Position numbers and translations under genes: made by a program. Shown one piece after another: positions 1 to 64,000 of a stretch of DNA of 64,000 nt. Position 1 is the stretch's first letter, and each line of letters starts with the position of its first letter. A model generated the notes under the pieces. That model saw only the letters and a list, made by a program, of their open reading frames with translations. It was not told where the DNA came from and made no database searches. Source of the stretch: Paraburkholderia ginsengiterrae (lineage in GTDB: Bacteria > Pseudomonadota > Gammaproteobacteria > Burkholderiales > Burkholderiaceae); assembly GCF_001645125.1 (NCBI RefSeq), contig NZ_LXKA01000382.1, positions 164,266 to 228,265 of the forward strand, given 5' to 3'.

Positions 1-1
1 G

Positions 2-841
2 GTGGCGGGCGTGCTCGGCGGCCTCGTGTCCGGCTGGATCATGCGCGACATGGGCGGCGTGCTGGGCCTGTTCGGCTGGCAGTGGATGTTCGTGATCGAA
101 GGCGCGCCCGCGATCGTGCTCGGTCTGCTCGCTGCCTACTACCTGGTGGACGGCCCGCAGCACGCCACGTGGCTCAGCGCCGCGGAGAAAGCACAACTGC
201 TGGCGCAGCGCGATGAAGACCGCCGGCCTTCCTCAGATGCGCATTCGTCACGCTCGTTCATGCAGGCGTTGCGCAATCCGCGTGTGTATCTGTTCGCGTT
301 CATCTATTTTTCGCTGACCTGCGCGTCGTTGACGCTGAACTTCTGGATGCCGCTGATGATTCGCGACTTCGGCGTTCATGATGTGCTCGCAATCAGCTTG
401 TACACCGTGATTCCCAACGCGGTCGGCGCGGTGGGGCTGATCCTGATTGCGCGTCACTCGGATCGCCGTGGCGAACGCCGCCGGCATTTCGCCGTCTGCA
501 CGATTGGCGGCGGTGTGGCGCTCTCGTTGCTGACGCTTCATCTGAGCAGCTTTCCCGCGATGCTGGCGATTCTCTCGCTGGCTGCCGTGCTGATTTTCGC
601 GGCGCTGCCGATCTTCTGGACGGTACCGTCGGGTTATCTGTCCGGCACCGCGGCGGCGGCCGGCATCGCGTTGATCAGCAGCATCGGCATTACGAGCGGT
701 ATCGTCAGTCCCTGGGTGATCGGCATGATCAAGACGCACACCGGCAGCATGGACAACGCGCTGTATCTGCTCACCGCATTGCTGTTCGTCAGCGGAGCGG
801 CGTTGTTGCTGGGCGTGCCGAAAGACGCCAAACACGTTTGA
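2..841 (+). CDS. MFS transporter, C-terminal part (cut by window edge)
   Basis: Inner-membrane major facilitator transporter, probably of the anion:cation symporter type that takes up organic acids. The 279 visible residues hold about seven hydrophobic segments, the central cytoplasmic loop (roughly residues 55-85, charged and rich in Lys/Asp/Arg) and a second-half signature with the RHSDRRGERR stretch that follows the eighth helix. Family members are about 430 residues long, so roughly the first 150 are missing and the true start lies left of the window; the apparent GTG at position 2 is only the first in-frame start-like codon. It converges with the gene at 890-1369. The substrate cannot be told. 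Confidence 0.85.
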   Translation: MAGVLGGLVSGWIMRDMGGVLGLFGWQWMFVIEGAPAIVLGLLAAYYLVDGPQHATWLSAAEKAQLLAQRDEDRRPSSDAHSSRSFMQALRNPRVYLFAFIYFSLTCASLTLNFWMPLMIRDFGVHDVLAISLYTVIPNAVGAVGLILIARHSDRRGERRRHFAVCTIGGGVALSLLTLHLSSFPAMLAILSLAAVLIFAALPIFWTVPSGYLSGTAAAAGIALISSIGITSGIVSPWVIGMIKTHTGSMDNALYLLTALLFVSGAALLLGVPKDAKHV

Positions 842-889
842 TGCCGAATGCCGCACGCCGGTGCCAACGGCAGGCATCGGCTGGCTTCT

Positions 890-1369
890 TCAGTGCATGT
901 ACGTCACACGCCGTGCCTGCACGCTGAGTTCCACGCCGGCGTCGAGCAAGTCGATGGCGAACCAGCGAATCAGCTTCAACACGCCACTCACGGCGGGCGC
1001 TGGCAGCCACTCGCTCAACATGCGCAACGCCGCGCCGCTGTGGGTCTTTTGCAGCAGCGCGATGGTTTGCAGGACCACCGCCTCGTCCTTGCCGAGATCG
1101 CTCGCGCAACGGCAGCGCATGTCGAGCGGACGATACGACACGTGCATGAGCGAGCGCATCAGCAGATCGAAATGCTCGATGCCGTCGCGACGCAAGCCGG
1201 CACCGCTCAGAATGTCGCGCCAGTGCACGTCGCCGCGTGCCGTTTCGCAAGCGGGCCGCAGCCAGGTCCGAACGGCACTGAGAACGGTGCGTTCGGGCGT
1301 GTCGGCTGGATCGGCCGGATGGTCGTCGATCAGTTCGGGGCGGCTGCTGTATGGAGAGCGGAAATTCAT
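890..1369 (-). CDS. conserved hypothetical protein, possibly iron-regulated
   Basis: Soluble protein of 159 residues that I do not recognise. It has no signal peptide or membrane segment; a CRC-type pair of cysteines lies near the middle. The start at 1369 is chosen over an upstream ATG at 1453 because AGGAG stands five bases before it. A Fur-box-like palindrome lies about 115 bases upstream, between this gene and the divergent MFS gene, so iron control of one or both is plausible. The length, the clear ribosome binding site and third-position GC bias support a real gene; function is unknown. Confidence 0.6.
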   Translation of the reverse strand: MNFRSPYSSRPELIDDHPADPADTPERTVLSAVRTWLRPACETARGDVHWRDILSGAGLRRDGIEHFDLLMRSLMHVSYRPLDMRCRCASDLGKDEAVVLQTIALLQKTHSGAALRMLSEWLPAPAVSGVLKLIRWFAIDLLDAGVELSVQARRVTYMH

Positions 1370-1483
1370 CGTTGCTCCTGAATGGACGCGGTCCAATGAA
1401 TCGCGCGGGCGGGTGAGAGGGGCGCGCTGACGCGATTGGGTGGTGTTCGGCAAATGTTATGGACTGAATGATGAGCCAGTTCT

Positions 1484-1514
1484 CGTCTAAATGCAAATCA
1501 TTCTCATTTAGACG
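1484..1514. promoter_or_regulatory. Fur-box-like palindrome
   Basis: A perfect 10-base inverted repeat (CGTCTAAATG at 1484-1493, CATTTAGACG at 1505-1514) encloses CAAATCATTCT. The core AAATGCAAATCATTCTCATT matches the general GATAATGATAATCATTATC shape of Fur operators and is AT-rich in GC-rich surroundings. It sits between divergent genes at 1369 (minus) and 1710 (plus). Fur binding is inferred. Confidence 0.6.
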
Positions 1515-1709
1515 ATGGCATCATCGCATGAAACAGCATGCGTTCGACGGGGGGCTGCGAGACGTCCGCCGTGCAAGTGCTCGTTTTCGGCTATCAAAGG
1601 CAACTAACGGTCAAGCCCGCCCGCGGTCCCCGGATATGATGACGAAGTGCCAAATTCAACGTTCGCTGCAAAAGCGTTCTGCAGCCTCCTTGTCCACTTC
1701 CGCTAGCAC

Positions 1710-2945
1710 ATGCCGACCAAATCTCTCGATTCAGCATCGCCTCACACGGACACCGAAGCCGCGGAACGTTTGCCCACGCTGACGCTCGCCGCCGCGCTGT
1801 CGCTAGGCAGCGCGATCGCGTTGGGACTGGCCCGTTTCGCGTACGCGCTGCTGTTGCCGTCGATGAAACTCGATCTCGGCTGGAGCTTCGCGCAGGCGGG
1901 CGCGATGAACACGGCCAACGCCCTGGGTTATCTGCTCGGCGCACTGGCGTTTCCGCGGCTCGCGCACCGCTGGTCGGCCGGCGCGCTGTTCGGCGCCGGT
2001 TGCGCGGCAACCGCTGTGCTGATGGCGGTCAGTGGCCTGCTCGCCGACACACACTCGCTGCTGGTGTTGCGCGTGATTACCGGCGCGACCAGCGCGGCGG
2101 TTTTCATCAGCGGCGGCGTGCTGGCGGCGCGGCTGGCATCGGCTAGACCATACGATGCCGGGCTTGTGCTCGGCCTGTACTACGGCGGCACGGGATGGGG
2201 CATCGTGGCGTCGTCGGTGCTGGTGCCGTTCACGATCACCCAGGCCACCCACGGCTGGCAATCTGCGTGGTTCGCGCTGGCAGCGGCGTGCGCGGTGTTC
2301 TCCGCGGTGGCAATTGGCGCCGCGCGCAAAATCGAAAACAGGCATCCCGCGGCAGGGTCGGCCGCGCCCTCGCATGCGGCCGCCGATGCCCCGCGCTGGC
2401 CGCGTTTCAGCCTCGCATTGGCGGGCTATGGATTGTTCGGCGTCGGGTATATCGGCTACATGACGTTCATCGTGGCGCTGCTGCGCAACGCGGGCATGAG
2501 CGCGGCGGTCGTGACGGGCTTTTATCTGCTGCTCGGTGTCGCGACCGTGCTGTCGGCGCGAGTGTGGTCCGGGCTGCTCGATCGCATGCGCGGCGGCCAG
2601 GCGCTCGCCGTGCTCAACGCTTTGCTCGCGGTCGCGACGCTGCTGCCCGCGCTGTTCACGCAGCCGTGGGTCGCGTTCGTATCCGGCGTGCTGTTTGGCG
2701 CGACGTTTCTCTCCGCCGTGGCGTCGACCACGGCTTTCGTGCGCCACAACCTGCCCGCGAGCCACTGGGCCAAAGGCATCAGCGCTTTCACGATCGTGTT
2801 CGCATTCGGACAGATAGTCGGCCCGATGGTGATCGGCTGGGTCTCGGACGGCGCGGGTCTCGCACGCGGCCTCGTGTATTCCGCGCTGCTGCTCGGCGCG
2901 GGCGCGGTGTTGGCCGCGTGTCAGAAGCCGCTGCGCGCATCGTGA
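1710..2945 (+). CDS. YbfB/YjiJ family MFS transporter
   Basis: Twelve-helix inner-membrane transporter of 411 residues, the usual length for the YbfB/YjiJ branch of the major facilitator superfamily. After a short hydrophilic N-terminus the first helix carries the GLARFAYALLLPSM stretch typical of this branch, and a polar linker near residues 205-225 separates the two six-helix halves. No strong Shine-Dalgarno precedes the ATG at 1710, so the start is less certain. It converges on the Lrp/AsnC regulator at 2980-3453 and is divergent from the hypothetical gene at 890-1369 across the Fur-like palindrome. Substrate unknown; efflux of a small organic molecule is the general guess for the family. 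Confidence 0.85.
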   Translation: MPTKSLDSASPHTDTEAAERLPTLTLAAALSLGSAIALGLARFAYALLLPSMKLDLGWSFAQAGAMNTANALGYLLGALAFPRLAHRWSAGALFGAGCAATAVLMAVSGLLADTHSLLVLRVITGATSAAVFISGGVLAARLASARPYDAGLVLGLYYGGTGWGIVASSVLVPFTITQATHGWQSAWFALAAACAVFSAVAIGAARKIENRHPAAGSAAPSHAAADAPRWPRFSLALAGYGLFGVGYIGYMTFIVALLRNAGMSAAVVTGFYLLLGVATVLSARVWSGLLDRMRGGQALAVLNALLAVATLLPALFTQPWVAFVSGVLFGATFLSAVASTTAFVRHNLPASHWAKGISAFTIVFAFGQIVGPMVIGWVSDGAGLARGLVYSALLLGAGAVLAACQKPLRAS

Positions 2946-2979
2946 CGTTGCACGCTCGGGCCTTCGCGCGTTACACCGG

Positions 2980-3453
2980 CTACACCTGCACGGACGGGAT
3001 GCTCTTCATGCACCGCAGCGCGAACATCGAACGGCTGTGACGGATGCCGGCGATCTTGTAGAGCTTCTCGCGCAGAAACCGCTCGTAGCCGGCCGTGCCG
3101 TCCACCGCTACTTTCACCAGATAGTCGTAGTCACCCGACACGAGATACGCCTCGAGCACTTCGGTCAGCGTCGCCAGTTCGGCGCCGAAGCGGGCGAGGG
3201 CGTCCTCGTCGTGACGGTTCAGTGTGACCTCGAGCAGCACCACGTCCGCGAAACCGAGCTTCTGCTGATCGAGCAGTGCAACGTAGCCACGGATATACCC
3301 CTCGGTTTCCAATTGACGCGTGCGATTCCAGCATGCGGTGGTCGACATGCCGACCAGTTCGGCGAGTTCAGCATTGCTCAGGCGCGCGTTCTTCTGCAAC
3401 TCGCGCATGATCTTGCGGTCCTGGTTGTCCAGCGGGCGATTTCGGGTGGTCAT
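2980..3453 (-). CDS. Lrp/AsnC family transcriptional regulator
   Basis: DNA-binding regulator of 157 residues with the standard Lrp layout. An N-terminal winged helix-turn-helix starts at LDNQDRKIMRELQ and contains the recognition helix MSTTACWNRTRQLE. A C-terminal RAM/ligand domain carries the GDYDYLVKV motif that lines the effector pocket. Members form octamers or dimers and respond to amino acids or related metabolites. The ATG at 3453 is preferred because it gives the normal N-terminus; a longer form from 3486 is possible and neither has a clear ribosome binding site. Its target is unknown; the convergent MFS gene and its own promoter are candidates. Confidence 0.9.
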   Translation of the reverse strand: MTTRNRPLDNQDRKIMRELQKNARLSNAELAELVGMSTTACWNRTRQLETEGYIRGYVALLDQQKLGFADVVLLEVTLNRHDEDALARFGAELATLTEVLEAYLVSGDYDYLVKVAVDGTAGYERFLREKLYKIAGIRHSRSMFALRCMKSIPSVQV

Positions 3454-3583
3454 GGTGTGTCTGGAAGCTTGTACTGGAAAATGCAATTTTAGCGGAAGAT
3501 CGTTCTGGTATCGGTCAGACGATAGATCGCTTTAAGAAGCCTATCCAGCCTGGGTCCCGGTATATTTTCACCATGCATTCATG

Positions 3584-3711
3584 CCCGGGACAACCGTCCG
3601 GGTCGCGGTCTTCGCGCCCGCGGCCTCATGCGGCCACAAGCTGCCCTCCGGTGTCTCGCCGCCTTCACAGGAAGGCGGCACGCGGACGAATTCCGGCGCC
3701 ACCAGCGCCGG
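3584..3711 (+). other. hairpin-rich leader upstream of a small gene
   Basis: The 389-base stretch between 3454 and 3842 has no recognisable gene but several strong stem-loops. They are CCCGGGAC/GTCCGGG at 3584-3602 (one bulge), GGCC/GGCC at 3622-3635, GCCGCCTT/AAGGCGGC at 3658-3679 (perfect 8 bp, 6-base loop), and CCGGCGC/GCGCCGG at 3693-3711 (perfect 7 bp, 5-base loop). They precede the small gene at 3843 on the same strand. This could be an untranslated leader, a riboswitch-like element or a small RNA. I could not match it to a known riboswitch consensus. Confidence 0.35.
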
Positions 3712-3842
3712 AGCGCGCACCCGCCGGGCATGGATGCATCTTCCCGCCGGCTGCGTTGCGCACGCCACGCCTCGAAACCCGATTGACTAACGATGACGCA
3801 CGCAAGCCCTTGCCCGCGTGATTTTTCACATCGGGAGAGGAC

Positions 3843-3989
3843 ATGGATTCTCGTGTGTATCTGCTGGCGGCAACAGTGTCGTTGGCCTTAGGCAGCGTGG
3901 TAGTGGAAGTCGCAGCGTGTCTCGCCTGGACCTCGGCCAGCGTCGCCATGCCGGTACGTGAACACGCTCCGCAACATGCGCGTCACTGA
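3843..3989 (+). CDS. small hydrophobic protein (48 aa), unknown
   Basis: Short open frame encoding 48 residues: MDSRVYLL, then a hydrophobic stretch of about 28 residues (LAATVSLALGSVVVEVAACL and on), ending in a basic, His-rich tail. A good GGGAGAGG ribosome binding site stands just before the ATG. The hydrophobic stretch suggests a membrane-anchored or exported peptide. It follows the hairpin-rich leader at 3584-3711 and converges with the DHA2 efflux gene. No homologue recognised; it could also be a leader peptide. Confidence 0.45.
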   Translation: MDSRVYLLAATVSLALGSVVVEVAACLAWTSASVAMPVREHAPQHARH

Positions 3990-4019
3990 AGATGCGCGAG
4001 TCGAAGCAGCGGCAGGCGT

Positions 4020-5657
4020 CTACAGCGCCGTACCGTGCGGAGGGAGCGCGTCGGCGGGTGATTGCCCATCTGGCGCGAGGCCGGTTTCAGCATAGACGAT
4101 CTGCACCGGCGGGACGAACCACGCGAGACAAAGTCCGACCAGCGTGGCGGCGCAAGCCATCAGAATGCCGATGTGTATCGACTGCACGAGCGCATCGCGC
4201 GCGGAATGCATCATGGCGTCGCCCGCATGGCCGGCGCTCACCAGGCGGTTGATCAGCGCGGCCTGCTCCGCGCGATCCACCAGCAACTCCGGGCTGGCGA
4301 ATGACTTGAACCACTGCGTCGCCTGATACGAATCGAGCGAACGATGCACGCCTTGCGAGTAGAGATGGCCGAGCAACGCACCGGTCAGCACGGTGCCGAG
4401 CATGCCGCCGAACGTGCGCAGCGACTGAAGGAGCGCGGTGGCTGCGCCCACATGATCCCGGTCGACGATCTGCTGCGAGCACACCGTCAGACTGGTCGCG
4501 ACGAGACCAAGCCCGAGTCCGCTCAGGCCCATGCACGACATCCACACGAGATGCGGCTCGTTGCCATGCAGCGCGACCACGCTGAGGCAGGCGAGCGCGG
4601 ACAGCGCAAACCCCACATACATGATGCCGTTCGCGCGGCGAATTCGTGTGACGATACGATTGTTGACCACGCTGCCTATCGTCGTACCGAGCAGGAGCGG
4701 CGTGATCAGCATGCCCGAGGCATGCGCGGACATGGCGTAGCCGCCCTGAAACAGCAACGGCACGTAGAACACCAGCGAAAAGAGCGCGAAGCCCCCGAGC
4801 GCCGCCATGGCGAAGAGCGCTGACAGTTTGCGGTCCATCAGCATGTCCACGGGCACGATCGGATAGCCGATGCGCCGCTCCCATAGCCAGAGAATGAGCC
4901 CGCAAGTGGTCGATATGATGGCCAGCACGATTGTCGTCGTGTCGAAGCCGCGTTTCGGCAACAGTTCGATCAGGAGTTGCACTGAACCGAACGTGACGGC
5001 AAGCACGAATGCACCGAGCCAGTCGAGCCGCACGGGGCCTTTATGCCGCAGATGGCGCAGCGGCGGCACAAAGCGCTGCACGAAAAATAGCGAAGCAATC
5101 CCGACCGGCACGTTGACGAAAAACACCAGACGCCAGCCGCCATACTGCGTCAACAGTCCGCCCAATGTTGGCCCGACCATATTGGCTACGCCGAACGCGG
5201 AAGTGACGAAAACCAGCCAGCGCAGCCGCAGTTTCGGATTGGGGAACAGATCGGCGACGGTGGCGAACACCGTGCCGATCAGAATGCCGCCGCCGATGCC
5301 TTGCAGGCCGCGCGAGATCACCAGCAGCAGCATGCTGGAGGCGAATCCGCACAAGACGGACGCGCCGGTGAACAGCAGGATCGCGGCGATCAGAAACGGC
5401 TTGCGGCCAAACAGATCGCCGAGCCGCCCGAAGATCGGAATGGTGATGACGGAGGCCAGCATGTACGACGTCGCGACCCACGCGTACAGGTCGAAACCCT
5501 TCAGGTCGGCGACGATACGTGGCAGTGCGGTTCCGACAATGGTTTGATCCAGCGCCACCAGCATGGCCACGAACGCAATGCCGAGCATCGCGAGAAACGA
5601 TTCGCGAAACGGCAGCAGTTGACCGCCAGGGAGAGGCGCCGGGAGCTCTGGAGTCAT
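4020..5657 (-). CDS. DHA2 family drug:H+ antiporter (EmrB/QacA type)
   Basis: Inner-membrane multidrug efflux protein of 545 residues with about 14 hydrophobic segments, the length and topology of the DHA2 branch. The first half shows the antiporter signatures LDQTIVGTALPRI in helix 1, GRLGDLFGRKP in loop 2-3 (motif A) and GVANMVGPTLGG in helix 5 (motif C, typical of exporters). It lies seven bases after the DUF3303 gene, which is probably co-transcribed from a promoter upstream of 5952. No HlyD/EmrA-type adaptor is adjacent, so it probably exports into the periplasm alone. Substrate range unknown. Confidence 0.9.
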   Translation of the reverse strand: MTPELPAPLPGGQLLPFRESFLAMLGIAFVAMLVALDQTIVGTALPRIVADLKGFDLYAWVATSYMLASVITIPIFGRLGDLFGRKPFLIAAILLFTGASVLCGFASSMLLLVISRGLQGIGGGILIGTVFATVADLFPNPKLRLRWLVFVTSAFGVANMVGPTLGGLLTQYGGWRLVFFVNVPVGIASLFFVQRFVPPLRHLRHKGPVRLDWLGAFVLAVTFGSVQLLIELLPKRGFDTTTIVLAIISTTCGLILWLWERRIGYPIVPVDMLMDRKLSALFAMAALGGFALFSLVFYVPLLFQGGYAMSAHASGMLITPLLLGTTIGSVVNNRIVTRIRRANGIMYVGFALSALACLSVVALHGNEPHLVWMSCMGLSGLGLGLVATSLTVCSQQIVDRDHVGAATALLQSLRTFGGMLGTVLTGALLGHLYSQGVHRSLDSYQATQWFKSFASPELLVDRAEQAALINRLVSAGHAGDAMMHSARDALVQSIHIGILMACAATLVGLCLAWFVPPVQIVYAETGLAPDGQSPADALPPHGTAL

Positions 5658-5664
5658 GAGGTAC

Positions 5665-5952
5665 TTACTGTTGATGGGTTGCCTGATGTTTGGCGAGTGC
5701 CGCGCCCAGGTCTTCGTCGGTCATGGCCGGGAAGATGCTCATGGTCAGCAAGTCACCCCATTCGAGCGCCAGTGCCGAGATGCCTCGGGTGTCCTCCGCC
5801 TCGACGACCGCGAAGCCATGCAATCCGCCAATCGCATGCCAACGTCCCAGCAATTTGACACCGTCCGGTGTTTGACCACCGGTCTTCATGAAGCGTTCGA
5901 TAACGGAACCCTCCGCAGTCGGCAGACCGTTCCACTGGACGATGAATTTCAT
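5665..5952 (-). CDS. DUF3303 family protein
   Basis: Small soluble protein of 95 residues of the DUF3303 type, a dimeric alpha-beta barrel-like fold of unknown function. It begins MKFIVQWNGLP and carries the RWHAIGGLHGFAVVEAED strand that typifies the family. The start at 5952 is set by GGAG seven bases upstream; a longer reading from 6066 lacks support. The stop lies seven bases before the DHA2 efflux gene on the same strand, so the two form a likely operon. A role in the efflux function is only suggested by position. Confidence 0.8.
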   Translation of the reverse strand: MKFIVQWNGLPTAEGSVIERFMKTGGQTPDGVKLLGRWHAIGGLHGFAVVEAEDTRGISALALEWGDLLTMSIFPAMTDEDLGAALAKHQATHQQ

Positions 5953-6348
5953 GGTGTGTCTCCAATTCGAATCCGCGATGCCGGCTCGTGGCGTGCCGAA
6001 ATCTCTTTTGCGCCGGCAAGCTGTCCGGATAGCACGCGCTATTGGCGGGCAGCAGGAAAAAACCACGTGGCGTCCTAAGCATCATAGGTGAGCGAAAGGT
6101 CGGCGTCGTCGCCACGTGCGGACATTCACCAGGCGAATTGAACAGACCCACTTGACCTGGATCGCGCGAGCAGGGCCTGTTTCCAATTGCGGCCGATTCG
6201 CGCGTCCTACAGGTAGGCACCCTTGATGGCGATTTTCCAAGATGTCGGTGACGCTCGACGAACCTGCAATCGGACGGACGTATTCGGTGAAGCGCTGCGA
6301 GGCGTGCACAGACGGCCGGTTGACGGCGTGTCGATTGCCACATGAGCA

Positions 6349-6377
6349 AACGGCACGCGGATCTGGCGCGTGCCGTT
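6349..6377 (-). terminator. 11-bp perfect hairpin downstream of the peptide operon
   Basis: AACGGCACGCG and CGCGTGCCGTT pair perfectly around a 7-base loop, 38 bases beyond the stop of the minus-strand peptide gene 6416-6625. Only a short T run follows, so it may act as a terminator or 3-prime end stabiliser. The rest of the gene-free stretch 5953-6415 shows nothing else I can name. Confidence 0.5.
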
Positions 6378-6415
6378 TCGATGAAGCTAATTGCGCGGAC
6401 TGGTGGCGAGATGCG

Positions 6416-6625
6416 TTAGGTTTTGCGCTGCATGGCCGCCTTGACAATGGTCTGATGAGCCGCGGGGAACCCGGGCGGGTATTCCACCACGCGTGCCGAA
6501 GCCGGCACCAGTGGCGCGGCGACATTAAGGCGCGCGCCGATGCGCGCACCGCCGACTATGGCCGCCATCGCTTGACGGTCCAGTTCGACGCTGTCCGTGA
6601 GGTCCTTGATGATGAGCTTGGCCAT
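6416..6625 (-). CDS. double-glycine leader peptide A (69 aa)
   Basis: Small secreted-peptide precursor. Residues 1-25 match the leader shared by five genes of this island (MAKLIIKDLTDSVELDRQAM, then AAIVGG), ending at a Gly-Gly where a C39 peptidase would cut. The tail, about 44 residues, starts ARIGARLNVAAP and is Ala/Pro-rich with a basic C-terminus, unlike the Asn-rich tails of its paralogues. The start at 6625 is fixed by GGAG upstream and by the leader match. It is last in the minus-strand series C (7206-7484), B (6833-7117), A, probably transcribed together from the sigma-54 site at 7560-7574, though 207 bases separate it from B. The C39 transporter at 20842-23898 is the expected exporter. 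Confidence 0.75.
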   Translation of the reverse strand: MAKLIIKDLTDSVELDRQAMAAIVGGARIGARLNVAAPLVPASARVVEYPPGFPAAHQTIVKAAMQRKT

Positions 6626-6756
6626 GGAGGCTCCTACAAAGAAATCGAGCGGCCGGCCGGGGTGATGCTCCGGTCGCCGCTCGGGTGTGTCGTGAAGTGT
6701 GCAGAGGTCTCGTCGCACTATCAGTATAGGAAACAGGCTTGCCGCTTGCCGGCTGA

Positions 6757-6792
6757 TTGCGACGCGGCTTGCGACCCGGCTTGCGACGCGGC
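6757..6792. repeat. three tandem 12-base units
   Basis: Units TTGCGACGCGGC, TTGCGACCCGGC and TTGCGACGCGGC stand head to tail between peptide genes A and B, with one substitution in the middle copy. A short CTTGCCG doublet precedes them. The stretch is not in a convincing coding frame. It may vary in copy number by slippage, altering spacing between the two peptide genes. Confidence 0.7.
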
Positions 6793-6832
6793 GGCAGTAG
6801 GGAAGTCCCCCGGCCCTTGCTACCGCCGGCCG

Positions 6833-7117
6833 TCACACGAAGGCGTTATTGGAGCCCCACAGCGCCGGGCTGACGTTCAGATTGGGCGGAATGAAATTCG
6901 CGCCGATCACGCCGATGTTATTGAGTGCGGCCACGTTCACGTTTTGCGTCTGGATGAGGTTCTGGTTCACGGAGACGTTGATGTTGGCGAGGGTGCCGAG
7001 ACCGGCCAGGGAAGGCAGGCCGGGCACGCTGCCGCCGGTGCCGCCGGCCACCGCCGACATGGCGCGGCGGTCGAGCTCGCGAGTGCTGGACAGATCGCGA
7101 ATCATGAGGGATGACAT
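6833..7117 (-). CDS. double-glycine leader peptide B (94 aa)
   Basis: Precursor of a secreted peptide. The leader (MSSLMIRDLSSTRELDRRAM, then SAVAGG) ends at Gly-Gly near residue 26. The mature part, about 68 residues, opens with a Gly/Pro-rich stretch and then alternates Asn and Val (NINVSVNQNL, QTQNVNVAAL), a pattern expected to form beta strands and reminiscent of secreted beta-solenoid or amyloid-like repeats. It has no cysteine. The start at 7117 has GGAG seven bases upstream. It lies 88 bases after peptide C and 207 before peptide A on the same strand. Export through the C39 ABC transporter of the island is inferred from the leader type. Confidence 0.8.
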   Translation of the reverse strand: MSSLMIRDLSSTRELDRRAMSAVAGGTGGSVPGLPSLAGLGTLANINVSVNQNLIQTQNVNVAALNNIGVIGANFIPPNLNVSPALWGSNNAFV

Positions 7118-7205
7118 GGTGATTCTCCAAAAGTGCGCGGAAGACGGGCGTGCTCAGCGGGAGGCGAAGCGGGCCGGCGAGCCGGACGCTTCGCCTGGGG
7201 GTGCC

Positions 7206-7484
7206 TTACACCTTGATGTTGTTGCTCGTGTTGACGCAGGGGTTGATCGTCGAGGTAATGCAATTGGCGAGCGCGACGTTGTTGCCGTTGGCGTTTTCGA
7301 TGTTCACTCCGCCGGTGATGAACTGGGAGGCGGTAACCGTCTTGCTTTCGTTCGGCGCGTAGACCGGGCTGAAGTTGAAGTACGACGTCGGGTAGCCGTA
7401 GCTGTAGCCGCCGCGCACGGCGCTCATGGCGCGGCCGTCGAGTTCTTCGGTGATGGACAGGTCTTTGATCATCAGCGTGTTCAT
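7206..7484 (-). CDS. double-glycine leader peptide C (92 aa)
   Basis: Precursor of a secreted peptide. The leader MNTLMIKDLSITEELDGRAM, then SAVRGG, is identical to that of peptide D (13800-14093) at both protein and DNA level. The tail begins with Tyr/Gly-rich YSYGYPTSYFNF and continues with an Asn/Thr/Ser-rich segment that holds two cysteines 8 residues apart (NCITSTINPC), possibly a disulfide. The start at 7484 follows AGGAG by seven bases. A sigma-54 type promoter lies at 7560-7574, giving a leader RNA of roughly 60-65 bases. It is first of the C-B-A series and divergent from the Ser/Thr kinase at 7816. Confidence 0.85.
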   Translation of the reverse strand: MNTLMIKDLSITEELDGRAMSAVRGGYSYGYPTSYFNFSPVYAPNESKTVTASQFITGGVNIENANGNNVALANCITSTINPCVNTSNNIKV

Positions 7485-7574
7485 GGCAAATCTCCTGGAA
7501 GGAATGGTCGCAGTCTTGCGGTGGGTTTCGAGCAACTTGTCTGCTCGTACGTCACTAACGCATGGGCCGTGCCA
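7395..7574 (-). repeat. 180-bp inverted duplicate (copy 1): promoter plus leader of peptide C
   Basis: This segment matches 13710-13889 in opposite orientation, with three mismatches that I count, all in the first 40 bases from the promoter. It spans the -24/-12 element, the whole untranslated leader, the ribosome binding site and the first 30 codons. Two such copies 6.2 kb apart in inverted orientation could recombine and flip the segment between them. Confidence 0.9.
7560..7574 (-). promoter_or_regulatory. sigma-54 type promoter of peptide C
   Basis: On the minus strand the sequence TGGCACGGCCCATGC has GG at -24 and GC at -12 separated by ten bases, against consensus TGGCAC-N5-TTGC. It lies about 76 bases before the start codon of peptide C. 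The same element stands before peptide D, and the island encodes its own sigma-54 activator (23901-25253). Confidence 0.75.
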
Positions 7575-7815
7575 GTCTTATTCAAGGTTCCTAAGAAAAT
7601 TGCAGATGGCTTGATGCACAAGGCTTTCATGCGGGCCACCAAGGTTGCGCACGGTCTGCCGCCGCGCATCACAGGTACTCGGCTGACGGCGCACACCCGA
7701 CAGACCCTGGCGGGCTGTTGGCTCACGCACGACACCCGCGTGCTACGCGGGCAGCGGGGCAATCCTGGTTTGCGAAAGGGCGGGCCGGGGACTAGTATCG
7801 AAACGGCACATGTAA

Positions 7816-10056
7816 ATGGCTACGACAGGTTTTCTATCGGCCCGAGAGGTTGCGGTCGCGTGCGATCCGGCCCAACGGCAGCGGCGGCGCTTCGCACAAA
7901 TGGCTAGCCTTGCGCGTGTGATTCACGACTTTCAGAACGGCGAGCTGTCCCGTGACGAGTTCGTGGCTCAACTCGACAGCACGTTGACGACGGAAGGACT
8001 CGCTCCTACCCAGCTGCTGGAGATGCTCGGCGCTGCGCATCGCAAAACACCGCTACCCGACGATCTCTACGTGGAAGTGCGGCGGCGCATCGAACAGTTG
8101 CGCGTCTCGAACGTGGCGGCGGGGGGCGACGAAACCGGTCTTCAGACCACGGTCGAAATTCCATCGGTTCGCTCGGCCAGTACGGGCAGCGCGGGTAGTG
8201 CGGCCAACGCGCCAGGCACCGCCGACGCGGCCGGACACGATCAGATCAAAGGCACCGGCGACACGCTGAACAACCGCTTCGTTCTCGAAGAGTGTCTCGG
8301 CGTGGGCGGCATGGGAACGGTGTACAAGGCGCTCGATCTGCGCAAGCTCGAGGCTTCGGACCGCAAGCCGTATCTCGCGATCAAGGTGCTCAACCTCCAG
8401 TTCCGCGGCAATCCGAATTCGCTCGTCGCGTTGCAGCGCGAGGCGCGCAAGGCGCAGGTGCTTGCGCACCGCAACATCATCACGGTCTACGACTTCGACC
8501 GCGACGGGCCCATCGTCTATCTGACGATGGAGTACCTGTCCGGCAAGCCGCTCAGCCAGTTGCTGCGCACGCCCGGCTACCAGGGCATGCCGGTGCGCGC
8601 CGCGTTGCCGATTGTGCGCGGCATGTGCAGCGCGCTTGCCTACGCACACGAACGCGGCTTTGTTCACTGCGATTTCAAGCCCGCCAATGTATTTCTCACG
8701 ACGAATGCCGAAGTGAAGGTGATCGACTTCGGCATCGCACGCGTGTTCCAGCGGCCGGAAGAAGAGAGCGACGCCACCGTGTTCGACCCCGGCAGCCTCG
8801 GCGCGCTGACGCCGGCGTATGCCAGCCCGGAAATGATCGAGCATCGCGAGCCGGACCCGCGCGACGACATCTACGCGCTTGGTTGCATCACCTACGAGCT
8901 GTTGACCGGCCATCATCCGTTCGACCGCCTGTCGGCGACGCAGGCACGTAATGCCGATTTCAAGCCGCAACGGCCGGCCAATCTCGATGCGAGGCAGTGG
9001 CGCGCGTTGCGTGCCGCGCTGTCGTTCGATCGCAATACGCGCATGCCGAGCGTGACGCGCTTCATCGCCGAGTTCGACAACGAGGCGCGTGCGGAGAAGT
9101 CGGGCACGCTGGCGAAGGTGGGGCTTGCGAGTCTCGCCATGGTGTGCGCGGCGGCGGTCGGTGTGTTCGCGCTGCGCTCCGCGCCGAACCGGCAGGGCGG
9201 TTCGCAGACCAATGCGGGCGCTTCGCAGGCTTCGGCGGAGCAGGCGGCTTCGTCTTCCGCGGTGGAGGGACCGGTCTCGGCGCCGGCGCCTCTTGCGGCG
9301 CTTCCGGCGGGCCCTGCTACGGCACCACCCGCGCCACCTGCTTCGCCTGCATCGCCAGTGGTACCGGCACCCAAGCCGGCGCTGACGCTGGCCGCGGTGA
9401 CCCCGGTGTTGGCGCAAGTGCCCTGTTCGGCGCTGTCCGCTTCGACCCAGGATCACTCGCTGACGGTGCGTGGCTACGTTTCGCAGCGCTACGGCGCGGC
9501 GCATCTTAAAGACACGCTGGGCACGTTGCCGGGTGTCGATACGCTGGCGCTCAACGTGGAGCCGGTCGCCGACGACAAGTGCGACACCATCAAGGCACTA
9601 GCGCCGTACTGGATTCACAACTGGCAGGCGGGCCACGTTGCGGCTTTACACGTTCGGCCGCCCGGTGGGCAGCTGAGCGATGGCGACCCGCTGGTCGTCG
9701 ACGTCACCACGCCGGGATACGATTCTTATGTAAACCTCGACTACTATCAGCTCGACGGCAGCGTCGTGCACATGGTGCCGAGCCCGCGCGCGAAAGATAA
9801 TCAGGCGCCGCCGCACTACGCGGCCACCATTGGCAGCGCGGGCGACTGGGTCATTTCGAAGCCATTCGGATCGGAGATGGTCGTGCTGCTGATCACGCCG
9901 GCGCCGCTATTCGACAAACCGCGGCCCGAAAGCGAATCGCGCGCCGATTATCTACGTGCGCTCGACGCGCGGCTTACGCAAATGGGTGGCAAATACGGCC
10001 GCGATCGTATCGTTGCCGATTTCGCGCCGATCACGACGAAGCCACGCACGCCTTGA
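7816..10056 (+). CDS. membrane Ser/Thr protein kinase with DUF4384-like C-terminal domain
   Basis: Eukaryotic-type Ser/Thr kinase of 746 residues that phosphorylates proteins and probably senses an extracytoplasmic cue. A 150-residue N-terminal region precedes the kinase domain (about 153-425), which has the glycine loop GVGGMGTVY (162-170), catalytic Lys190 and the catalytic loop HCDFKPANV (284-292, HCD in place of HRD). It also has DFG at 304-306 and the P+1 region TPAYASPEM. One membrane helix lies at about 432-453, followed by an Ala/Pro/Ser linker and a periplasmic end resembling DUF4384 (YYQLDGSVVHMVPSP, WVISKPFGSEMVVLL). The start is uncertain; Met29 is an alternative. Natural partners are the twin-FHA protein at 16055 and the PP2C phosphatase at 25282. 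It is divergent from peptide C and converges with the caspase/FGE gene. Confidence 0.9.
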   Translation: MATTGFLSAREVAVACDPAQRQRRRFAQMASLARVIHDFQNGELSRDEFVAQLDSTLTTEGLAPTQLLEMLGAAHRKTPLPDDLYVEVRRRIEQLRVSNVAAGGDETGLQTTVEIPSVRSASTGSAGSAANAPGTADAAGHDQIKGTGDTLNNRFVLEECLGVGGMGTVYKALDLRKLEASDRKPYLAIKVLNLQFRGNPNSLVALQREARKAQVLAHRNIITVYDFDRDGPIVYLTMEYLSGKPLSQLLRTPGYQGMPVRAALPIVRGMCSALAYAHERGFVHCDFKPANVFLTTNAEVKVIDFGIARVFQRPEEESDATVFDPGSLGALTPAYASPEMIEHREPDPRDDIYALGCITYELLTGHHPFDRLSATQARNADFKPQRPANLDARQWRALRAALSFDRNTRMPSVTRFIAEFDNEARAEKSGTLAKVGLASLAMVCAAAVGVFALRSAPNRQGGSQTNAGASQASAEQAASSSAVEGPVSAPAPLAALPAGPATAPPAPPASPASPVVPAPKPALTLAAVTPVLAQVPCSALSASTQDHSLTVRGYVSQRYGAAHLKDTLGTLPGVDTLALNVEPVADDKCDTIKALAPYWIHNWQAGHVAALHVRPPGGQLSDGDPLVVDVTTPGYDSYVNLDYYQLDGSVVHMVPSPRAKDNQAPPHYAATIGSAGDWVISKPFGSEMVVLLITPAPLFDKPRPESESRADYLRALDARLTQMGGKYGRDRIVADFAPITTKPRTP

Positions 10057-10132
10057 CCGCAACGGCGGCGGCATCGATAACGTTCAGAGAACCAGAACCG
10101 GCCATGCTTCCCGCCGTGCACCCCCTCGCACG

Positions 10133-12154
10133 TCACCTGAGATCCTTGACGACCCGCACGCCATCCTGCGATTGACGCACGCCGGCGCTGTACTTGAAGC
10201 GTGTGGCGCTCAGCATGTAGCCGCCGCCTTCGCGCCACGAACCGCCGCGAATCACGCGCATGTCGCAGCCGGGGCTGTCCCACGCGTGGCCGTCGGTGGG
10301 CGCGCCCTGGTAGGAGTTGTGCCAGCAGTCGGCGGTCCATTCCCAGACGCCGCCGTTCATGTCGTACAAGCCGAGCGGATTCGGTGCGAACGAGCCGGCG
10401 ACTTCGGGTCCTTCCTTGTGCCACGGATCGCCGCAGTCCTTGCAATTGGCGTTGCCTTTGCGCATCTGGTCGCCCCACCAGTAGGCGGTGGTCGTGCCGC
10501 CGCGACCCGCGTATTCCCACTCCGCCTCCGTCGGCAGGCGGTACGGCTTGCCCGTGGTCTTGCTCAGCCATTTCACGTACTGCTGCGCATCGTCCCAACT
10601 GAGATCGCGTGCCGGGGCGGCCTTGTTGGTGTTGCTCTCGGGTGTCAGCTTCTGACAAGCGTTGGCGGCCACGCACGCATTCCATTGATCGACGGTGACA
10701 GCGTATTTGCCGATGGCGAATGGCGCGCCGATGCTCACGTGATGAACGGGCTTCTCTGACGGATCGTCGGTGCTGCTGCCCATTGAAAACGAGCCGGCGG
10801 ACACGGCGATCATGATCGGGCAAGTGGCACAGTCACGGCTCTCGCCGGCTACCGGTGGGTGCGTGATGGGTTTTTGCGCGACAGCTGTGATGGCCGCGGC
10901 GGGCGGAGCGGCGGGCCCGGGGGCAGGTGGGGCCGCGCTCACAGCGGGTTTGGGCGTGGTGACCGGATGCTCCTGCGCAGCGGGACTGGCCGACGCGGCA
11001 GGTGTGGATGGTCGCACGGCCGCCTGCGCGGGCGCGGCTGAAGGTGCGGCGGGTGTCGCCGCGGACGGCGCAGTCGAGCTTGCCGCCGCGCGCAAGCGGT
11101 CGATGCGCGCATGAGCGAGCGCGGCGAAGCGGCCATTCGGATAGGCCTTCAGATACGCCTCGTAATCGGCGGGGTAGTTGCTGTCCTTGATCGAATTCCA
11201 GAAAGCGATTTCGTATTGTTCGCTGCTGTCTTTCGGCAGAATGCCCCGGCTGTGCAGCGTGACCACGGAGTCGTTCTGAAGCGCAATCGCCGCATTCGAA
11301 TCGGGCGACGGCGAGTGGAGCGACGAAGCCGCCCACGGCATTTGCCTGCCGTCAGTCACCTCGCGAACCTGTAGCGCGACGCGTTGCAGCAGGGCAGCGA
11401 GCGTCTGCGACGGAGTCGTGTCGAGCGCATGCAGCCATGCATTCGTGTAGATGCCGTGGCGCATGCCGTCCGCGGCAAAACCGCCAGGCGCTGTTGCGTA
11501 GGCAATCACGGTATTGCCTGGAAGCGCAGACGTATCGATCGACGCATCAGGCGAGAACGGATTGTTCAGACACGTATCGAGGATCACCAGATTGAGCTGA
11601 CCGTCACGCGCCGCGCGCATCGCCTGCAATACCGTATTCAGGTCGACGCCCTCGCGCACGAGCGTTGCGGGTGAGCGCGAGTCGAGTCCGGCTGGAATGA
11701 GCAGCGTCTGCTGGCCGATCCGCATGCCGTGTCCCGCGAAATAAAACAGACCGGTACCGCCGGCTTGCAAGCGCTGATGAAATTCGCGGATGGCTTCCCG
11801 CATTTGCCCGGGCGTAGCATCGGTGCGTGCAATCACGTCGAAGCCGAGCGTGCGCAGCCGGTCACGCATGGCTTCGGCGTCGCGCGGCGCATTCCCACGG
11901 AGCGCATTGGCCTGCACGTCAGCGCGATTCGCACCGTACGCGCCGTTGCCGATCACAAGCGCGATGCGTGGGGAAGGCCCGGGATTGCGCTGTGGGGCGA
12001 ACGGCGTGAGCAGCGAACTCCTGGGGTTCGCCGCTGCCGTGCTGGCCATGCCAAGGCCAGCGTCAGCGCCGCTGCGTTGCGCCGCGGCATGGACATCGCC
12101 GCCATGTGCCTGAATTGCCCCGGCCACGCACACCAGCATGAATATTCGCCACAT
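10133..12154 (-). CDS. exported caspase-like protease fused to an FGE/SUMF1-type domain
   Basis: Protein of 673 residues with an N-terminal signal peptide ([19 protein letters not shown]). A caspase/metacaspase p20 fold follows at about 60-300, with the catalytic dyad His142 in FYFAGHGMR and Cys195 in [10 protein letters not shown]. After a TPR-like stretch (about 313-351) and an Ala/Pro linker comes a formylglycine-generating-enzyme-like domain (about 440-673) with [26 protein letters not shown] and RGGSW. Such FGE-fold domains often bind rather than modify. The start at 12154 is chosen for the signal peptide and AGGA upstream; a reading from 12307 is longer but unsupported. It lies inside the peptide-secretion island between the kinase and the DUF4399 pair, so a role in peptide maturation or signalling outside the cytoplasm is possible but unproven. 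Confidence 0.85.
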
Positions 12155-12521
12155 CTTCACATCCTGTTTGTTCCGGACAGAACATAGGCATTCGAGCATC
12201 GCGATACGCCCGGCAACAGCCCGAGCCAATCGTGTGAAGCATCGATGCCGCCATCGATCATCCATCCGCGACCTATTAACAACGATAGCACGCGTGGTGC
12301 GCGCCACAAACGTTAGCGTGTCCTGAATGCTCCATACGGTTAACGACCGTGGCGTATCTTTTTGGCAAGTTACGTCCTAAGCTAATTCACAAAGTCAGGC
12401 GGCCCGGTCGTTTTAACTACGCGGCCGTTCGATTGCACGTGTGCCAGCGACATCCAGCCGCAACGCCCGGCCTGTCCCGTGCAGCCGAGGTGGCCACGAC
12501 CGCTCTTCGGGAGAGTGCGCT
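12155..12521. other. divergent intergenic region
   Basis: 367 bases between the caspase/FGE gene and the DUF4399 pair. It is comparatively AT-rich around 12270-12420 and should hold both divergent promoters. I see no sigma-54 element with correct spacing (a near match on the minus strand around 12230 is one base too long) and no small gene. Confidence 0.5.
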
Positions 12522-13037
12522 ATGCGAAGAAATCCCACCCCCGTTGTTCCCAATCTGCCTCATCGAGCAACCGCGGGAGCGCCCGCGCGGCGCGCCGTGC
12601 TGCGCTCGGTGTGGCGCACCGTGGTCGTTGCGGCCATCGGCAGCGTGATGCCGTTGCGCTTCGCGCTGGCCGAGCAAACGCCGTCGCCGCCGGGCGCCGA
12701 GGAGTACATCATCTGGCCAGCCGATGGCGCTGTGATTCATGGCGGCAAGCTGTGGGTCCGCATGGGCCTGCGCAACATGGGTGTGTGCCCGAAAGGCATC
12801 GCGCATCCGAACACCGGGCACCACCATCTGCTGATCGACACCGACCTGCCGGCGCTCGATCAGGAGATCCCATCGGATCGTAATCACCTGCACTTCGGCG
12901 CCGGTGAGACGGATGCGCGTATCGAGTTGCCGCCGGGCAAGCACACGTTGCAGCTCATTCTCGGCGACCACAATCATGTGCCGCACGTGCCGCCGGTGTA
13001 TTCGAAGAAGATCACCATCACGGTGCTGAAAGACTAG
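12522..13037 (+). CDS. DUF4399 family exported protein (first copy)
   Basis: Exported protein of 171 residues. An Arg-rich N-terminus and hydrophobic helix (TVVVAAIGSVMPLRFALA) form a signal peptide, followed by a DUF4399 domain. Its landmarks are HHHLLIDTDLP, DQEIPSDRNHLHFGAGET and the PPGKHTLQLILGDHNHVPH segment. The clustered histidines could bind a metal, which is my inference. The start at 12522 has GGGAGAG six bases upstream. It is followed 47 bases later by a second copy that is nearly identical through the histidine core, so the pair arose by tandem duplication. Function of the family is unknown; the place in the island suggests an envelope role linked to peptide export. Confidence 0.85.
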   Translation: MRRNPTPVVPNLPHRATAGAPARRAVLRSVWRTVVVAAIGSVMPLRFALAEQTPSPPGAEEYIIWPADGAVIHGGKLWVRMGLRNMGVCPKGIAHPNTGHHHLLIDTDLPALDQEIPSDRNHLHFGAGETDARIELPPGKHTLQLILGDHNHVPHVPPVYSKKITITVLKD

Positions 13038-13084
13038 CGCGATCCGTTCGCTCGAAGCGGGTCCGTCAGGACGGAGAGACCTTC

Positions 13085-13519
13085 ATGTACAAGATCATCG
13101 CAGTCGCGGCGCTCGTTACGTGGGCGGCGTTGGCGTCGCCGGTTGCCGCCGTGGCGGGTACCACGCCGGCGCCGGCCCGCGCCCTTGCCTATATCGGCTA
13201 TCCGAACGACGGCCAGGTCGTGCCCGCCAATAAACCGTTTCGCGTGTGGTTCGGCCTGCGCTACATGGGCGTGGCGCCGAAGGGTGTCAAGTATCCGAAT
13301 ACCGGCCACCACCATCTGCTGATCGACACCGATCTGCCGCCGATGGATCAGGAAATTCCGTCGGACCGCAATCATCTGCACTTCGGCGCGGGCGAAACGG
13401 AAACCATGATTCAGCTGCCGCCGGGCAAGCATACGTTGCAGTTGCTGATGGGCGACGATATGCACATGCCGCACAATCCGCCCGTGTACTCGAAGAAGAT
13501 CACCGTCATTGCGCGATGA
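13085..13519 (+). CDS. DUF4399 family exported protein (second copy)
   Basis: Tandem paralogue of 12522-13037, 144 residues, with a clear cleavable signal peptide (MYKIIAVAALVTWAALASPVAA) and the same DUF4399 core: NTGHHHLLIDTDLPPMDQEI, RNHLHFGAGE and PPGKHTLQLLMGDDMHMPH. GGAGAG precedes the ATG. It lacks the longer Arg-rich N-terminus of its neighbour and has methionines where the first copy has other residues near the histidines. The two are probably co-transcribed and exported to the periplasm. Downstream, 190 bases away, is the sigma-54 promoter of peptide D. Confidence 0.85.
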   Translation: MYKIIAVAALVTWAALASPVAAVAGTTPAPARALAYIGYPNDGQVVPANKPFRVWFGLRYMGVAPKGVKYPNTGHHHLLIDTDLPPMDQEIPSDRNHLHFGAGETETMIQLPPGKHTLQLLMGDDMHMPHNPPVYSKKITVIAR

Positions 13520-13709
13520 CCGGTGCGCGGCACGACCCGTGAAGTCCCGGTGTCGCGCCGCGTCCAACCATTTCGCGCGAATTGTTGGCCGTGATCCACC
13601 ATCCTCATTCCGCCTTTGTGCCGGCCGGACTTTCTCCCGGCGTTGGCCCATCCCCGCAGCCCTTTATCCACGGCGCTTTTGGCAATTTCTTAGGATCGGA
13701 AAACAAAAC

Positions 13710-13724
13710 TGGCACAGCCCATGC
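13710..13724 (+). promoter_or_regulatory. sigma-54 type promoter of peptide D
   Basis: TGGCACAGCCCATGC: GG and GC elements ten bases apart, 76 bases before the ATG of peptide D. It differs from the peptide C promoter by one base within the element. The 280-base gene-free stretch 13520-13799 shows no other feature. Confidence 0.75.
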
Positions 13725-13889
13725 ATTAGTGACGTACGAGCAGACGAGTTGCTCGAAACCCACCGCAAGACTGCGACCATTCCTTCCAGGAGATTTGCCA
13801 TGAACACGCTGATGATCAAAGACCTGTCCATCACCGAAGAACTCGACGGCCGCGCCATGAGCGCCGTGCGCGGCGGCTACAGCTACGGC
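13710..13889 (+). repeat. 180-bp inverted duplicate (copy 2): promoter plus leader of peptide D
   Basis: Counterpart of 7395-7574 in opposite orientation. From about 13750 to 13889 the two copies are identical, covering the ribosome binding site and 30 codons. Upstream of the -24 element the short stretch CTTAGGA is also shared although flanking bases differ. Confidence 0.9.
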
Positions 13890-14093
13890 AGCTACTGCTA
13901 TCCGTCGCCGTCGTATTTCAGCTTCGACCCGGTCTACGCGCCGAACCAGGGCAAGACGGTTACCGCCACCCAGTTCATCAGCTCGGCGGTGAACATCCAG
14001 AACGCCAACGGCAACAACACGGCATTGGTCTCCGGCATCACGACCACGATCGACCCGCATGTGAGCACGAGCAACAACATCACCGTGCGCTAA
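13800..14093 (+). CDS. double-glycine leader peptide D (97 aa)
   Basis: Closest paralogue of peptide C. The leader is identical (MNTLMIKDLSITEELDGRAM, SAVRGG). The tail keeps the framework YSYG ... PVYAPN ... KTVTATQFI ... VNIQNANGNN but has diverged: the pair of cysteines in C is replaced here (GITTTIDPHV), while a single Cys appears near the start (SYCYPSP). The tail is rich in Asn, Ser, Thr and Val. Divergence confined to the mature part, with leader and promoter kept identical, fits a family under diversifying selection or gene conversion. The start at 13800 follows AGGAG. It stands alone, upstream of the NodT lipoprotein gene, and is expected to be exported by the island's C39 transporter. 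Confidence 0.85.
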   Translation: MNTLMIKDLSITEELDGRAMSAVRGGYSYGSYCYPSPSYFSFDPVYAPNQGKTVTATQFISSAVNIQNANGNNTALVSGITTTIDPHVSTSNNITVR

Positions 14094-14105
14094 CCGGCGC
14101 CGGCC

Positions 14106-14132
14106 GCCGCGGAGGCTCACCGCCTCCGCGGC
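14106..14132 (+). terminator. hairpin after peptide D
   Basis: GCCGCGGAGG and CCTCCGCGGC form a perfect 10-bp stem with a 7-base loop, 12 bases after the stop of peptide D. There is no long T run, so termination efficiency is uncertain, but it separates the peptide transcript from the exporter genes. Confidence 0.55.
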
Positions 14133-14317
14133 GTCTTGAAGGACGCGCCTCAAAAAGATTTCGCTTCCAATCGTTCTTTTCACGCCACCCCCGCGTCACC
14201 GCCCGATCCCTGCGCCGATTTTCCCGCATTGCTCCGATGGTGAAGCCGTGCAGGAGATGCTTTACTTAAAGAGCGTGTTCTCCTCGTGCAGCGAAGTGGG
14301 CGTCATCGGAGACAATC

Positions 14318-15826
14318 GTGTCAGCGTTGCTTGAATCAGCGGTCCGCCAGCGCTTCTTCCGCAAGACATCGGCGCTGCGTGGCGAGTCGGATCGAGCGTT
14401 GCGCGCGGTCAAAAGCACCGCGGCGCTGCGCGCCGTTTGTGCGGTAGTGGTTTGCGCAGTCTCGCTGTCCGCCTGTATCGACGTCAGCATGCCCGACTAC
14501 AAGCGTCCTGACACGCCCGCCAAAGCGTCGTGGTCGAATCAGAAGGGCGCACCGGTGTCGGCTGCCGCGACGATCGAACCCGATTGGTGGAAAGGCTTCC
14601 ACGATCCCTATCTCGACGAACTGATTGCGAAAGCGATTGCGGGCAACTTCGACATCAAGGTGCTGGCCGCGCGTATCGACGTTGCCCGCACGCAGATCGG
14701 CGAGGCCAAAGCGGGCGCGCTGCCAACCATGGACCTCGGCGCGGGCGCCGACTTCGAAAAGACCACGGGCCAGACGTTCTCCAAGCAGTACAACCTCGCG
14801 ACCCAGGTGAGCTGGGATATCGACATCTGGGGCAAAGTCGAAAAAGGCGTGCAGGCCCAGAAGGCGGAGTTTCACGCCAGCGAGGCGGATTGGCGCGCCG
14901 GCTACCTCGAGTTGGTGTCGAACGTTTCCAGTACCTATTTCCAGATTCTGCAGTTCGACGACCAGATCGACCAGCAGCAGAAAACGCTCGAAACGAACCG
15001 GCAGATTCTCACCATCTACGAAGGCCAGCGCCGCAGCGGACTCGTGCCGCAAACGCAGGTGTTGCGCCAGCAGGCCGAGATTAATCGCCTGACGAACGAG
15101 TTGCTCGAACTGCGCCGCTCGCGCGCGCTTGCGAACAACGCGCTTTGCACGCTGACCGGCGTACCTGCCGGCGAGTTTCAGATGCCCACAGGTCATTTGC
15201 AGCAGCGCGTGCAGTTGCCGCCCGTGCCTGAAGGCTTGCCGGCGCAACTGCTTGCGCGGCGTCCCGACGTGGTGGCTGCGGAATTCCGCGTGCTGGAAGC
15301 GTACAACCTCGTCGGCGAAGCAAAGCTCGCGCAATTGCCGACCATCAACCTGACCGGGCACGGCGGCACCGCGAGTTTCGCGCTGACCGACTTGCTGAAG
15401 TCGTTCACGTACGGCTTCATGCCCAGCATCAATATTCCGCTGCTCGATCCCGGTGTGCGGGCGCATGTGAAGGTCACCCAGGCGCAATCGACGGTGGCCG
15501 AGCAGCAGTACCGCGTGGCGGTGATGGGCGCCTTCGAGGAAGTGGAGAACGCGCTGGTCAATCTGAATTCGCACAAGGCGCAGCGTGTGGAATTGCAGCA
15601 GGAAGTGTCGCGGCTGCAAATCGTCGCGGACCAGATTCAGTCGCAATTGCGGCTTGGCGTGGTGTCGCAACTGGAAGTTTTCGAAACCGAGCGAACCTTG
15701 CTGGAAGCGCAACAGCAACTGCTTGCCAACCATCAACTGCTGCTGTCCGACACCGTGCTGCTCTACAAGGCGTTGGGGGGCGGCTGGCCGAACGTCGACG
15801 TGCAAGCCGAAGTAAAGGAGCACTGA
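14318..15826 (+). CDS. NodT family outer-membrane efflux lipoprotein (TolC-like)
   Basis: Outer-membrane channel of 502 residues. A hydrophobic segment ends in the lipobox VSLSAC (Cys about residue 53), so the protein is lipidated, followed by two OEP domains with long coiled-coil helices and the internal repeat of the TolC fold (QVSWDIDIWGKVEKG; EVENALVNLNSHKAQ). The N-terminus before the lipobox is longer than usual. The GTG at 14318 is chosen because GGAG stands six bases before it. It would form the outer conduit for the HlyD adaptor and C39 ABC transporter encoded downstream, completing a type I secretion path. A separate promoter at 15910 drives the following operon, so it may be regulated on its own. 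Confidence 0.9.
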   Translation: MSALLESAVRQRFFRKTSALRGESDRALRAVKSTAALRAVCAVVVCAVSLSACIDVSMPDYKRPDTPAKASWSNQKGAPVSAAATIEPDWWKGFHDPYLDELIAKAIAGNFDIKVLAARIDVARTQIGEAKAGALPTMDLGAGADFEKTTGQTFSKQYNLATQVSWDIDIWGKVEKGVQAQKAEFHASEADWRAGYLELVSNVSSTYFQILQFDDQIDQQQKTLETNRQILTIYEGQRRSGLVPQTQVLRQQAEINRLTNELLELRRSRALANNALCTLTGVPAGEFQMPTGHLQQRVQLPPVPEGLPAQLLARRPDVVAAEFRVLEAYNLVGEAKLAQLPTINLTGHGGTASFALTDLLKSFTYGFMPSINIPLLDPGVRAHVKVTQAQSTVAEQQYRVAVMGAFEEVENALVNLNSHKAQRVELQQEVSRLQIVADQIQSQLRLGVVSQLEVFETERTLLEAQQQLLANHQLLLSDTVLLYKALGGGWPNVDVQAEVKEH

Positions 15827-15909
15827 GCTAATCCGCGATGTGGCGGGCAGCGTGGGAATTTTGTCCGTCGTTGACTCGTTCATTGCTCTCATTACCGACA
15901 ATCGGAAAA

Positions 15910-15937
15910 TTGACACTCGCCATGCGTGACTTACAAT
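15910..15937 (+). promoter_or_regulatory. sigma-70 type promoter of the FHA-HlyD-parvulin-ABC operon
   Basis: TTGACA (15910-15915) and TACAAT (15932-15937) are separated by 16 bases, close to consensus, in a comparatively AT-rich stretch 118 bases before the FHA gene. It suggests that the exporter operon is transcribed by housekeeping polymerase, unlike the sigma-54 peptide genes. Confidence 0.6.
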
Positions 15938-16054
15938 CCTTAAGCAGCCGTCTTTCGCGCGGCTCATTCGAACAGACTCTTTCCGCCGTAGTCCTTCGTC
16001 CCGTTTCCGCCGCGCGTTCTTCGCGGCGGGTAAACGATTAGTGATCCAGATAAA

Positions 16055-18628
16055 ATGACCACCGGCGAAGCTCCGATTGCTGAGATGCGCGCGACAATGG
16101 ACGCCGCGTTCGACGTGGTGTTGTCGCCGGTTGCGTCGGCGCAGGGACCCGCGCTCGACGCGATCCGGATCGTCGACAGCCTGTTTGCGATCGGCCGCAG
16201 CGAGGCGCCGTTTACCGACTACCCATCCGAGCGGATTGCGCGCCTGTCCCGCCGGCATGCGCGGATTTTCACGGAACACGGCGCGGTCTACGTCGCCGAC
16301 CTCGACAGCAAGAACGGCACCACGGTCAACGGCGTCGCGGTGCGGCAAACGCCGGCCCGCGTGCGCGCCGGCGACGAACTGTGCTTTGGCGGCGAACTCT
16401 GCTACCGGGTGGCGATCGAGCCGCGCGCGCGCATTGTGGCGGCGGCCAAGTCACCCGCTGTGCCAGGCCTGCTGCTCGTGCCGGAACGCGATGACCTCGG
16501 CCTGCAGCCTATCGAGGTGCAGGCGTTTCCGTTTCTGGTCAGCAAGACGGACGAGATTTTCGCGCGTTACAAAGATCGCTATCCGCACCAGGTCAACTAC
16601 ATCTCCCGGCGCCACGCACACCTCTTTCTGAAGGGTGGCGAACTCTATGTCGAAGATCTCGGCAGCACCAACGGCACATTCGTCGGGGGAAAGCGCCTGG
16701 CTGAATCCGCGCTGCCGTTGGTAGAGGGAGACTGTGTTGCATTTGGCGGAGACCACTTCGTCTACAGGGTGACGCTGCAGAGCGCCCCTGAAGTCGAGCC
16801 TACCGTGACCCAGCTATTTCTCAAGCCGGCCGTCGACGAAACCGGCGATGCCGACAAGACGACGTTCGTCGGCGCCGCGCATTCGTTCCTCGATATCTTT
16901 TGCGTGGACCCCGTGCTGTTGCGTGAAGACGAAGTCAACGAAGCGGCTCAGTCCGCCGACGAGCATGGCGGCGCGGCGAGAGGAGCGAGCGGTGCAAATG
17001 GTGCAAACGGCACAAACGGCGCGCATGGACCCGCCCCTACTGGTTCCACGAAGCGCCGCCCGCGACGTTGGCGGCTGCTGGCGGGCGAACTCAGCAAGGC
17101 TCTCGCGGTTGACGATCGCGCGAGCGTGCGGCGCTTCGCGTGGTGGGGCGCCGCGGGTGTCGTGCTGCTGGTGGTGTTCGCGTCGACACTCTATCTGCGT
17201 GGGTCGTCGGAACGCGAGGTGAAGAATCTGCTGACAAATGGCGACTACGGCAGTGCGGTCGCGGCGGCCACGGGCTATCTGGCGAGTCATCCCGCGGACA
17301 CAAGAGTCAGCGCGCTCGCCAGTGAGGCGCTCCTGAAGGCGAAACTCCCTGGGTGGCTGAATGCGCTGGACAAGGCGCAGTTCGCTCAGGCGGATGCCTT
17401 CCTCAACGAGATGAGATCACTGAGCGCGAATAACGCGGACGCCGCCTCGCTCATCAGCGAACTGCAATGGGTGGGCGATCTGGAGCGCTTCGTGGCGGGA
17501 CGCGGCGGCGTGGACGCGCCGATCCGCATGTACGTGGACGAGGCCACCATCGGCAACCTGCTGCAACGCTGGGACGACGACGCGAAAAGCCATCAGCGCG
17601 CGCTCGACCGGATCGCGACCTACGTCCCCGTGTTTGCCGAACCGTACGCACAGGCGATGAGCCATCTGCGCAAACTGGAGAGCGACGATTCGGTGTATCT
17701 CGCCGCCATCGACCGGCTGAACGGAACGATCCGCACCGAACTGGCGCGCGACAAACCCGGCGCGCTGCCTCCCGTGCTGGACGATTACGGGCAACGCTAT
17801 CCGCGGCTGGCGGGTCTCGACCGCGTGCGTGAGGATTTGCGGCAGTACACGGACGTGTTGAACGCCGCGCTTGGCCGTCAATTGATCCCGTTGCTCGCCT
17901 TGCTGAAATCGGTGCATCTCACCACACCGCCGTTTCAGGCGCAGTTTCAGCAGCTGACGGCGATCCGTTTGCCATCCCCCGACATCATTGCGCGTCACGA
18001 CGCGGTGACGGCTGCATGGCAGCGCGGCGACGCACAGCAGGCGCTGGCTGGTTTGCAAGACATGCCTGCCGGTCCGTGGTCCGACGTGCTCGCGGCGGAA
18101 CTGGCGCACAAGAAGGCGCTGCTCGATCAGTTCAGCGAGTTGCAGAAGACGCGCGGAGACAAGGATTACGACCAGCGCTTGCTGTCGTTTTACGCCAGTC
18201 TCGACCCGGCCATCGACGTGTGGTTCGCGCAGTCGATCCAGAAAGACGTGGCCGCGCTGCACGACAAGGCGCTGGCGCGTGCGCAAGATCTCATGCTGCG
18301 CGCCCAGAGCCTGTGGAAGCAGTACCGCGCGAGCGGCTCGATTGGCGGCACGCAACGGCTCGAAGCCGGGATTTCGCCGGGATTTCGCAGCGAGGCGCGG
18401 CTGCTGTCCGACGCGCAAACGTCTGCGCAACAGGGCATGCGCATCTACACGCAGCTCAAGGCCGATCATCCCGCGGACTTTGACCGCCTGCTCGCGGATA
18501 TCGATGCCGAAGCCGATCTGCAACGCCGTTCGTTGACGGAACTGCGCATGGTGCTGGACCCGGGGCTTCTGAAAGCGAAGCTGGCACTGATTGGAGGCGA
18601 GCAGAGTGAAGCGCGACAGTCACCCTAA
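16055..18628 (+). CDS. twin-FHA-domain membrane protein
   Basis: Protein of 857 residues that probably reads Ser/Thr phosphorylation and passes the signal to or across the inner membrane. Two forkhead-associated domains bind phosphothreonine: the first has GRS (47-49), SRRHAR (65-70) and SKNGTTVNG (85-93), the second SRRHAH (184-189) and STNGTFVGG (204-212). A collagen-like Gly-Ala-Asn linker (about 310-325) and a basic stretch lead to one membrane helix at 362-382. The remaining 470 residues, predicted outside the cytoplasm, are Ala/Leu-rich and helical and not recognised. It heads an operon and its end overlaps the start of the HlyD gene by 23 bases. Likely partners are the kinase at 7816 and phosphatase at 25282. 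The ATG at 16055 has no strong ribosome binding site. Confidence 0.85.
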   Translation: MTTGEAPIAEMRATMDAAFDVVLSPVASAQGPALDAIRIVDSLFAIGRSEAPFTDYPSERIARLSRRHARIFTEHGAVYVADLDSKNGTTVNGVAVRQTPARVRAGDELCFGGELCYRVAIEPRARIVAAAKSPAVPGLLLVPERDDLGLQPIEVQAFPFLVSKTDEIFARYKDRYPHQVNYISRRHAHLFLKGGELYVEDLGSTNGTFVGGKRLAESALPLVEGDCVAFGGDHFVYRVTLQSAPEVEPTVTQLFLKPAVDETGDADKTTFVGAAHSFLDIFCVDPVLLREDEVNEAAQSADEHGGAARGASGANGANGTNGAHGPAPTGSTKRRPRRWRLLAGELSKALAVDDRASVRRFAWWGAAGVVLLVVFASTLYLRGSSEREVKNLLTNGDYGSAVAAATGYLASHPADTRVSALASEALLKAKLPGWLNALDKAQFAQADAFLNEMRSLSANNADAASLISELQWVGDLERFVAGRGGVDAPIRMYVDEATIGNLLQRWDDDAKSHQRALDRIATYVPVFAEPYAQAMSHLRKLESDDSVYLAAIDRLNGTIRTELARDKPGALPPVLDDYGQRYPRLAGLDRVREDLRQYTDVLNAALGRQLIPLLALLKSVHLTTPPFQAQFQQLTAIRLPSPDIIARHDAVTAAWQRGDAQQALAGLQDMPAGPWSDVLAAELAHKKALLDQFSELQKTRGDKDYDQRLLSFYASLDPAIDVWFAQSIQKDVAALHDKALARAQDLMLRAQSLWKQYRASGSIGGTQRLEAGISPGFRSEARLLSDAQTSAQQGMRIYTQLKADHPADFDRLLADIDAEADLQRRSLTELRMVLDPGLLKAKLALIGGEQSEARQSP

Positions 18629-19979
18629 ACCGTTGTCGGAGGCGCTGGAGGACCACAGCGTCGAAGGCATCGCCATTCTCACCGCGGAACCGGTGCGGAT
18701 CGCGCGCGCGCTCATCTGGGCGATGGTCGCGCTGGTGGTGGCCGGGCTGCTGTGGTCGTTCGTCGGCCGCGCGGATGTGATCGTCAGCGCGCAAGGCACG
18801 TTGTCGCCGGAATCCGAGGTGCGCCGCATCTATGCGCCGATCGACGGTGAACTCGCCGATCTGTATATCGCCGAAGGTCAGCCGGTGCAAAAAGGCGATG
18901 TACTGGCACGGCTGAATGCGCGCGGTGCGATCGAAGCGGCGAGCAATGCGCTGCAAGCGCAACTCAAGCTGGAGGACGCCGAGCGCGACTGGAAGCAGTT
19001 TCCGGAGAAGAAGGCGCTGATGGTGCGCAAGGCCGCCGCGCTCAAGGCGCAGATGGAGGTGGAAGCGCGCCAGCACGAAAACCGCGTGTCCGAGGGCACG
19101 ACCAAACTCGCTGAAGGGCAGAAGGCCGAACTCGACGAAGCGCGCAGCGCGCTCGACAATGCCCGCCGCACGCGCGAGGCGGCGCACCAGGAACTGGATC
19201 GCTACTCGCAGCTTTTTGCGCAACCAGGCGGTGGCGGCATTGCCGGGCTGCAGGTGGAGCAGAAGCGCACCGCGGCGCTGGAAGCGGACAACGCCTACCG
19301 CGTCGCGCAATCGAAGCTGGCGGAACTGGATTTCCGCCTGAGCCACGAATATGCGCTGGCTAACGCACAACTGGAAACCAGCGGCCAGCAGACTACCGAC
19401 CTGCAGCTTCAGTACGATTCGGCGGTGCGCGACATTACCGACGCGGAAGACAAAGTGCGCTTGCAACTGCAAACCGCGCGACTGGTGGCGGACGCTGCCG
19501 CGCGGATTCGCTTCGAGAACATCGACAAAGACAATTTCCTGCTGATCCTCGCACCGGTTTCAGGTGTCATCACAGACGTCACGTCGACACAACGCGGTGA
19601 CAAGATTCAGGCGAATGCGCCGCTCGGCGGCATTGCGCCGAAAGACGCGCGGCCCGTGCTGAAAATCGAAATCGCCGAACACGATCGTGCTTTTCTGCAC
19701 GAAGGCCTGCCGGTCAAGCTGAAGTTCAACGCGTTTCCGTATCAGCGCTATGGATTGATCAGCGGCACGCTTGCCTACATTTCGCCCGCCACCAAGCCGT
19801 CGTTAGCCGACAAGCAACCCGTCTACGAAGGCCGCGTCACGCTCGACAAGAATTACTACCAGATTGCCGACACGCGCTATCCATTGCGTTATGGCATGAC
19901 GGCAAGCGCGGAGATCGTGGTGCGCGAGCGGCGCCTGATCGATCTGGGTCTCGATCCGTTCAGGCAGGTGGCGGGTTGA
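18606..19979 (+). CDS. HlyD-family periplasmic adaptor of a type I secretion system
   Basis: Membrane fusion protein of 457 residues linking the inner-membrane ABC transporter to the outer-membrane channel. After a short cytoplasmic tail there is one membrane helix (ALIWAMVALVVAGLLWSFVG). A lipoyl/barrel segment follows (SPESEVRRIYAPIDGELADLYIAEGQPVQKGD, here in two parts), then a long coiled coil rich in Ala, Glu, Gln and Lys, and the closing barrel (APVSGVITDVTST; YEGRVTLDKNYY). The GTG at 18606 is preferred over a TTG at 18591 because GGAGG lies at proper distance; it overlaps the FHA gene by 23 bases, implying translational coupling. It works with the C39 ABC protein (20842-23898) and NodT lipoprotein (14318-15826). 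Confidence 0.92.
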   Translation: MKRDSHPKPLSEALEDHSVEGIAILTAEPVRIARALIWAMVALVVAGLLWSFVGRADVIVSAQGTLSPESEVRRIYAPIDGELADLYIAEGQPVQKGDVLARLNARGAIEAASNALQAQLKLEDAERDWKQFPEKKALMVRKAAALKAQMEVEARQHENRVSEGTTKLAEGQKAELDEARSALDNARRTREAAHQELDRYSQLFAQPGGGGIAGLQVEQKRTAALEADNAYRVAQSKLAELDFRLSHEYALANAQLETSGQQTTDLQLQYDSAVRDITDAEDKVRLQLQTARLVADAAARIRFENIDKDNFLLILAPVSGVITDVTSTQRGDKIQANAPLGGIAPKDARPVLKIEIAEHDRAFLHEGLPVKLKFNAFPYQRYGLISGTLAYISPATKPSLADKQPVYEGRVTLDKNYYQIADTRYPLRYGMTASAEIVVRERRLIDLGLDPFRQVAG

Positions 19980-20016
19980 CCGCGCGAATAACACGTCAAT
20001 TAAAGGAGCCGATGAG

Positions 20017-20769
20017 ATGAGCGCGATTGTGCGAATCGATGACGAAGTCGTGGACGTGGCCGAGTTCATTCGTCTTCTGAAATTGACCGGCCAGTTCGAG
20101 AGCCTGATCGAGCAGATCGTGCGCGACAAGCTCACGGTGCACGCGGCGAAGAAGCAGGGCATTACCGTTAGCGCCGACGACATACAGGAGCGCGCCGACC
20201 AGTTTCGCCGCGTGCGCGGCCTGCATCGCGCGACGGATATGAACCAGTATCTCGACGCGCTTCATGTCAGTCTCGACGAATTCGAGGCCTTCATCACCGA
20301 CGGGCTGTATCAGGAGAAGATGCTCGACGAGATCGGCAACGACGCGGCGATCAAGGACTACTTCGCGCTGAATTCACCGAAGTTCGATGCGATCGAGGTA
20401 AGCCACATCGTGCTGGACAGCGAGGGCAAGGCGAAGGAAATGATCTCGTACCTGCACGACGATCCCGATAGCTTCGCCGACATGGCGCGCGAGCATTCGA
20501 TTGCGGATACGCGCGAGGCGGGCGGCGTGATCGGCAAGGTGCTGCGCGGTTCGCTGAAGCCGGACATCGAAGCGAAGATTTTCAATGCGGCGGTGGGCGA
20601 CCTGCTGGGGCCGTTTCCGTCGGCGGACCGCTCGTGTTTCGAGATCTTCGCCGTGACGGCCAAATATCCGGCCACGCTCGATGCGGATGTGGCTGCCGAG
20701 ATCAGACGGCTGCTGCGCGAGAGCTGGCTGATCGCGCGCGCTCAGGAACACGTGATCGAAGCGCGCTAG
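20017..20769 (+). CDS. parvulin-type peptidyl-prolyl isomerase without signal peptide
   Basis: PpiC/SurA-like isomerase of 250 residues. An N-terminal helical chaperone-like half (about 1-115) is followed by a rotamase domain with the parvulin hallmarks VSHIVLDSEGKAKEM, DPDSFADMAREHSI, GGVIGKVLRG and VGDLLGPF. There is no signal peptide or membrane helix, so unlike SurA or PpiC-exported forms it should stay in the cytoplasm. It lies between the adaptor and the C39 transporter in the exporter operon (37-base gap before, 72 after), so it plausibly keeps Pro-containing peptide precursors export-competent or delivers them to the transporter. AAAGGAG precedes the ATG. Confidence 0.85.
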   Translation: MSAIVRIDDEVVDVAEFIRLLKLTGQFESLIEQIVRDKLTVHAAKKQGITVSADDIQERADQFRRVRGLHRATDMNQYLDALHVSLDEFEAFITDGLYQEKMLDEIGNDAAIKDYFALNSPKFDAIEVSHIVLDSEGKAKEMISYLHDDPDSFADMAREHSIADTREAGGVIGKVLRGSLKPDIEAKIFNAAVGDLLGPFPSADRSCFEIFAVTAKYPATLDADVAAEIRRLLRESWLIARAQEHVIEAR

Positions 20770-20841
20770 CCGGATAGCGAAACACACCATACGCCACACC
20801 AGGTCCACGCAACGATACGCTGAATCGAGGTCCGCAAGCCC

Positions 20842-23800
20842 ATGGACGCCCCCCAAACCGCGCCTTCCGCAGCCGAGTTTCTAGCCTCGGTGGAAATTCT
20901 GTCGCCGTTCTCGCGCGATGAGATCGAGCGTCTCGCGGAAGATGCGCAAGCGCGTTTCTACTCGTTCGGAGAAACGGTCTGCTCGGCGGGCGAAACGGCG
21001 GACGGCCTCTACGTGATTCGCTCGGGTTCCGTGCGTATCTTCAGGGAGGAGCACGGGAAGGAAACCAGCATGGGCGTGCGCAAAGCGGGCGAGATATTCG
21101 CCGACATCGCCATGTTGCGCACGTATGTTCACGAAGCGTCGGTGCGGGCGTCGGCGAAAACCGAGCTGCTGTTCATTCCGCGCACCACGATCGAACCGGT
21201 GATAACCGGCAATCAGGCCGCGTTGGCGTTTGTCGCCAGCTATGTCGCGATCAATTCGGCGGGCGGTTTCGTCGCGCAACTGTTCGATCTGCGCGGCAAA
21301 CTGAACAAGGCGGAACTCGAAGAGTATGTGCGCAGCGTCGGCGTAAAACGCGTGGCGGCGGGCAAGGAAATTCTCAAACAGGACGGACGCGAAGACCGGC
21401 GGCTGTACGTGGTGCGCCAGGGCGCAGTGCGTATCGTGCGGCACGAGGAGGGCCACGACTATACGCTCGCCACGCTCGGTGAAGGCGAGATATTCGGCGA
21501 GAAAGCCTGCCTGATGCGCCAGGAGCAGATGGCGTCGGCCGTGGCGGCGACCGACACGCGGCTGCTGGTGATTCCGGAGCGAACGGTCCACTTCATTCTG
21601 GAGCGCAATCCCAAGCTGCGTGAAGTGCTCGACGAGCGGATTCGTTACGGCGACCGCGAGTTGCAGCGGCAAAAGCGGCTCGAACAGCGGCGCAAATTGC
21701 CGCTGATGCTCGACTTGCAGAGCCAACCGGGGTTGGGCGAGAAAGTCATCAAACGCTTCGCGCTGGTCGAACAGGCGGAGGAGATGGATTGCGGCGCGGC
21801 GTGCCTCGCGATGGTGTGCCGCCACTACGGCATTCCGATGACGCTCGGCAAATTGCGCGAACTCGCCAATGTGACGACCCAGGGCGCGACGCTCGACAGC
21901 CTCGCCCGTGCGGGCGAATCGCTCGGATTCACGGCGCGCGGCGTGCAATGCACGTTCGATTCCTTGCGCGGCTTCGATCTGCCGTTCATCGTGCATTGGG
22001 AGGGTTACCACTACGTGGTGGTGTACGGACTCTCCAAAGACTATGTGTGGGTCGCGGACCCGGCCGTCGGTTTCAAGAAAATGACCGTCGAGGATTTCGA
22101 GCGCGGCTGGAGCGGCACGTGCCTGTTGTTCACGGGCGGCCCGCATCTGCTGCAAATGTCCGCGGCCCGTTCGCCGTGGATACGCTTTGTCGGCTACCTC
22201 AAGCCGTACAAAAAGATACTCGGCTACCTGTGTCTCGCCACTTTCGTGATTCAGGTGTTGGGCGTGATTCCGCCGCTGATTATCCAGAACATACTCGACG
22301 GCGTGATCGTGCATCAGAACGTCAGCCTGCTGCACTTGCTGATAGGCGGCCTGATTATCGCCAATGTCTTTTCGCAACTGATGTCGTCGATACGCGCGTA
22401 TCTGGCGAATTTCATGGTGCGGAACATGGACTTTGCGATGATGTCGCAGTTTTTTAAGCACACCATGTCGCTGCCGTTTTCGTTCTTCGCCAAGCGCAAG
22501 ACCGGCGATATTTTCGCGCGCTTCCAGGAAAACCAGACGATCCGCGCGTTCCTCACCGAATCCACGGTCACTACCGCGCTGAATCTGCTGATGGTGTTCA
22601 TCTACTTCACGATCATGTTCGTCTACAACGTGAAGATGACACTGGTGCTGATCGCGTTCGTCATTCCGATCATGGCGCTCACTGCGCTCGCCACGCCGAA
22701 GATAAAAAGCTATGCGCGCGAGGTGTTCGCGGCGTCGACCGAATCGAAGTCGTTTCTGATGGAGGCGCTCGCCGGCGTGGAGACCGTCAAGGGCATGGGC
22801 ATCGAGCGGCCGGTGCGTCTGCGCTGGGAGAAGAAGTACGCGAAAGCACTCGAAGTGCAATATCGCGCGCACGCGTTCAACATTCTCGTAGGCTTGGGCA
22901 GTCAGTTGCTGAACGCCGCCACCACGATCGCCATTCTCTGGGTCGGCGCGACGCTCGTACTAGCGCGTGAAATGACGATTGGCCAGCTGATCGCGTTCAA
23001 CGCGTTCATGGGGAGCGTATTGGGTCCGCTGATGGGACTGGTCGGTTTGTGGAGCATGGTGAACGATGCGGGCGTGGCAATGGAGCGCCTCGGCGACGTG
23101 CTCGACATCGAACCCGAGCAGAAGCCGCAGGATTTGCCCTCGCGTGTGATGCTGCCCGAACTGCAAGGGGAAATCAGCCTCAGTGGCGTCTATTTCCGTT
23201 ACGGTGAAAGCGACTCGGCCTACGTGCTCGAAAACATCAGTTTCGACATCAAGCCCGGCGAGCTTGTGGCGATTGTCGGGCGCAGCGGGTCGGGCAAAAC
23301 GACGCTCGCCAAGTTGCTGGTGGGCTTTTATACGCCGACCGAAGGCAAGATGACCATCGACGGCTACGATCTCGGCGTGGTCGATAAAGCCTATTACCGC
23401 GCCCAGATCGGCTACGTGATGCAGAGCAACCTGCTGTTCTCCGGCACGATCGCGGAGAACATCGCGAGCGGCGACGATGCGCCCGAGCGCCGCCGCATCG
23501 AGGAAGTCGCGAAGATGGCCGACGCGCACGCTTTCATCAGCAAGATGCCGCTCGGCTACGAACAGATTGTCGGCGAGCGGGGTATCGGGCTGTCGGGCGG
23601 GCAGATCCAGCGGCTGTGCATTGCGCGCGCGCTGTATCACGATCCGCGCCTGCTTGTCTTCGACGAAGCGACCTCGGCGCTGGATTCCCAGTCGGAAAGC
23701 AATATCCTCGGCAATATGCACGACATTCTGAAGGGCCGCACCGCGGTGATCATCGCGCACCGGCTCAGCACAATCATGCGCGCGGACAAGATTCTCGTGT

Positions 23801-23898
23801 TGTATGAAGGGGCGATCGTCGAACAGGGCCGCCACGATGAATTGATCCAGCGCGGCGGCATGTATTACCAACTGGTTCAAAAACAGTTGAGTGCGTGA
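20842..23898 (+). CDS. C39 peptidase-containing ABC exporter with two cyclic-nucleotide-binding-like domains
   Basis: Inner-membrane exporter of 1018 residues that cleaves Gly-Gly leaders and pumps the mature peptide out. Two cNMP-binding-like (CAP fold) domains lie at about 15-130 and 145-265. A C39 peptidase follows at about 305-435, with oxyanion Gln311, Cys317 in EEMDCGAACLAM, His390 in GYHYVVVYG and Asp406 in VADPAVG. Then come six membrane helices (about 450-740) and the ATPase, with Walker A GRSGSGKTT (813-821), LSGGQIQRL from 917, Walker B LLVFDEATSALD from 937 and switch His973. Ordinary C39 exporters are about 700 residues; the extra 300 are the CAP-fold pair, so ligand-gated export is inferred. 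Five matching substrates are encoded in the island. Its stop overlaps the sigma-54 activator region. Confidence 0.95.
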   Translation: MDAPQTAPSAAEFLASVEILSPFSRDEIERLAEDAQARFYSFGETVCSAGETADGLYVIRSGSVRIFREEHGKETSMGVRKAGEIFADIAMLRTYVHEASVRASAKTELLFIPRTTIEPVITGNQAALAFVASYVAINSAGGFVAQLFDLRGKLNKAELEEYVRSVGVKRVAAGKEILKQDGREDRRLYVVRQGAVRIVRHEEGHDYTLATLGEGEIFGEKACLMRQEQMASAVAATDTRLLVIPERTVHFILERNPKLREVLDERIRYGDRELQRQKRLEQRRKLPLMLDLQSQPGLGEKVIKRFALVEQAEEMDCGAACLAMVCRHYGIPMTLGKLRELANVTTQGATLDSLARAGESLGFTARGVQCTFDSLRGFDLPFIVHWEGYHYVVVYGLSKDYVWVADPAVGFKKMTVEDFERGWSGTCLLFTGGPHLLQMSAARSPWIRFVGYLKPYKKILGYLCLATFVIQVLGVIPPLIIQNILDGVIVHQNVSLLHLLIGGLIIANVFSQLMSSIRAYLANFMVRNMDFAMMSQFFKHTMSLPFSFFAKRKTGDIFARFQENQTIRAFLTESTVTTALNLLMVFIYFTIMFVYNVKMTLVLIAFVIPIMALTALATPKIKSYAREVFAASTESKSFLMEALAGVETVKGMGIERPVRLRWEKKYAKALEVQYRAHAFNILVGLGSQLLNAATTIAILWVGATLVLAREMTIGQLIAFNAFMGSVLGPLMGLVGLWSMVNDAGVAMERLGDVLDIEPEQKPQDLPSRVMLPELQGEISLSGVYFRYGESDSAYVLENISFDIKPGELVAIVGRSGSGKTTLAKLLVGFYTPTEGKMTIDGYDLGVVDKAYYRAQIGYVMQSNLLFSGTIAENIASGDDAPERRRIEEVAKMADAHAFISKMPLGYEQIVGERGIGLSGGQIQRLCIARALYHDPRLLVFDEATSALDSQSESNILGNMHDILKGRTAVIIAHRLSTIMRADKILVLYEGAIVEQGRHDELIQRGGMYYQLVQKQLSA

Positions 23899-23900
23899 TC

Positions 23901-25253
23901 ATGAAGATACTCGACCAGATTGAAGAGGCCAGCCCCGCGATTTCCTACGCGGGCCTGATCGAGCGGATCGAGATTCTGCGCTCGACGCTGCGCTGGTCGT
24001 CGCGGCTGGAGCGCGCGGATATCGACAAGTTGCTCCGGCAGGCCACTTCGTTACGCGACGAGGTGATGCAGCTATCGCACAAGGAGCGCTTCGTGCAGGC
24101 AGCCGTGGCCGCGGAACCGCAAGAGCGCGTGGAGCAATCGCGCGGCGCGCGCAGAAAGGCGCTGCTCGAGCGCAGTTTCATTTTCGAGGGGACGTTCGGC
24201 GACAATCCGCGCCTGCTCGAGTCGCTCGAAATCGCCGAAAAGGCGGCACCGACCGATTTGCCGGTGCTGATCGACGGTGAAAGCGGCACCGGCAAGGAGT
24301 TGATGGCGAAAGTGATTCACGCCAACGGCTCGCGCTCGGACAAACCGTTCATTTCCGTGAACTGCGGCGCGATTCCGGACAACCTGCTGGAGTCGGAATT
24401 GTTCGGGCATCGCAAAGGGGCGTTTACGGGGGCGTCGAACGATCGCAAGGGCAAATTCGAAAGCGCGCACACAGGAACCATCTTTCTCGACGAAATCGGC
24501 GAGTTGCCGCTCGCCGGCCAGGTGAAGCTGCTGCGCGTGCTGGAAGCGCATGAGATTCAGCGCGTGGGCTCCGATGAAACGATCGCGGTGGATACGCGTA
24601 TCGTTGCGGCCACCAATCGCAATCTGCGAAAATTCAGCGAAGAGGGGAGGTTCCGCGAGGACCTGTTTTACCGGCTTAGCGTGATTCACGTCACGCTGCC
24701 GCCGTTACGCGAGCGTCGTGATGAAATACCGCTGCTGATCGCATGGTTTGGCGACGAAGCGGCCGGCACGCTCAAGCGCAGACCCGTGCGGATGACACCG
24801 CGTCTGCGCGATTTTCTGCTGAACTACGCGTATCCCGGCAATATCCGCGAGTTGCGCAACGTGATGTATCGCCTCTCGTGTCTGGCCGGCGAGATGGCCG
24901 ATGTCGATCATCTGCCGCTCGACATGCGGCCGGCCGCGCCCGGTTCCGCGGCTTTGGCGAATGCCGCGAGCGCGACAGGCGTGGAGCCGATCAGCGTGGC
25001 GAATCTGATGTCGCTGAGCGATGCCAAGCGCGCCGCGAGCGACGACGCAGAGAAGGCGTTCCTCGAACGCGGCCTTCGCGAAGTGAGTGGCACGGTCGCG
25101 GAACTGGCGCGCCGTATCGACATGAACCGCTCGCATCTGCAAATGCTGCTGAAGAAGCACGGGTTGCATTCGAAGGACTTTCGCAACCGTGCTACGCCGT
25201 CCGCGACGAGCAACGGCGCCGACGACCGCGATGAAGACGACGGCGACGCGTAA
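23901..25253 (+). CDS. sigma-54-dependent transcriptional activator without receiver domain
   Basis: Enhancer-binding protein of 450 residues that opens sigma-54 promoters. A non-standard, mostly helical N-terminal region of about 95 residues (no REC, GAF or PAS pattern, no FHA) precedes a complete AAA+ domain. The AAA+ domain has Walker A GESGTGKE (126-133), the sigma-54 contact loop GAFTGA (173-178), Walker [11 protein letters not shown] and the arginine-finger region [10 protein letters not shown] Fis-type helix-turn-helix lies near the C-terminus ([20 protein letters not shown]), then a polar Asp-rich tail. It overlaps or abuts the ABC gene: the ATG at 23901 follows the ABC stop by two bases, and a GTG at 23895 overlapping it is equally possible. 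The sigma-54 type sites before the peptide and LRAT-like genes are its natural targets. Confidence 0.92.
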
Positions 25254-25281
25254 GGCCGCGGCAGTCTAATGGTCGACCGGC

Positions 25282-26061
25282 TCAGGGCGCCGGATTCAGC
25301 AGGGTTTTGTCTGACGCATACGGATCCTCCGCACGCACCACGACTGCGGTGATGTTGTCGCGGCCGCCGTGCGTGAGCGCCAACTCGACCAGTTCTTCAG
25401 ATGCGTTCTCGCGAGCCGCCTGGGTCAGCACCGTCAGCATTTCCGCTTCGCTGACTTCGTTGCTCAGGCCGTCGCTGCACAGCAGGAAGATGTCGCCGTC
25501 CGCGACTTCGATGGCGTCGTCGTCGAGTTCGAGCACGTCGGTTGCGCCCACGGCGCGCGTGATCATGTGTTGCGCGGGGTGATGCCGCGCCTCTTCCTCT
25601 GTAAGGACGCCGAGCGACTTGAGTGCTTCCACCTGACTGTGATCGCGCGTGAGTTGCCGCAGGCGTCCTTCGCGCAGCAGGTACAGGCGGCTGTCGCCCG
25701 CCCATACATAGCCGCAGAAGCGGTCGCAGGCGAGCAGCACGACGACCGTGCTGCCGATCCGCTGCACCTGGCGGCGTGCCGCCTCGTTCCTGAGCTGACG
25801 GTTGGCGGACTGCAAGCGGGCGTGCGCGTCGGCGATAAAGGCTTTCATGCTGGCCGGCGGCGCGAGACGGCCGAGTTCTTCGATCACCAGACGGCTCGCC
25901 AGATCGCCGACCGCATGCCCGCCCATGCCATCGGCGACGGCCCAGCGTCCGAGTCCGGACTGGTCGAGGCAGGCATCTTCGTTGATTTCGCGGACGCTTC
26001 CGGCGTCGGTGCGCGCGGACGACGTCCAGCGAAATTGGCTCGCACAGTTCACGACATTCAC
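25282..26061 (-). CDS. PP2C-family Ser/Thr protein phosphatase
   Basis: Soluble metal-dependent phosphatase of 259 residues that removes phosphate from Ser/Thr, the natural counter to the kinase at 7816-10056. The PP2C landmarks are in order: VREINEDACLD (metal Asp), VADGMGGHAVGD (metal Asp/Gly), YVWAGDSRLYLLR, LTRDHS, LLCSDGLSNEV and GGRDNITAVVVR. There is no membrane helix. The GTG start at 26061 overlaps the stop of peptide gene E, so the phosphatase is translationally coupled to a secreted-peptide precursor and should share its sigma-54 promoter. It converges with the sigma-54 activator gene, leaving 28 bases between the stops. Coupling the off-switch to the product suggests feedback, which is inference. 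Confidence 0.93.
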   Translation of the reverse strand: MNVVNCASQFRWTSSARTDAGSVREINEDACLDQSGLGRWAVADGMGGHAVGDLASRLVIEELGRLAPPASMKAFIADAHARLQSANRQLRNEAARRQVQRIGSTVVVLLACDRFCGYVWAGDSRLYLLREGRLRQLTRDHSQVEALKSLGVLTEEEARHHPAQHMITRAVGATDVLELDDDAIEVADGDIFLLCSDGLSNEVSEAEMLTVLTQAARENASEELVELALTHGGRDNITAVVVRAEDPYASDKTLLNPAP

Positions 26062-26345
26062 ACCATATCGTTTCGGCTGCGTGCGTCGGGAGAAACGTTG
26101 ATGTTCGAGTTCGAGCCGGTGTTGCGGACATCAACCGACTGGAACGTGTTGATCATCTGGTTAGCATAGAAGTTGTTGGTGACATCGTACAGGTTGACGA
26201 CGGGTCCAATGCTCGGCGTTTGTGGCACGTAGGGCTGAATCCACCCATACACCCACGGGGCGCCGCCGCCGCCGCGGATTGCCGTCATCGCCTTACGGTC
26301 GAGCGCGAGGTTCAGCGAGAGATCGTTCACTGTGATGGATGCCAT
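26058..26345 (-). CDS. double-glycine leader peptide E (95 aa)
   Basis: Most divergent member of the peptide family. The leader MASITVNDLSLNLALDRKAM, then TAIRGG, keeps the hydrophobic positions, L-D-x-x-A-M and Gly-Gly. The mature part, about 69 residues, starts with a Trp/Tyr/Pro-rich stretch (APWVYGWIQPYVPQ) and ends Asn/Ser-rich (NNFYANQMINTFQSV, NTGSNSNINVS) with a charged tail. It has no cysteine. The ATG at 26345 has GGAG six bases upstream and a sigma-54 type site 72-87 bases upstream. Its stop overlaps the start codon of the PP2C phosphatase. Readings from further upstream (26582) lack any support. Confidence 0.8.
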   Translation of the reverse strand: MASITVNDLSLNLALDRKAMTAIRGGGGAPWVYGWIQPYVPQTPSIGPVVNLYDVTNNFYANQMINTFQSVDVRNTGSNSNINVSPDARSRNDMV

Positions 26346-26416
26346 GTCGTTCTCCGGTTGGCCGCGTGTATCACGCACGCGCTGACGCGTGGTGAAAAAG
26401 GATTTGAACGAGATGG

Positions 26417-26432
26417 TGCAAGTGCTATGCCA
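26417..26432 (-). promoter_or_regulatory. sigma-54 type promoter of peptide E and PP2C
   Basis: Minus-strand TGGCATAGCACTTGCA has GG and GC at the required ten-base spacing and a full TTGCA -12 element. It lies 71 bases before the start codon of peptide E. Of the 469-base stretch between peptide E and the LRAT-like gene, the other recognisable sites are the palindrome at 26726 and promoter at 26757. Confidence 0.75.
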
Positions 26433-26725
26433 ATCGGCGGCCTGCTCACGCGTTTTGTCGTAGCCGGTTGATGGCTGGGCGATTGCGGGTGCTTGCGCAT
26501 TCCACGTATTAGTAAACGCGCCTGCATGGGTCGGTTTGCAGCCAACAAGCACGAACCTGAACCGGTGCGCGACCCAACACATTCAAGCAACTCCCTGCCG
26601 TCCTTCTAGTGACCCGCGCGCCTCGCCGGGCGGTCGAAAATGAGCGCCGCACGCCAACACTTCGGCGCGATTTCTGTCGGCTGGCGTCGCACACTTACGC
26701 GATCGAAAATCCCCTGTTTTACCGC

Positions 26726-26748
26726 AAAGCCTTGTAGGTAAAGGCTTT
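26726..26748 (+). promoter_or_regulatory. palindrome upstream of a sigma-54 type promoter
   Basis: AAAGCCTT (26726-26733) and AAGGCTTT (26741-26748) form a perfect inverted repeat with a seven-base spacer, nearly extended on both sides. It ends nine bases before the -24 element at 26757. It could be an activator site or a hairpin; its closeness to the promoter is unusual for an enhancer. Confidence 0.4.
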
Positions 26749-26756
26749 TGCGCGCA

Positions 26757-26771
26757 TGGCCCGGATGATGC
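26757..26771 (+). promoter_or_regulatory. sigma-54 type promoter of the LRAT-like gene
   Basis: TGGCCCGGATGATGC carries GG and GC ten bases apart, 44 bases before the ATG at 26815. It would place the transcript start near 26783, consistent with 26815 rather than 26788 as the start codon. The match is weaker at the A of TGGCAC. Confidence 0.6.
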
Positions 26772-26814
26772 GAAAGACCTCGCAACAGTGTTGGAAATCG
26801 AAACGAGGCCAGCC

Positions 26815-27324
26815 ATGAACACCCACCCACTTCTGACGAGCAGCGAAAGCCGCGAAGACCGCAGCGACGCAGCGTCCACCATCGACCTGCCGATTGGCGC
26901 GCATCTCGTCACGCAACGGCGCGGTTACGAACATCACGGCATTTACGTCGGCAACGGTCGCGTGGTTCATTACGCGGGTTTTGCGAGTTCGGCTCATCGT
27001 GGCCCGGTCGAAGAAGTGGAACTGGAACGTTTTGCCGCCGGCCATCCACTGTCGATTCGCGTGGAACCGTCCGCCCGCTACGTCGGCGAAGAAGCCGTGC
27101 GCCGCGCGCGCTCACGTCTTGGCGAAAACCACTATCGCCTGCTGACGAATAACTGCGAGCACTTCTGCGCATGGTGCCTGCTCGGCAAGAGCCGCAGCGA
27201 ACAGGTGCACTGCTGCCTGCGTCATCCGCGTACCGGCGTGCATGCGCTGGTGTGCCTCGTGAAGGCTTTTGTCGAGAGTAACGCTAAGGGTGCTCACGCA
27301 CACGCTTTCGCGCAGTTGGCGTGA
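26815..27324 (+). CDS. LRAT/NC-domain-like protein
   Basis: Soluble protein of 169 residues resembling the lecithin-retinol-acyltransferase (H-rev107/NC) fold, a permuted NlpC/P60 thiol-acyltransferase or hydrolase. Visible features are GAHLVTQRRGYEHHGIYVGN with the candidate catalytic His, GRVVHYAGF, and NCEHFCAWCLLG with the catalytic-type Cys in the NCEHF box. The C-terminus is Cys/His-rich (VHCCLRHP). The start at 26815 has GAGG upstream and fits the sigma-54 site. It is followed 54 bases later by a small gene of unknown function. In this island it might acylate or hydrolyse an envelope lipid or the peptides; that is inference from position only. Confidence 0.8.
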   Translation: MNTHPLLTSSESREDRSDAASTIDLPIGAHLVTQRRGYEHHGIYVGNGRVVHYAGFASSAHRGPVEEVELERFAAGHPLSIRVEPSARYVGEEAVRRARSRLGENHYRLLTNNCEHFCAWCLLGKSRSEQVHCCLRHPRTGVHALVCLVKAFVESNAKGAHAHAFAQLA

Positions 27325-27378
27325 GCGAACGAGACCGAATTCAATGATTCACAAGCTCGCGGATTCCAGGAGACCATC

Positions 27379-27630
27379 ATGATTGCCGCAGAAAAGACCT
27401 TGCACTGGGCCGTCGACAAGTGGCTCGCCCCGACCCCGTCGATGCCCGCACGCGTCGTGCGGTTTTGCCACCGCGCTTCGCAGCAACGCTATGTCTGCGT
27501 GGAAGCGTTGCGGCCGGGCGGACTGCTGTCGATTTTCTTCTTCCGCCATGACGACGGCTCGTGGAATGTGTTTCCGCAGCAGGCGGAGCGTCCGGCGATG
27601 AATGGACACCGCCGCGCGGCACTCGGTTAG
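27379..27630 (+). CDS. small basic protein of unknown function (83 aa)
   Basis: Short protein starting MIAAEKTLHWAVDKW, with two cysteines and a hydrophobic beta-like stretch (GGLLSIFFFRHDDGSWNVF). There is no signal peptide. GGAG seven bases before the ATG supports translation, and the 54-base gap suggests co-transcription with the LRAT-like gene. Its end overlaps the stop of the minus-strand LysR gene by four bases. Not recognised; it may mark the right border of the secretion island. Confidence 0.6.
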   Translation: MIAAEKTLHWAVDKWLAPTPSMPARVVRFCHRASQQRYVCVEALRPGGLLSIFFFRHDDGSWNVFPQQAERPAMNGHRRAALG

Positions 27631-28499
27631 CCTGGCGCGTTCGCTTCCCTAACGATCCACTGGTTGAACAGCACCATTGCCGGCGTCATCGGCTTGCCCT
27701 TCAACCATGTCAGCCAGTAACTGCCGGCGTGAACCTCCACCTCGAACGGGCGCACCAGCCGGCCTGTGTTGATCTCGTGATCGAACATCAGCGCGGGCGC
27801 GAGCGCGATGCCCGCACCTTGCATCGCCGCTTCGACCATCAGCCGCGACGAATCGAACACCGGTCCGCGAATCGGCCGGGGCGGGATGCCCGCGGCGCTA
27901 AACCAGCTCATCCAGTCGTCGGCGCGATAGGAGCGCAGCAGGGTCTCATTGGCGAGATCTTCCGGCTTCGACAGACGCGCGGCGATCTCCGGCGTACACA
28001 GCAGCGCGAGCGGCGCATCGAGCAGCCGCGCCGCGAGCGATCCCGGCCATGTGCCGTCGCCGAAGCGGATCGCGAAGTCGAGCCCCTCGGTGGCGAGGTC
28101 CACCAGATTGTTGTTCGTCAGCAGCCGCAGTTCGACAAACGGATGCGCTTCGCGAAACGATTTGAGCCGCGGCATCAGCCAGCCCACCGCGAACGTTCCC
28201 ACTACGCCAACCGTCAGCACTTCGTGAAAGTGGCCGCCTTCGAATTGCTTGAGCACGGCTTCAATGCGATCGAACGCATCGGTTAGCACCGGGCGCAGCG
28301 CGAGACCCTCTTCGGTCATGGCGAGGCCGCGCGGCAGTCGCTTGAAGAGCGCTGTGCCCAACCGCTCCTCAAGCGTTCTCACCTGCTGACTGACGGCGGC
28401 CTGGGTGACGTTCAGCTCGAGTGCCGCGCGCGTGAAGCTCAAATGCCGGGCAGACGATTCGAAGGCACGCAGCGCGTTCAGCGGAAGATACGGTCGCAT
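27627..28499 (-). CDS. LysR family regulator, AmpR/PenR-like
   Basis: LysR-type regulator of 290 residues. The N-terminal helix-turn-helix (LNALRAFESSARHLSFTRAA; VTQAAVSQQVRTLEERLG) is followed by an effector domain. Phrases such as TVGVVGTFAVGWLMPRL, LLTNNNLVDLATEGLDFAIR and GSYWLTWLKGKPMTPAM closely resemble the beta-lactamase regulator AmpR/PenR as I remember it; GcvA-like regulators are the next possibility. AmpR genes normally stand divergent to a beta-lactamase, but here the divergent gene encodes a DUF4126 membrane protein, so its target may lie elsewhere. The start at 28499 gives the normal LysR N-terminus; no clear ribosome binding site is seen. Confidence 0.9.
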   Translation of the reverse strand: MRPYLPLNALRAFESSARHLSFTRAALELNVTQAAVSQQVRTLEERLGTALFKRLPRGLAMTEEGLALRPVLTDAFDRIEAVLKQFEGGHFHEVLTVGVVGTFAVGWLMPRLKSFREAHPFVELRLLTNNNLVDLATEGLDFAIRFGDGTWPGSLAARLLDAPLALLCTPEIAARLSKPEDLANETLLRSYRADDWMSWFSAAGIPPRPIRGPVFDSSRLMVEAAMQGAGIALAPALMFDHEINTGRLVRPFEVEVHAGSYWLTWLKGKPMTPAMVLFNQWIVREANAPG

Positions 28500-28752
28500 G
28501 GCGTAGGCATAAGATTTTCTTGTGAGTAGGCTAACTTATCACCGTTTGCGCCGCGTGACATCCAGCGAAGTATGCGACACTAGGGCCACACCGAAAAAAG
28601 GGCCACTGCGCGGGTACAGACCGACCGGCCTCGATTGATGCGGTGAGAAGTTGACTCTCCATGGAAATGCTCGACACCTTCTGCCGACGTTTGTCCAGGT
28701 AAGCCGTCGGCTTGTTCAACTGCGCATCATCTGCCGTGATTCGGAGTCCGCT

Positions 28753-29217
28753 ATGTCCTTCTACGTTCTGGCGTTGCTGATTGGCGTCGTGGCCGGCCTT
28801 CGCGCGTTGACCGCGCCCGCCGCCGTCAGTTGGGCGGCGCACCTGGGGTGGCTGCCGTTGCAAGACACCCCGCTGGCATTTCTGGGCTTCACCGCCACGC
28901 CGTACATCTTCACGGTGCTCGCCATTGCCGAGCTCATTACCGACCAGCTGCCGAAAACCCCCAGCCGTACTGTGCCGATGCAATTCGGCGCGCGCCTCGT
29001 GCTCGGCGGGCTGAGTGGCGCGGCGATCGGCGCGGCGCATGGCAGCTTGCCGGGTGGTCTGATCGCGGGGTTGATCGGCGCCGTGATCGGCACGCTGGGC
29101 GGCGCGAGAGCGCGGGGCGCATTGGCGCGTGCGTTCGGGCGTGATCTGCCGGCAGCGTTGATCGAAGATGTGATCGCGATCGCCGGAGCGGCGTGGATCG
29201 TGACGGCGTTGCATTGA
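28753..29217 (+). CDS. DUF4126 family membrane protein
   Basis: Inner-membrane protein of 154 residues with about four hydrophobic segments, Gly/Ala-rich helices (LVLGGLSGAAIGAAHGSL; GLIGAVIGTLGG) and the DUF4126 opening LLIGVVAGLRALTAPAAVSW. GGAG seven bases before the ATG at 28753 sets the start; a reading from 28651 is unsupported. It is divergent from the AmpR-like LysR gene across about 250 bases, which could hold LysR operators (a T-N11-A pattern is visible around 28515-28545). Function unknown; possibly a small-molecule channel or exporter. Confidence 0.8.
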   Translation: MSFYVLALLIGVVAGLRALTAPAAVSWAAHLGWLPLQDTPLAFLGFTATPYIFTVLAIAELITDQLPKTPSRTVPMQFGARLVLGGLSGAAIGAAHGSLPGGLIAGLIGAVIGTLGGARARGALARAFGRDLPAALIEDVIAIAGAAWIVTALH

Positions 29218-29320
29218 GGGGATTCAGCGATTGAATCGGCGAAACGCGGCGCACCTCGCTGATTCGATTCGACGGTCTATCGGGCCCGCGCTATGAGCTA
29301 AGCGCGGGTCGGCTCGGCGC

Positions 29321-30322
29321 TTACGTTGCCGCCCGGGCAGCGGTCGCAGGGGCCGCAGCGTTAGCCGTGGTGGCGGCGGGAATCAGCTTGCCGCGCAGCG
29401 CCAGGCCCAGCGTCTTCACTACCAGAATCGCGATGATCACGTTCGACGCGATGAACAGAGCCGGTGCGGCCCATTCAACCGGCCCCGTCGCGCCGCGTTT
29501 GACCATGCGCAGCACCATTGTCGGCAAAGCGGCCACGCCGAAGCTGAACGCCCAGTAGCCCGGCACGAACGTCTGCTTGCGGATCCACGGCAGCAAACGC
29601 AGCATCAGCAATGCCTGGTACAACCCGTAGCCGAGCAGGATCAGAGCGAACATGTCCGGTGTGCCGCTGCTCAGGCCCATGTAGGTCACACCACCCACCA
29701 CCGGCGGCGCGAGCTGCACGCCAAGCGTCGGGCGCAACGCTTCGGGCAGCGCTTCATGCACGGCGGCGCGATGCAGGATCACCGATTCGATCGATAGCCA
29801 CAACAGCAGGCCCGCGCCGAAGAACAGCTCGCCCAGTTGATGAAAACCGAAGGCGGCGGCAGCCGTGCCGGCGACAAAGCTCGGCGCGACCGTCGGCAGA
29901 TAGATGGCCGGCGTGATGAGTTCAGGTGGGCGGCCGCCTTGCCAGAATCGTCCCTGTAGATACACGCCGAGCGCCAATTGTGTCACCACGGCCACGCCGA
30001 ACAGGGCGAGCGCGAGGTGATATGCATACGGCTGCAGGAGTTGCGCCGCCAGCAGGCTGGACACAGGCCCGAGCGCCACAAACGACGATTGCACCGGATG
30101 CTGCAGTTCCGCGCGGGCGTCGGCGGCGCGCGCCAGCCACTTTTGCCCATATGCCGCCAGAATCACGAACCACACGGCCAGCGCCGCGACCGTCATGACC
30201 GTCCCCACGACGGCCGGCAGGTGCCAGACCCTGATCGCCAGGCGCCACAAATTGGCGAACGCCAGGGCGCCCACCGCGATTCCGAAGAAGCCTGCTGGAA
30301 TCGTGCCACGAATATTGTTCAT
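29321..30322 (-). CDS. tehA: TehA-like tellurite-resistance/dicarboxylate transporter
   Basis: Inner-membrane carrier of 333 residues with ten hydrophobic segments, the length and pattern of the TDT/SLAC1-TehA channel family that conducts anions or C4-dicarboxylates. It opens RGTIPAGFFGIAVGALAFAN and has the pore-lining stretches ILAAYGQKWL, TPAIYLPTVAPSFVAG and GVTYMGLSSGTP. The start at 30322 has GGAG at eight bases and gives a TehA-like length; 30403 is less likely. No tehB methyltransferase is adjacent, so a general anion channel role is as likely as tellurite resistance. It is divergent from the IclR regulator. Confidence 0.82.
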   Translation of the reverse strand: MNNIRGTIPAGFFGIAVGALAFANLWRLAIRVWHLPAVVGTVMTVAALAVWFVILAAYGQKWLARAADARAELQHPVQSSFVALGPVSSLLAAQLLQPYAYHLALALFGVAVVTQLALGVYLQGRFWQGGRPPELITPAIYLPTVAPSFVAGTAAAAFGFHQLGELFFGAGLLLWLSIESVILHRAAVHEALPEALRPTLGVQLAPPVVGGVTYMGLSSGTPDMFALILLGYGLYQALLMLRLLPWIRKQTFVPGYWAFSFGVAALPTMVLRMVKRGATGPVEWAAPALFIASNVIIAILVVKTLGLALRGKLIPAATTANAAAPATAARAAT

Positions 30323-30595
30323 CACCGATTCTCCGAGAGTTGCGCCGCGCGCCGAGGTTCCGGGTCCGCGCGATCGATGACGTACTGTAAAAAGCCGCGG
30401 CAAAACGTTGAACGTGGCGGGCGCTCAACAAATTGCGCGATCGTCTCAACGTGCATCGGGCAGAGACTAGTCGTGTTGCATGGCGGTTATCGGTTTAGCC
30501 CCGGTTTTGAAGGGGGGCGGCGGCGCGTACGCGGCGGGTATGACAGCCCGGCGTCATGGCGTAAAATTTCTGCTTACCTTTAAGTGACGCAATCC

Positions 30596-31360
30596 ATGCC
30601 AACGTCCGCGGAAAAATCCAACTCGAAGGAAGGCGAAGGCGTTGCCGTTATCGATCGTGCTTGCGCGATCCTGTTCGCCTTCGGGCCGGACGATGCCGCG
30701 CTCACCCTCGCCGAACTCGCGGCGCGCACGGGGCTCTACAAGAGCACGTTGCTGCGCCTCGCGGGCTCGCTGATCCAGCACCGCCTGCTGCTGCGTCTGG
30801 ACGACGGCCGCTATCAACTCGGTCCCGCCACCTTCATGCTCGGGGCGCTGTATCAGCGCAGCCTGAACCTCGGCGATATTCTGGTGCCGCTCATGCGCGA
30901 ACTCGCGGAAACGAGCGGAGAAAGCGTGTCGTTCTATGTGCGCGACGAGGAGGTGCGCGTGTGCCTGCACCGGGTCGATTCGAAGCATGCGGTGCGTTTT
31001 CACGTGCGCGAAGGCGATGTGCTGCCGCTGGAAAGCGGTTCGGGCGGCCAGGCGCTGCTGGCGTTCGGCGGCACGCTGGGTGGGCCGTTCGAGAAGATTC
31101 GCGAGGATTTCTACTGCGTGTCGATCGGCGAGCGCGACCGGGAGACGGCCGGCATCTCCATGCCGGTGTTCGGCGTGCGGCAGACCCTGCGCGGCGTGCT
31201 CACGCTGGCGGGGCCGAGTTCGCGGATCGACCATGCGTTCGTCGAACGCAATCTGGGTGCGCTGTTCAATTGCGCGGCGCGCGCCACCGACGCTTTAGGC
31301 GGCGATTCACGCGCCATGCGCCATGCGCAGCGGCGCGCGGTCGAAGTTCAAGGCAATTGA
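30596..31360 (+). CDS. IclR family transcriptional regulator
   Basis: Regulator of 254 residues with a winged helix-turn-helix (LTLAELAARTGLYKSTLLRLAGSL) and an IclR effector domain (SGESVSFYVRDEEVRVCLHRVDS; HVREGDVLPLESGSGGQALLAF; GISMPVFG). It converges with the lyase/CoA-transferase/MFS operon on the minus strand and probably controls it: an IclR-like palindrome lies before that operon at 34941-34957. A GTG at 30584 in the same frame is an alternative start; neither has a clear ribosome binding site. Confidence 0.9.
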   Translation: MPTSAEKSNSKEGEGVAVIDRACAILFAFGPDDAALTLAELAARTGLYKSTLLRLAGSLIQHRLLLRLDDGRYQLGPATFMLGALYQRSLNLGDILVPLMRELAETSGESVSFYVRDEEVRVCLHRVDSKHAVRFHVREGDVLPLESGSGGQALLAFGGTLGGPFEKIREDFYCVSIGERDRETAGISMPVFGVRQTLRGVLTLAGPSSRIDHAFVERNLGALFNCAARATDALGGDSRAMRHAQRRAVEVQGN

Positions 31361-31398
31361 TTAGCTCAGGACTGGCGGTTCAAGCCGGCGCAAGCGGC

Positions 31399-32223
31399 TC
31401 AAGGTAAATGACGATTGGGCTTGCCCGTGTACGTGTAAGCCATCTGACGCGGCATGGGTCCCTTGTTGCGCTCCTTGCGTCCGCGCTGCTCCCATGCGTG
31501 CGACAGAATGCCGACCGCACGCGACAGGCAAAACACGCCGCGCGCCAGTTCAGGTGCGAAGCCGAGTTCGGCGTAGATCACGGCGGTGGCGCCGTCGATA
31601 TTCATCGGCACGGGCTTGCTCTTGCGCTGCATGAGCAGCGCTTCAATGCCGCGCGCGATTGTGGCGTACTTTCCGTCGACGCACGACTGCGCCACGCCTT
31701 CGTCCACCATCGCGAGAAGCCGCGGAGCGCGCGGATCGACCGGATGAAAGCGGTGCCCGAAGCCGGGAAGATATTTGCCGTGTGCCTCGATAAAAGCATC
31801 GACGCCTTGTTCCACAGCGTCTTCCAACGTTGCGCCCGCCTGCATGCGCGCGTCGATCGAGTCGTACAGTTCGACCGCCTGCTGACCGGCGCCGCCATGC
31901 ACGTCGTCGAGCGCGTTGATCGCCGAGGCCATCGCGCCGTTCAGCGGCAGGCCGCAGCTGGTCGCCATCCGCGAAATCGCAATCGAAGGGGCATGCGGGC
32001 CGTGATCCACCGAGGCCACCAGCGCCGCTTCGAATAGACGCGCCTGCGCCGCATCCGGCAACTCGCCGCGCAACATCAGCCAGATCATCTGCGGAAAACT
32101 GATGTTGCCGATCAATTCCTGAATCGGAAACCCGCGCACGTTGATCGAGCCCGGGTGGATGTCGATGATCGAGGTGCTCCAGTAATCGGCGGCGAGCCTG
32201 GCGGCGTCGAATGCTTGCGTCAT
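31399..32223 (-). CDS. citryl-CoA lyase-like protein (citrate synthase fold)
   Basis: Enzyme of 274 residues of the citrate synthase superfamily, much shorter than citrate synthase (about 430) and like stand-alone citryl-CoA lyases that split an acyl-CoA into acetyl-CoA and an oxo-acid. Family residues are seen in HGGAGQQAVEL (His109), LPGFGHRFHPVDPRAPRLL (His160 region) and NIDGATAVIYAELGF (Asp210). The start at 32223 lies two bases after the stop of the CoA-transferase gene, so the two are one operon: the transferase would make the CoA thioester that the lyase cleaves. The substrate (citrate, citramalate or another hydroxy acid) is not fixed by the sequence. Confidence 0.85.
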   Translation of the reverse strand: MTQAFDAARLAADYWSTSIIDIHPGSINVRGFPIQELIGNISFPQMIWLMLRGELPDAAQARLFEAALVASVDHGPHAPSIAISRMATSCGLPLNGAMASAINALDDVHGGAGQQAVELYDSIDARMQAGATLEDAVEQGVDAFIEAHGKYLPGFGHRFHPVDPRAPRLLAMVDEGVAQSCVDGKYATIARGIEALLMQRKSKPVPMNIDGATAVIYAELGFAPELARGVFCLSRAVGILSHAWEQRGRKERNKGPMPRQMAYTYTGKPNRHLP

Positions 32224-32225
32224 GT

Positions 32226-33425
32226 TCAGATCACTCCTTCGGCGCGCAGATGGTCGATGCGGGCGTCGTCGTAGCCGAGCGCGGCGAGCTGCGCGTGCGT
32301 ATCGGCCGACAGAACCGGCGCGGGTGTGCTGGGCGCCGTGTCCGCATCGTGAAGACGAAAACCCGCGCGGGTCACGCGTTGCCGCTCGGTGGTGGCGCCG
32401 GCGGCAAATTCGCGGATAAAACCGCGCGATTCCAGATGGGGATGCGCGAGAATTTCCGGCACTGACATCACGCGACCCGCGGGCACGCCCGCTTCGAAAA
32501 ATTTCGCTTCCCAGTTCGCCGCGCTGTCGTGGACCAACGCGGCTTCGATCTCCGCCTTCAACGCAGCGCGATTCACCTTGCGGGCGTTGCGCTCGGAAAA
32601 GCGCGAATCGTCGAGCAGGTCCGCGCGGCCGATCAACTCGCACAAACTCGCGAACTGCTTGTTCTCGTTGGCGGCGATGTTCAGCGGCCCGTCGCCGGTT
32701 TTGAAGGTGCCCGAAGGCGCGGCGGTGAAGTTTTCGTTGCCCATCGGCGTTGGCGTGACACCGGCGTTCAGGAAGTTCGAGACGACCCAGCCCATGGTCG
32801 CGAGCGTGGCCTCGAGCATCGAGACGTCGAGCAGGCGCCCGTGTCCTGTGGCACGCGCGTCGAGCAACGCGGCGCAAATGCCGAAGGCGGCGGTGAGGCC
32901 GCCAACCGTGTCCGACACCGGATAGCCGACGCGCAATGGCGCGCTCTGCGCATCGCCGGTCACGCTCATCACACCCGAGATGCCCTGAATGATCTGATCG
33001 TAGGCAGGGCGTTTCGAAAACTCCCCGTCCATGCCGAAGCCGGAGATCGCGCAATACACGAGCTTTGGATTGACCTCGCGCAGCGCGTCGAAATCGAGGC
33101 CGAGCCGCGTCATCACGCCGGGTCGGAAATTTTCAACCAGCACGTCCGCGGTCTTGACGAGGTCGCGCAAAATCGCTTTGCCGCGCGGGTCTTTCAGATT
33201 GAGCGTGACGGACTGCTTGCCCGCGTTCACCGCGACGAACGAGGCGCCCATGTTGCGCGCCGACGCGTCCTTGTCGGCGCCGAGCCGCCGTGCAAGGTCA
33301 CCGCCTTCGGGGTGCTCGATCTTGATCACTTCGGCGCCGAGCAGCGCGAGCTGATACGCGCAGAACGGCCCGGCCAATACATTCGATAAGTCCAGTACCC
33401 GGACTCCAGACAACGGCAGCGACAT
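32226..33425 (-). CDS. CaiB/BaiF family (class III) CoA-transferase
   Basis: Protein of 399 residues that moves CoA between carboxylic acids. It shows family-typical blocks: GVRVLDLSNVLAGPFCAYQLALLGAEVIKIE, GKQSVTLNLKDPRGK with the catalytic-region Asp downstream (NMGASF ... AVNAGK), NFRPGVMTRLGL, YDQIIQGISGVMSVTG and GRLLDVSMLEATLATM. The ATG at 33425 has GAGG eight bases before it. It sits between the MFS transporter (38-base gap upstream) and the citryl-CoA lyase-like gene, forming an uptake-activation-cleavage operon for an unknown di- or tricarboxylic acid under probable IclR control. Confidence 0.9.
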   Translation of the reverse strand: MSLPLSGVRVLDLSNVLAGPFCAYQLALLGAEVIKIEHPEGGDLARRLGADKDASARNMGASFVAVNAGKQSVTLNLKDPRGKAILRDLVKTADVLVENFRPGVMTRLGLDFDALREVNPKLVYCAISGFGMDGEFSKRPAYDQIIQGISGVMSVTGDAQSAPLRVGYPVSDTVGGLTAAFGICAALLDARATGHGRLLDVSMLEATLATMGWVVSNFLNAGVTPTPMGNENFTAAPSGTFKTGDGPLNIAANENKQFASLCELIGRADLLDDSRFSERNARKVNRAALKAEIEAALVHDSAANWEAKFFEAGVPAGRVMSVPEILAHPHLESRGFIREFAAGATTERQRVTRAGFRLHDADTAPSTPAPVLSADTHAQLAALGYDDARIDHLRAEGVI

Positions 33426-33463
33426 CTTCAAAGCCTCTTGTGCAATACGGTTCAATGCGCGGT

Positions 33464-34897
33464 TCAATGCGAAATTTCGTCGAGATTGAGCTGATTGGTA
33501 CGGGGTCCGAAGAGTCCGATCGCGCCCATCACCATCACCATCGACCCGCTGATCAGCGCGAATACGCCGCTCACACCGAAGTTCCGCAACGCGAACGCGA
33601 TCATGAAGCCGGAGAACATCGCGGACAGCCGCGACATCGAGTAGACGAAGCCGACAGCGCGCGCCCGCAAACGCGTGGGGAAGAGTTCGGTCTGATACGC
33701 GTGATAACCGACCGAAAGCAGCGTACCGCTTAGCGTGATCAGCACGCCGAGGATCATCAGCATGGTGGGCGAGGTTTGCGTCGCGAACAGGCTGCCGAAC
33801 ACCGCGATGCCGAGCGCCGACAGCACGATCAAGGTTTTCCGTTCGATGCGGTCCGCGATCGCCATGCCCAGGAGCGGCCCGAACGGATTCGAAGTCGCGA
33901 TGACGAACGAGTACAGCAGACTGTGCGTGATCGTCACGCCCTTGGAGACCAGCAGCGTCGGCACCCACGAGGCGAAGCCGTAGAAGCCGATCGCCTGGAA
34001 CAGGTTGAACACCAGCATCGTGATCGCGCGTTTGCGATAGGGCGGCTGCCAGATTTCGCGGAAGGCCGCCTTGGTGGTAGCCGGTTCGACGGTCGGCACC
34101 GCGGCGGGGAGCGGCTTGCCGTATTGCGCGGCGACTTTCGTTTCCAGCACCTGCAGCGCCTGCTCCGCTTCGGCCACGCGTCCCTGTTGTGCGAGCCAGC
34201 GCGGGCTCTCCGGCACGCGGCGGCGAATCGCCCACACCACCAGGGCGCCGAGCGCGCCGATGATCACGACCCAGCGCCAGCCGTCCAGTCCGAACGGCGT
34301 GAGGGGCACCAGCAACCACGCCAGAAACGCGACCGACGGCACGGCGGTGTACTGCACCAGATGAACGAAGGCGAACGCGCGGCCACGCAGATGTTTCGGC
34401 ACGAGTTCGCTGACATAAGTGTCGATGGTCACCAGCTCGACGCCTACGCCGATGCCGGCAATCAGGCGCCACAGATTGATGGCGGGCGCCGTGCTTTGCA
34501 GCGCCATGATCAGCGTGGCGGCGGAGTACCACAGCAGCGACACGGTAAACACGGTCTTGCGGCCATAGCGGTCGGCCATGCCCGCGAGAAAGAACGTGCC
34601 GATAAAGAGCCCGGCGAACGACGCCGCGACGAACGCGCCGAGGCCCGACACGCCGAAGAACGACGCCGTCGTAGTCGAGTAGACGCCGCTCTTGACGAGG
34701 CCGGGGCCGACGTACGCCGTGAAGAACAGATCGTAGAACTCGAACCAGCCGCCAATCGACAGCAGGAACACCAGCATCCACACCGCGCGCGTCGCGGGCA
34801 GACGGTCGATGCGCGCGTTCACGCCGGGCGTGAGCGCTTGCGCACCGGCGCTCGAATGGGGCGACGCGCCAGACGCGTCGATCGGCTGGCTAGCCAT
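33464..34897 (-). CDS. MFS metabolite:H+ symporter
   Basis: Twelve-helix transporter of 477 residues of the sugar/aromatic-acid symporter type. Signatures include FYDLFFTAYVGP in helix 1, GMADRYGRKTVF (motif A), RLIAGIGVGVELVTIDTYVSEL in helix 4 and RRRVPESPRWL before the central loop, plus the repeat IADRIERKTLI in the second half. The ATG at 34897 has GGAGG five bases upstream. First gene of the operon with the CoA-transferase and lyase, it probably imports their substrate. The IclR-like palindrome at 34941-34957 lies 44 bases before the start codon. Confidence 0.9.
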   Translation of the reverse strand: MASQPIDASGASPHSSAGAQALTPGVNARIDRLPATRAVWMLVFLLSIGGWFEFYDLFFTAYVGPGLVKSGVYSTTTASFFGVSGLGAFVAASFAGLFIGTFFLAGMADRYGRKTVFTVSLLWYSAATLIMALQSTAPAINLWRLIAGIGVGVELVTIDTYVSELVPKHLRGRAFAFVHLVQYTAVPSVAFLAWLLVPLTPFGLDGWRWVVIIGALGALVVWAIRRRVPESPRWLAQQGRVAEAEQALQVLETKVAAQYGKPLPAAVPTVEPATTKAAFREIWQPPYRKRAITMLVFNLFQAIGFYGFASWVPTLLVSKGVTITHSLLYSFVIATSNPFGPLLGMAIADRIERKTLIVLSALGIAVFGSLFATQTSPTMLMILGVLITLSGTLLSVGYHAYQTELFPTRLRARAVGFVYSMSRLSAMFSGFMIAFALRNFGVSGVFALISGSMVMVMGAIGLFGPRTNQLNLDEISH

Positions 34898-34940
34898 GGA
34901 GTCCTCCTTCACGTATCTCTCCAACGCATCGTTCTGTCAG

Positions 34941-34957
34941 ATAGAACGATGTTCTAT
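34941..34957. promoter_or_regulatory. IclR-type operator palindrome
   Basis: ATAGAAC and GTTCTAT are perfect inverted arms with a three-base spacer. An overlapping second pair, ATCGTTCT (34928-34935) with AGAACGAT (34943-34950), makes three alternating half-sites. It precedes the MFS/CoA-transferase/lyase operon, whose neighbour is an IclR regulator. The rest of 34958-35112 shows nothing I can name. Confidence 0.6.
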
Positions 34958-35112
34958 TTAATGAATGCGCCGAGATTAGTCGGAGTCGCGGCAGGCAGGA
35001 ATTCGGGTTTTTACTTAGGGAGGGGGATTGCGGGCGGGAAGCACTTCATCGGTTCGGGCGTTTTGATCGCGACGACCATGAGAGGCCGTGGAATCGGACA
35101 ATAGCCGACGCA

Positions 35113-35138
35113 ATCGCCGCGGAAGTTCTTGCGGCGAT
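35113..35138. terminator. 8-bp hairpin downstream of the propeller gene
   Basis: ATCGCCGC and GCGGCGAT pair perfectly around a ten-base loop, 30 bases beyond the stop of the minus-strand gene 35168-36262. No T run follows, so it is only a possible terminator. Confidence 0.4.
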
Positions 35139-35167
35139 CACGTCATCCTGCGATCAACGCGTGGCCG

Positions 35168-36262
35168 TTACTGCTGGTTCTCAGTAGGTACAAAGACCAT
35201 GCCGTGCGGACTGGCCAGATTGGTGACCAGCGGCAGCAGTGCGCCGCTATGCATGTCAAGCTGGCCGACATAACCAGGCACCGCGGGCGTGGTTCCCGCA
35301 GCCGCCACACCTGTCGATGCGGAGAACGCTGCGTCGCGCTGCCAGACGTTGGCGCTAATCTTGTACACCGTGTTTGCCTTCGTATCGGACACCAGCAGGT
35401 AGCCCCGGTTCGCAGTGGCGAATACCGTGTCGTCAACCTGCACGTTGCCGAGCAGCGGCAGATACTGCACGCGCGGTTCACCACCCGACGAGCGCAACAG
35501 AACTAGCTGAGCATCGCCCTGATCATCGAGCAGCACATCGCCGGACGGCGTCAGCGTCATGGAATCCGGATCGGTGAGATTGAGCGTCGCCACGGTGCCG
35601 AACGGAATGTCGCTGGCGTCGAGCGAGCCGCGCATGACCGGAGTCACGTCGACCGTATAGTTGTTTGCGTCGAGATGCAGCACGCGGACAATCGCGGGCC
35701 CCATATTTTTGCCGCTGGCGTTAAGCGTGGGATTGGACGCACTGAAGTAGGCCTGGCCGTCCTTGAACACGATGTCGTCATAACCGCCGCCGTGCAGCGT
35801 TTTGGCGAACGTATACGGCTTGGATGCCTGGCCGGTTGCCGGATTGATGATGACGAGGTTGGGATTCGCGTCCTCGTTCTGCATCGCCCAAATTTCACGC
35901 GTGTATGGATTAACCTTCAGGCCGTCGTTGTGCCCCGTGACTTGATAAGTCTTCAGGACACTGCCGTCGGGCGAGTATTCAACAATCACGCTCATCGCGC
36001 CATTCGTGCCATCCGGTGCGCCGCTGTTTGCATAGCCGACCCAGACGTGACCATCCAACACGGCCAGTGAGTCCGGTGCGGTGACCAGCCCGCCGGTGCC
36101 CTTGGCAAACACGCTCAGGTTAAACCCCGGAGTGACGATCGGCTTCTTCGCCGCCGAGTCCTGCGCGTCGGCGGCACCCGCAGCGAAACAGAGTGCGGTG
36201 AACACGAATGCGGTGCGGCTGAAAATGCTGCTTACTGCGTAAACAGGTCGAATGCTCGGCAT
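35168..36262 (-). CDS. exported beta-propeller-like protein of unknown function
   Basis: Periplasmic or secreted protein of 364 residues with a signal peptide (TAFVFTALCFAAGAADAQ). The body has recurring blade-like strands (VWVGYANSG, IWAMQNEDANPNLVIINP, SMTLTPSGDVLLDDQ, GYLLVSDTKANTVYKI, SPHGMVFVPTE) that look like an NHL/SMP-30-type six-bladed propeller. AGGAG six bases before the ATG sets the start. It stands alone, downstream of a LysR gene on the same strand after 230 bases. No catalytic residues can be assigned; a lactonase or a binding protein are the usual possibilities. Confidence 0.75.
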   Translation of the reverse strand: MPSIRPVYAVSSIFSRTAFVFTALCFAAGAADAQDSAAKKPIVTPGFNLSVFAKGTGGLVTAPDSLAVLDGHVWVGYANSGAPDGTNGAMSVIVEYSPDGSVLKTYQVTGHNDGLKVNPYTREIWAMQNEDANPNLVIINPATGQASKPYTFAKTLHGGGYDDIVFKDGQAYFSASNPTLNASGKNMGPAIVRVLHLDANNYTVDVTPVMRGSLDASDIPFGTVATLNLTDPDSMTLTPSGDVLLDDQGDAQLVLLRSSGGEPRVQYLPLLGNVQVDDTVFATANRGYLLVSDTKANTVYKISANVWQRDAAFSASTGVAAAGTTPAVPGYVGQLDMHSGALLPLVTNLASPHGMVFVPTENQQ

Positions 36263-36493
36263 GCTCGTCTCCTGAAGCAGGTATGCGGGGGGAAGGAAGG
36301 GCTAACGGCGTTGGTGAGTTGGCCGGTAATCAAGCGAAAGATATGGAAACATGCGGGCGTGACTGGACGGTGACGACGCATGAGATCACGCCGATCGATT
36401 TGCATCAGATGTGTGCATTAATCGTCGCTACGCGCTGCGCACAGGGAACGATTACCGAATCGTTCGACCGTGAATTAGTTCTCGGTATTTTGT

Positions 36494-37384
36494 TCAGTCA
36501 TCCTTGCTTCTGCAAAGTCCGATCATCCACGCATAAACCGCGTCCACCGCAGCGGAGCGCGCCGGCTGCGCCGATCGCATCAGCCACAGCGGCGCAAGCG
36601 CGAATCCCGGCACTTGCTGCAAGACCGCGACGCGCCCGCTCGTCAGCGCATCGCCCGCTGTGAGTCGCGACAGCATCGCAATCCCCGCTTCCTGCTCGGC
36701 CGCCGCGACGAGGAAGCGCGGATCGCTGACCGTCATTGCGCGCCGTGTTCGCAATCCTCCTCGCCTCAAATCAGGCAACCAGGGCGCCCATTCCGGGCTC
36801 TTTTCGTAGACCAGTAATGGCGCTTGCGTCAATACATCGGGAAACGGCACCGAGCGCAAACGGCGCGCGGTCATCGGCCCGCAGATGGCGACGGCCTCTT
36901 CATCGAGCAAGGGCTCGCACATCACCTCGGGCGAATCGATCTTCTTCGACGACACGACAAGATCGACGTCGACGCGATCGATCTCGTTGACCTCTTCGCC
37001 GGTCACGAGCCAGATCTCGATGTTCGGCAGCGCCTTCGAAAACGCTCGCATGCGCGGCATCAGCCAGCCCGATGCGAACTGCGGCGCGCACACGACGATG
37101 ACCGAATCGGGATTGCCATACGGTTCGATGCGGTCGCGGCCATCCGCGAGCGTGCCGAGCGCGGTAGTGACGGTCTGCGCATACAGCGCGCCCGCGGCAG
37201 TCAACGCGACGCCGCGCCCAATTCGCCGAAACAGCGGCTGCCCGGTCCATTCCTCGAGTTGCTGGATCTGATGGCTGATCGCCGATTGCGTCAGCGCAAG
37301 TTCTTGCGCCGCGCGCGTGAAACTGCCGAGCCGTGCGGCGGCGTCGAAGGCGAGCAAGGCCTGCAAGGGAGGAAGTCTGCGCAT
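36494..37384 (-). CDS. LysR family regulator (GcvA-like)
   Basis: Regulator of 296 residues. The helix-turn-helix (LQALLAFDAAARLGSFTRAA; LTQSAISHQIQQLEEWTG) is followed by a substrate-binding domain with VIVVCAPQFASGWLMPRM and DLVVSSKKID. It is divergent from the agmatinase gene, with 179 bases between that contain a GATATT/AATATC palindrome, so it probably controls agmatinase and the PotF-like gene as well as itself. The ATG at 37384 gives a normal N-terminus; no clear ribosome binding site is seen, and a longer reading from 37489 is unlikely. Confidence 0.9.
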   Translation of the reverse strand: MRRLPPLQALLAFDAAARLGSFTRAAQELALTQSAISHQIQQLEEWTGQPLFRRIGRGVALTAAGALYAQTVTTALGTLADGRDRIEPYGNPDSVIVVCAPQFASGWLMPRMRAFSKALPNIEIWLVTGEEVNEIDRVDVDLVVSSKKIDSPEVMCEPLLDEEAVAICGPMTARRLRSVPFPDVLTQAPLLVYEKSPEWAPWLPDLRRGGLRTRRAMTVSDPRFLVAAAEQEAGIAMLSRLTAGDALTSGRVAVLQQVPGFALAPLWLMRSAQPARSAAVDAVYAWMIGLCRSKDD

Positions 37385-37400
37385 GGGATGGCAACCGGGA

Positions 37401-37415
37401 GATATTAAAAATATC
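37401..37415. promoter_or_regulatory. candidate LysR operator
   Basis: GATATT and AATATC form a perfect inverted repeat with spacer AAA, 17 bases upstream of the LysR start codon and in the divergent region before agmatinase. It is strongly AT-rich compared with its surroundings. Confidence 0.4.
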
Positions 37416-37563
37416 GATACTTCCAGCAAGATTCTTTGCTTTTCGCCGGAATTTTTACCCGCAATCATACAGCCAATCGCCATCCACACTAGCTCCGCCG
37501 GTCAGGCAGACATGAGAGAAATTTGTGTGACGGCGTCCGTAAAAACTGTCTGGATCGACCTGT

Positions 37564-38541
37564 ATGACCCTGAATCTTGCGCTATCCCACCTCACACCAT
37601 CCGCTGCGGCGGGCATCGACGGGCAGCCCTCGCCGCCGACTTACGCCGGCGTGCTGTCCTTCATGCGCCGGCCCTACACGCGTAATCTCGCCGGCGTCGA
37701 CGTTGCCATATCCGGCATTCCACTCGACCTCGCCACGACGTTTCGCCCAGGCACACGATTCGGCCCCGCAGCCATGCGCGCCGCCTCGGTGCTGTTGTCC
37801 GAGCTCGGTGCATATCCGTGGGGTATCGACCCGTTCGATCATCTGAACGTGGTCGACTATGGCGATTGCTGGTTCGACGCTCACAATCCGCTTGGCATTC
37901 GCGACGCGATCGTCGAACACGCACGCGGCATCCTGGCAACGGGTACGAGCATGCTCACGCTGGGCGGCGACCACTCCATTACCTACCCGCTGCTCATTGC
38001 GCATGCGGAAAAGTACGGCAAGCCGCTGAGCCTGATCCACTTCGACGCGCATAGCGACACCTGGCCGGACGACAACTCCGACTCGCTGAATCACGGCACG
38101 ATGTTCTACAAGGCGATCCGCGAGGGGCTGATCGACCCCGCACGTTCGGTGCAAATCGGCATTCGCACATGGAACCAGGACTTCATGGGCGTGCGCGTTC
38201 TGGATGCGCCGTGGGTGCATCGCAACGGCACACAGGCGGCCATCGACGAAGTGCTGGCCATTGTGGGCGATGCGCCGACCTACCTGACATTCGACATCGA
38301 CTGCCTCGACCCGGCCTTCGCGCCCGGCACAGGCACACCGGTAGCAGGCGGTCTCAGCTCGGCGCAGGCGCTGGAGATGGTGCGCGCGCTGGGCCCCGTC
38401 AACCTTGTCGGCGCGGACGTGGTCGAAGTGTCGCCGCCCTACGACCACAGCGACGTGACCGCGCTCGCCGCCACCCATATTGCCGTCGACATGCTGTGCC
38501 TGATGCGCAATCAGAAGCTGCAACGACTTCAGCGCCTGTAA
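37564..38541 (+). CDS. speB: agmatinase / ureohydrolase
   Basis: Manganese enzyme of 325 residues of the arginase superfamily that most likely hydrolyses agmatine to putrescine and urea. Metal-binding motifs are complete: GGDHSITYP, HFDAHSDTW and FDIDCLDPAFAPGTGTP, with the E/D-containing VVEVSPPYDHSDVTALAA near the end. Guanidinobutyrase or guanidinopropionase activity cannot be excluded. It is divergent from a LysR regulator and 41 bases before a putrescine-type binding protein gene, consistent with polyamine or guanidino-compound use. Confidence 0.88.
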   Translation: MTLNLALSHLTPSAAAGIDGQPSPPTYAGVLSFMRRPYTRNLAGVDVAISGIPLDLATTFRPGTRFGPAAMRAASVLLSELGAYPWGIDPFDHLNVVDYGDCWFDAHNPLGIRDAIVEHARGILATGTSMLTLGGDHSITYPLLIAHAEKYGKPLSLIHFDAHSDTWPDDNSDSLNHGTMFYKAIREGLIDPARSVQIGIRTWNQDFMGVRVLDAPWVHRNGTQAAIDEVLAIVGDAPTYLTFDIDCLDPAFAPGTGTPVAGGLSSAQALEMVRALGPVNLVGADVVEVSPPYDHSDVTALAATHIAVDMLCLMRNQKLQRLQRL

Positions 38542-38582
38542 GCCCGCCAAAGGCTTTATCGAAACCTTTCTGGATGACTATC

Positions 38583-39683
38583 ATGTCCCAACCCATCATG
38601 AAGCCGATGCTGGCAGCGCTACTGCTGTGTGCGTTCGGTGCAAGCGCGCAGGCCGATGAAAAACTGCTCAATCTGTACAATTGGGCTGACTACATTGCGA
38701 AAGACACGGTGCCGAACTTTGAAAAGGAGTCCGGAATTCACGTTCGCTATGATGTCTATGACGGCGACGAAACCTTGCAGGCGAAACTGCTGACGGGTTC
38801 AACCGGCTACGACGTCGTGGTGCCCACCTCGAACTTTCTCGCCAAACAGATCGAAGCGGGCATCTATCAGAAACTCGACAAATCGAAACTGCCGAATCTG
38901 GTGAATCTGGACCGTAATCTGCTGAAGCTCGTTGCCGATGCGGACCCCGGCAATCAATACGCGGTACCTTGGGCGTGGGGCACCACGGGACTCGGCTACA
39001 ACGTCACGCGCGTCAAAAAGATTCTCGGCAACGATGCCCCGCTCGATAACTGGGACATCCTCTTCAAGCCCGAATATCTGAGCAAGCTGAAGAGTTGCGG
39101 CGTGTCTGTGCTCGACGCGCCGTCCGACGTGTTCGCGGTCACTTTGCACTACCTCGGCCGCGACCCGAACAGCGAGAATCCGGCCGACTACCAGGCCGCG
39201 TATGAAGCGCTAAAAAAGATTCGCCCGTACATCACGCAATTCAACGCGACCACCTACATCAACGATCTCGCCGGCGATGACGTCTGCTTTGCGTTGAGCT
39301 GGTCGGGCGATGTGTCGATGGCGAGCCATCGCGCGCGGGAGGCCGGCAAGACCTACGAGGTCAAATACTTCATTCCGCAAGGCGGCGCCCCGGTGTGGTT
39401 CGACATGATGGCGATCCCGAAAGACGCGCCGCACCCGGAAGCCGCGCTCGACTGGATCAACTATATCGAGCGCCCTGAGGTGCATGCGGCCATCACCAAC
39501 GAGGTGTTCTATCCGAATGCCGATGCTGCCGCGCGCAAGTTCGTGCGCCCTGAGATTCTCAACGATCCGACCGTGTATCCGCCTGAGTCGGTATTGAAGA
39601 CGCTGTTCCTGCTCAAGCCACTACCGGCAACGATCAAGCGGTTGGAAGGCAGGCTGTGGGCACAGTTGAAGTCGGGGGGATAG
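38583..39683 (+). CDS. PotF-like polyamine-binding periplasmic protein
   Basis: Exported substrate-binding protein of 366 residues of the spermidine/putrescine (PotD/PotF) type. A signal peptide (MKPMLAALLLCAFGASAQAD) precedes LLNLYNWADYIAKDTVPNFEKE, the typical PotF opening. Other family segments are YDVVVPTSNFLAKQ, VPWAWGTTGLGYN and QGGAPVWFDMMAIPKDAP. No PotGHI transport genes are adjacent, so it must use components encoded elsewhere. The start may be 38574 or 38583. It follows agmatinase closely and is probably co-transcribed; a strong hairpin ends the unit. Confidence 0.88.
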   Translation: MSQPIMKPMLAALLLCAFGASAQADEKLLNLYNWADYIAKDTVPNFEKESGIHVRYDVYDGDETLQAKLLTGSTGYDVVVPTSNFLAKQIEAGIYQKLDKSKLPNLVNLDRNLLKLVADADPGNQYAVPWAWGTTGLGYNVTRVKKILGNDAPLDNWDILFKPEYLSKLKSCGVSVLDAPSDVFAVTLHYLGRDPNSENPADYQAAYEALKKIRPYITQFNATTYINDLAGDDVCFALSWSGDVSMASHRAREAGKTYEVKYFIPQGGAPVWFDMMAIPKDAPHPEAALDWINYIERPEVHAAITNEVFYPNADAAARKFVRPEILNDPTVYPPESVLKTLFLLKPLPATIKRLEGRLWAQLKSGG

Positions 39684-39695
39684 ACAGCATGACGA

Positions 39696-39720
39696 CCAGG
39701 TGGCCGCGCTGGCCACCTGG
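39696..39720. terminator. bidirectional terminator-like hairpin
   Basis: CCAGGTGGCC and GGCCACCTGG pair perfectly around a five-base loop between the convergent PotF-like and isochorismatase genes. There is no long T run. Confidence 0.6.
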
Positions 39721-39776
39721 CGACGCGTTCTCCGGGCGCCTGTATGGCGTCTCTTCTAGTTGAACGAGATCCGGAT

Positions 39777-40433
39777 TTAATCAAGCAACACCAGCGCATC
39801 AGCGAGCGACAGCACCGTCGTCCGTGAATCGAATGCCGTTGAAAAAAGATGATCGTGCACGACCGGGTCCGGGTCGTAGCAGCAATCCTTGACCGTGAAT
39901 AACCGGAAGTCCGCATCGCTCGCATACGCGACCGATGACAGCACCACACCGGTCGACGCAATGCCCACCATGATCAGAGTATTGATACCCCGCGCCGAAA
40001 GCCGCACCTGCAGGTCGGTACCAAAGAACACGCTCGCGCGATGCGCGATGATGAGCGGTTCATTGGGCTGCCGGCCGAGTTCGGGCGAGATCTGGTCGTC
40101 GACGAAAAGTCCCAGTTGCTTGATGCCTTGCCCGTTCCTGTTCAACGGACTGACTTCCGGATAGCCTGGGCGAAAGTGGATCTTGGCGAAATAGACGCTC
40201 ACGCCTTTGGCCCGCGCCGCGTCACACAACTTGCGCGTATTGGAGAGCAAAGTGGGCGCGACGGATGGAAACAACGCCAGGATGTCGGTCTGATAATGCA
40301 TGACGACCAGAGCGGTTTGCGTTGGGACAATTGCAGGAGTCTGCATGGTCACGCTGTGCGCATCAGCGGTGCTTTCCGTGTCCTGTTGATGACCGGCTGA
40401 ATCGGTGGGGCTACGTTCGGCGGATGTCGACAT
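39777..40433 (-). CDS. isochorismatase-like hydrolase, catalytic Cys absent
   Basis: Cysteine-hydrolase-superfamily protein of 218 residues with the alpha-beta Rossmann-like core (TALVVMHYQTDILALF; GVSVYFAKIHFRPGYPE; LIIAHRASVFFGTDLQVRLSARG). At the place of the usual nucleophile (G-x-x-T-x-x-C-V) it reads GIASTGVVLSSVAYA, with no cysteine; like true isochorismatases it would need another mechanism, or bind rather than cleave. The first 29 residues are polar and may not be translated: Met30 (start 40346) is an alternative. It stands alone. Confidence 0.8.
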   Translation of the reverse strand: MSTSAERSPTDSAGHQQDTESTADAHSVTMQTPAIVPTQTALVVMHYQTDILALFPSVAPTLLSNTRKLCDAARAKGVSVYFAKIHFRPGYPEVSPLNRNGQGIKQLGLFVDDQISPELGRQPNEPLIIAHRASVFFGTDLQVRLSARGINTLIMVGIASTGVVLSSVAYASDADFRLFTVKDCCYDPDPVVHDHLFSTAFDSRTTVLSLADALVLLD

Positions 40434-40639
40434 AGGGCTACGCGATAAAGGAGGGTGATCGACTCTATCACGACCGTCATGACGGACAGCTGGTCGGCCG
40501 GCGGCGACGCGTCGGTTGCGCCTTTTCGTTGACCCCAAGGCACGCTACTATCTGACCCTTCAAGCTCAGGCGGCGCCTGCTATGCAGCCGCGCCTGTGCC
40601 GCACAGGTTCGTCAGTGTGACTATTCGGGGGAGCAATAC

Positions 40640-41407
40640 GTGCTGCAAATCATAAGCCATCCATTCGTTCTATTCGTGGTTTCTTTCGTGCTGATGTTCT
40701 TCGCTGCCTGGCTCGGCAGTTCAGTGCTGCGAGCTCGCTCGGAACTGGACGAGGATGGACGCGAAGACTTCAAGACGGTGCAATCGGCCACGTTGACGCT
40801 GCTCGCGCTGGTCATTGGGTTCAGCCTGTCAATGGCGGTTGGCCGCTACGATCAGCGCAAGAATCTCGAAGAGGAAGAAGCCAACGCCATCGGGACCGAG
40901 TTCATTCGGGTCAATCTTCTGCCGGACAGTGTGGCTGCCGGGATTCGTTCGAACCTCGCTCAATACGCCGAACTACGCATTGAGTACTATCAGACACGCG
41001 ACCCGCAGCGCGTCGAGCAGATCAACGCCGCCACCGGCAGCCTGCAAGACAAGTTGTGGAGCGCGGTGAAGGATGGCGCGAAGGCGCAGCCCAACCCCGT
41101 TACCGCGCTTGCGGTTGCGGGCATGAATGACGTCATCAATTCGCAGGGCTATACCCAGGCGGCATGGTGGAATCGCATCCCCCACGCCGCGTGGCTGTTG
41201 ATGATCGTGATCGGCGTGTTCAGCAACGCGCTGGTGGGTTATGGCGTGAAAAATGCCCGCGCAAAAAACCGCTTTCTGCTAATCATGCCGTTGACGGTGG
41301 CACTCTCGTTCATGTTGATTGCGGACATAGATAGTCCGCGCAACGGCATTATTCGCGTGGTTCCGCAAAATCTGATCAGCACCGCGCAATCGCTGCACAA
41401 TCCGTAA
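40640..41407 (+). CDS. DUF4239 (bestrophin-like) membrane protein
   Basis: Inner-membrane protein of 255 residues with two N-terminal helices (PFVLFVVSFVLMFFAAWLG; TLTLLALVIGFSLSMAVGRY), a soluble middle and two C-terminal helices (AAWLLMIVIGVFSNALVGYG; FLLIMPLTVALSFMLIADID). The segment GRYDQRKNLEEEEANAIGTE is characteristic of DUF4239. The GTG start at 40640 has GGGGGAG six bases upstream. Function unknown. A remnant of another membrane gene follows directly. Confidence 0.82.
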   Translation: MLQIISHPFVLFVVSFVLMFFAAWLGSSVLRARSELDEDGREDFKTVQSATLTLLALVIGFSLSMAVGRYDQRKNLEEEEANAIGTEFIRVNLLPDSVAAGIRSNLAQYAELRIEYYQTRDPQRVEQINAATGSLQDKLWSAVKDGAKAQPNPVTALAVAGMNDVINSQGYTQAAWWNRIPHAAWLLMIVIGVFSNALVGYGVKNARAKNRFLLIMPLTVALSFMLIADIDSPRNGIIRVVPQNLISTAQSLHNP

Positions 41408-41448
41408 TCCATCCAGAGCGCATAATTCGGAATTTCGAACGGTCGTAG

Positions 41449-41679
41449 AGCGCAGCCCAGCTGGAGCGGCTCTACGATTTCTGGAAGGAGGCGGGCGGGT
41501 TCGCCGCCGCGAACCACGAACTGCTCACCCATATCAGCTGGCCGCGCTTCTGGGCGGTGCAGATTCTGCTCATCACGCTGATATTCAACTACTGCGTGAT
41601 CGCGGAACTCGCGCGCGCACTCGGACGCGACAAGCGCAAACGGATTTTCTTCGGACCGCTGCCTCCAACGCGCAACTGA
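41449..41679 (+). pseudogene. remnant of a membrane-protein gene (3-prime fragment)
   Basis: An open stretch of 76 codons between a TAG at 41446 and a TGA at 41677 has no start codon but reads as clear protein: QLERLYDFWKEAGGFAAANH, then WPRFWAVQILLITLIFNYCV (a membrane helix) and a basic end RDKRKRIFFGPLPPTRN. It looks like the C-terminal end of a lost gene, cut upstream near 41450. Not identified. The rest of the gap 41408-41766 holds nothing else. Confidence 0.6.
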
Positions 41680-41766
41680 TCGTCGGATTCGTCACGATGT
41701 ATCGCACCGTAAACAACGGCGTGTGGCTCAGCTCAAATCCACACGCCTCTTGCGACTGTGTGCGGA

Positions 41767-42459
41767 TTACAACGCCGGAATCACGCTCGGCGTTTCCAGG
41801 TGATACTCGACGCGCCTGACGCCCGGCACGCCCTCGGCCGCGATGCGGATCGCGCGCCTTTCCTCGTCGGATTCGATCACGCCCCAGAGATGCGCGACAC
41901 CGTCCTTGACGAGCACGCCCTGTTTCGGCAGCCCCCAGCGCTGGCCGTGCATTTCCAGCACGATCGCGTCGCGCAGGCTCGCATCGTCGTGCGAAATCGA
42001 ATCCACGGGCGGAGCGACGCTCGCGAGTGCGCGGATCATATTGGACCGGCTGACGATTCCGACCAGCTTGCCGTCTTTCAGTACCGGTACGCGTTTGAGA
42101 TGCCGGCGCTCCATGAGGTCGGCGATCTGATCGAGCGGCATGTCCTCGGAAATTGAAATCACCTGGTCGCACATCACGTCGCCGACGACGTGCCCGTGCT
42201 CCTTCACGTACCTTGCGGCTTGCTCGCGAGGCGTCGACAGCAGAAATTCGAGCCACCACGGGCGCTTCCCGTGCACCGTGCCGTTTTCCACGCGATGCAG
42301 CAGATCGCCCTGGCTAACGATGCCAATAACCTGTCTGTTCGCATCGACGACCGGCATGCCGCTGATACGGTTGTCGACGAACAGTTGTGCCGCGTCGTGA
42401 ATCGTCATGTCCGGAGTGGCGGTGATGACGGACGTAGTCATGATGTCAAGCGCACGCAT
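41767..42459 (-). CDS. CBS-domain pair plus BON domain protein
   Basis: Cytoplasmic protein of 230 residues. Two CBS motifs (MTTSVITATPDMTIHDAAQL ... ISGMPVVDANRQVIGIVS; VMCDQVISISEDMPLDQIAD ... VLKDGKLVGIVSRSN) form one adenosyl-nucleotide-binding module, followed by a BON domain (WGLPKQGVLVKDGVAHLWGV; GVPGVRRVEYHL). AGGAGG before the ATG at 42459 fixes the start. Such proteins are thought to sense AMP/ATP or SAM and contact membranes or partners. It is 32 bases after the orphan PstS gene on the same strand and may be co-transcribed. Confidence 0.9.
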   Translation of the reverse strand: MRALDIMTTSVITATPDMTIHDAAQLFVDNRISGMPVVDANRQVIGIVSQGDLLHRVENGTVHGKRPWWLEFLLSTPREQAARYVKEHGHVVGDVMCDQVISISEDMPLDQIADLMERRHLKRVPVLKDGKLVGIVSRSNMIRALASVAPPVDSISHDDASLRDAIVLEMHGQRWGLPKQGVLVKDGVAHLWGVIESDEERRAIRIAAEGVPGVRRVEYHLETPSVIPAL

Positions 42460-42491
42460 GGTCGGTCCTCCTGCGAGTGAGTGAATGACGC

Positions 42492-43676
42492 TCAATAGCC
42501 TGCCGGCAGCGACTTGGTGACGCGGACCAGGCTTGTCGTCCCTTTCGGTGCGCCGCCGGCAGGGACTTCGCCGACTAGCCCGCTGGACAGGTTCTGCGCC
42601 CAATACGCTTCGATCTTCCCGACTAGCTCCGGCGGCGGGGTGCCGTAATTTTCGACAGCCGCCTCTTCGCGGCCCTCATTGAGAGCCCACCGGAAGAACG
42701 CAAGCGCGACGGATGAGCCGACGTTGTTCTCGGCTTTCATCAAGATGAATACGACGCCAGGAATCGGCCAAGCGCGGTCGCCCGGCGGATCGGTGACGAG
42801 CTGGTAGAAATCGCCCACACGGCCCCAATCCACTGTCTCGACGGCAGCTTTGAAACTTGCGGCCGATGGCTCGACAAACGCGCCCGATTTATTCTGAACG
42901 CTCGCATAGGCGAGGGGCGCGAGGCCCGTGTAGGCTAGCTCGACATAACCGATCGCGCCGGCGATCCGCTTAACATAGGTGGCGACCAGCTGGCTGTTCG
43001 TGGCGCTGAACCCAACCGGCCATTTGACCGTCAGGCCGCTGCCCACCTGCTCGCGCCATTGCGGGCTCACGGCGCTCAGATAGTTCGTCCAGTTGAAGGT
43101 CGACCCGGACCGGTCACCGCGATGAACCACGACGATTTTCAGATCGGGGAGCGCGAGACCGGGATTGATTGCCTTGATGGCCGGGTCGTTCCAGTCGGTG
43201 ATTTTGCCCAGGTAGATGTCCGCCAGCAGCGGACCCGTCAAGTGAAGCTGTCCCGGTGCTATGCCGTCGAGGTGGACTACCGGCACGAGGCCGCCGGCCG
43301 CCACCGGGAACTGGATGAGTCCCGATGTGCGCAATTCGTCTGGCTTCAGCGGCATGTCCGAGGCACTAAAAGTTACCGTGGCCGCTTTCAACTGATCAAT
43401 GCCGTTGCCGGAGCCAACGGGATGAAAACTCACCTGCTGATGGGTTTTGCCGTAATAGGAGGCGGCCCACTTCTGCGCCAGGGGATCGAAGAAGCTCGAG
43501 CCGGCACCCGTGATACCTCCGACGGCCTGCACTGTCTGCGCCGCCAGCGCATGACTCGCGCCGAGACACGCAGTCGCGATCGCGATACAGCGAAACACCT
43601 GCCGTAGCTCGCGGGCCGTTGCAGCAATGACTGTGGAAAGGGGAGCGACAGTGCTTTGCTGGAATCGGGTGTTCAT
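42492..43676 (-). CDS. pstS: PstS-like phosphate-binding protein (orphan)
   Basis: Periplasmic phosphate-binding protein of 394 residues. A long N-terminus includes a signal peptide (CIAIATACLGASHALAAQ), followed by GITGAGSSFFDPLAQKWAASY and the phosphate-site segments GSGNGIDQL, FSASDMPL and HRGDRSGSTFNWTNYLS. All are standard for PstS. No pstC, pstA, pstB or phoU is adjacent, so it is an orphan copy. The start at 43676 (GGGGGT upstream) is preferred over 43691. It precedes the CBS-BON gene and follows a two-component gene pair on the same strand after about 170 bases. Confidence 0.9.
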   Translation of the reverse strand: MNTRFQQSTVAPLSTVIAATARELRQVFRCIAIATACLGASHALAAQTVQAVGGITGAGSSFFDPLAQKWAASYYGKTHQQVSFHPVGSGNGIDQLKAATVTFSASDMPLKPDELRTSGLIQFPVAAGGLVPVVHLDGIAPGQLHLTGPLLADIYLGKITDWNDPAIKAINPGLALPDLKIVVVHRGDRSGSTFNWTNYLSAVSPQWREQVGSGLTVKWPVGFSATNSQLVATYVKRIAGAIGYVELAYTGLAPLAYASVQNKSGAFVEPSAASFKAAVETVDWGRVGDFYQLVTDPPGDRAWPIPGVVFILMKAENNVGSSVALAFFRWALNEGREEAAVENYGTPPPELVGKIEAYWAQNLSSGLVGEVPAGGAPKGTTSLVRVTKSLPAGY

Positions 43677-43844
43677 GGCGGCGACCCCCATCGAGATGTT
43701 GGGCTACGCCTGCCTACCCCGCATAAGGGTCGCGGCACGCTGGCAGGTATGACGGCACTGTATGCGCCGGCTGCGTGCGCATGAATAAGGCGCCGTTGCT
43801 AAAAGAGGCTAGGGGATTGCCTTATTCTGCGGTCGGGCTCCGCC

Positions 43845-44525
43845 CTATTGGCTCTCGATCCACTGAATGGCGAAGCGCATCAACTCTTTGCCGCTACGGA
43901 TATGCAGCTTTTCTTTGATGTTGGCCTGATGCGCCTCGATGGTCTTCACGCTCCGATTCAGTTTTCCCGCGATTTCGCGCGTGCTGAAGCCGAGTCCGAT
44001 CAGGTGCAGGACTTCGAATTCCCGCTCCGAAAGGCTCGCGATTGCGCCCTCCGCGTTTTTACGAGGGGCGGCAAGGGCTCGCGCCAGCTTTTCGTGCATG
44101 GCGGCGCTTAAATAAATATTGCCTGCCAGCACTTCGCGAATGGCGCTCACGACGTGCTCGGTGGCCTCGAGTTTCATCAGATACCCGTTGGCCCCGGACC
44201 GTAGTGCGCGTTCGGCAAACAGGCTTTCGTCATGCATGCTGAGGACGAGGATGGCCAGAGCCGGGTAGCGGTGGCGGAGCGTCTTGACAAGATCGAGGCC
44301 GGAATCCGATTTCAGGCTGAGGTCCACAATGGCCATGTCGGGGCGGCCCATATCGGGCTCCCGATCCATCGCCGCCAGCGCCTCTTCGGCGCTGCCAGCC
44401 GCACTGCACACGTGCAGGTCTCCCTGCAGATTCAGCAGATGTGTCATGCCGTCCCGGATGATGGGGTGATCATCCACGATCAGGATTTGAGTGGCCCGGT
44501 CCGGGCTAGACGATTTTTCGTGCAC
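43845..44525 (-). CDS. NarL/FixJ-type response regulator
   Basis: Response regulator of 226 residues: receiver domain (LIVDDHPIIRDGMTHLL with acidic pair; phospho-acceptor Asp in MAIVDLSLKSDSGLDLV; switch and Lys in GANGYLMK) and a LuxR-type helix-turn-helix (LSEREFEVLHLIGLGFSTREIAGKLNRSVKTIEAHQ, here quoted in shorter part). The GTG at 44525 is preceded by GGGGGGCGG and overlaps the stop of the sensor kinase gene by 20 bases, showing coupling. It probably binds DNA after phosphorylation by the MASE1 kinase; targets unknown. Confidence 0.9.
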   Translation of the reverse strand: MHEKSSSPDRATQILIVDDHPIIRDGMTHLLNLQGDLHVCSAAGSAEEALAAMDREPDMGRPDMAIVDLSLKSDSGLDLVKTLRHRYPALAILVLSMHDESLFAERALRSGANGYLMKLEATEHVVSAIREVLAGNIYLSAAMHEKLARALAAPRKNAEGAIASLSEREFEVLHLIGLGFSTREIAGKLNRSVKTIEAHQANIKEKLHIRSGKELMRFAIQWIESQ

Positions 44526-46188
44526 GGTCCGCCCCCCCCGGTAGCGGACAATTGATGGCGACCGTGGTACCTCCGAAAGTATTGCGGGTGACCGAGCAGG
44601 AACCGCCCAGAAGGCTTGCCCGGTGACGGAGGTTATGAAGTCCCAGCCCGGAGGCGCGCTCCATTTCTTCCTGGCCGACGCCCGCTCCGTCGTCACTGAT
44701 TGAAAGCGTCTGCATACCGTCTGCCTGCTCCAGGTCGATCCAGATGCGGCGGCCGTGGCTATATTTCAGCGCATTGTTGACTGCTTCCTGTGCCGCACGG
44801 TAGAGGTTGATCTGCATCAGCGGATCCAGTGGGTCCACATCCGGCGCGGCCCGCAGCGTGCAATCGACGCCATTGAGCGTGCGCGCCGTGTCCGCCAGCC
44901 CCTGCAATGCGGTTACAAGGCCACCCTGTTCCATGGCGACCGGGTCCAGGCCATGGGCAATCCGGCGGGTCATCAAGGACGCCTGCTTGACCAATCCGAC
45001 AATGGTAGCGGCATCGGCTGCTGCTGCGTGGCCTTGCGCCTGCAATTTCTGATTCAAGGCGGCGCAGTACAGGCCCAGGCTCGTCAGCTGTTGTCCTAGC
45101 CCATCATGCAGGTCCCGGCCGATGAGTCGTTGCTGCTGATCGCCAATCCGGATCAATTCTCCTTCCAGCAGACGGCGTTGCGCCATCTCCTCCTTGAGAT
45201 CATCGTTGGTCTTCTGCAGGTCTTCGGTTCGAGCCACCACGCGCTGTTCCAGTTCGATATAGGACGCCTGAAGCAGCTGATGCGCGCGCTGTTCCTGAGC
45301 ACGTGCCGCCACCAGCAGCAGTCCGGTTATTGCCATGACGTTGGCGAAGGTGCACCACCTCACGAGGCTATCCACCGGGGATTCGGCAGCGAAGGGGCCC
45401 GTGCCGTGGGTGGTGCCCCAGACGGCCATGGCCGAGACCACCAGGGTCGTGATGCTGATGCCCAGGTGATCGAAGCGCAAAGCCGCCCAGATAACGAACG
45501 GAAAGACCGCCAGGGCCGCAGGATAGTAGCCATGCCCGGCAAGTTGCGGCGCGCCGAAAATGAGGTAGCTCACCCAGAAGGTCGAAATGGTCAGTACGCA
45601 CGCCTCTACGGTCTGCTGCTTGGAGCGAACCGGGTTCGAATAGGTGAGGAAGCTGAGCAGGGGCGGGGCGATGACCAGGACTCCCATCATGTCGCCGAGC
45701 CACCATTTCAGAAAGGCCGCGCCGTACTCGGCGGGCGGCACGAGGCCCGCTCCACGCAGGGCCGTCATGCCAAACAGCGCGCTGATTGCCGTGCTCAGCA
45801 CCGCGGCCAGGCCGATGAAGGCCAGCACGTCATGAATCCGGTTGAGCGTGATCCGGAATCGGGCTGCGCGCTTCAACAGGAATGCTGCCGTCAACGCGCC
45901 GATCATGGAGCCGGTGCCGATCAACGCGGCCACGCCTGCGGGCACGCCGGCCGACAGGTTGGCGAGGAACGAGCCGATCGCAATTCCCGGCGCAACTGCG
46001 AAGCCCAGAGCGAGCAGCGCAACAAGGGCGATGCCGCTTGAGGGCCAGACGAGGGAAATGGCGCCGCCCACTACCGCATACGCAAGCCCCAGCCTTGCAC
46101 CTGCGAAGTACGCCAATGCAACGATTCCGGTGTACAGGAAGAGGCTGGTTCTGGAATTGACCCGAATGGTAACCATCGTTCGCTTCAA
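44506..46188 (-). CDS. MASE1-domain sensor histidine kinase
   Basis: Membrane sensor of 560 residues. An N-terminal MASE1 domain of about eight helices (AYFAGARLGLAYAVVGG; VWPSSGIALVALL; FLKWWLGDMMGVLVIAPPLL) is followed by a coiled coil. The NarX/UhpB-type kinase core has the phospho-His motif IGRDLHDGLGQQLT, and the ATPase has NNALKYSHG and SDDGAGVG plus GLGLHNLRHRA. The partner response regulator gene follows with a 20-base overlap. The signal is unknown; MASE1 is a general membrane sensing module. It is divergent from the squalene/phytoene synthase gene. Confidence 0.9.
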   Translation of the reverse strand: MKRTMVTIRVNSRTSLFLYTGIVALAYFAGARLGLAYAVVGGAISLVWPSSGIALVALLALGFAVAPGIAIGSFLANLSAGVPAGVAALIGTGSMIGALTAAFLLKRAARFRITLNRIHDVLAFIGLAAVLSTAISALFGMTALRGAGLVPPAEYGAAFLKWWLGDMMGVLVIAPPLLSFLTYSNPVRSKQQTVEACVLTISTFWVSYLIFGAPQLAGHGYYPAALAVFPFVIWAALRFDHLGISITTLVVSAMAVWGTTHGTGPFAAESPVDSLVRWCTFANVMAITGLLLVAARAQEQRAHQLLQASYIELEQRVVARTEDLQKTNDDLKEEMAQRRLLEGELIRIGDQQQRLIGRDLHDGLGQQLTSLGLYCAALNQKLQAQGHAAAADAATIVGLVKQASLMTRRIAHGLDPVAMEQGGLVTALQGLADTARTLNGVDCTLRAAPDVDPLDPLMQINLYRAAQEAVNNALKYSHGRRIWIDLEQADGMQTLSISDDGAGVGQEEMERASGLGLHNLRHRASLLGGSCSVTRNTFGGTTVAINCPLPGGADRARKIV

Positions 46189-46601
46189 ATCCTGAAGGAC
46201 AGGTTCTTGCGGGCGTTAAAACGGCTTTTCAACAGTCGTGGGACAACGGTCCAGCATAGGCCGTGAATTTTTTGGCGCAAAGTCGGCGGATTCCCCAAAC
46301 GTTGACCAACGCACATATTGGCGATGAGCGCTTGACCTGAAAGCTCGTCGAATGGCAAGAACGGGGCACGTACTGCCGACCGACGCCTCCGCATAGACAA
46401 CGCGCATTCACCGAGGCCGTCAAGATCTCACCCGAGCTCGCCAATAGGGTACGGGTAAAGCGCCTGAGCGCGAGCCATGGCGAGCAGGCTGGCAAGGGCC
46501 TGGGCAGAGCCACCGTCGCGCGATGAAGGCGGTTCGCCGTATACAATTCGGCAGCGCCTGACTTTTACCCGCTTTCGCCCAACACAAAACTGATCCCGTC
46601 C
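46189..46601. other. 413-base divergent gap
   Basis: Region between the MASE1 kinase and the squalene/phytoene synthase gene. A TATACAAT -10-like box near 46539 may serve the synthase gene; no convincing -35 is seen. I find no small gene or repeat here. Confidence 0.4.
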
Positions 46602-47648
46602 ATGCCGAATCCGACCCGGGCCTTCCTTCTTGGCCCGCTCCTGAAAGGCGTTTCCCGCTCCTTCTATCTCACCCTGCGCGTGCTGCCCGCCGGGATGCGC
46701 GATCCAATCGGCCTCGCGTACCTGTTGGCGCGCGCGGCCGACACGATTGCGGATACCTCGCTGATCTCGCCGGAACAACGGCTTGCTTTGCTGCTGTCGC
46801 TGCGCGCGCAGGTCAATGGCGCGGCCGACGACGGTGCGCCGTTGCAGCGCATAGCCGCCGAAGTAGCGGGGCAGCAGATCCAGTCGGATGAAAAAGTCCT
46901 GCTCGAATCGCTCGGCCCGGCGCTCGACGTGTTGATGCAATTAAGCGAATCCGATCGCAAGGCCGTGCGCGAGATCGTCTCGACGCTAACCGAAGGCATG
47001 GAGTTCGATCTTCGCACTTTCCCGGACGAACGTTCCGGCGAGATCGCGGCACTGCGCGAATACGGCGATCTCGATCGCTATACGTATCTGGTGGCGGGTT
47101 GTGTCGGCGAATTCTGGACGACGATGACCTACGCTCACATGCCAGGCACGCTGAAAGAGCGCCCCGAGATCATGGCGCAACGTGGCGTGCGTTTCGGCAA
47201 GGCGTTGCAGATGACCAATGTGCTGCGCGATTGCGGCAAAGACTTGCGGATTGGCCGCTGTTATATCCCACAGATCCTGCTCGATCGCCACGGACTGAGC
47301 GCGCAGGAACTGCTGCTGCCGGCCAACTCGCTGCGTGCGCGGCCGCTGTTGGTGGAGCTTTTGGGTAAATCACTGGATCATTTCCGCGCAGCCCTCGACT
47401 ACACGCTGGCGATTCCCGCATCGTCGGTGCGCTTGCGACTCGCATGTCTGTGGCCGATTCTGATCGGTCTGGAGACCCTGCTTCTGCTGGTGGACAACCA
47501 CGCCTGGCTCGACCCGCGGAAAGTCTCCAAGGTGAAGCGCAACAGGGTCTATCAGATCATCGCCTCATCGCTGCTATTGGTCCCTTCGAATAGACGGGTG
47601 CGCAATGCAGTCGAACAGCAAATCAGGCAAATCGAAGCGCGGTTTTGA
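46602..47648 (+). CDS. squalene/phytoene synthase family protein
   Basis: Isoprenoid synthase of 348 residues that joins two prenyl diphosphates head to head. The two Asp-rich metal sites are present (LARAADTIADT near residue 45 and NVLRDCGKDL near residue 207), as are the N-terminal SRSFYLTLRVLP and the DRYTYLVAGCVGEFW segment. Length and motifs resemble squalene synthases. It stands alone, without the hpn genes of hopanoid clusters nearby. A hydrophobic helix near the C-terminus (LACLWPILIGLETLLLLV) may attach it to the membrane. Product could be squalene for hopanoids or a carotenoid precursor. Confidence 0.88.
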   Translation: MPNPTRAFLLGPLLKGVSRSFYLTLRVLPAGMRDPIGLAYLLARAADTIADTSLISPEQRLALLLSLRAQVNGAADDGAPLQRIAAEVAGQQIQSDEKVLLESLGPALDVLMQLSESDRKAVREIVSTLTEGMEFDLRTFPDERSGEIAALREYGDLDRYTYLVAGCVGEFWTTMTYAHMPGTLKERPEIMAQRGVRFGKALQMTNVLRDCGKDLRIGRCYIPQILLDRHGLSAQELLLPANSLRARPLLVELLGKSLDHFRAALDYTLAIPASSVRLRLACLWPILIGLETLLLLVDNHAWLDPRKVSKVKRNRVYQIIASSLLLVPSNRRVRNAVEQQIRQIEARF

Positions 47649-47788
47649 ATGTAGTGCTATTCCGCATGGTGAATCGCGTGAAAATGTGAGCTGATTTAAT
47701 TTGCATCATTGAATCATCCTCAATCGGGAAACCCCTAGGACCGTGTATTCGTGGTTCGCGTTAGTCTCTTCAAAAGAGGAGACGAACC

Positions 47789-48037
47789 ATGAGACAGGCG
47801 TTCAATATTGCCGTGGTGCTGTTACTCGGCTATCTGATGGCAGATAGGGCATTGATGCGCGCGCAAGCAGGGGAGATAGGAACAATTACGTGCCATCAGG
47901 GCGCGGAACTGGTCAAGGCGAACGCGCTGAAAAAAGGTTTTGGCGATATTGGGGCCAGCAGTCAGGGCGAGAATTTTCTGTCGAACTGTCTCGTCACGGG
48001 GCGTGGTCAGGTGGGCAATCTGATCGCACGCGACTAA
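47789..48037 (+). CDS. small exported protein with two cysteines (82 aa)
   Basis: Short protein with an N-terminal signal peptide or anchor (FNIAVVLLLGYLMADRALM) and a mature part with two cysteines (ITCHQG and SNCLV), which may form a disulfide. GAGGAGA six bases before the ATG supports translation. No relative recognised. It stands alone between the squalene/phytoene synthase gene and the DUF4148 gene. Confidence 0.6.
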   Translation: MRQAFNIAVVLLLGYLMADRALMRAQAGEIGTITCHQGAELVKANALKKGFGDIGASSQGENFLSNCLVTGRGQVGNLIARD

Positions 48038-48135
48038 GGTGCGTCGATAAAGTGCGTCGAGAAAAAACGCCCAGGCCTTGAGAGCCCGGGCGAAGCCATC
48101 GGGAGCCCGATGACGGAGGTAAGGAATACAGAACT

Positions 48136-48167
48136 GGCCCGCGATCGATGAAAGTCGGTCGCGGGCC
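48136..48167 (+). terminator. terminator hairpin after the small exported protein
   Basis: GGCCCGCGA and TCGCGGGCC pair perfectly with a 14-base loop, followed by GGTTCGTTTT, a modest T run. It lies between convergent genes at 47789 and 48265 and could serve both. Confidence 0.6.
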
Positions 48168-48264
48168 GGTTCGTTTTATGAGTGTGCGTATCCTCGATGC
48201 GTCAACCGGCTGTTAGCGCCCGTTGCCGCTTGAGGATGGCTCAGTGTCCACATACGTGATCGAA

Positions 48265-48582
48265 TTAGCGGCCGAAGTAAATCGACTGCGGACCGCTCAT
48301 TGCGACCGGACGGCCCGATTGCGATGCGCCGCTCACCACGCCGCCGTAACCACTTTGCACTGCCTGCGAGGTGCCGTTTTCAGCATCGACGCGGGCTTGA
48401 GCGGCCTGAATGTTAGCCGGGTAATGCGGGTCGTCATATCCTGGGTGAAATCCGGCCTTTTCCAGTTGAACCAGTTCGGCGCGGACCTGAGCGCGGGTCA
48501 CGGGCTGGTTGGATTGTGCAAACGAAGCAACGGGAGCGGCCAGTGCAGCGGCGATAACAACGGCTTGAACGAGCGATTTCAT
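48265..48582 (-). CDS. DUF4148 family exported protein
   Basis: Periplasmic protein of 105 residues common in Burkholderia: a cleavable signal peptide (MKSLVQAVVIAAALAAPVAS, then FAQ) and the DUF4148 core VTRAQVRAELVQLEKAGFHP with DPHYPANIQAAQARV. GGAGG nine bases before the ATG fixes the start. Function unknown; members are often stress-induced, but nothing here shows regulation. Confidence 0.9.
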   Translation of the reverse strand: MKSLVQAVVIAAALAAPVASFAQSNQPVTRAQVRAELVQLEKAGFHPGYDDPHYPANIQAAQARVDAENGTSQAVQSGYGGVVSGASQSGRPVAMSGPQSIYFGR

Positions 48583-49081
48583 GATTAACTACCTCCAGTT
48601 TTTTGGTCTTTGTGTTGCTACGAGCGTTCTTGTTCGTAGTCAGTGATTACATTGTAGTTTTGCGATCTGGCTGGAGTAATACCCATATCAGGTAAGGTTT
48701 GTTGCTAAATTTGAGACAAAGAGGCGGGAGTTTGGGCGTGGGGAAATCGCGTCGATACCGCGCTGTCCCGACGTACTGCGGATCGGCGACACGTATTGCG
48801 GAAAAAGGTCGTGCTGCGATATGGCGAATTGAATCGGTCAAGGAAGGGGCGTTAAGCTAAGGATTCCTCACATGGTGGGTGGTCTAACTCCGATCCGATT
48901 TTTGACCGCGACGACCGCTTCGCCAGACCCGGTTATGCCGATTTCGTCATTTGGATCAGGGAATCGTATCTAGACGCCACCCTCATTAACCAGGAAAAAT
49001 CCGCCGCTGCGGAGTCAGAATAGAATGCGTTGTGAGAGCGACGCGATACAAAGACACAGTGCATAAGCCAAGGAGTAGTAC
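48583..49081. other. 499-base gap
   Basis: Divergent region between the DUF4148 gene and the M24 peptidase gene. It is relatively AT-rich near 48620-48720 and near 49020, where a TAGAAT box could be the -10 of the peptidase gene. No small gene, repeat or palindrome that I can support. Confidence 0.4.
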
Positions 49082-50296
49082 ATGAACAGAGGTATCGGCG
49101 GCTCAACCGCGGAAAACGAGCTCGCGCAATTGCACGATATGACGGCGGGCACTGAGCCGATTCAGCCGGACGAGTATCGGGCCCGTATCGCCAATGCACA
49201 GCGTTTGATGCGCGAGCAGGGTATGGCCGCCCTGTTCGTCGAGTCGAACAGCAACCTGCTGTACTTCACCGGCGTCCCTTGGCGCCGCAGCGAGCGCATG
49301 ACCGGCGCGATCATTCCGGCGCAGGGTGAAATCGAATATATCGTTCCGGCTTTCGAGCGCGGAACATTCGAAGGCATGCTTCAGATTCCCGGCAGGATGA
49401 ACCTTTGGCAAGAGCACGAAGCGCCTGCGCTGCTGATCGCGGAAGTGCTGGCGCGTCATGGCGCGAGCGCCGGCGTGCTGGGCTTCGATGAAACGGCGCC
49501 TTTCTTCATGTACACCGGACTGCGCACGCACGCTCCGGAACTTGCCATTGTGAGCGCAGCGGGGGTGACGAGCGAGTGCCGGATGCGTAAATCATCGGCT
49601 GAAATCGCGCTCATGCAGCGAGCCAATGACATGACGCTGCGCGTGCACCAGGCCGCGGCACGCATACTCCGGGAGGGCATCTCAACGGCGGAGGTGCTGG
49701 AGTTTATCGACAAGGCTCACCGCAAGGTTGGCTCGCGTCGCGGCTCCACGTTCTGCATCGTGCTGTTCGGGGCGGACACCGCCTTTCCGCACGGAGTGAA
49801 GTCGCCTAAGTCGCTGGAGCGCGGCGAAATGGTGCTGATCGATACGGGCTGCGAACTGTATGGCTACCAGTCCGACATCACGCGTACCTACGTGTTCGGC
49901 AATGCGACGGAGCAGCAGAGGGAAGTGTGGATGCACGAGCAACAGGCGCAACTGCGTGCATTCGAAGCGGCGCAGCTTGGTGTAGCCGCTGAGCAGATTG
50001 ATGGTGCCGCGCGGGCCTACATCGAGAACGCGGGATACCAGGCGAATTATGGTTTGCCGGGGCTTCCACACCGCACCGGGCATGGCATCGGCCTTGATAT
50101 TCACGAGTCGCCCTACATGGTGAAGGGCAATCGTACGCCGTTGGACACCGGCATGTGTTTCAGCATCGAACCGATGCTCTGCGTGCCCAACGCCTTTGGC
50201 ATCCGGCACGAGGATCACGCTTATATGACGGAATCGGGACCGCGATGGTTCACGCAACCTGCGTCAAGCATCGACGATCCCTTCGGTGTGGGGTAA
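49082..50296 (+). CDS. M24 family metallopeptidase (Xaa-Pro dipeptidase-like)
   Basis: Cytoplasmic pita-bread-fold hydrolase of 404 residues. An N-terminal creatinase-like domain (about 30-160) precedes the catalytic domain with the five metal ligands: Asp in VLIDTGCEL, Asp in GYQSDITRTYVF, His in PHRTGHGIGLDIHE, Glu in FSIEPML and Glu in GIRHEDHAYM. It likely removes an N-terminal residue before proline or acts as an amidohydrolase of the creatinase type. AAGGAG precedes the ATG. It stands alone and ends at a strong hairpin before the convergent ABC importer genes. Confidence 0.9.
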   Translation: MNRGIGGSTAENELAQLHDMTAGTEPIQPDEYRARIANAQRLMREQGMAALFVESNSNLLYFTGVPWRRSERMTGAIIPAQGEIEYIVPAFERGTFEGMLQIPGRMNLWQEHEAPALLIAEVLARHGASAGVLGFDETAPFFMYTGLRTHAPELAIVSAAGVTSECRMRKSSAEIALMQRANDMTLRVHQAAARILREGISTAEVLEFIDKAHRKVGSRRGSTFCIVLFGADTAFPHGVKSPKSLERGEMVLIDTGCELYGYQSDITRTYVFGNATEQQREVWMHEQQAQLRAFEAAQLGVAAEQIDGAARAYIENAGYQANYGLPGLPHRTGHGIGLDIHESPYMVKGNRTPLDTGMCFSIEPMLCVPNAFGIRHEDHAYMTESGPRWFTQPASSIDDPFGVG

Positions 50297-50304
50297 ACAT
50301 CAAA

Positions 50305-50331
50305 GGGCGCCGCGTTCTCCACGCGGCGCCC
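50305..50331. terminator. bidirectional terminator hairpin
   Basis: GGGCGCCGCG and CGCGGCGCCC pair perfectly around a seven-base loop between the convergent M24 peptidase and ABC permease genes, eight bases from each stop. No T run. Confidence 0.6.
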
Positions 50332-50340
50332 AGTAACCCG

Positions 50341-51204
50341 TTAGACAGCGGTCGGCCGCCACTTCAACAGCCGTTGTTCAACAGCAGTCAGCAGATAGTC
50401 CGCCGCCAGGGCAACTACCGCCAGCACGATCATCGCCGCGAACACGCCGCTTGCGTTGAACGCGCCCTGCGCGGTGGAGATCAGCAGACCGATACCTTGC
50501 TTCGAGCCGAGAAACTCGCCGACCACCGCACCGACCAGCGCGAAACCGAAGCTCACGTGCAAGCTGGCAAGAATCCAGCTCAGTGCCGACGGAATCACCA
50601 CCGAGGTCGTTACCTGGCGGCGCGATGCACCTAGGATTTGCGCATTCGCGATCATATAGCGGTCAGCCTCGCGCACACCTTGAAACGCATTGGCGAACAC
50701 GACGAAGAACACCATCACCACCGCCAGCGCCACCTTCGACGCCATGCCGAGACCCAGCGCGATCACGAACACCGAACCCAGCACCACGCGCGGAATCGAG
50801 TTGGCGATCTTGATGTAGAGGCTGAATACGTCGGACAACAACTTGTTGCGGCCGAGCACGATGCCGCAGAACACACCCGCCACCGAACCAATAATGAAGC
50901 CGAGGCCGGTTTCTTCAAGCGTGACCCAGACCTGGGTCAGCAATGGGCCTTGCGAGGTGCCGTTCACGAACCAGTCGACGATCTGCTCGAAAATCGCGCT
51001 GGGCATGGAGAAGAAGAACGGGTCGATCCATTTCAGGCGCGCGGACAGTTCCCACCCGCCGAGCACGACCACCAGCACGACGATACGCAGTGTGATCACC
51101 AGCGCGTGACGCTGGCGGATGCGTTTTTGCGCGACGCGTTCGACTTGTGCGAGCGACGCGGGGTCGATGCCCGAGGGCATCGTCTGTTGAGGAGTAGTAG
51201 ACAT
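50341..51204 (-). CDS. ABC transporter permease (SsuC/TauC type)
   Basis: Inner-membrane permease of 287 residues with six helices and the BPD signature ANAQILGASRRQVTTSVVIPSAL, including the EAA-like loop that contacts the ATPase. It resembles sulfonate/taurine/nitrate-type importers. It is last in the minus-strand operon binding protein - ATPase - permease. The ATG at 51204 has AAGGA nine bases upstream; two in-frame alternatives lie just upstream. The substrate is not defined; the binding protein is of the NMT1/SsuA type. Confidence 0.9.
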   Translation of the reverse strand: MSTTPQQTMPSGIDPASLAQVERVAQKRIRQRHALVITLRIVVLVVVLGGWELSARLKWIDPFFFSMPSAIFEQIVDWFVNGTSQGPLLTQVWVTLEETGLGFIIGSVAGVFCGIVLGRNKLLSDVFSLYIKIANSIPRVVLGSVFVIALGLGMASKVALAVVMVFFVVFANAFQGVREADRYMIANAQILGASRRQVTTSVVIPSALSWILASLHVSFGFALVGAVVGEFLGSKQGIGLLISTAQGAFNASGVFAAMIVLAVVALAADYLLTAVEQRLLKWRPTAV

Positions 51205-51220
51205 AGTTGCCATTCCTTGA

Positions 51221-52015
51221 TTAACCGATCTGCACTTCTTCGCGCAGGTCATGCCAAATGTCGCGCGAGATTTCGATGAAACGCGGGTCGTAGCGCACTT
51301 CCGACGTGACGCGCGGACGCGGCAGATCGATTTCGTACACCTTCTTCAGCGTTGCCGGGCGCGCGGTCAGCACGAACACACGGTCGGCGAGCGCGATGGC
51401 TTCTTCCAGATCGTGCGTGACGAACACCACCGAGCCGACACCTGCCCACAGTTGCAGCAGTTCGTCCTGCATCAACGTGCGCGTTTGCATGTCGAGCGCC
51501 GAGAAGGGCTCGTCCATCAGCAGGATTTCGGGCTTGTTGATGAAGGTCTGCGCGAGCGCCACACGCTTGCGCATGCCGCCGGACAGTTGATGCGGATAGT
51601 GCTTGCCGAACTTGTCGAGGCCCACGCGGCGCAGCCATTCGTTGGCTTCGTCGTAGGCGGCCGATTTCGAGCGGCCGCGATACAGCGGACCTGCCGCCAC
51701 GTTATCGAGCACCGAGCGCCACGGAAACACGGCGTCGGCCTGAAACACGAAGCCGATGCGCGGGTCGATGCCGTCCACCGGCGCGCCCATCACCCGTACT
51801 TCGCCGGTGGTGGGCTTAAGCAAGCCGGTAATCATGCTGAGCGTGGTGGACTTGCCGCACCCCGTCGGACCGACCACGGCGACGAACTCGCCGCGTGCCA
51901 CCGACATGCTGAAGTCGCGCAACGCGATCGTGGCTTTGCCGTCCGGGGAAATGAAACGGCACGATACGTTACGCATTTCAATGGCTGGCGTATCGCGTGA
52001 CATGGGTTGATTCAT
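51221..52015 (-). CDS. ABC transporter ATPase (SsuB/TauB type)
   Basis: ATP-binding subunit of 264 residues with Walker A (VGPTGCGKSTT), Q-loop (GFVFQADAVFPW), signature (QLSGGMRKRVALAQTF), Walker B (ILLMDEPFSALD) and switch His (VTHDLEEAIAL). It energises the permease encoded 16 bases downstream. GAGG nine bases before the ATG supports the start. It follows the binding-protein gene by 39 bases. Confidence 0.93.
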   Translation of the reverse strand: MNQPMSRDTPAIEMRNVSCRFISPDGKATIALRDFSMSVARGEFVAVVGPTGCGKSTTLSMITGLLKPTTGEVRVMGAPVDGIDPRIGFVFQADAVFPWRSVLDNVAAGPLYRGRSKSAAYDEANEWLRRVGLDKFGKHYPHQLSGGMRKRVALAQTFINKPEILLMDEPFSALDMQTRTLMQDELLQLWAGVGSVVFVTHDLEEAIALADRVFVLTARPATLKKVYEIDLPRPRVTSEVRYDPRFIEISRDIWHDLREEVQIG

Positions 52016-52054
52016 CGGCTGGTGCCTCGCAGTTCTCTTGATGTTGATAGGGCG

Positions 52055-53074
52055 TTACTTCGCCGCGGTCTTGACCGGGGCCGACACGTAGTCGTTGGAA
52101 TAGGTCTTGGCGAGATCGATATGCTTACCCTTCACCGAAGGATTGAACGCCGACAGCACCTTCAGCACCGTATCCGGGCCGTCGGCGGGCATCTTGCCGT
52201 CCTTCGTGAACATGGGCAGCGACGCATTCAGCGCGCCGATGTACAGATCCTTGTTGTTGCCGTAGTAGTCCTTCGGCATCTTGTCGGCGATCTCTGCCGC
52301 GCTATGCGTGGCGATGAAGTTCAGCGTCTTCGCGAAGGCGTGCGAGAGTTTCATCGCATCGTCCTTGTGCGACTCGGCCCACGCGCGCTGCACGTAGAAG
52401 CTCGAAGCCGGATAGGTGCCGCCGAGCGCGGCGCGCGTGCCTTCCAGCGTGCGCATGTCGACCAGCACCTTGGCGTCGCCGGTCTTCAGCAGTTGCGAGA
52501 CGGTCGGCTCGGTCGTCATGCCCGCGTCGATACGGTTTTGCTTGATGGCGGCGATGAAGCTGTTGTCCGCGCCCACCGGCAGCAGCGTGTACTGCGTGGA
52601 CGGCACGCCCGCGCGTTGCGCGAGGTATTGCGTGAGGAAGCTGGTCGACGAGCCGAGCCCGGTCACGCCGAGCGTCTTGCCCTTTGCGTCGGCCATGCTC
52701 TTGAAGGTGTCGGCGGACTTGGTGGAGACCATTTCCACTTCACCCGGCACCTGACCGAAGATCACCAGTGCCTGAACTTCCTTGCCCTTGCTCTGCAGGT
52801 CGATGGTGTGGTCGTAGAAGCCCACCACGCCTTGCACCGCGCCCGCCAGCAGTTCGTTTTCCGCGTCGACGCCGGCCGGTTGCGAGAGGATTTCGACGTC
52901 GAGACCCTCGTCCTTGAAATAGCCGAGCTGCTCCGTGAGCTTGGCCGGCAAATAGATGATCTTGGTGGCGCCGCCGACCATGATCGTGAGCTTTTCCGCG
53001 TGAGCGGCGGCCGAAGCGGCGGCAAGGGTGAACGCAACACCTGACACGGCGGCAATCTGGCGCAAAGTACGCAT
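52055..53074 (-). CDS. ABC transporter substrate-binding protein (SsuA/NMT1-like)
   Basis: Periplasmic binding protein of 339 residues: signal peptide (VSGVAFTLAAASAAAHA), then LTIMVGGATKIIYLPAKL and GYFKDEGLDVEILSQPAG, typical of the NMT1/SsuA fold that binds sulfonates, nitrate, pyrimidine precursors or aromatic acids. It heads the minus-strand importer operon; GGAG precedes the ATG. A close paralogue at 55539-56573, with long identical blocks such as LGVTGLGSST and DAGMTTEPTVSQLLKTGDAK, lies on the opposite strand among the two-component genes. The divergent response regulator gene at 53313 probably controls this operon. Confidence 0.92.
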   Translation of the reverse strand: MRTLRQIAAVSGVAFTLAAASAAAHAEKLTIMVGGATKIIYLPAKLTEQLGYFKDEGLDVEILSQPAGVDAENELLAGAVQGVVGFYDHTIDLQSKGKEVQALVIFGQVPGEVEMVSTKSADTFKSMADAKGKTLGVTGLGSSTSFLTQYLAQRAGVPSTQYTLLPVGADNSFIAAIKQNRIDAGMTTEPTVSQLLKTGDAKVLVDMRTLEGTRAALGGTYPASSFYVQRAWAESHKDDAMKLSHAFAKTLNFIATHSAAEIADKMPKDYYGNNKDLYIGALNASLPMFTKDGKMPADGPDTVLKVLSAFNPSVKGKHIDLAKTYSNDYVSAPVKTAAK

Positions 53075-53312
53075 GGGGCAGTCTCCTTAGGTTGGGGCGC
53101 CGCCTGGTGCTGCATGCGGCACTCTCTGAGTGAATGACGGCGATTATAGAAATCGCAAACCTTCTGCCAGCTTTCGGGGCCGTGGGCATTTCATGGGTGT
53201 TAACCCGCAAGTTCGCGCAAACCCCCACAACGCAGGCTGCAATCCACATAGGGCGCGCGCAAAGCCCCTGTTTTACGGCACAATCAACGGCCTGACTTTT
53301 GCCGTTCCCGCC

Positions 53313-53990
53313 ATGAAGCTGCTGCTCATCGAAGACAACCCCACGCTGGCTCACTGGCTCGCCAAGATGCTCGAGCAGGAAGCGTTCGCGCTCGACGCCG
53401 TGCAGGACGGCGACGCCGCCGACCAGTTGCTGCGCACGAATCACTACGACGTGATCCTGCTCGATCTGAATTTGCCCAAGCTGTCGGGCAAAAACGTGCT
53501 GCGCCGGCTGCGTCAGCGCGGCGACGCGACGCCCGTGCTGATCCTGACGGCAAGCGGTTCGATCGACGAAAAAGTGGAACTGCTCGGCGCCGGTGCGGAC
53601 GACTACCTGGTCAAGCCGTTCGAAGTGCGCGAGCTGATCGCGCGCATCAAGGTGGCGATCCGCCGCCAGGCGCCCTCCAAATCGAGCGAAGTGGCGTGCG
53701 GCGATCTGGTGTTCGACATCGACACGCGTCAGTTCACACTGAAGGGCGCGCCGCTGAACGTCACGCCGCGCGAGCGCTCGGTGCTCGAAGCGCTGATCCT
53801 GCGCCTCGGCAAGACGGTGACAAAACCCGCTCTGGTCGACGCGAGCTTCACACTCGCGGACGAGCCGAGCGAAGACGCGGTCGAAATCTACATCTCGCGT
53901 CTTCGCAAGAAACTCGACGGCAGTTCGGCGGCGATCGTCACGCTGCGCGGACTCGGCTACCTGCTGCGCAAGAAAGAAGATGACCAATAG
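53313..53990 (+). CDS. OmpR/TctD-type response regulator (first pair)
   Basis: Response regulator of 225 residues. Receiver domain: acidic pair in LLIEDNPTLAHWL, phospho-acceptor Asp in VILLDLNLPKLSG, Thr in LILTASGS, Lys in DDYLVKPF. Winged-helix DNA-binding domain: LNVTPRERSVLEALILRLG, VEIYISRLRKKL and VTLRGLGYLL. It overlaps the sensor gene by 11 bases and is divergent from the ABC importer operon, its likely target. The ATG at 53313 gives the normal start; a longer reading from 53130 is unlikely. Confidence 0.93.
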   Translation: MKLLLIEDNPTLAHWLAKMLEQEAFALDAVQDGDAADQLLRTNHYDVILLDLNLPKLSGKNVLRRLRQRGDATPVLILTASGSIDEKVELLGAGADDYLVKPFEVRELIARIKVAIRRQAPSKSSEVACGDLVFDIDTRQFTLKGAPLNVTPRERSVLEALILRLGKTVTKPALVDASFTLADEPSEDAVEIYISRLRKKLDGSSAAIVTLRGLGYLLRKKEDDQ

Positions 53991-55365
53991 TCTGCGCATG
54001 CGCTTGCTGTGGTGGCTGCTGGTGCCGCTCGCGTTGTACGTGTTCGTGACCGGCAAGGCCGAGTACGACAACGCGCGGCGCACGGCGGACCTGGTGCAGG
54101 ACAATCAGTTGATCTCGTCGGCGCGGATGATCGCGGGCGAGGTGGAGTGGGTGGACGGCTTCCTGCGCGTGGATGTGCCGCCCGCGGCGCTCGAAGTGTT
54201 CGTTTCGCCCTACCGTGATCAGGTGTTTTACAGCGTGAGCGTCGACGACGGCCGCCTGCTCGCCGGTACACCGGATTTCCCGGCACGCCCCGCGCAGGCG
54301 CCCGATACCCCGGACCACTACGACGCCCATCTGCAGGGCCACGCCGTGCGCGCGGTCGGCATTGTGCGTCTCATGTACGACAACGGCGCAACGCGCCACG
54401 TGCGGGTGACGGTCGGCAAGACCGTGCGCTCGCGCGACGCCATGGCCCAGCAGTTGTGGCAGCCGCAGCTCGTGCGGCAGATCGAGATGATCGTGCTCGC
54501 GGTCGCGCTGGTGTGCATCGGCCTGACCTTCGAGTTGCGGCCGCTGATGAAAGTGAAAGAGGACGTGGCCGACCGCGATCCGATGCAGCTCGAACCGATT
54601 CGCGTCGAGCGCCTGCATACGGAGTTGCGGCCGATCGTTGAGGCGATCAATCAGTGCATCGCCCGGCTCGGTGTGCAGGTGGCCGCGCAACGCCGCTTTA
54701 TTGCCGACGCCGCGCACCAGTTGCGCACGCCGCTTACGCTGCTGGGCACGCAGTTGCAGTTCGCGCGTCAGCAGGCCGGCTCGAATCCCGCGCTCGACGA
54801 AGCTCTGGCAGCCATGCATCGCAGCAACCGGTCCATGGTGGGGCTGACCAACAAGCTGCTGTTGCTGGCGCAAGCCGAGGCCGCCGATAACACGCAATTG
54901 GCCGTGGAAACGGTCGATCTGGTGCCGCTCGCAATGGATGTGGTGGAGGACCTGGCGCTGCTCGCCCAGGCTCGCAACATCGATTTGGGGGCCGAACTGA
55001 ATGGCGCCGCGCCGGTGGCGGGACATCGCGGGCTGCTGCAGGCGCTGATCGCCAATCTCGCGGAAAACGCCATTCGCTACACCGGCAGTGGCGGCCACGT
55101 CACGGTCGCCGTCAGCGCCGACGCCGATCGCGTCGCCGTGAGCGTGCTGGACGACGGCCCCGGCATTCCGGCCGAATCGCGCAACCGGGTGTTCGAGCCG
55201 TTTTTCCGGGCATCGACCGATACGGAAGGCACCGGGCTCGGCCTCGCCATCGTGCGCGAAATCGCCGATGCGCATCACGGCGAAATCACGCTCAAACCGG
55301 GCGAGGGCGGCAAGGGTGTGCACATTGCCGTGTCGTTTCCGCGAGCGGCACTGGAGCGGTCTTAG
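53980..55365 (+). CDS. sensor histidine kinase, TctE-like (first pair)
   Basis: Membrane kinase of 461 residues with two helices bounding a periplasmic 2CSK_N-type sensor region (about 35-160). The DHp domain carries His in FIADAAHQLRTPLTLLGTQL, and the ATPase has N-box AENAIRYTG, DDGPGIPAES and GTGLGLAIVREIADAHHG. The start overlaps the response regulator stop by 11 bases. TctE-type sensors usually regulate uptake of organic acids and may act together with a periplasmic binding protein; here two SsuA-like proteins are encoded on either side. Confidence 0.92.
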   Translation: MTNSLRMRLLWWLLVPLALYVFVTGKAEYDNARRTADLVQDNQLISSARMIAGEVEWVDGFLRVDVPPAALEVFVSPYRDQVFYSVSVDDGRLLAGTPDFPARPAQAPDTPDHYDAHLQGHAVRAVGIVRLMYDNGATRHVRVTVGKTVRSRDAMAQQLWQPQLVRQIEMIVLAVALVCIGLTFELRPLMKVKEDVADRDPMQLEPIRVERLHTELRPIVEAINQCIARLGVQVAAQRRFIADAAHQLRTPLTLLGTQLQFARQQAGSNPALDEALAAMHRSNRSMVGLTNKLLLLAQAEAADNTQLAVETVDLVPLAMDVVEDLALLAQARNIDLGAELNGAAPVAGHRGLLQALIANLAENAIRYTGSGGHVTVAVSADADRVAVSVLDDGPGIPAESRNRVFEPFFRASTDTEGTGLGLAIVREIADAHHGEITLKPGEGGKGVHIAVSFPRAALERS

Positions 55366-55538
55366 GCGGTTTAAGGCCGCCTAAGGCCACGATTTGATTG
55401 GGACGACTCAGGACAAACCCGCAATCAGGACCGGAAACGCATCGGCGAAAGCGTTGAGAAGGATTCGCGCCCCTAGAATTTTTTCAGGCGATCCCTCGGA
55501 CGCCCCCGCGGATGCGGAAAATAACGGAGACATCCACA

Positions 55539-56573
55539 ATGACCCATGCTTTGACGCGCCTTTCGCGCGCCGTTCATGCCGCTGTCGCGGCGTCGCTCAC
55601 GCTTCTTCTTGCCCAGCCGGCGGCCTATGCGGCCACCACGCCGGAGAAAGTCGTCATCATGGTCGGCGGCATCAATAAGCTCATCTATCTACCCGCGCGC
55701 CTGACCGAACAGCTTGGCTACTTCAAGGCCGAGGGCCTCGACGTCGAACTGCTGTCGCAACCGGCGGGCGTCGACGCGGAAAACGAATTGCTAGCGGGCG
55801 GCGTGCAGGGCGTAGTGGGTTTCTACGATCATTCGATCGATCTGCAAGCAAAAGGTAAGGAAGTGAAGGCCATCGTCGTGTTCGGGCAAGTGCCGGGCGA
55901 GGTGGAGATGGTCTCGGCCAAGTCGGCCGACTCGATCAAAAGCATGGCCGACGTCAAGGGTAAAACGCTCGGTGTGACCGGTCTCGGTTCGTCGACCAAC
56001 TTTCTCACGCAGTATCTGGCCAACCTCAAGGGCGTGCCGATTTCGCAGTACACGGTGCTGCCGGTGGGGGCCGACAACAGCTTTATCGTGGCCATGAAGC
56101 AAGGACGCATCGACGCGGGCATGACGACGGAGCCGACCGTCTCGCAACTGCTGAAGACCGGCGACGCCAAGGTGCTGATCGACATGCGCACGCTGGAAGG
56201 CACGCGCGCCGCGCTCGGCGGCACCTATCCGGCTTCGAGCCTGTATGTGCAGAGCGCGTGGCTCGACAAGCACCCGCAGGAGGCGGCCCAGCTCGCCCGT
56301 GCGTTCGTGAAGACGCTGCAATACATTCATACGCATAGCGCCGAAGAAATCGCCGCGCAGATGCCGAAAGACTATATTGGCAGCGACAAGGCACTCTATG
56401 TGAGCGCGTTGAAGGCTTCACTGCCCATGTTCACCGTGGACGGCAAGATGCCCGCCGACGGGCCGGATACGGTGCTCAAGGTGCTGGCGGGCTTCAATCC
56501 GTCGGTGAAGGACCGCCATATCGATCTGTCCAGGACTTACACCAATCAGTTCGTCAACGATGTAAAGCCGTAA
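55539..56573 (+). CDS. SsuA/NMT1-like binding protein, second copy
   Basis: Periplasmic binding protein of 344 residues with a signal peptide (AAVAASLTLLLAQPAAYA) and the same body as the protein encoded at 52055-53074, sharing long identical blocks. It lies between two sensor kinase genes on the plus strand, without its own ATPase or permease. It may deliver the same ligand to the importer encoded at 50341-52015, or present it to the sensor kinases. GGAG nine bases before the ATG at 55539 supports the start. Confidence 0.92.
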   Translation: MTHALTRLSRAVHAAVAASLTLLLAQPAAYAATTPEKVVIMVGGINKLIYLPARLTEQLGYFKAEGLDVELLSQPAGVDAENELLAGGVQGVVGFYDHSIDLQAKGKEVKAIVVFGQVPGEVEMVSAKSADSIKSMADVKGKTLGVTGLGSSTNFLTQYLANLKGVPISQYTVLPVGADNSFIVAMKQGRIDAGMTTEPTVSQLLKTGDAKVLIDMRTLEGTRAALGGTYPASSLYVQSAWLDKHPQEAAQLARAFVKTLQYIHTHSAEEIAAQMPKDYIGSDKALYVSALKASLPMFTVDGKMPADGPDTVLKVLAGFNPSVKDRHIDLSRTYTNQFVNDVKP

Positions 56574-56637
56574 GATGGAGGCCGGCCGCCTCTCTCAGTG
56601 AGGGGCGCCGGCATGCAGCAGGGAGGATCGACGAATC

Positions 56638-58035
56638 GTGTTTTCAGGCAGTTTGCGCGGACGCTTGCTGTGGTGGCTTTTGCTGCCACTGGCGGCGTTC
56701 GTTTCCGTTTCCGGCATGATGTCGTATCGCAACGCGCAGACCACGGCCGATCTCGTGCAGGACAATGCGCTACTTTCGTCGATGCGCATCATCGGCGAGG
56801 ACATCGATTGGGACAACGGCAGCGTCTCGATTCAGATTCCGCCGGCCGCGCTCGAGCTGTTCGAGTCGCCGGAGCAGGACAGCGTGTTCTATCGCGTCGA
56901 AGCCAGCGGCCACCGTCTGCTGGCGGGAACGCCCGAGCTGCCGCTGCCGCCCCACGTGGGCGACACACCTAAGCTTTACTCCACGCATCTCGAAGACGGC
57001 CGCGCGGTTCGCGCGGCCATTTACGTTCGGCAACTTTACGATTCCGGACGTACAGAGGAAGTCGTCGTTGCGGTGGCGAAAACCGAAGGCTCGCGCGACG
57101 CGATGGTGTGGCGTCTGTTGCGTCCGCAACTGTTCGGCGAAGTGCTCACGCTCGTGCTCGCGATGGTGTTCGTCTACCTCGGTCTGACTTTCGAGCTGCG
57201 CCCGTTGATGAAGGTGAAAGACGATGTCGCCGATCGCAATCCTTCGCAGCTCAAGCCGATACGTGTTACGCGCCTGCATGTCGAACTGCGGCCGATCGTC
57301 GACGCGATCAACCAGTGCATTGCGCGCATGGGGCAGCAAGCCGCCACACAGCGGCAATTCATCTCCGACGCCGCGCACCAGATGCGCACGCCGCTCGCGT
57401 TGCTGGCCGCGCAGATTCAGTTCGCGCGTCAGCGCGAGAACCGCGATGCGCCGCTTACCGAAGCGCTGGCGGGCATGCACAAGAGCAGCCGCAAGCTGAC
57501 CACGTTGACCAACAAGCTTCTGTTGCTCGCGCAGGCCGAGTCGGCCGCACCGGCTGGCGCCTGCGAGCGCGTCGACCTGAGTGCGTTGATCGCCGGCGTG
57601 CTGGAAGAGTTGATTGCATTCGCGCAGTCGCGCGAAATCGATCTGGGCGCCGAACTGGAGGATGGGCTGATCGTGACCGGCGACGAGGCGTTGACGGCGG
57701 CGCTCGTCACCAATCTCGTCGACAACGCGCTGCGCTATACACAGCCGGGCGGCCGCGTGACCGTGCACACGCAACGCAGCAACGGCATGGCGATCGTGCG
57801 CGTGATCGATAATGGACCCGGAATCAAGGCCGAAGCGCGCCCGCGTGTGTTCGAGCGTTTCTATCGCGCGTCGAATCACGCCGAGGGAACCGGGCTCGGC
57901 TTGCCGATCGTGCGGGAAATTGCCCACCGGCAGGGCGGCACCGTGACGCTCGACGCAGGCGAGGGCGGCGTCGGCCTGGTCGTCACGGTCGAAATGCGCC
58001 TGTGGACGGCCGCGCCGAAATACGGGGCCGCATAA
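56638..58035 (+). CDS. sensor histidine kinase, TctE-like (second pair)
   Basis: Paralogue of 53980-55365, 465 residues, same order: helix, periplasmic 2CSK_N-like sensor region, helix, DHp with FISDAAHQMRTPLALLAAQI, ATPase with VDNALRYTQ, DNGPGIKAEARPRVF and GTGLGLPIVREIAHRQGG. A GTG start with GGGAGG about 11 bases upstream. It precedes its response regulator gene by ten bases, the reverse of the first pair, so the whole block is regulator-sensor-binding protein-sensor-regulator. Confidence 0.92.
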   Translation: MFSGSLRGRLLWWLLLPLAAFVSVSGMMSYRNAQTTADLVQDNALLSSMRIIGEDIDWDNGSVSIQIPPAALELFESPEQDSVFYRVEASGHRLLAGTPELPLPPHVGDTPKLYSTHLEDGRAVRAAIYVRQLYDSGRTEEVVVAVAKTEGSRDAMVWRLLRPQLFGEVLTLVLAMVFVYLGLTFELRPLMKVKDDVADRNPSQLKPIRVTRLHVELRPIVDAINQCIARMGQQAATQRQFISDAAHQMRTPLALLAAQIQFARQRENRDAPLTEALAGMHKSSRKLTTLTNKLLLLAQAESAAPAGACERVDLSALIAGVLEELIAFAQSREIDLGAELEDGLIVTGDEALTAALVTNLVDNALRYTQPGGRVTVHTQRSNGMAIVRVIDNGPGIKAEARPRVFERFYRASNHAEGTGLGLPIVREIAHRQGGTVTLDAGEGGVGLVVTVEMRLWTAAPKYGAA

Positions 58036-58045
58036 GGGGAGAACG

Positions 58046-58744
58046 ATGAAACTGCTGCTCGTTGAAGATGACGCGGACCTTGCGCGCTGGGTGATGAACC
58101 TGATGCAGGTCGAGCAATTTGCGATTGACTGGGCGCAGGACGGCGAACGGGCCGAGACGCTGCTTGGCATGCAATGCTACGACGCCGTGCTGCTCGATCT
58201 GCGCTTGCCCGGCATCAGCGGGAAAGACGTGCTCGCGCGCCTGCGCCGCAAACGCGACAACGTGCCGGTGCTGATGCTCACCGCCAACGGCTCCACCGAC
58301 GATAAAGTCGCGTGCTTCTCCGCAGGCGCCGACGATTACGTGGTCAAGCCCTTCGACGCACGTGAACTGGTGGCGCGCATCAAGGCACTGATCCGCCGTC
58401 AGGCCGCCGGCGACAAGGGCCAGTCGATAGAGTGCGGGGATTTGCGCTACCTGTTCGATTCGCGTGAATTCGTGCTGCAGAACGAAGCGTTGCCGTTGCG
58501 CCGCCGCGAACACGCCATTCTTGAAGCGCTGATTCTGAAGCAGGGCAAGACCGTCTCCAAAGCGAGCCTGATGGACAAGGTCTTTACGCTCGACGAAGAA
58601 CCCAGCGCCGACGCAATCGACATCTACATTCACCGTCTGCGTAAGCATCTCGCGAGTTCGAGCGCGAAGATCATGACGCTGCGCGGGCTCGGCTACATCC
58701 TGCGGGAAGAAGAGCCTCGCGAAGGCTTTGCTGCCGCGTTATAA
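58046..58744 (+). CDS. OmpR/TctD-type response regulator (second pair)
   Basis: Response regulator of 232 residues, paralogue of 53313-53990: LLVEDDADLARWV, phospho-acceptor Asp in AVLLDLRLPGISG, LMLTANGS, DDYVVKPFDA, and a winged helix with LRRREHAILEALILKQG, IDIYIHRLRKHL and MTLRGLGYIL. GGGGAG precedes the ATG. It follows the second sensor gene directly. Its target could be the binding-protein gene upstream or the porin gene downstream. Confidence 0.93.
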   Translation: MKLLLVEDDADLARWVMNLMQVEQFAIDWAQDGERAETLLGMQCYDAVLLDLRLPGISGKDVLARLRRKRDNVPVLMLTANGSTDDKVACFSAGADDYVVKPFDARELVARIKALIRRQAAGDKGQSIECGDLRYLFDSREFVLQNEALPLRRREHAILEALILKQGKTVSKASLMDKVFTLDEEPSADAIDIYIHRLRKHLASSSAKIMTLRGLGYILREEEPREGFAAAL

Positions 58745-59031
58745 CGCGGCCAGGCGGCGCTTCGGGCGCATGCTTGCCGTGAGCACTGGAACGCCGCGCG
58801 AGACCGTCGCGAGGCAACGGCGTCCCCATCCGTCCCTCCATGCCTTAATTCCCTGACTGGCAAACGTCAAGCACGGTCTCGCCAGAGCCATCGCACGAGT
58901 GAACACTCGCGCCGCGATGAGCCCTCGCACGCACGCCAACTCTTCCAGGTAACAACGCGGCTGCCAGACCTGAATGACCTGCTCCGGACCACTGACGTTG
59001 GCCAGAAGGCGGGGAGATGCTCGCTTATATC

Positions 59032-59047
59032 AGTGAATTCACTGAGT
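59032..59047. promoter_or_regulatory. perfect 16-base palindrome before the porin gene
   Basis: TCAGTGAATTCACTGA is a perfect palindrome 150 bases upstream of the porin start, in the 452-base gap 58745-59196 that otherwise holds no gene I can support. The form suits a dimeric repressor such as a GntR-type regulator; identity unknown. Confidence 0.5.
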
Positions 59048-59196
59048 TGCACAAATGACACGGGAAAGGAACGTGAAGGATTGAAGTCACTAGGATGGCA
59101 TTCATTCGGATATCGAACTGGCTGCATACAAAGACGGACCCGTAGTACCGGTGAGCAGAAGTCAGAATTTCAACGCAGCAATATGAGGAGACGATC

Positions 59197-60324
59197 TTGA
59201 AGAAAAAGTACTTGACCCTGGCTCTCGCCGCAGGCGCGCTTGGCGCCACCGGTGCCCACGCGCAGTCGAGCGTGCAGCTTTACGGCCTGATGGACCTGAG
59301 CGTGCCGACCTATCAGTCGCACGCAAACGCAAACGGCGATCACGTCATCGGCATGGGTCTCGGTGGCGAGCCGTGGTTCAGCGGCAGCCGCTGGGGTTTG
59401 AGGGGCGCGGAAGACATCGGCGCGGGCTCGAAGATCATCTTCCGCCTCGAGAGCGAATACGTTGTCGCCAACGGCCAAATGGAAGACCCGGGCCAGATCT
59501 TCGATCGTGACGCATGGGTTGGCATTGAGAATGACACCTTCGGCAAGTTCACGGCAGGCTTCCAGAACACGATCGCTCGCGACGCAGCGGCGATTTACGG
59601 TGACCCGTATGGCAGCGCGCGACTGACGACGGAAGAAGGCGGTTGGACGAACGCGAACAACTTCAAGCAGATGATTTTCTACGCGGCGAGCGCGACGGGT
59701 ACGCGCTATACCAACGGCTTGGCGTGGAAAAAGCTGTTCAGCAACGGCATTTTCGCCAGCGCAGGTTACGCATTTGGCAACCAGACGAGCTTCGGTACCA
59801 ACTCCAACTACCAGGCAGCAGTCGGGTATAACGGCGGACAGTTCGACGTGTCGGGCTTCTATAACCATGTGAATCGCGCCGGCATCACGAACCAGACGTT
59901 CTCGGTGGGCGGTAACTATCAGTTCGGCATTTTGCGCGCGAACGCGGGTTACTTCCGTTACCTGGGCAATCAGGGCGCGCTCGGCCAACGTCAGGACAAC
60001 TCGTGGACGGTGTCTTTCAAGCTGTCGCCGAAGGGTCCGCTTGACTACGAGCTCGGCTATCAGCAGATGCGCGTTCACAACGCTGCGTACAACGGCGACG
60101 GCAACATTCCGAATGCGAACATCGGTGTCTTCGACTCGGCATCCGGACTCCACAACGGCTTTAAGGAAACGCTGTACTGGTCGGCTTTCTATCACCTCTC
60201 CAAGCGCACCGAAGTCTACCTGGCAGGCGACTACATGAAGCTGCATGGCGGCTACACGGTTGGGTCCACGTTCGGAGCGAACAACCAGGTTGAGCTGACG
60301 ACGGGTGTGCGTACGCGCTTCTGA
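59197..60324 (+). CDS. Gram-negative general porin (Burkholderia type)
   Basis: Outer-membrane beta-barrel protein of 375 residues. Signal peptide (KKKYLTLALAAGALGATGAH, then AQ) is followed by SSVQLYGLMDLSVPTY, the standard opening of Burkholderia porins. Other hallmarks are SRWGLRGAEDIGAGSKIIFR, FDRDAWVGIENDTFGKFTAG, regular aromatic girdles, and the C-terminal Phe (TTGVRTRF) needed for barrel insertion. The start codon is TTG: GAGGAG lies six bases upstream and no in-frame ATG exists nearby. It is expected to be a trimer that passes small solutes. A strong terminator follows. Confidence 0.95.
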   Translation: MKKKYLTLALAAGALGATGAHAQSSVQLYGLMDLSVPTYQSHANANGDHVIGMGLGGEPWFSGSRWGLRGAEDIGAGSKIIFRLESEYVVANGQMEDPGQIFDRDAWVGIENDTFGKFTAGFQNTIARDAAAIYGDPYGSARLTTEEGGWTNANNFKQMIFYAASATGTRYTNGLAWKKLFSNGIFASAGYAFGNQTSFGTNSNYQAAVGYNGGQFDVSGFYNHVNRAGITNQTFSVGGNYQFGILRANAGYFRYLGNQGALGQRQDNSWTVSFKLSPKGPLDYELGYQQMRVHNAAYNGDGNIPNANIGVFDSASGLHNGFKETLYWSAFYHLSKRTEVYLAGDYMKLHGGYTVGSTFGANNQVELTTGVRTRF

Positions 60325-60375
60325 TTCGGGTAGCGAGCCTCACGGCTGATTCATCGACGAAGATTGCTCCGATTC

Positions 60376-60409
60376 GCGGCGACGGATTTTTCCGTTCGCC
60401 GCTTTTTTT
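60376..60409 (+). terminator. rho-independent terminator of the porin gene
   Basis: GCGGCGACGGA and TCCGTTCGCCGC pair, with a short T loop, followed by a run of seven T. Classical form. Confidence 0.9.
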
Positions 60410-60506
60410 ATTTCAGGGGCCTAAGGTGGCAGTTCTCAGCGTGCAACCCGTGCGGCCGTTGAGGGTCTAAGTTATTCAGGCTCGGCGACGTTTCAGGAGA
60501 CCGGGA

Positions 60507-60683
60507 ATGACTGCTCGAACAGTGTTGCGATGGGTTTGGATGAGTTTGATTTCGTGTGCGTTCATGGCCGGCATCGCCGGCATTGCTGGATGCGACGCGC
60601 TGAAAGGGCCACCGGCAGCGGAGTGGCCGGGCCCGCATGCGCCGTATCCGTTCCCGGACGACGTTCCACATCGAACCGAATGA
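60507..60683 (+). CDS. small lipoprotein (58 aa)
   Basis: Short precursor beginning MTARTVLRWVW, with a hydrophobic segment ending in the lipobox-like GIAGC (Cys at residue 29), then a Pro-rich mature part of about 30 residues (LKGPPAAEWPGP and on). The arginine-containing start, hydrophobic core and Cys make a lipoprotein signal. AGGAGA six bases before the ATG supports translation. Unknown function; entericidin-like small lipoproteins are a loose comparison. Confidence 0.6.
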   Translation: MTARTVLRWVWMSLISCAFMAGIAGIAGCDALKGPPAAEWPGPHAPYPFPDDVPHRTE

Positions 60684-60812
60684 AATTGGGGTAGGTTGGT
60701 CTCTTCCATAAGGCTTCCATAAGGTTATCCGCGGCATATTCGACGCACTGGCCGAGCGTGGGCTCCCCCGCTCGCAGCGCCGAACTAAATGCTTATTGAC
60801 CGGAGAACCCGC

Positions 60813-61601
60813 GTGTTAGAGACCGCGAATTATCGTGCTGCGCCCATGAGCAACAAAGTGCCCGAGGCGACACTCGTCTTCTGGGCGATCAAGATCATGG
60901 CGACCACCGTCGGCGAGACCGGCGCCGATTACCTGGCCGTGCACGTGGGACTCGGCACCGCGCTCACCGGCGCAATGATGGCAACCCTCCTCGTCGTTGC
61001 GCTGGTTGCGCAACTGCGCGTGCGCAAGTATGTGCCGTGGATTTACTGGCTGACCGTGGTTCTGGTCAGTGTGGTCGGCACGCAACTGACCGACGCGCTG
61101 ACTGACAAATTGGGCGTCAGTCTTTATGCCAGTACGATTGCGTTCAGCCTCGCACTTGCTGTCGTGTTTGCGCTTTGGTATCGGAGCGAACGGACGCTTT
61201 CTATTCACACCATTTACACGACCCGGCGCGAACTTTTCTATTGGGGCGCCGTGTTGTTCACATTTGCGCTGGGCACCGCGGCAGGCGATCTCGCGACCGA
61301 GGCGTTGGGTCTTGGCTTCATGATTGGCGTGGTGGCATTCAGCGCGTTGATTGCCCTGGTTGCCGCGTTCTATTACGCCGGCGTCAATCCGGTCCTCACC
61401 TTCTGGCTCGCTTACATTTTGACGCGGCCACTGGGTGCCTCGTTCGGCGACCTGCTTTCGCAGTCGCGCACGTACGGTGGAATTGGCCTTGGCACGATTA
61501 ATACAAGCCTGCTCTTCCTCGGCGCGATCACGGCGCTCGTCATATTCGCCAGCGCTGTCGAACAGCGGACTGTGAGTGCGCCCGCCGTGCGTGAGCCTTG
61601 A
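60813..61601 (+). CDS. COG4705-type membrane-anchored protein
   Basis: Inner-membrane protein of 262 residues with about seven to eight hydrophobic segments. Repeated motifs VPEATLVFWAIKIMATTVGET and ELFYWGAVLFTFALGTAAGD suggest an internal duplication, with TRPLGASFGDLLSQ near the end, all typical of the uncharacterised COG4705 family. The GTG at 60813 is chosen because GGAG lies seven bases before it; ATG at 60846 is an alternative. Function unknown. Confidence 0.82.
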   Translation: MLETANYRAAPMSNKVPEATLVFWAIKIMATTVGETGADYLAVHVGLGTALTGAMMATLLVVALVAQLRVRKYVPWIYWLTVVLVSVVGTQLTDALTDKLGVSLYASTIAFSLALAVVFALWYRSERTLSIHTIYTTRRELFYWGAVLFTFALGTAAGDLATEALGLGFMIGVVAFSALIALVAAFYYAGVNPVLTFWLAYILTRPLGASFGDLLSQSRTYGGIGLGTINTSLLFLGAITALVIFASAVEQRTVSAPAVREP

Positions 61602-61669
61602 GCGCGTGCGGCCCGAAGGTCGGCGGGATAGTTTTTCAAACTCAGTTTTAAATCAAACGGACGAACTCC

Positions 61670-62092
61670 ATGATGAATCAACGTACCCTGAGCAAAGCCG
61701 TTATTGCTTCGTTCATCGCGATCTCCGCGCTCAGCTTCGGACGTATCGATACCAGCGGCGTGAGCGCATTGTCCGCCACGGCTGCGGAGCCGGCCAAGGT
61801 CTCGAAGCTTGGCGACCTCACACCGTTTCGCCGGATTGCCGCCGACACGGCGACACTCGTCGGAAAAGGCGACCTGGCGGGCGGCAAGGCGCGCATCAAA
61901 GATCTCGAGCTTGCGTGGGACGATGCCGAACCGTCGTTGAAGCCTCGCGCGGCAGCGGATTGGCACACCGTCGACAAGGCAATCGACCGCGCGCTGAGTG
62001 CCTTGCGCGCCGACACGCCGAGCGCGACGGAATGCAAGCAGTCGCTTGCCGATCTGTTGGCGACGATTGACCGGATGAGCGGTAAAGCCTAA
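61670..62092 (+). CDS. exported hypothetical protein (140 aa)
   Basis: Exported protein with a signal peptide ([18 protein letters not shown] region, cleaved perhaps after ATA-A) and a helical mature domain ([56 protein letters not shown]). It has one Cys. It follows the COG4705 gene by 68 bases and may be co-transcribed. Similar small periplasmic proteins occur beside membrane proteins of this kind in Burkholderia; function unknown. Confidence 0.75.
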
Positions 62093-62191
62093 ACCTGAAG
62101 CACAAACAAGCGTTTGATGACGAGGGCGGACTGCTGCCCAGTGGACTACTTATGATTTGTTACGGTATGCTGAATTAATTAAGCATATCGC

Positions 62192-62470
62192 TCAGCAGCT
62201 CGAAAGCTCGGGATCGCACATTGGAAGGATTTCATTCACCTGGTCCAGCACGCCCGTCTTTTTCCAGGTCATATACCGAAGATAGCAAGTCTGCTGCGGC
62301 GGAAACGTTGCCGGAAGCCTGTGCCACTTCTCTTGTCTCTGCTGCAGCCAGAGTATCGCGTTGAGAATCTCGCGATCGCTCCGGCGAGGGCGTCCGCGCG
62401 CGGACTGAAGGTCGGGAAAGAGACCTTGGACGCGCGCCCAATCGGCGTCGGAGAGAGGGAGTTGTAGCAT
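62192..62470 (-). CDS. DUF4096-like protein (IS5-type transposase N-terminal domain)
   Basis: Small protein of 92 residues that matches the N-terminal helix-turn-helix domain of IS5/IS1031-type transposases: LSDADWARVQGLFPDL, RGRPRRSDREILNAILWLQQ and LPATFPPQQTCYLRYMTWKK. The DDE catalytic domain is missing. Either it is a transposase remnant or one of the stand-alone DUF4096 regulators found in Burkholderia. An AT-rich palindrome (TATGCT/AGCATA at 62166-62187) lies just past its stop. Confidence 0.7.
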   Translation of the reverse strand: MLQLPLSDADWARVQGLFPDLQSARGRPRRSDREILNAILWLQQRQEKWHRLPATFPPQQTCYLRYMTWKKTGVLDQVNEILPMCDPELSSC

Positions 62471-62699
62471 TGGCAGCCCCGGGAAACTGTATGACGAATG
62501 TGCAGTTATTTTCTGCTGCAATTGAGGCGATACTAGTAAATCTTTTTGAGGCGGTCAAATTGTCGTGTTGCAACGCGTTACGGTAATTTCTCCCGACTCT
62601 CTCATTTTCCCCCGTGTTTAACGTTTCCGCCGTGACGCCGCGGTGGTTTTAGGCGGCATTCGCGTTCGTTTTGCGCAGCCGTGCCGATGCGCGCGCACA

Positions 62700-62787
62700 A
62701 CGTTATGCAGAGCGCTGCGTAGCGCATGGGGCGAAACGTTATACGGAACGCTACGTAACACGTGGTGCGACGCAAACGTTTGGCGAA
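62700..62787. repeat. imperfect tandem repeat, period 36-40
   Basis: Units starting ACGTTATGCAGAGCGCTGCG (62700) and ACGTTATACGGAACGCTACG (62736), with a degenerate third start at 62776 (ACGTTTGGCGAA), share about two thirds of their bases. They lie in the otherwise gene-free stretch 62471-62937 before the EAL gene. Each unit holds smaller palindromes (such as GCGCTGCGTAGCGC), so these may be regulator sites or a structured RNA. Confidence 0.5.
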
Positions 62788-62890
62788 AATATTTACGCGC
62801 TGACAGGTCGACGTTCTATTTCCCCAAAGCTTTATTCGGCGGGGCTTTGCGGGGATTCATCTAATTATTCCAACGTGCGCTTGCGTTACT

Positions 62891-62905
62891 TGGCACGACA
62901 TGTGC
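62891..62905 (+). promoter_or_regulatory. possible sigma-54 type promoter of the EAL gene
   Basis: TGGCACGACATGTGC has a full TGGCAC -24 box and GC at the ten-base spacing, 33 bases before the ATG of the EAL gene. The -12 box is GTGC rather than TTGC, so confidence is moderate. Confidence 0.45.
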
Positions 62906-62937
62906 GTACGCTAACGGGATTAAAAGACGAATATGCC

Positions 62938-63753
62938 ATGCACACGCTCGAATATGCAAAACCTGACCTACTGGCAACTACGCTTACCGGGCGCTTTGCG
63001 CAAAACGATCTGGATTATGCCGGCGACACCTCTGTGGAGCTGAGCGAACTCGAAAGCCGCGTCCAGCAGGGGCTGCGCGCCGGCGAATTTCATCTCGTGT
63101 TTCAGGGCGCTTATCGCGCTGCCGGCGGAGCATTGGCTCGCCTTGAAGCGCAGATTCGCTGGAAGCATCCGGATTATGGCCTGCTGCTTCCGGGCATTTT
63201 CATGATGCCGCTCGAGCATCCGCAGATCGCGTTGGAAATGGCGTCGTTCGTCGTCGAGGGCGTATGCCGGGAACTGCGTGAGTGTCTTGCCGCGCAGTTG
63301 CCGGTGCAGCCGGTGGCGATCGCTGTGCCCGCTCATGTGGCAATGCATGAGTCGTTTGCAAGTGAGCTCGCACGCGTGGCCAGCTCTTATGGCGTGCCGG
63401 CCCGGTTGTTTGAAATCGAAGTTTCAGACAGTGCTGATGCGGCGAAACTTCTTTCGTTGCGTGCGTTGACTGCGGATCTTCGGGACGCGGGTGTCAGCAT
63501 CACGCTGGGCAAGTGGGGCAATGGTGCGTCGTCTTTGGCGCTGCTTGGTGCGCTCGATGTGGACACAGTCACGATCGCGCGCGAGTTGATGGCGGCTGTG
63601 CCGCGCGATGTGCGTGCAGGGGTTGTGATGTCGTCAGTGCTGGATTTGCTGCGTGCGCTTGATGTGCGGGTTGTGGTGAATGGGGTTGATACCGAGGAGC
63701 AGTTGTTGTGGCTGAGTCGGTGGCCGGGGGTGTTGAGGGTAGGAAACGGCTGA
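62938..63753 (+). CDS. degenerate EAL-domain protein, 3-prime end disrupted
   Basis: Protein of 271 residues with an EAL-type fold related to cyclic-di-GMP phosphodiesterases. The EAL motif reads [18 protein letters not shown] instead of E-A-L-x-R-W, the DDFGTGYSSL loop is [13 protein letters not shown], and the K-x-D motif is lost, so it probably lacks hydrolytic activity and may bind or signal by other means. The end ([22 protein letters not shown]) stops where a normal domain has about 20 more residues. The next bases read as an unrelated aldehyde dehydrogenase, so the 3-prime end was probably cut at a rearrangement joint near 63745. A reading frame from 62671 exists, but the repeat region upstream looks non-coding. 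Confidence 0.75.
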
Positions 63754-63756
63754 GGC

Positions 63757-63889
63757 GTCGAAGCCGGCAAGCCGCTCGCGTCGCGCAAACGCATCGCGAA
63801 GATCGCCGTCACGGGTGAAACATCCACCGGCCGTCTGATCATGCAGTATGCGAGCCAGAACATCATTCCGGTGACGCTCGAACTCGGCG
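63757..63889 (+). pseudogene. aldehyde dehydrogenase internal fragment (plus strand)
   Basis: Reads [20 protein letters not shown], then [25 protein letters not shown]: the NAD-binding segment that ends just before the catalytic part in aldehyde dehydrogenases. It begins four bases after the EAL stop and ends at the axis of an inverted repeat, so it has neither end of the gene. Confidence 0.7.
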
Positions 63890-64000
63890 GCGAGTTCGAG
63901 CGTCACCGGAATGATGTTCTGGCTCGCATACTGCATGATCAGACGGCCGGTGGATGTTTCACCCGTGAAGGCGATCTTCGCGATGCGTTTGCTCGACGCG
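63777..64000. repeat. near-perfect 110-bp inverted repeat at window end
   Basis: 63777-63886 and 63891-64000 are reverse complements with two mismatches that I count, separated by GCGG. The right arm may continue beyond the window. Both arms carry the same aldehyde dehydrogenase segment. Confidence 0.9.
63888..64000 (-). pseudogene. aldehyde dehydrogenase fragment (minus strand, runs off window)
   Basis: On the minus strand the sequence reads [18 protein letters not shown], then [10 protein letters not shown] and IIPVTLELG, a better match to the family (AFTGE) than the plus copy (AVTGE). It stops at the repeat axis instead of continuing to the catalytic Glu/Cys region. The missing part may lie right of the window, but in this orientation the 3-prime half is lost. 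Confidence 0.65.

Follow-up and report, generated by a model that had tools for sequence, protein, structure and literature searches.

The window analysed is a 64,000-nucleotide stretch of the Paraburkholderia ginsengiterrae genome, in which every gene reported between positions 6416 and 27630 by a first-pass annotation was found, with a profile assignment wherever a profile exists. The putative export genes all lie on the forward strand. They encode a NodT-type outer-membrane factor (14318–15826; TIGR01845 outer_NodT, 313.9 bits, cut-off 210), a HlyD-type adaptor (18591–19979; HlyD_3, 70.6 bits; TIGR01843, 168.5 bits, below its cut-off of 208.65), a PpiC-type protein (20017–20769; Rotamase, 40.9 bits) and an ABC exporter (20842–23898). 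The PpiC-type protein has no detectable hydrophobic stretch, in agreement with its initial description as a leaderless parvulin; its best NCBIfam match is PpiC_rel_mature (TIGR04500; residues 2–247, 99.9 bits, below the cut-off of 180). Two stretches of the exporter match cNMP_binding (123.4 bits), confirming the two CAP-fold domains noted earlier, and the protein also matches Peptidase_C39 (134.1 bits), ABC_membrane and ABC_tran. With N-terminal CAP domains, C39 and ABC in a single protein, it is of the long CAP_ED-C39 type. In a by-eye comparison, both CAP domains have an alanine at the position of CRP Arg82, the arginine of the phosphate-binding cassette in a canonical cNMP sensor. The Q..DCG motif of C39 and Walker A are intact in 80/80 exporters, as is the C39 histidine motif under a wider pattern (41/80 under the stricter HYxV wording); DCG..C is kept in 78/80 and the C39 Asp pattern in 67/80. 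An assignment to NHLP bacteriocin export was rejected, as the exporter reaches only 556.1 bits with TIGR03796 (cut-off 853.3).

The remaining genes include a set for Ser/Thr phospho-signalling: a kinase (7816–10056, forward; Pkinase, 139.6 bits) with one hydrophobic stretch and a DUF4384-like C-terminal part (25.3 bits, below the cut-off of 27), a two-FHA protein with one hydrophobic stretch (16055–18628, forward; FHA, 96.3 bits) and a PP2C phosphatase (25282–26061, reverse; PP2C_2, 54.1 bits). A sigma-54 activator (23895–25253, forward; Sigma54_activat, 236.5 bits), in which no sensor domain was recognised, directly follows the exporter. The region also encodes a caspase (C14)-FGE fusion (10133–12307, reverse; FGE 186.9 and Peptidase_C14 98.7 bits), two DUF4399 proteins, a and b (12516–13037 and 13085–13519, forward; 128.7 and 125 bits), and an LRAT-like protein (26788–27324, forward; LRAT, 86.1 bits), whose start is more likely ATG 26815 than GTG 26788. 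The last gene, orf83 (27379–27630, forward), encodes a conserved 83-residue protein that has no Pfam or NCBIfam family and no hydrophobic stretch by crude hydropathy; it is found in 69/80 named loci, with a dN/dS of 0.15. Sequence motifs are well kept among orthologues: GAFTGA in 79/80 activators, two SRRHA motifs in 75/76 FHA proteins, the H and NCEHF motifs in 69/70 LRAT-like proteins, and a DNIT motif in 74/74 sequences under a wider pattern (47/74 under the stricter wording).

Five small precursors end their leaders in Gly-Gly, as first reported: pepA (69 residues, 6416–6625), pepB (94, 6833–7117), pepC (92, 7206–7484) and pepE (95, 26058–26345) on the reverse strand and pepD (97, 13800–14093) on the forward strand. 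Both pepC and pepE lie inside longer mechanical ORFs and most likely start at ATG 7484 and at 26345, respectively; pepC probably heads a pepC-B-A unit. The five share a 26-residue leader with M1, D8, L9, L15, D16, A19, M20, A22, G25 and G26 in common, and none matches a Pfam or NCBIfam family at the family cut-off. A leader profile, built partly from four of these same five peptides, hits seven places in the 8.5-Mb genome at E≤3e-5; five are pepA–E, and the other two are further precursors on other contigs. Judged from sequence, the five ORFs are more than chance, because purifying selection acts on pepE (median dN/dS 0.18, 1831 pairs) and orthologues, including those of pepA and pepB, recur in other genera, where pepA adjoins the kinase in the loci fetched.

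The cores following the leaders are rich in Asn and Gln (20%, compared with 6.8% for 15 other proteins encoded in the region), have a quarter to a half of the charged residues of those 15 proteins, and contain 0–0.4% Cys. When core-core alignments were compared with shuffles, pepB resembled pepE (p 0.004) and pepC resembled pepD (p 0), while the remaining eight pairs showed no likeness. The alignment profiles of pepE and pepD match at 98.8%, mostly on account of the leader. In pepD, the promoter and leader of pepC are repeated as an inverted copy (204 nt, 95% alike); in the 182 nt that follow, the likeness drops to 77%.

The neighbourhood recurs in relatives, so that the check proposed by the first-pass annotation did not refute its reading. 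The exporter is present in 56/200 genomes of the family, representing 7/25 genera, and the same leader occurs in 56/56 of these genomes compared with 2/144 of the others. Twenty loci taken from exporter-bearing genera have eight core genes in common. In the 71 named loci longer than 21 kb, the sigma-54 activator, exporter and PpiC are found in all 71, the FHA protein, NodT, HlyD and pepE each in 69, DUF4399 and PP2C in 68, caspase-FGE in 67, and LRAT and orf83 in 65. Across 80 loci, PpiC is present in 79 and HlyD in 76, and Gly-Gly precursors are linked to the exporter in 77. Chromosome 2 of Paraburkholderia xenovorans LB400 carries one such locus (L097).

Among remote relatives, the set of sigma-54 activator, PpiC, HlyD, exporter and FHA protein is whole in 2/7 loci and otherwise partial. 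Sixteen exporter-bearing genomes outside the family were searched for the leader, a set leaving out G235 and G834, which match the C39 part alone. The leader is present in two (G395 and G362) and absent at E≤0.1 from 13 of the other 14, with one weak partial match of 11 residues (E 0.026) in G606. Looser scans of 10 remote loci identified no cargo.

Sigma-54-like promoters precede pepC (TGGCACGGCCCATGCG, 7559–7574, reverse), pepD (TGGCACAGCCCATGCA, 13710–13725, forward) and pepE (TGGCATAGCACTTGCA, 26417–26432, reverse); a weaker site upstream of the LRAT gene (26757–26772, forward) scores 13.6, below the counting threshold of 14. At this threshold, which 3.4% of random places reach, predicted promoters are found for pepC/D in 61/77 and for pepE in 66/68 cases (together 127/145), as well as for 52/70 LRAT orthologues. 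They are absent before NodT (0/61), HlyD (0/76), PpiC (0/79), the exporter (0/79) and the activator (0/80), or 0/375 jointly; pepB has no promoter of its own by two counts (0/12 and 0/2), and caspase-FGE (1/50) and DUF4399a (3/51) rarely have one. Candidate activator sites lie further upstream: an inverted repeat of TGTYGG half-sites before pepC (7697–7721), sites before pepD (13564–13588) and the LRAT gene (26654–26680), and, before pepE, a pair of TGTTGG half-sites in direct orientation at a distance of 32 bp (26542–26579). Of the promoters scoring at least 14, the inverted repeat precedes 50/63 for pepC/D and 42/52 for LRAT (background 1.5%), and two or more half-sites precede 64/67 for pepE (background 5%); the site was derived from the same sequences in which these frequencies were counted. 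The half-sites are likely the activator site. A −24/−12 promoter, a GAFTGA activator and upstream sites are thus all present at the sequence level, lending strong support to the earlier proposal of sigma-54 transcription of the peptides, and the predicted promoters of pepC/D, pepE and usually LRAT are a new result of this analysis. Promoter counts are lower in sets thinned by exporter identity: at 95% identity, 15/24 (pepC/D), 16/18 (pepE) and 11/17 (LRAT); at 90%, 9/13, 7/9 and 5/7; at 85%, 4/8, 3/5 and 2/3.

In Caballeronia-type genomes, the kinase and pepC-B-A form a cassette that is separated from the exporter by between 103 kb and about 1 Mb or sits on a different contig, and the kinase adjoins peptides in 7/7 further stretches chosen by leader hits. 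Since the kinase stays with pepC-B-A elsewhere, and the FHA protein and PP2C are conserved, this linkage suggests control by phosphorylation; of the phospho-control of transcription originally envisaged, the linkage stands and the control step itself is a conjecture from it. The description of the island as self-contained is only partly right, because two precursors are unlinked and the kinase cassette can be separate.

We consider the locus to be a real system and a variant of CAP-C39 peptide export, for which secretion, cleavage, phospho-control and the product role are predicted. As a whole, it is best explained as a type I export system devoted to a family of small proteins that carry Gly-Gly leaders (probability about 0.7). 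The activator would bind the TGTTGG-type sites, ∼100–150 bp 5′ of the −24/−12 promoters, and turn on pepC-(B-A), pepD, pepE, usually the LRAT gene, and the unlinked precursors. The membrane kinase, FHA protein and PP2C may tune the activator or the exporter, and the precursors may be kept unfolded, perhaps by the cytosolic PpiC. Because an intact C39/ABC/HlyD/outer-membrane set co-occurs with the leader, the C39 domain would be expected to cut after Gly-Gly and the products to exit via ABC-HlyD-NodT; the co-occurrence part of the earlier claim of trimming and export is observed, and trimming and export themselves are predicted from it. The products would be proteins of about 70 residues that are rich in Asn, carry little charge and almost lack Cys. 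Most likely they serve as matrix material outside the cell, in a structural or adhesive role; this assignment is the weakest step. A fuller version, to which we give somewhat less than even odds, is a Ser/Thr-phosphorylation-gated, sigma-54-driven secretion regulon in which a single type I exporter handles a genome-wide family of small Asn-rich proteins. These would assemble into a hitherto unknown matrix or adhesive fibre outside the cells of Burkholderiaceae; the core of the regulon would be an old phylum-wide module (sigma-54 activator, PpiC, HlyD, CAP-C39 exporter, FHA protein and TolC-like channels) carrying other cargo elsewhere.

The products could instead be class II microcin-like bacteriocins directed against competitors. 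Class II microcin or colicin V-type export likewise combines a Gly-Gly leader, a peptidase ABC exporter, a HlyD-type adaptor and a TolC-type channel, and bacteriocins also evolve fast: pepD cores vary faster than leaders (dN/dS 0.72 and 0.36), and the pepC/pepD likeness drops beyond the leader. Clusters in cyanobacteria whose exporter is of this type have been named bacteriocin clusters (PMC3140520, as far as its accessible text goes). However, unlike in microcin systems, no immunity gene was recognised, no small immunity-like membrane protein being noticed among the conserved genes by crude hydropathy; the promoters are sigma-54-like, and the several Asn-rich products have weakly charged rather than cationic cores, one of which, pepE, is kept across genera under purifying selection. 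We regard this alternative as unlikely.

It is similarly improbable, and a little more so, that two systems lie side by side here, one for peptide export and the other an unrelated group of kinase, caspase-FGE and DUF4399. Caspase-FGE, DUF4399 and LRAT went unmatched in the loci retrieved from Noviherbaspirillum (L166) and Aromatoleum (L162), and caspase-FGE and DUF4399a largely lack the promoter; but the kinase adjoins pepC-B-A in Caballeronia-type genomes, LRAT has the same promoter type and upstream site, and caspase-FGE and DUF4399 persist in 67–68/71 long loci. Quite improbable is a peptide feedback loop in which the outer domain of the kinase senses the products as signals and relays them through FHA to the activator. 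The kinase does have a C-terminal part beyond its single hydrophobic stretch and adjoins pepC-B-A, and pepD lies upstream of the exporter and activator genes, but pheromones are not usually as long as ∼70 residues, nor does a genome usually encode several different ones.

The structural reading of the exported family recalls the Fap functional amyloid, whose exported subunits are rich in Asn and which includes a C39 protease. Elsewhere in the genome, a stand-alone C39 protein adjoins Asn-rich proteins. The Fap exporter differs from that of the locus, and the peptides have no Pfam match to curlin or Fap at cut-off. Amyloid by homology was rejected: in ten local alignments against shuffles (five cores by two Asn-rich ORFs beside the stand-alone C39 protein), likeness was marginal at best (p 0.07–1.0 and 0.038–0.954). 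No fibre fold was seen, because the models of pepE and pepD are of low confidence (pLDDT 45 and 60), with the leader helix alone formed.

The closest described systems are cyanobacterial bacteriocin clusters of groups I, II and VI, which in the accessible text of PMC3140520 have a CAP_ED-C39-ABC exporter, HlyD, a rotamase ('SurA') and linked precursors. The long-type exporter, linked precursors and adjoining HlyD and rotamase genes are the same here; the locus adds the sigma-54 activator and sigma-54-like promoters, kinase, two-FHA protein, PP2C, NodT and LRAT, and the words kinase and sigma are absent from the main text of that paper. The assertion that no described system joins these families was therefore too strong for the core; for the full set, a literature search without most subscription papers showed no such system. 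Of two papers on P. phymatum, PMC5979394 (about sigma-54) and PMC5748707, neither mentions such a locus in its accessible text, and Azoarcus BH72 (PMC3262810, accessible text) proved a false lead. Many relatives of Burkholderia from soil and plants keep this gene set. It would provide about a quarter of the sampled family genomes with a dedicated and regulated route out of the cell for proteins that neither Pfam nor NCBIfam names as a family, at a locus that brings Ser/Thr phospho-signalling together with sigma-54 activation and Gly-Gly export, three things usually treated separately. Searching for promoter and leader in combination could also reveal unlinked substrates; the two precursors on other contigs are also preceded by sigma-54-like promoters.

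The locus lies in an 8.5-Mb genome whose closest named relatives are Paraburkholderia species, with identity of up to 96% across the first 440 residues of the exporter, a CAP-CAP-C39-ABC protein. The gene order begins with the Gly-Gly-leader precursors pepA, pepB and pepC (minus strand), followed by a kinase (plus), caspase-FGE (minus) and two DUF4399 genes (plus). It continues with pepD, NodT, FHA, HlyD, PpiC, exporter and the sigma-54 activator (S54), all on the plus strand, and ends with PP2C and pepE (minus) and LRAT and orf83, a conserved 83-aa protein (plus). At E≤0.001 the genome has only one other C39 match, a stand-alone protein encoded in a distant ORF of 257 aa, and the exporter is therefore its one recognisable peptidase exporter. 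On contig C222 (L002, 540-3401), the stand-alone C39 protein is flanked by Asn/Gly/Ser-rich repeat proteins, an arrangement that recalls the functional amyloid clusters of Fap type.

The first-pass annotation had proposed testing whether the neighbours of this exporter recur in other genomes, and the same neighbourhood was indeed found again. NodT, FHA, HlyD, PpiC, exporter, S54, PP2C and pepE are each present in 20/20 fetched loci from seven genera; LRAT is found in 16 of these loci and orf83 in 17. The N-terminal 440 residues of the exporter are matched in 56 of the 200 sampled family genomes (7/25 genera), in 11/369 class genomes and in 11/398 phylum genomes (E≤1e-25); the own genome is among the matches in both of the latter samples, three genomes of the phylum sample belong to the family, and each of the two has a single match (G235, G834) that spans only the C39 part. 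In a scan of named records, the best 80 of 244 loci, 71 of which exceed 21 kb, come from Paraburkholderia, Caballeronia, strains filed as Burkholderia, Cupriavidus, Aromatoleum, Noviherbaspirillum and MAGs. The NodT/FHA/HlyD set is incomplete within the stretch in two full-length loci, L163 and L166, and in two short ones, L171 and L173, L163 matching only PpiC, exporter and S54; these four loci count against uniformity. The PP2C-pepE-LRAT-orf83 block is reversed relative to the usual order in G071 (L037) and two named loci.

Leader and exporter co-occur across genomes. A leader profile built from eight sequences, half of them from the window and half from Noviherbaspirillum and Caballeronia loci, matched 58/200 family genomes at E≤1e-4, comprising all 56 exporter genomes plus G179 and G191 (Fisher's exact p = 8e-48, a test that ignores kinship). 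G179 has a pepE-like gene and a second leader on two contigs. In G191 (L200), which lacks an exporter match, kinase matches in four pieces adjoin a pepA-like gene, apparently a relic. In the own genome the profile makes seven strong hits, two of which lie on other contigs (C311 and C353); two weaker ones (E 1.4 and 3.1) were regarded as chance. The C311 and C353 precursors each have a sigma-54-like site that scores 14.2 and precedes the start by about 80 bp, and may be unlinked substrates.

The kinase lies inside the fetched stretch of 15/20 loci. Three exporter loci of the Caballeronia-type group (G100, G081, G160) gave no kinase match in a fetched stretch that included ∼26 kb upstream. Seven further stretches were chosen via leader matches elsewhere in genomes of this group and in G051, from another genus; in all seven the kinase adjoins pepC-pepB-pepA or, in G051, genes of pepD/pepB type that neighbour the main locus. 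Of the five loci initially without a kinase (G051, G081, G160, G100, G071), the first three were thereby accounted for. The kinase cassette is 103 kb (G132), 114 kb (G160), 122 kb (G108), 140 kb (G081) or about 1 Mb (G116) from the exporter, or on another contig (G197).

Promoters were scored against a −24/−12 consensus (threshold 14 of 16.2; best site ≤350 bp upstream). In a first set of 73 peptides from 22 loci and the window (G081 and CabM are the same genome), predicted sigma-54 sites reach 14 for 22/25 C/D-type and 14/14 E-type peptides, 1/18 A, 0/12 B and 3/4 other cores, with a background of 4.0% (4000 places). A named set of 149 peptides from 77/80 loci gave C 61/77, E 66/68 and LRAT 52/70 (background 3.4% of 5000 places), with median distances to the start of 91 bases for C and 77 for E. 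Within the same limits no such site was found in the named set for A or B (0/2 each), NodT (0/61), HlyD (0/76), PpiC (0/79), exporter (0/79), S54 (0/80) or PP2C (0/73), and they are rare for caspase-FGE (1/50), the first DUF4399 gene (3/51), FHA (2/76) and orf83 (1/69). Thinning the loci by exporter identity reduces the counts, which stay above background. Across both strands of the 64-kb window 12 sites reach 14, three of them being the pepC, pepD and pepE promoters; the site ahead of LRAT in the window scores lower (13.6). Near the window end, the sigma-54-like sequence TGGCTCGCATACTGCA occurs twice, in divergent orientation (63842-63857 and 63920-63935).

Candidate activator sites were sought upstream of the promoters scoring at least 14, of which the window contributes three, using a motif chosen by eye and then counted on the same promoters. 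CC[AG]AC[AGC]-N13-15-[TCG]GT[TC]GG precedes C in 50/63, LRAT in 42/52 and E in 1/67 cases (background 1.5%). The half-sites upstream of E are direct rather than inverted repeats, and at least two occur in 64/67 E, 42/63 C and 52/52 LRAT promoters (background 5%). Candidate sites in the window are at 7697, 13564 and 26654, with half-sites at 26542/26574.

The peptides fall into four recurring orthologous types, A (short), B, C/D and E, with leaders that resemble one another; two loci (Bstag, G016) carry further cores behind the same leader. C and E cores have few charges, nearly no Cys and 20% N+Q, against a value of 6.8% for 15 other proteins encoded in the region. pepE is under constraint (dN/dS 0.18; core 0.21) and pepD far less so (0.63; leader 0.36, core 0.72); exporter, HlyD, PpiC and S54 give 0.09-0.11. 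pepC and pepD are copies of one another in inverted orientation, 95% alike over a 204-nt arm and 77% over the 182-nt arm that follows. The 204-nt repeat (7395-7598 and 13686-13889) spans promoter and leader of both genes and encloses the kinase, caspase-FGE and DUF4399; it could allow a 6-kb inversion or gene conversion.

Motifs are mostly intact: Q..DCG 80/80, DCG..C 78/80, His 80/80 and the Asp pattern 67/80 in the exporter C39 domain; GAFTGA 79/80 in S54; DGMGGH and DNxT/S each 74/74 in PP2C; GHG 65/73 and the Cys pattern 55/73 in the caspase; and 69/70 in LRAT. In cyclic-nucleotide-binding CAP domains, an Arg of the motif holds the phosphate. Inspected against this motif, neither exporter CAP domain seems to have the Arg, and the two may therefore respond to something other than a cyclic nucleotide, or be structural. 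At the level of sequence, the analysis establishes which genes are present and that they are conserved, the co-occurrence of leader and exporter, the promoter-like and upstream sites, and these mostly intact motifs. In the proposed mechanism, the activator would bind the upstream sites, the system would be under putative phospho-control, and PpiC would hold the precursors, which would be cleaved and exported; any role of the products is equally a proposal.

An exporter-HlyD-rotamase-precursor core is already known from the bacteriocin clusters of cyanobacteria (PMC3140520; PMC4558948). What is new is that this export core is paired with a sigma-54 activator encoded in the locus, with sigma-54-like promoters, with kinase/FHA/PP2C, with NodT and LRAT, and with a recurring set of Asn-rich products.

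Seven remote loci with more distant exporters (∼34-36% identity) were fetched, and their partners vary. S54, PpiC, HlyD, exporter and FHA are all matched in G332 and G606; G529 lacks HlyD, G432 lacks PpiC and has a PP2C match, and G665 lacks S54, where the contig ends. G300 matches only exporter and FHA, and G344, like a Skermanella plasmid locus, only exporter and HlyD. The leader search did not find the leader family in these genomes. A row of large proteins stands behind FHA in the remote loci, and 5/5 of those tested, from G529 and G665, have outer-membrane efflux (OEP) identity. About three large proteins are consecutive in L088 (1-5883), L090 (330-6161), L085, L086 and L091; the three in L088 are all TolC-like OEP proteins, an unusual number.
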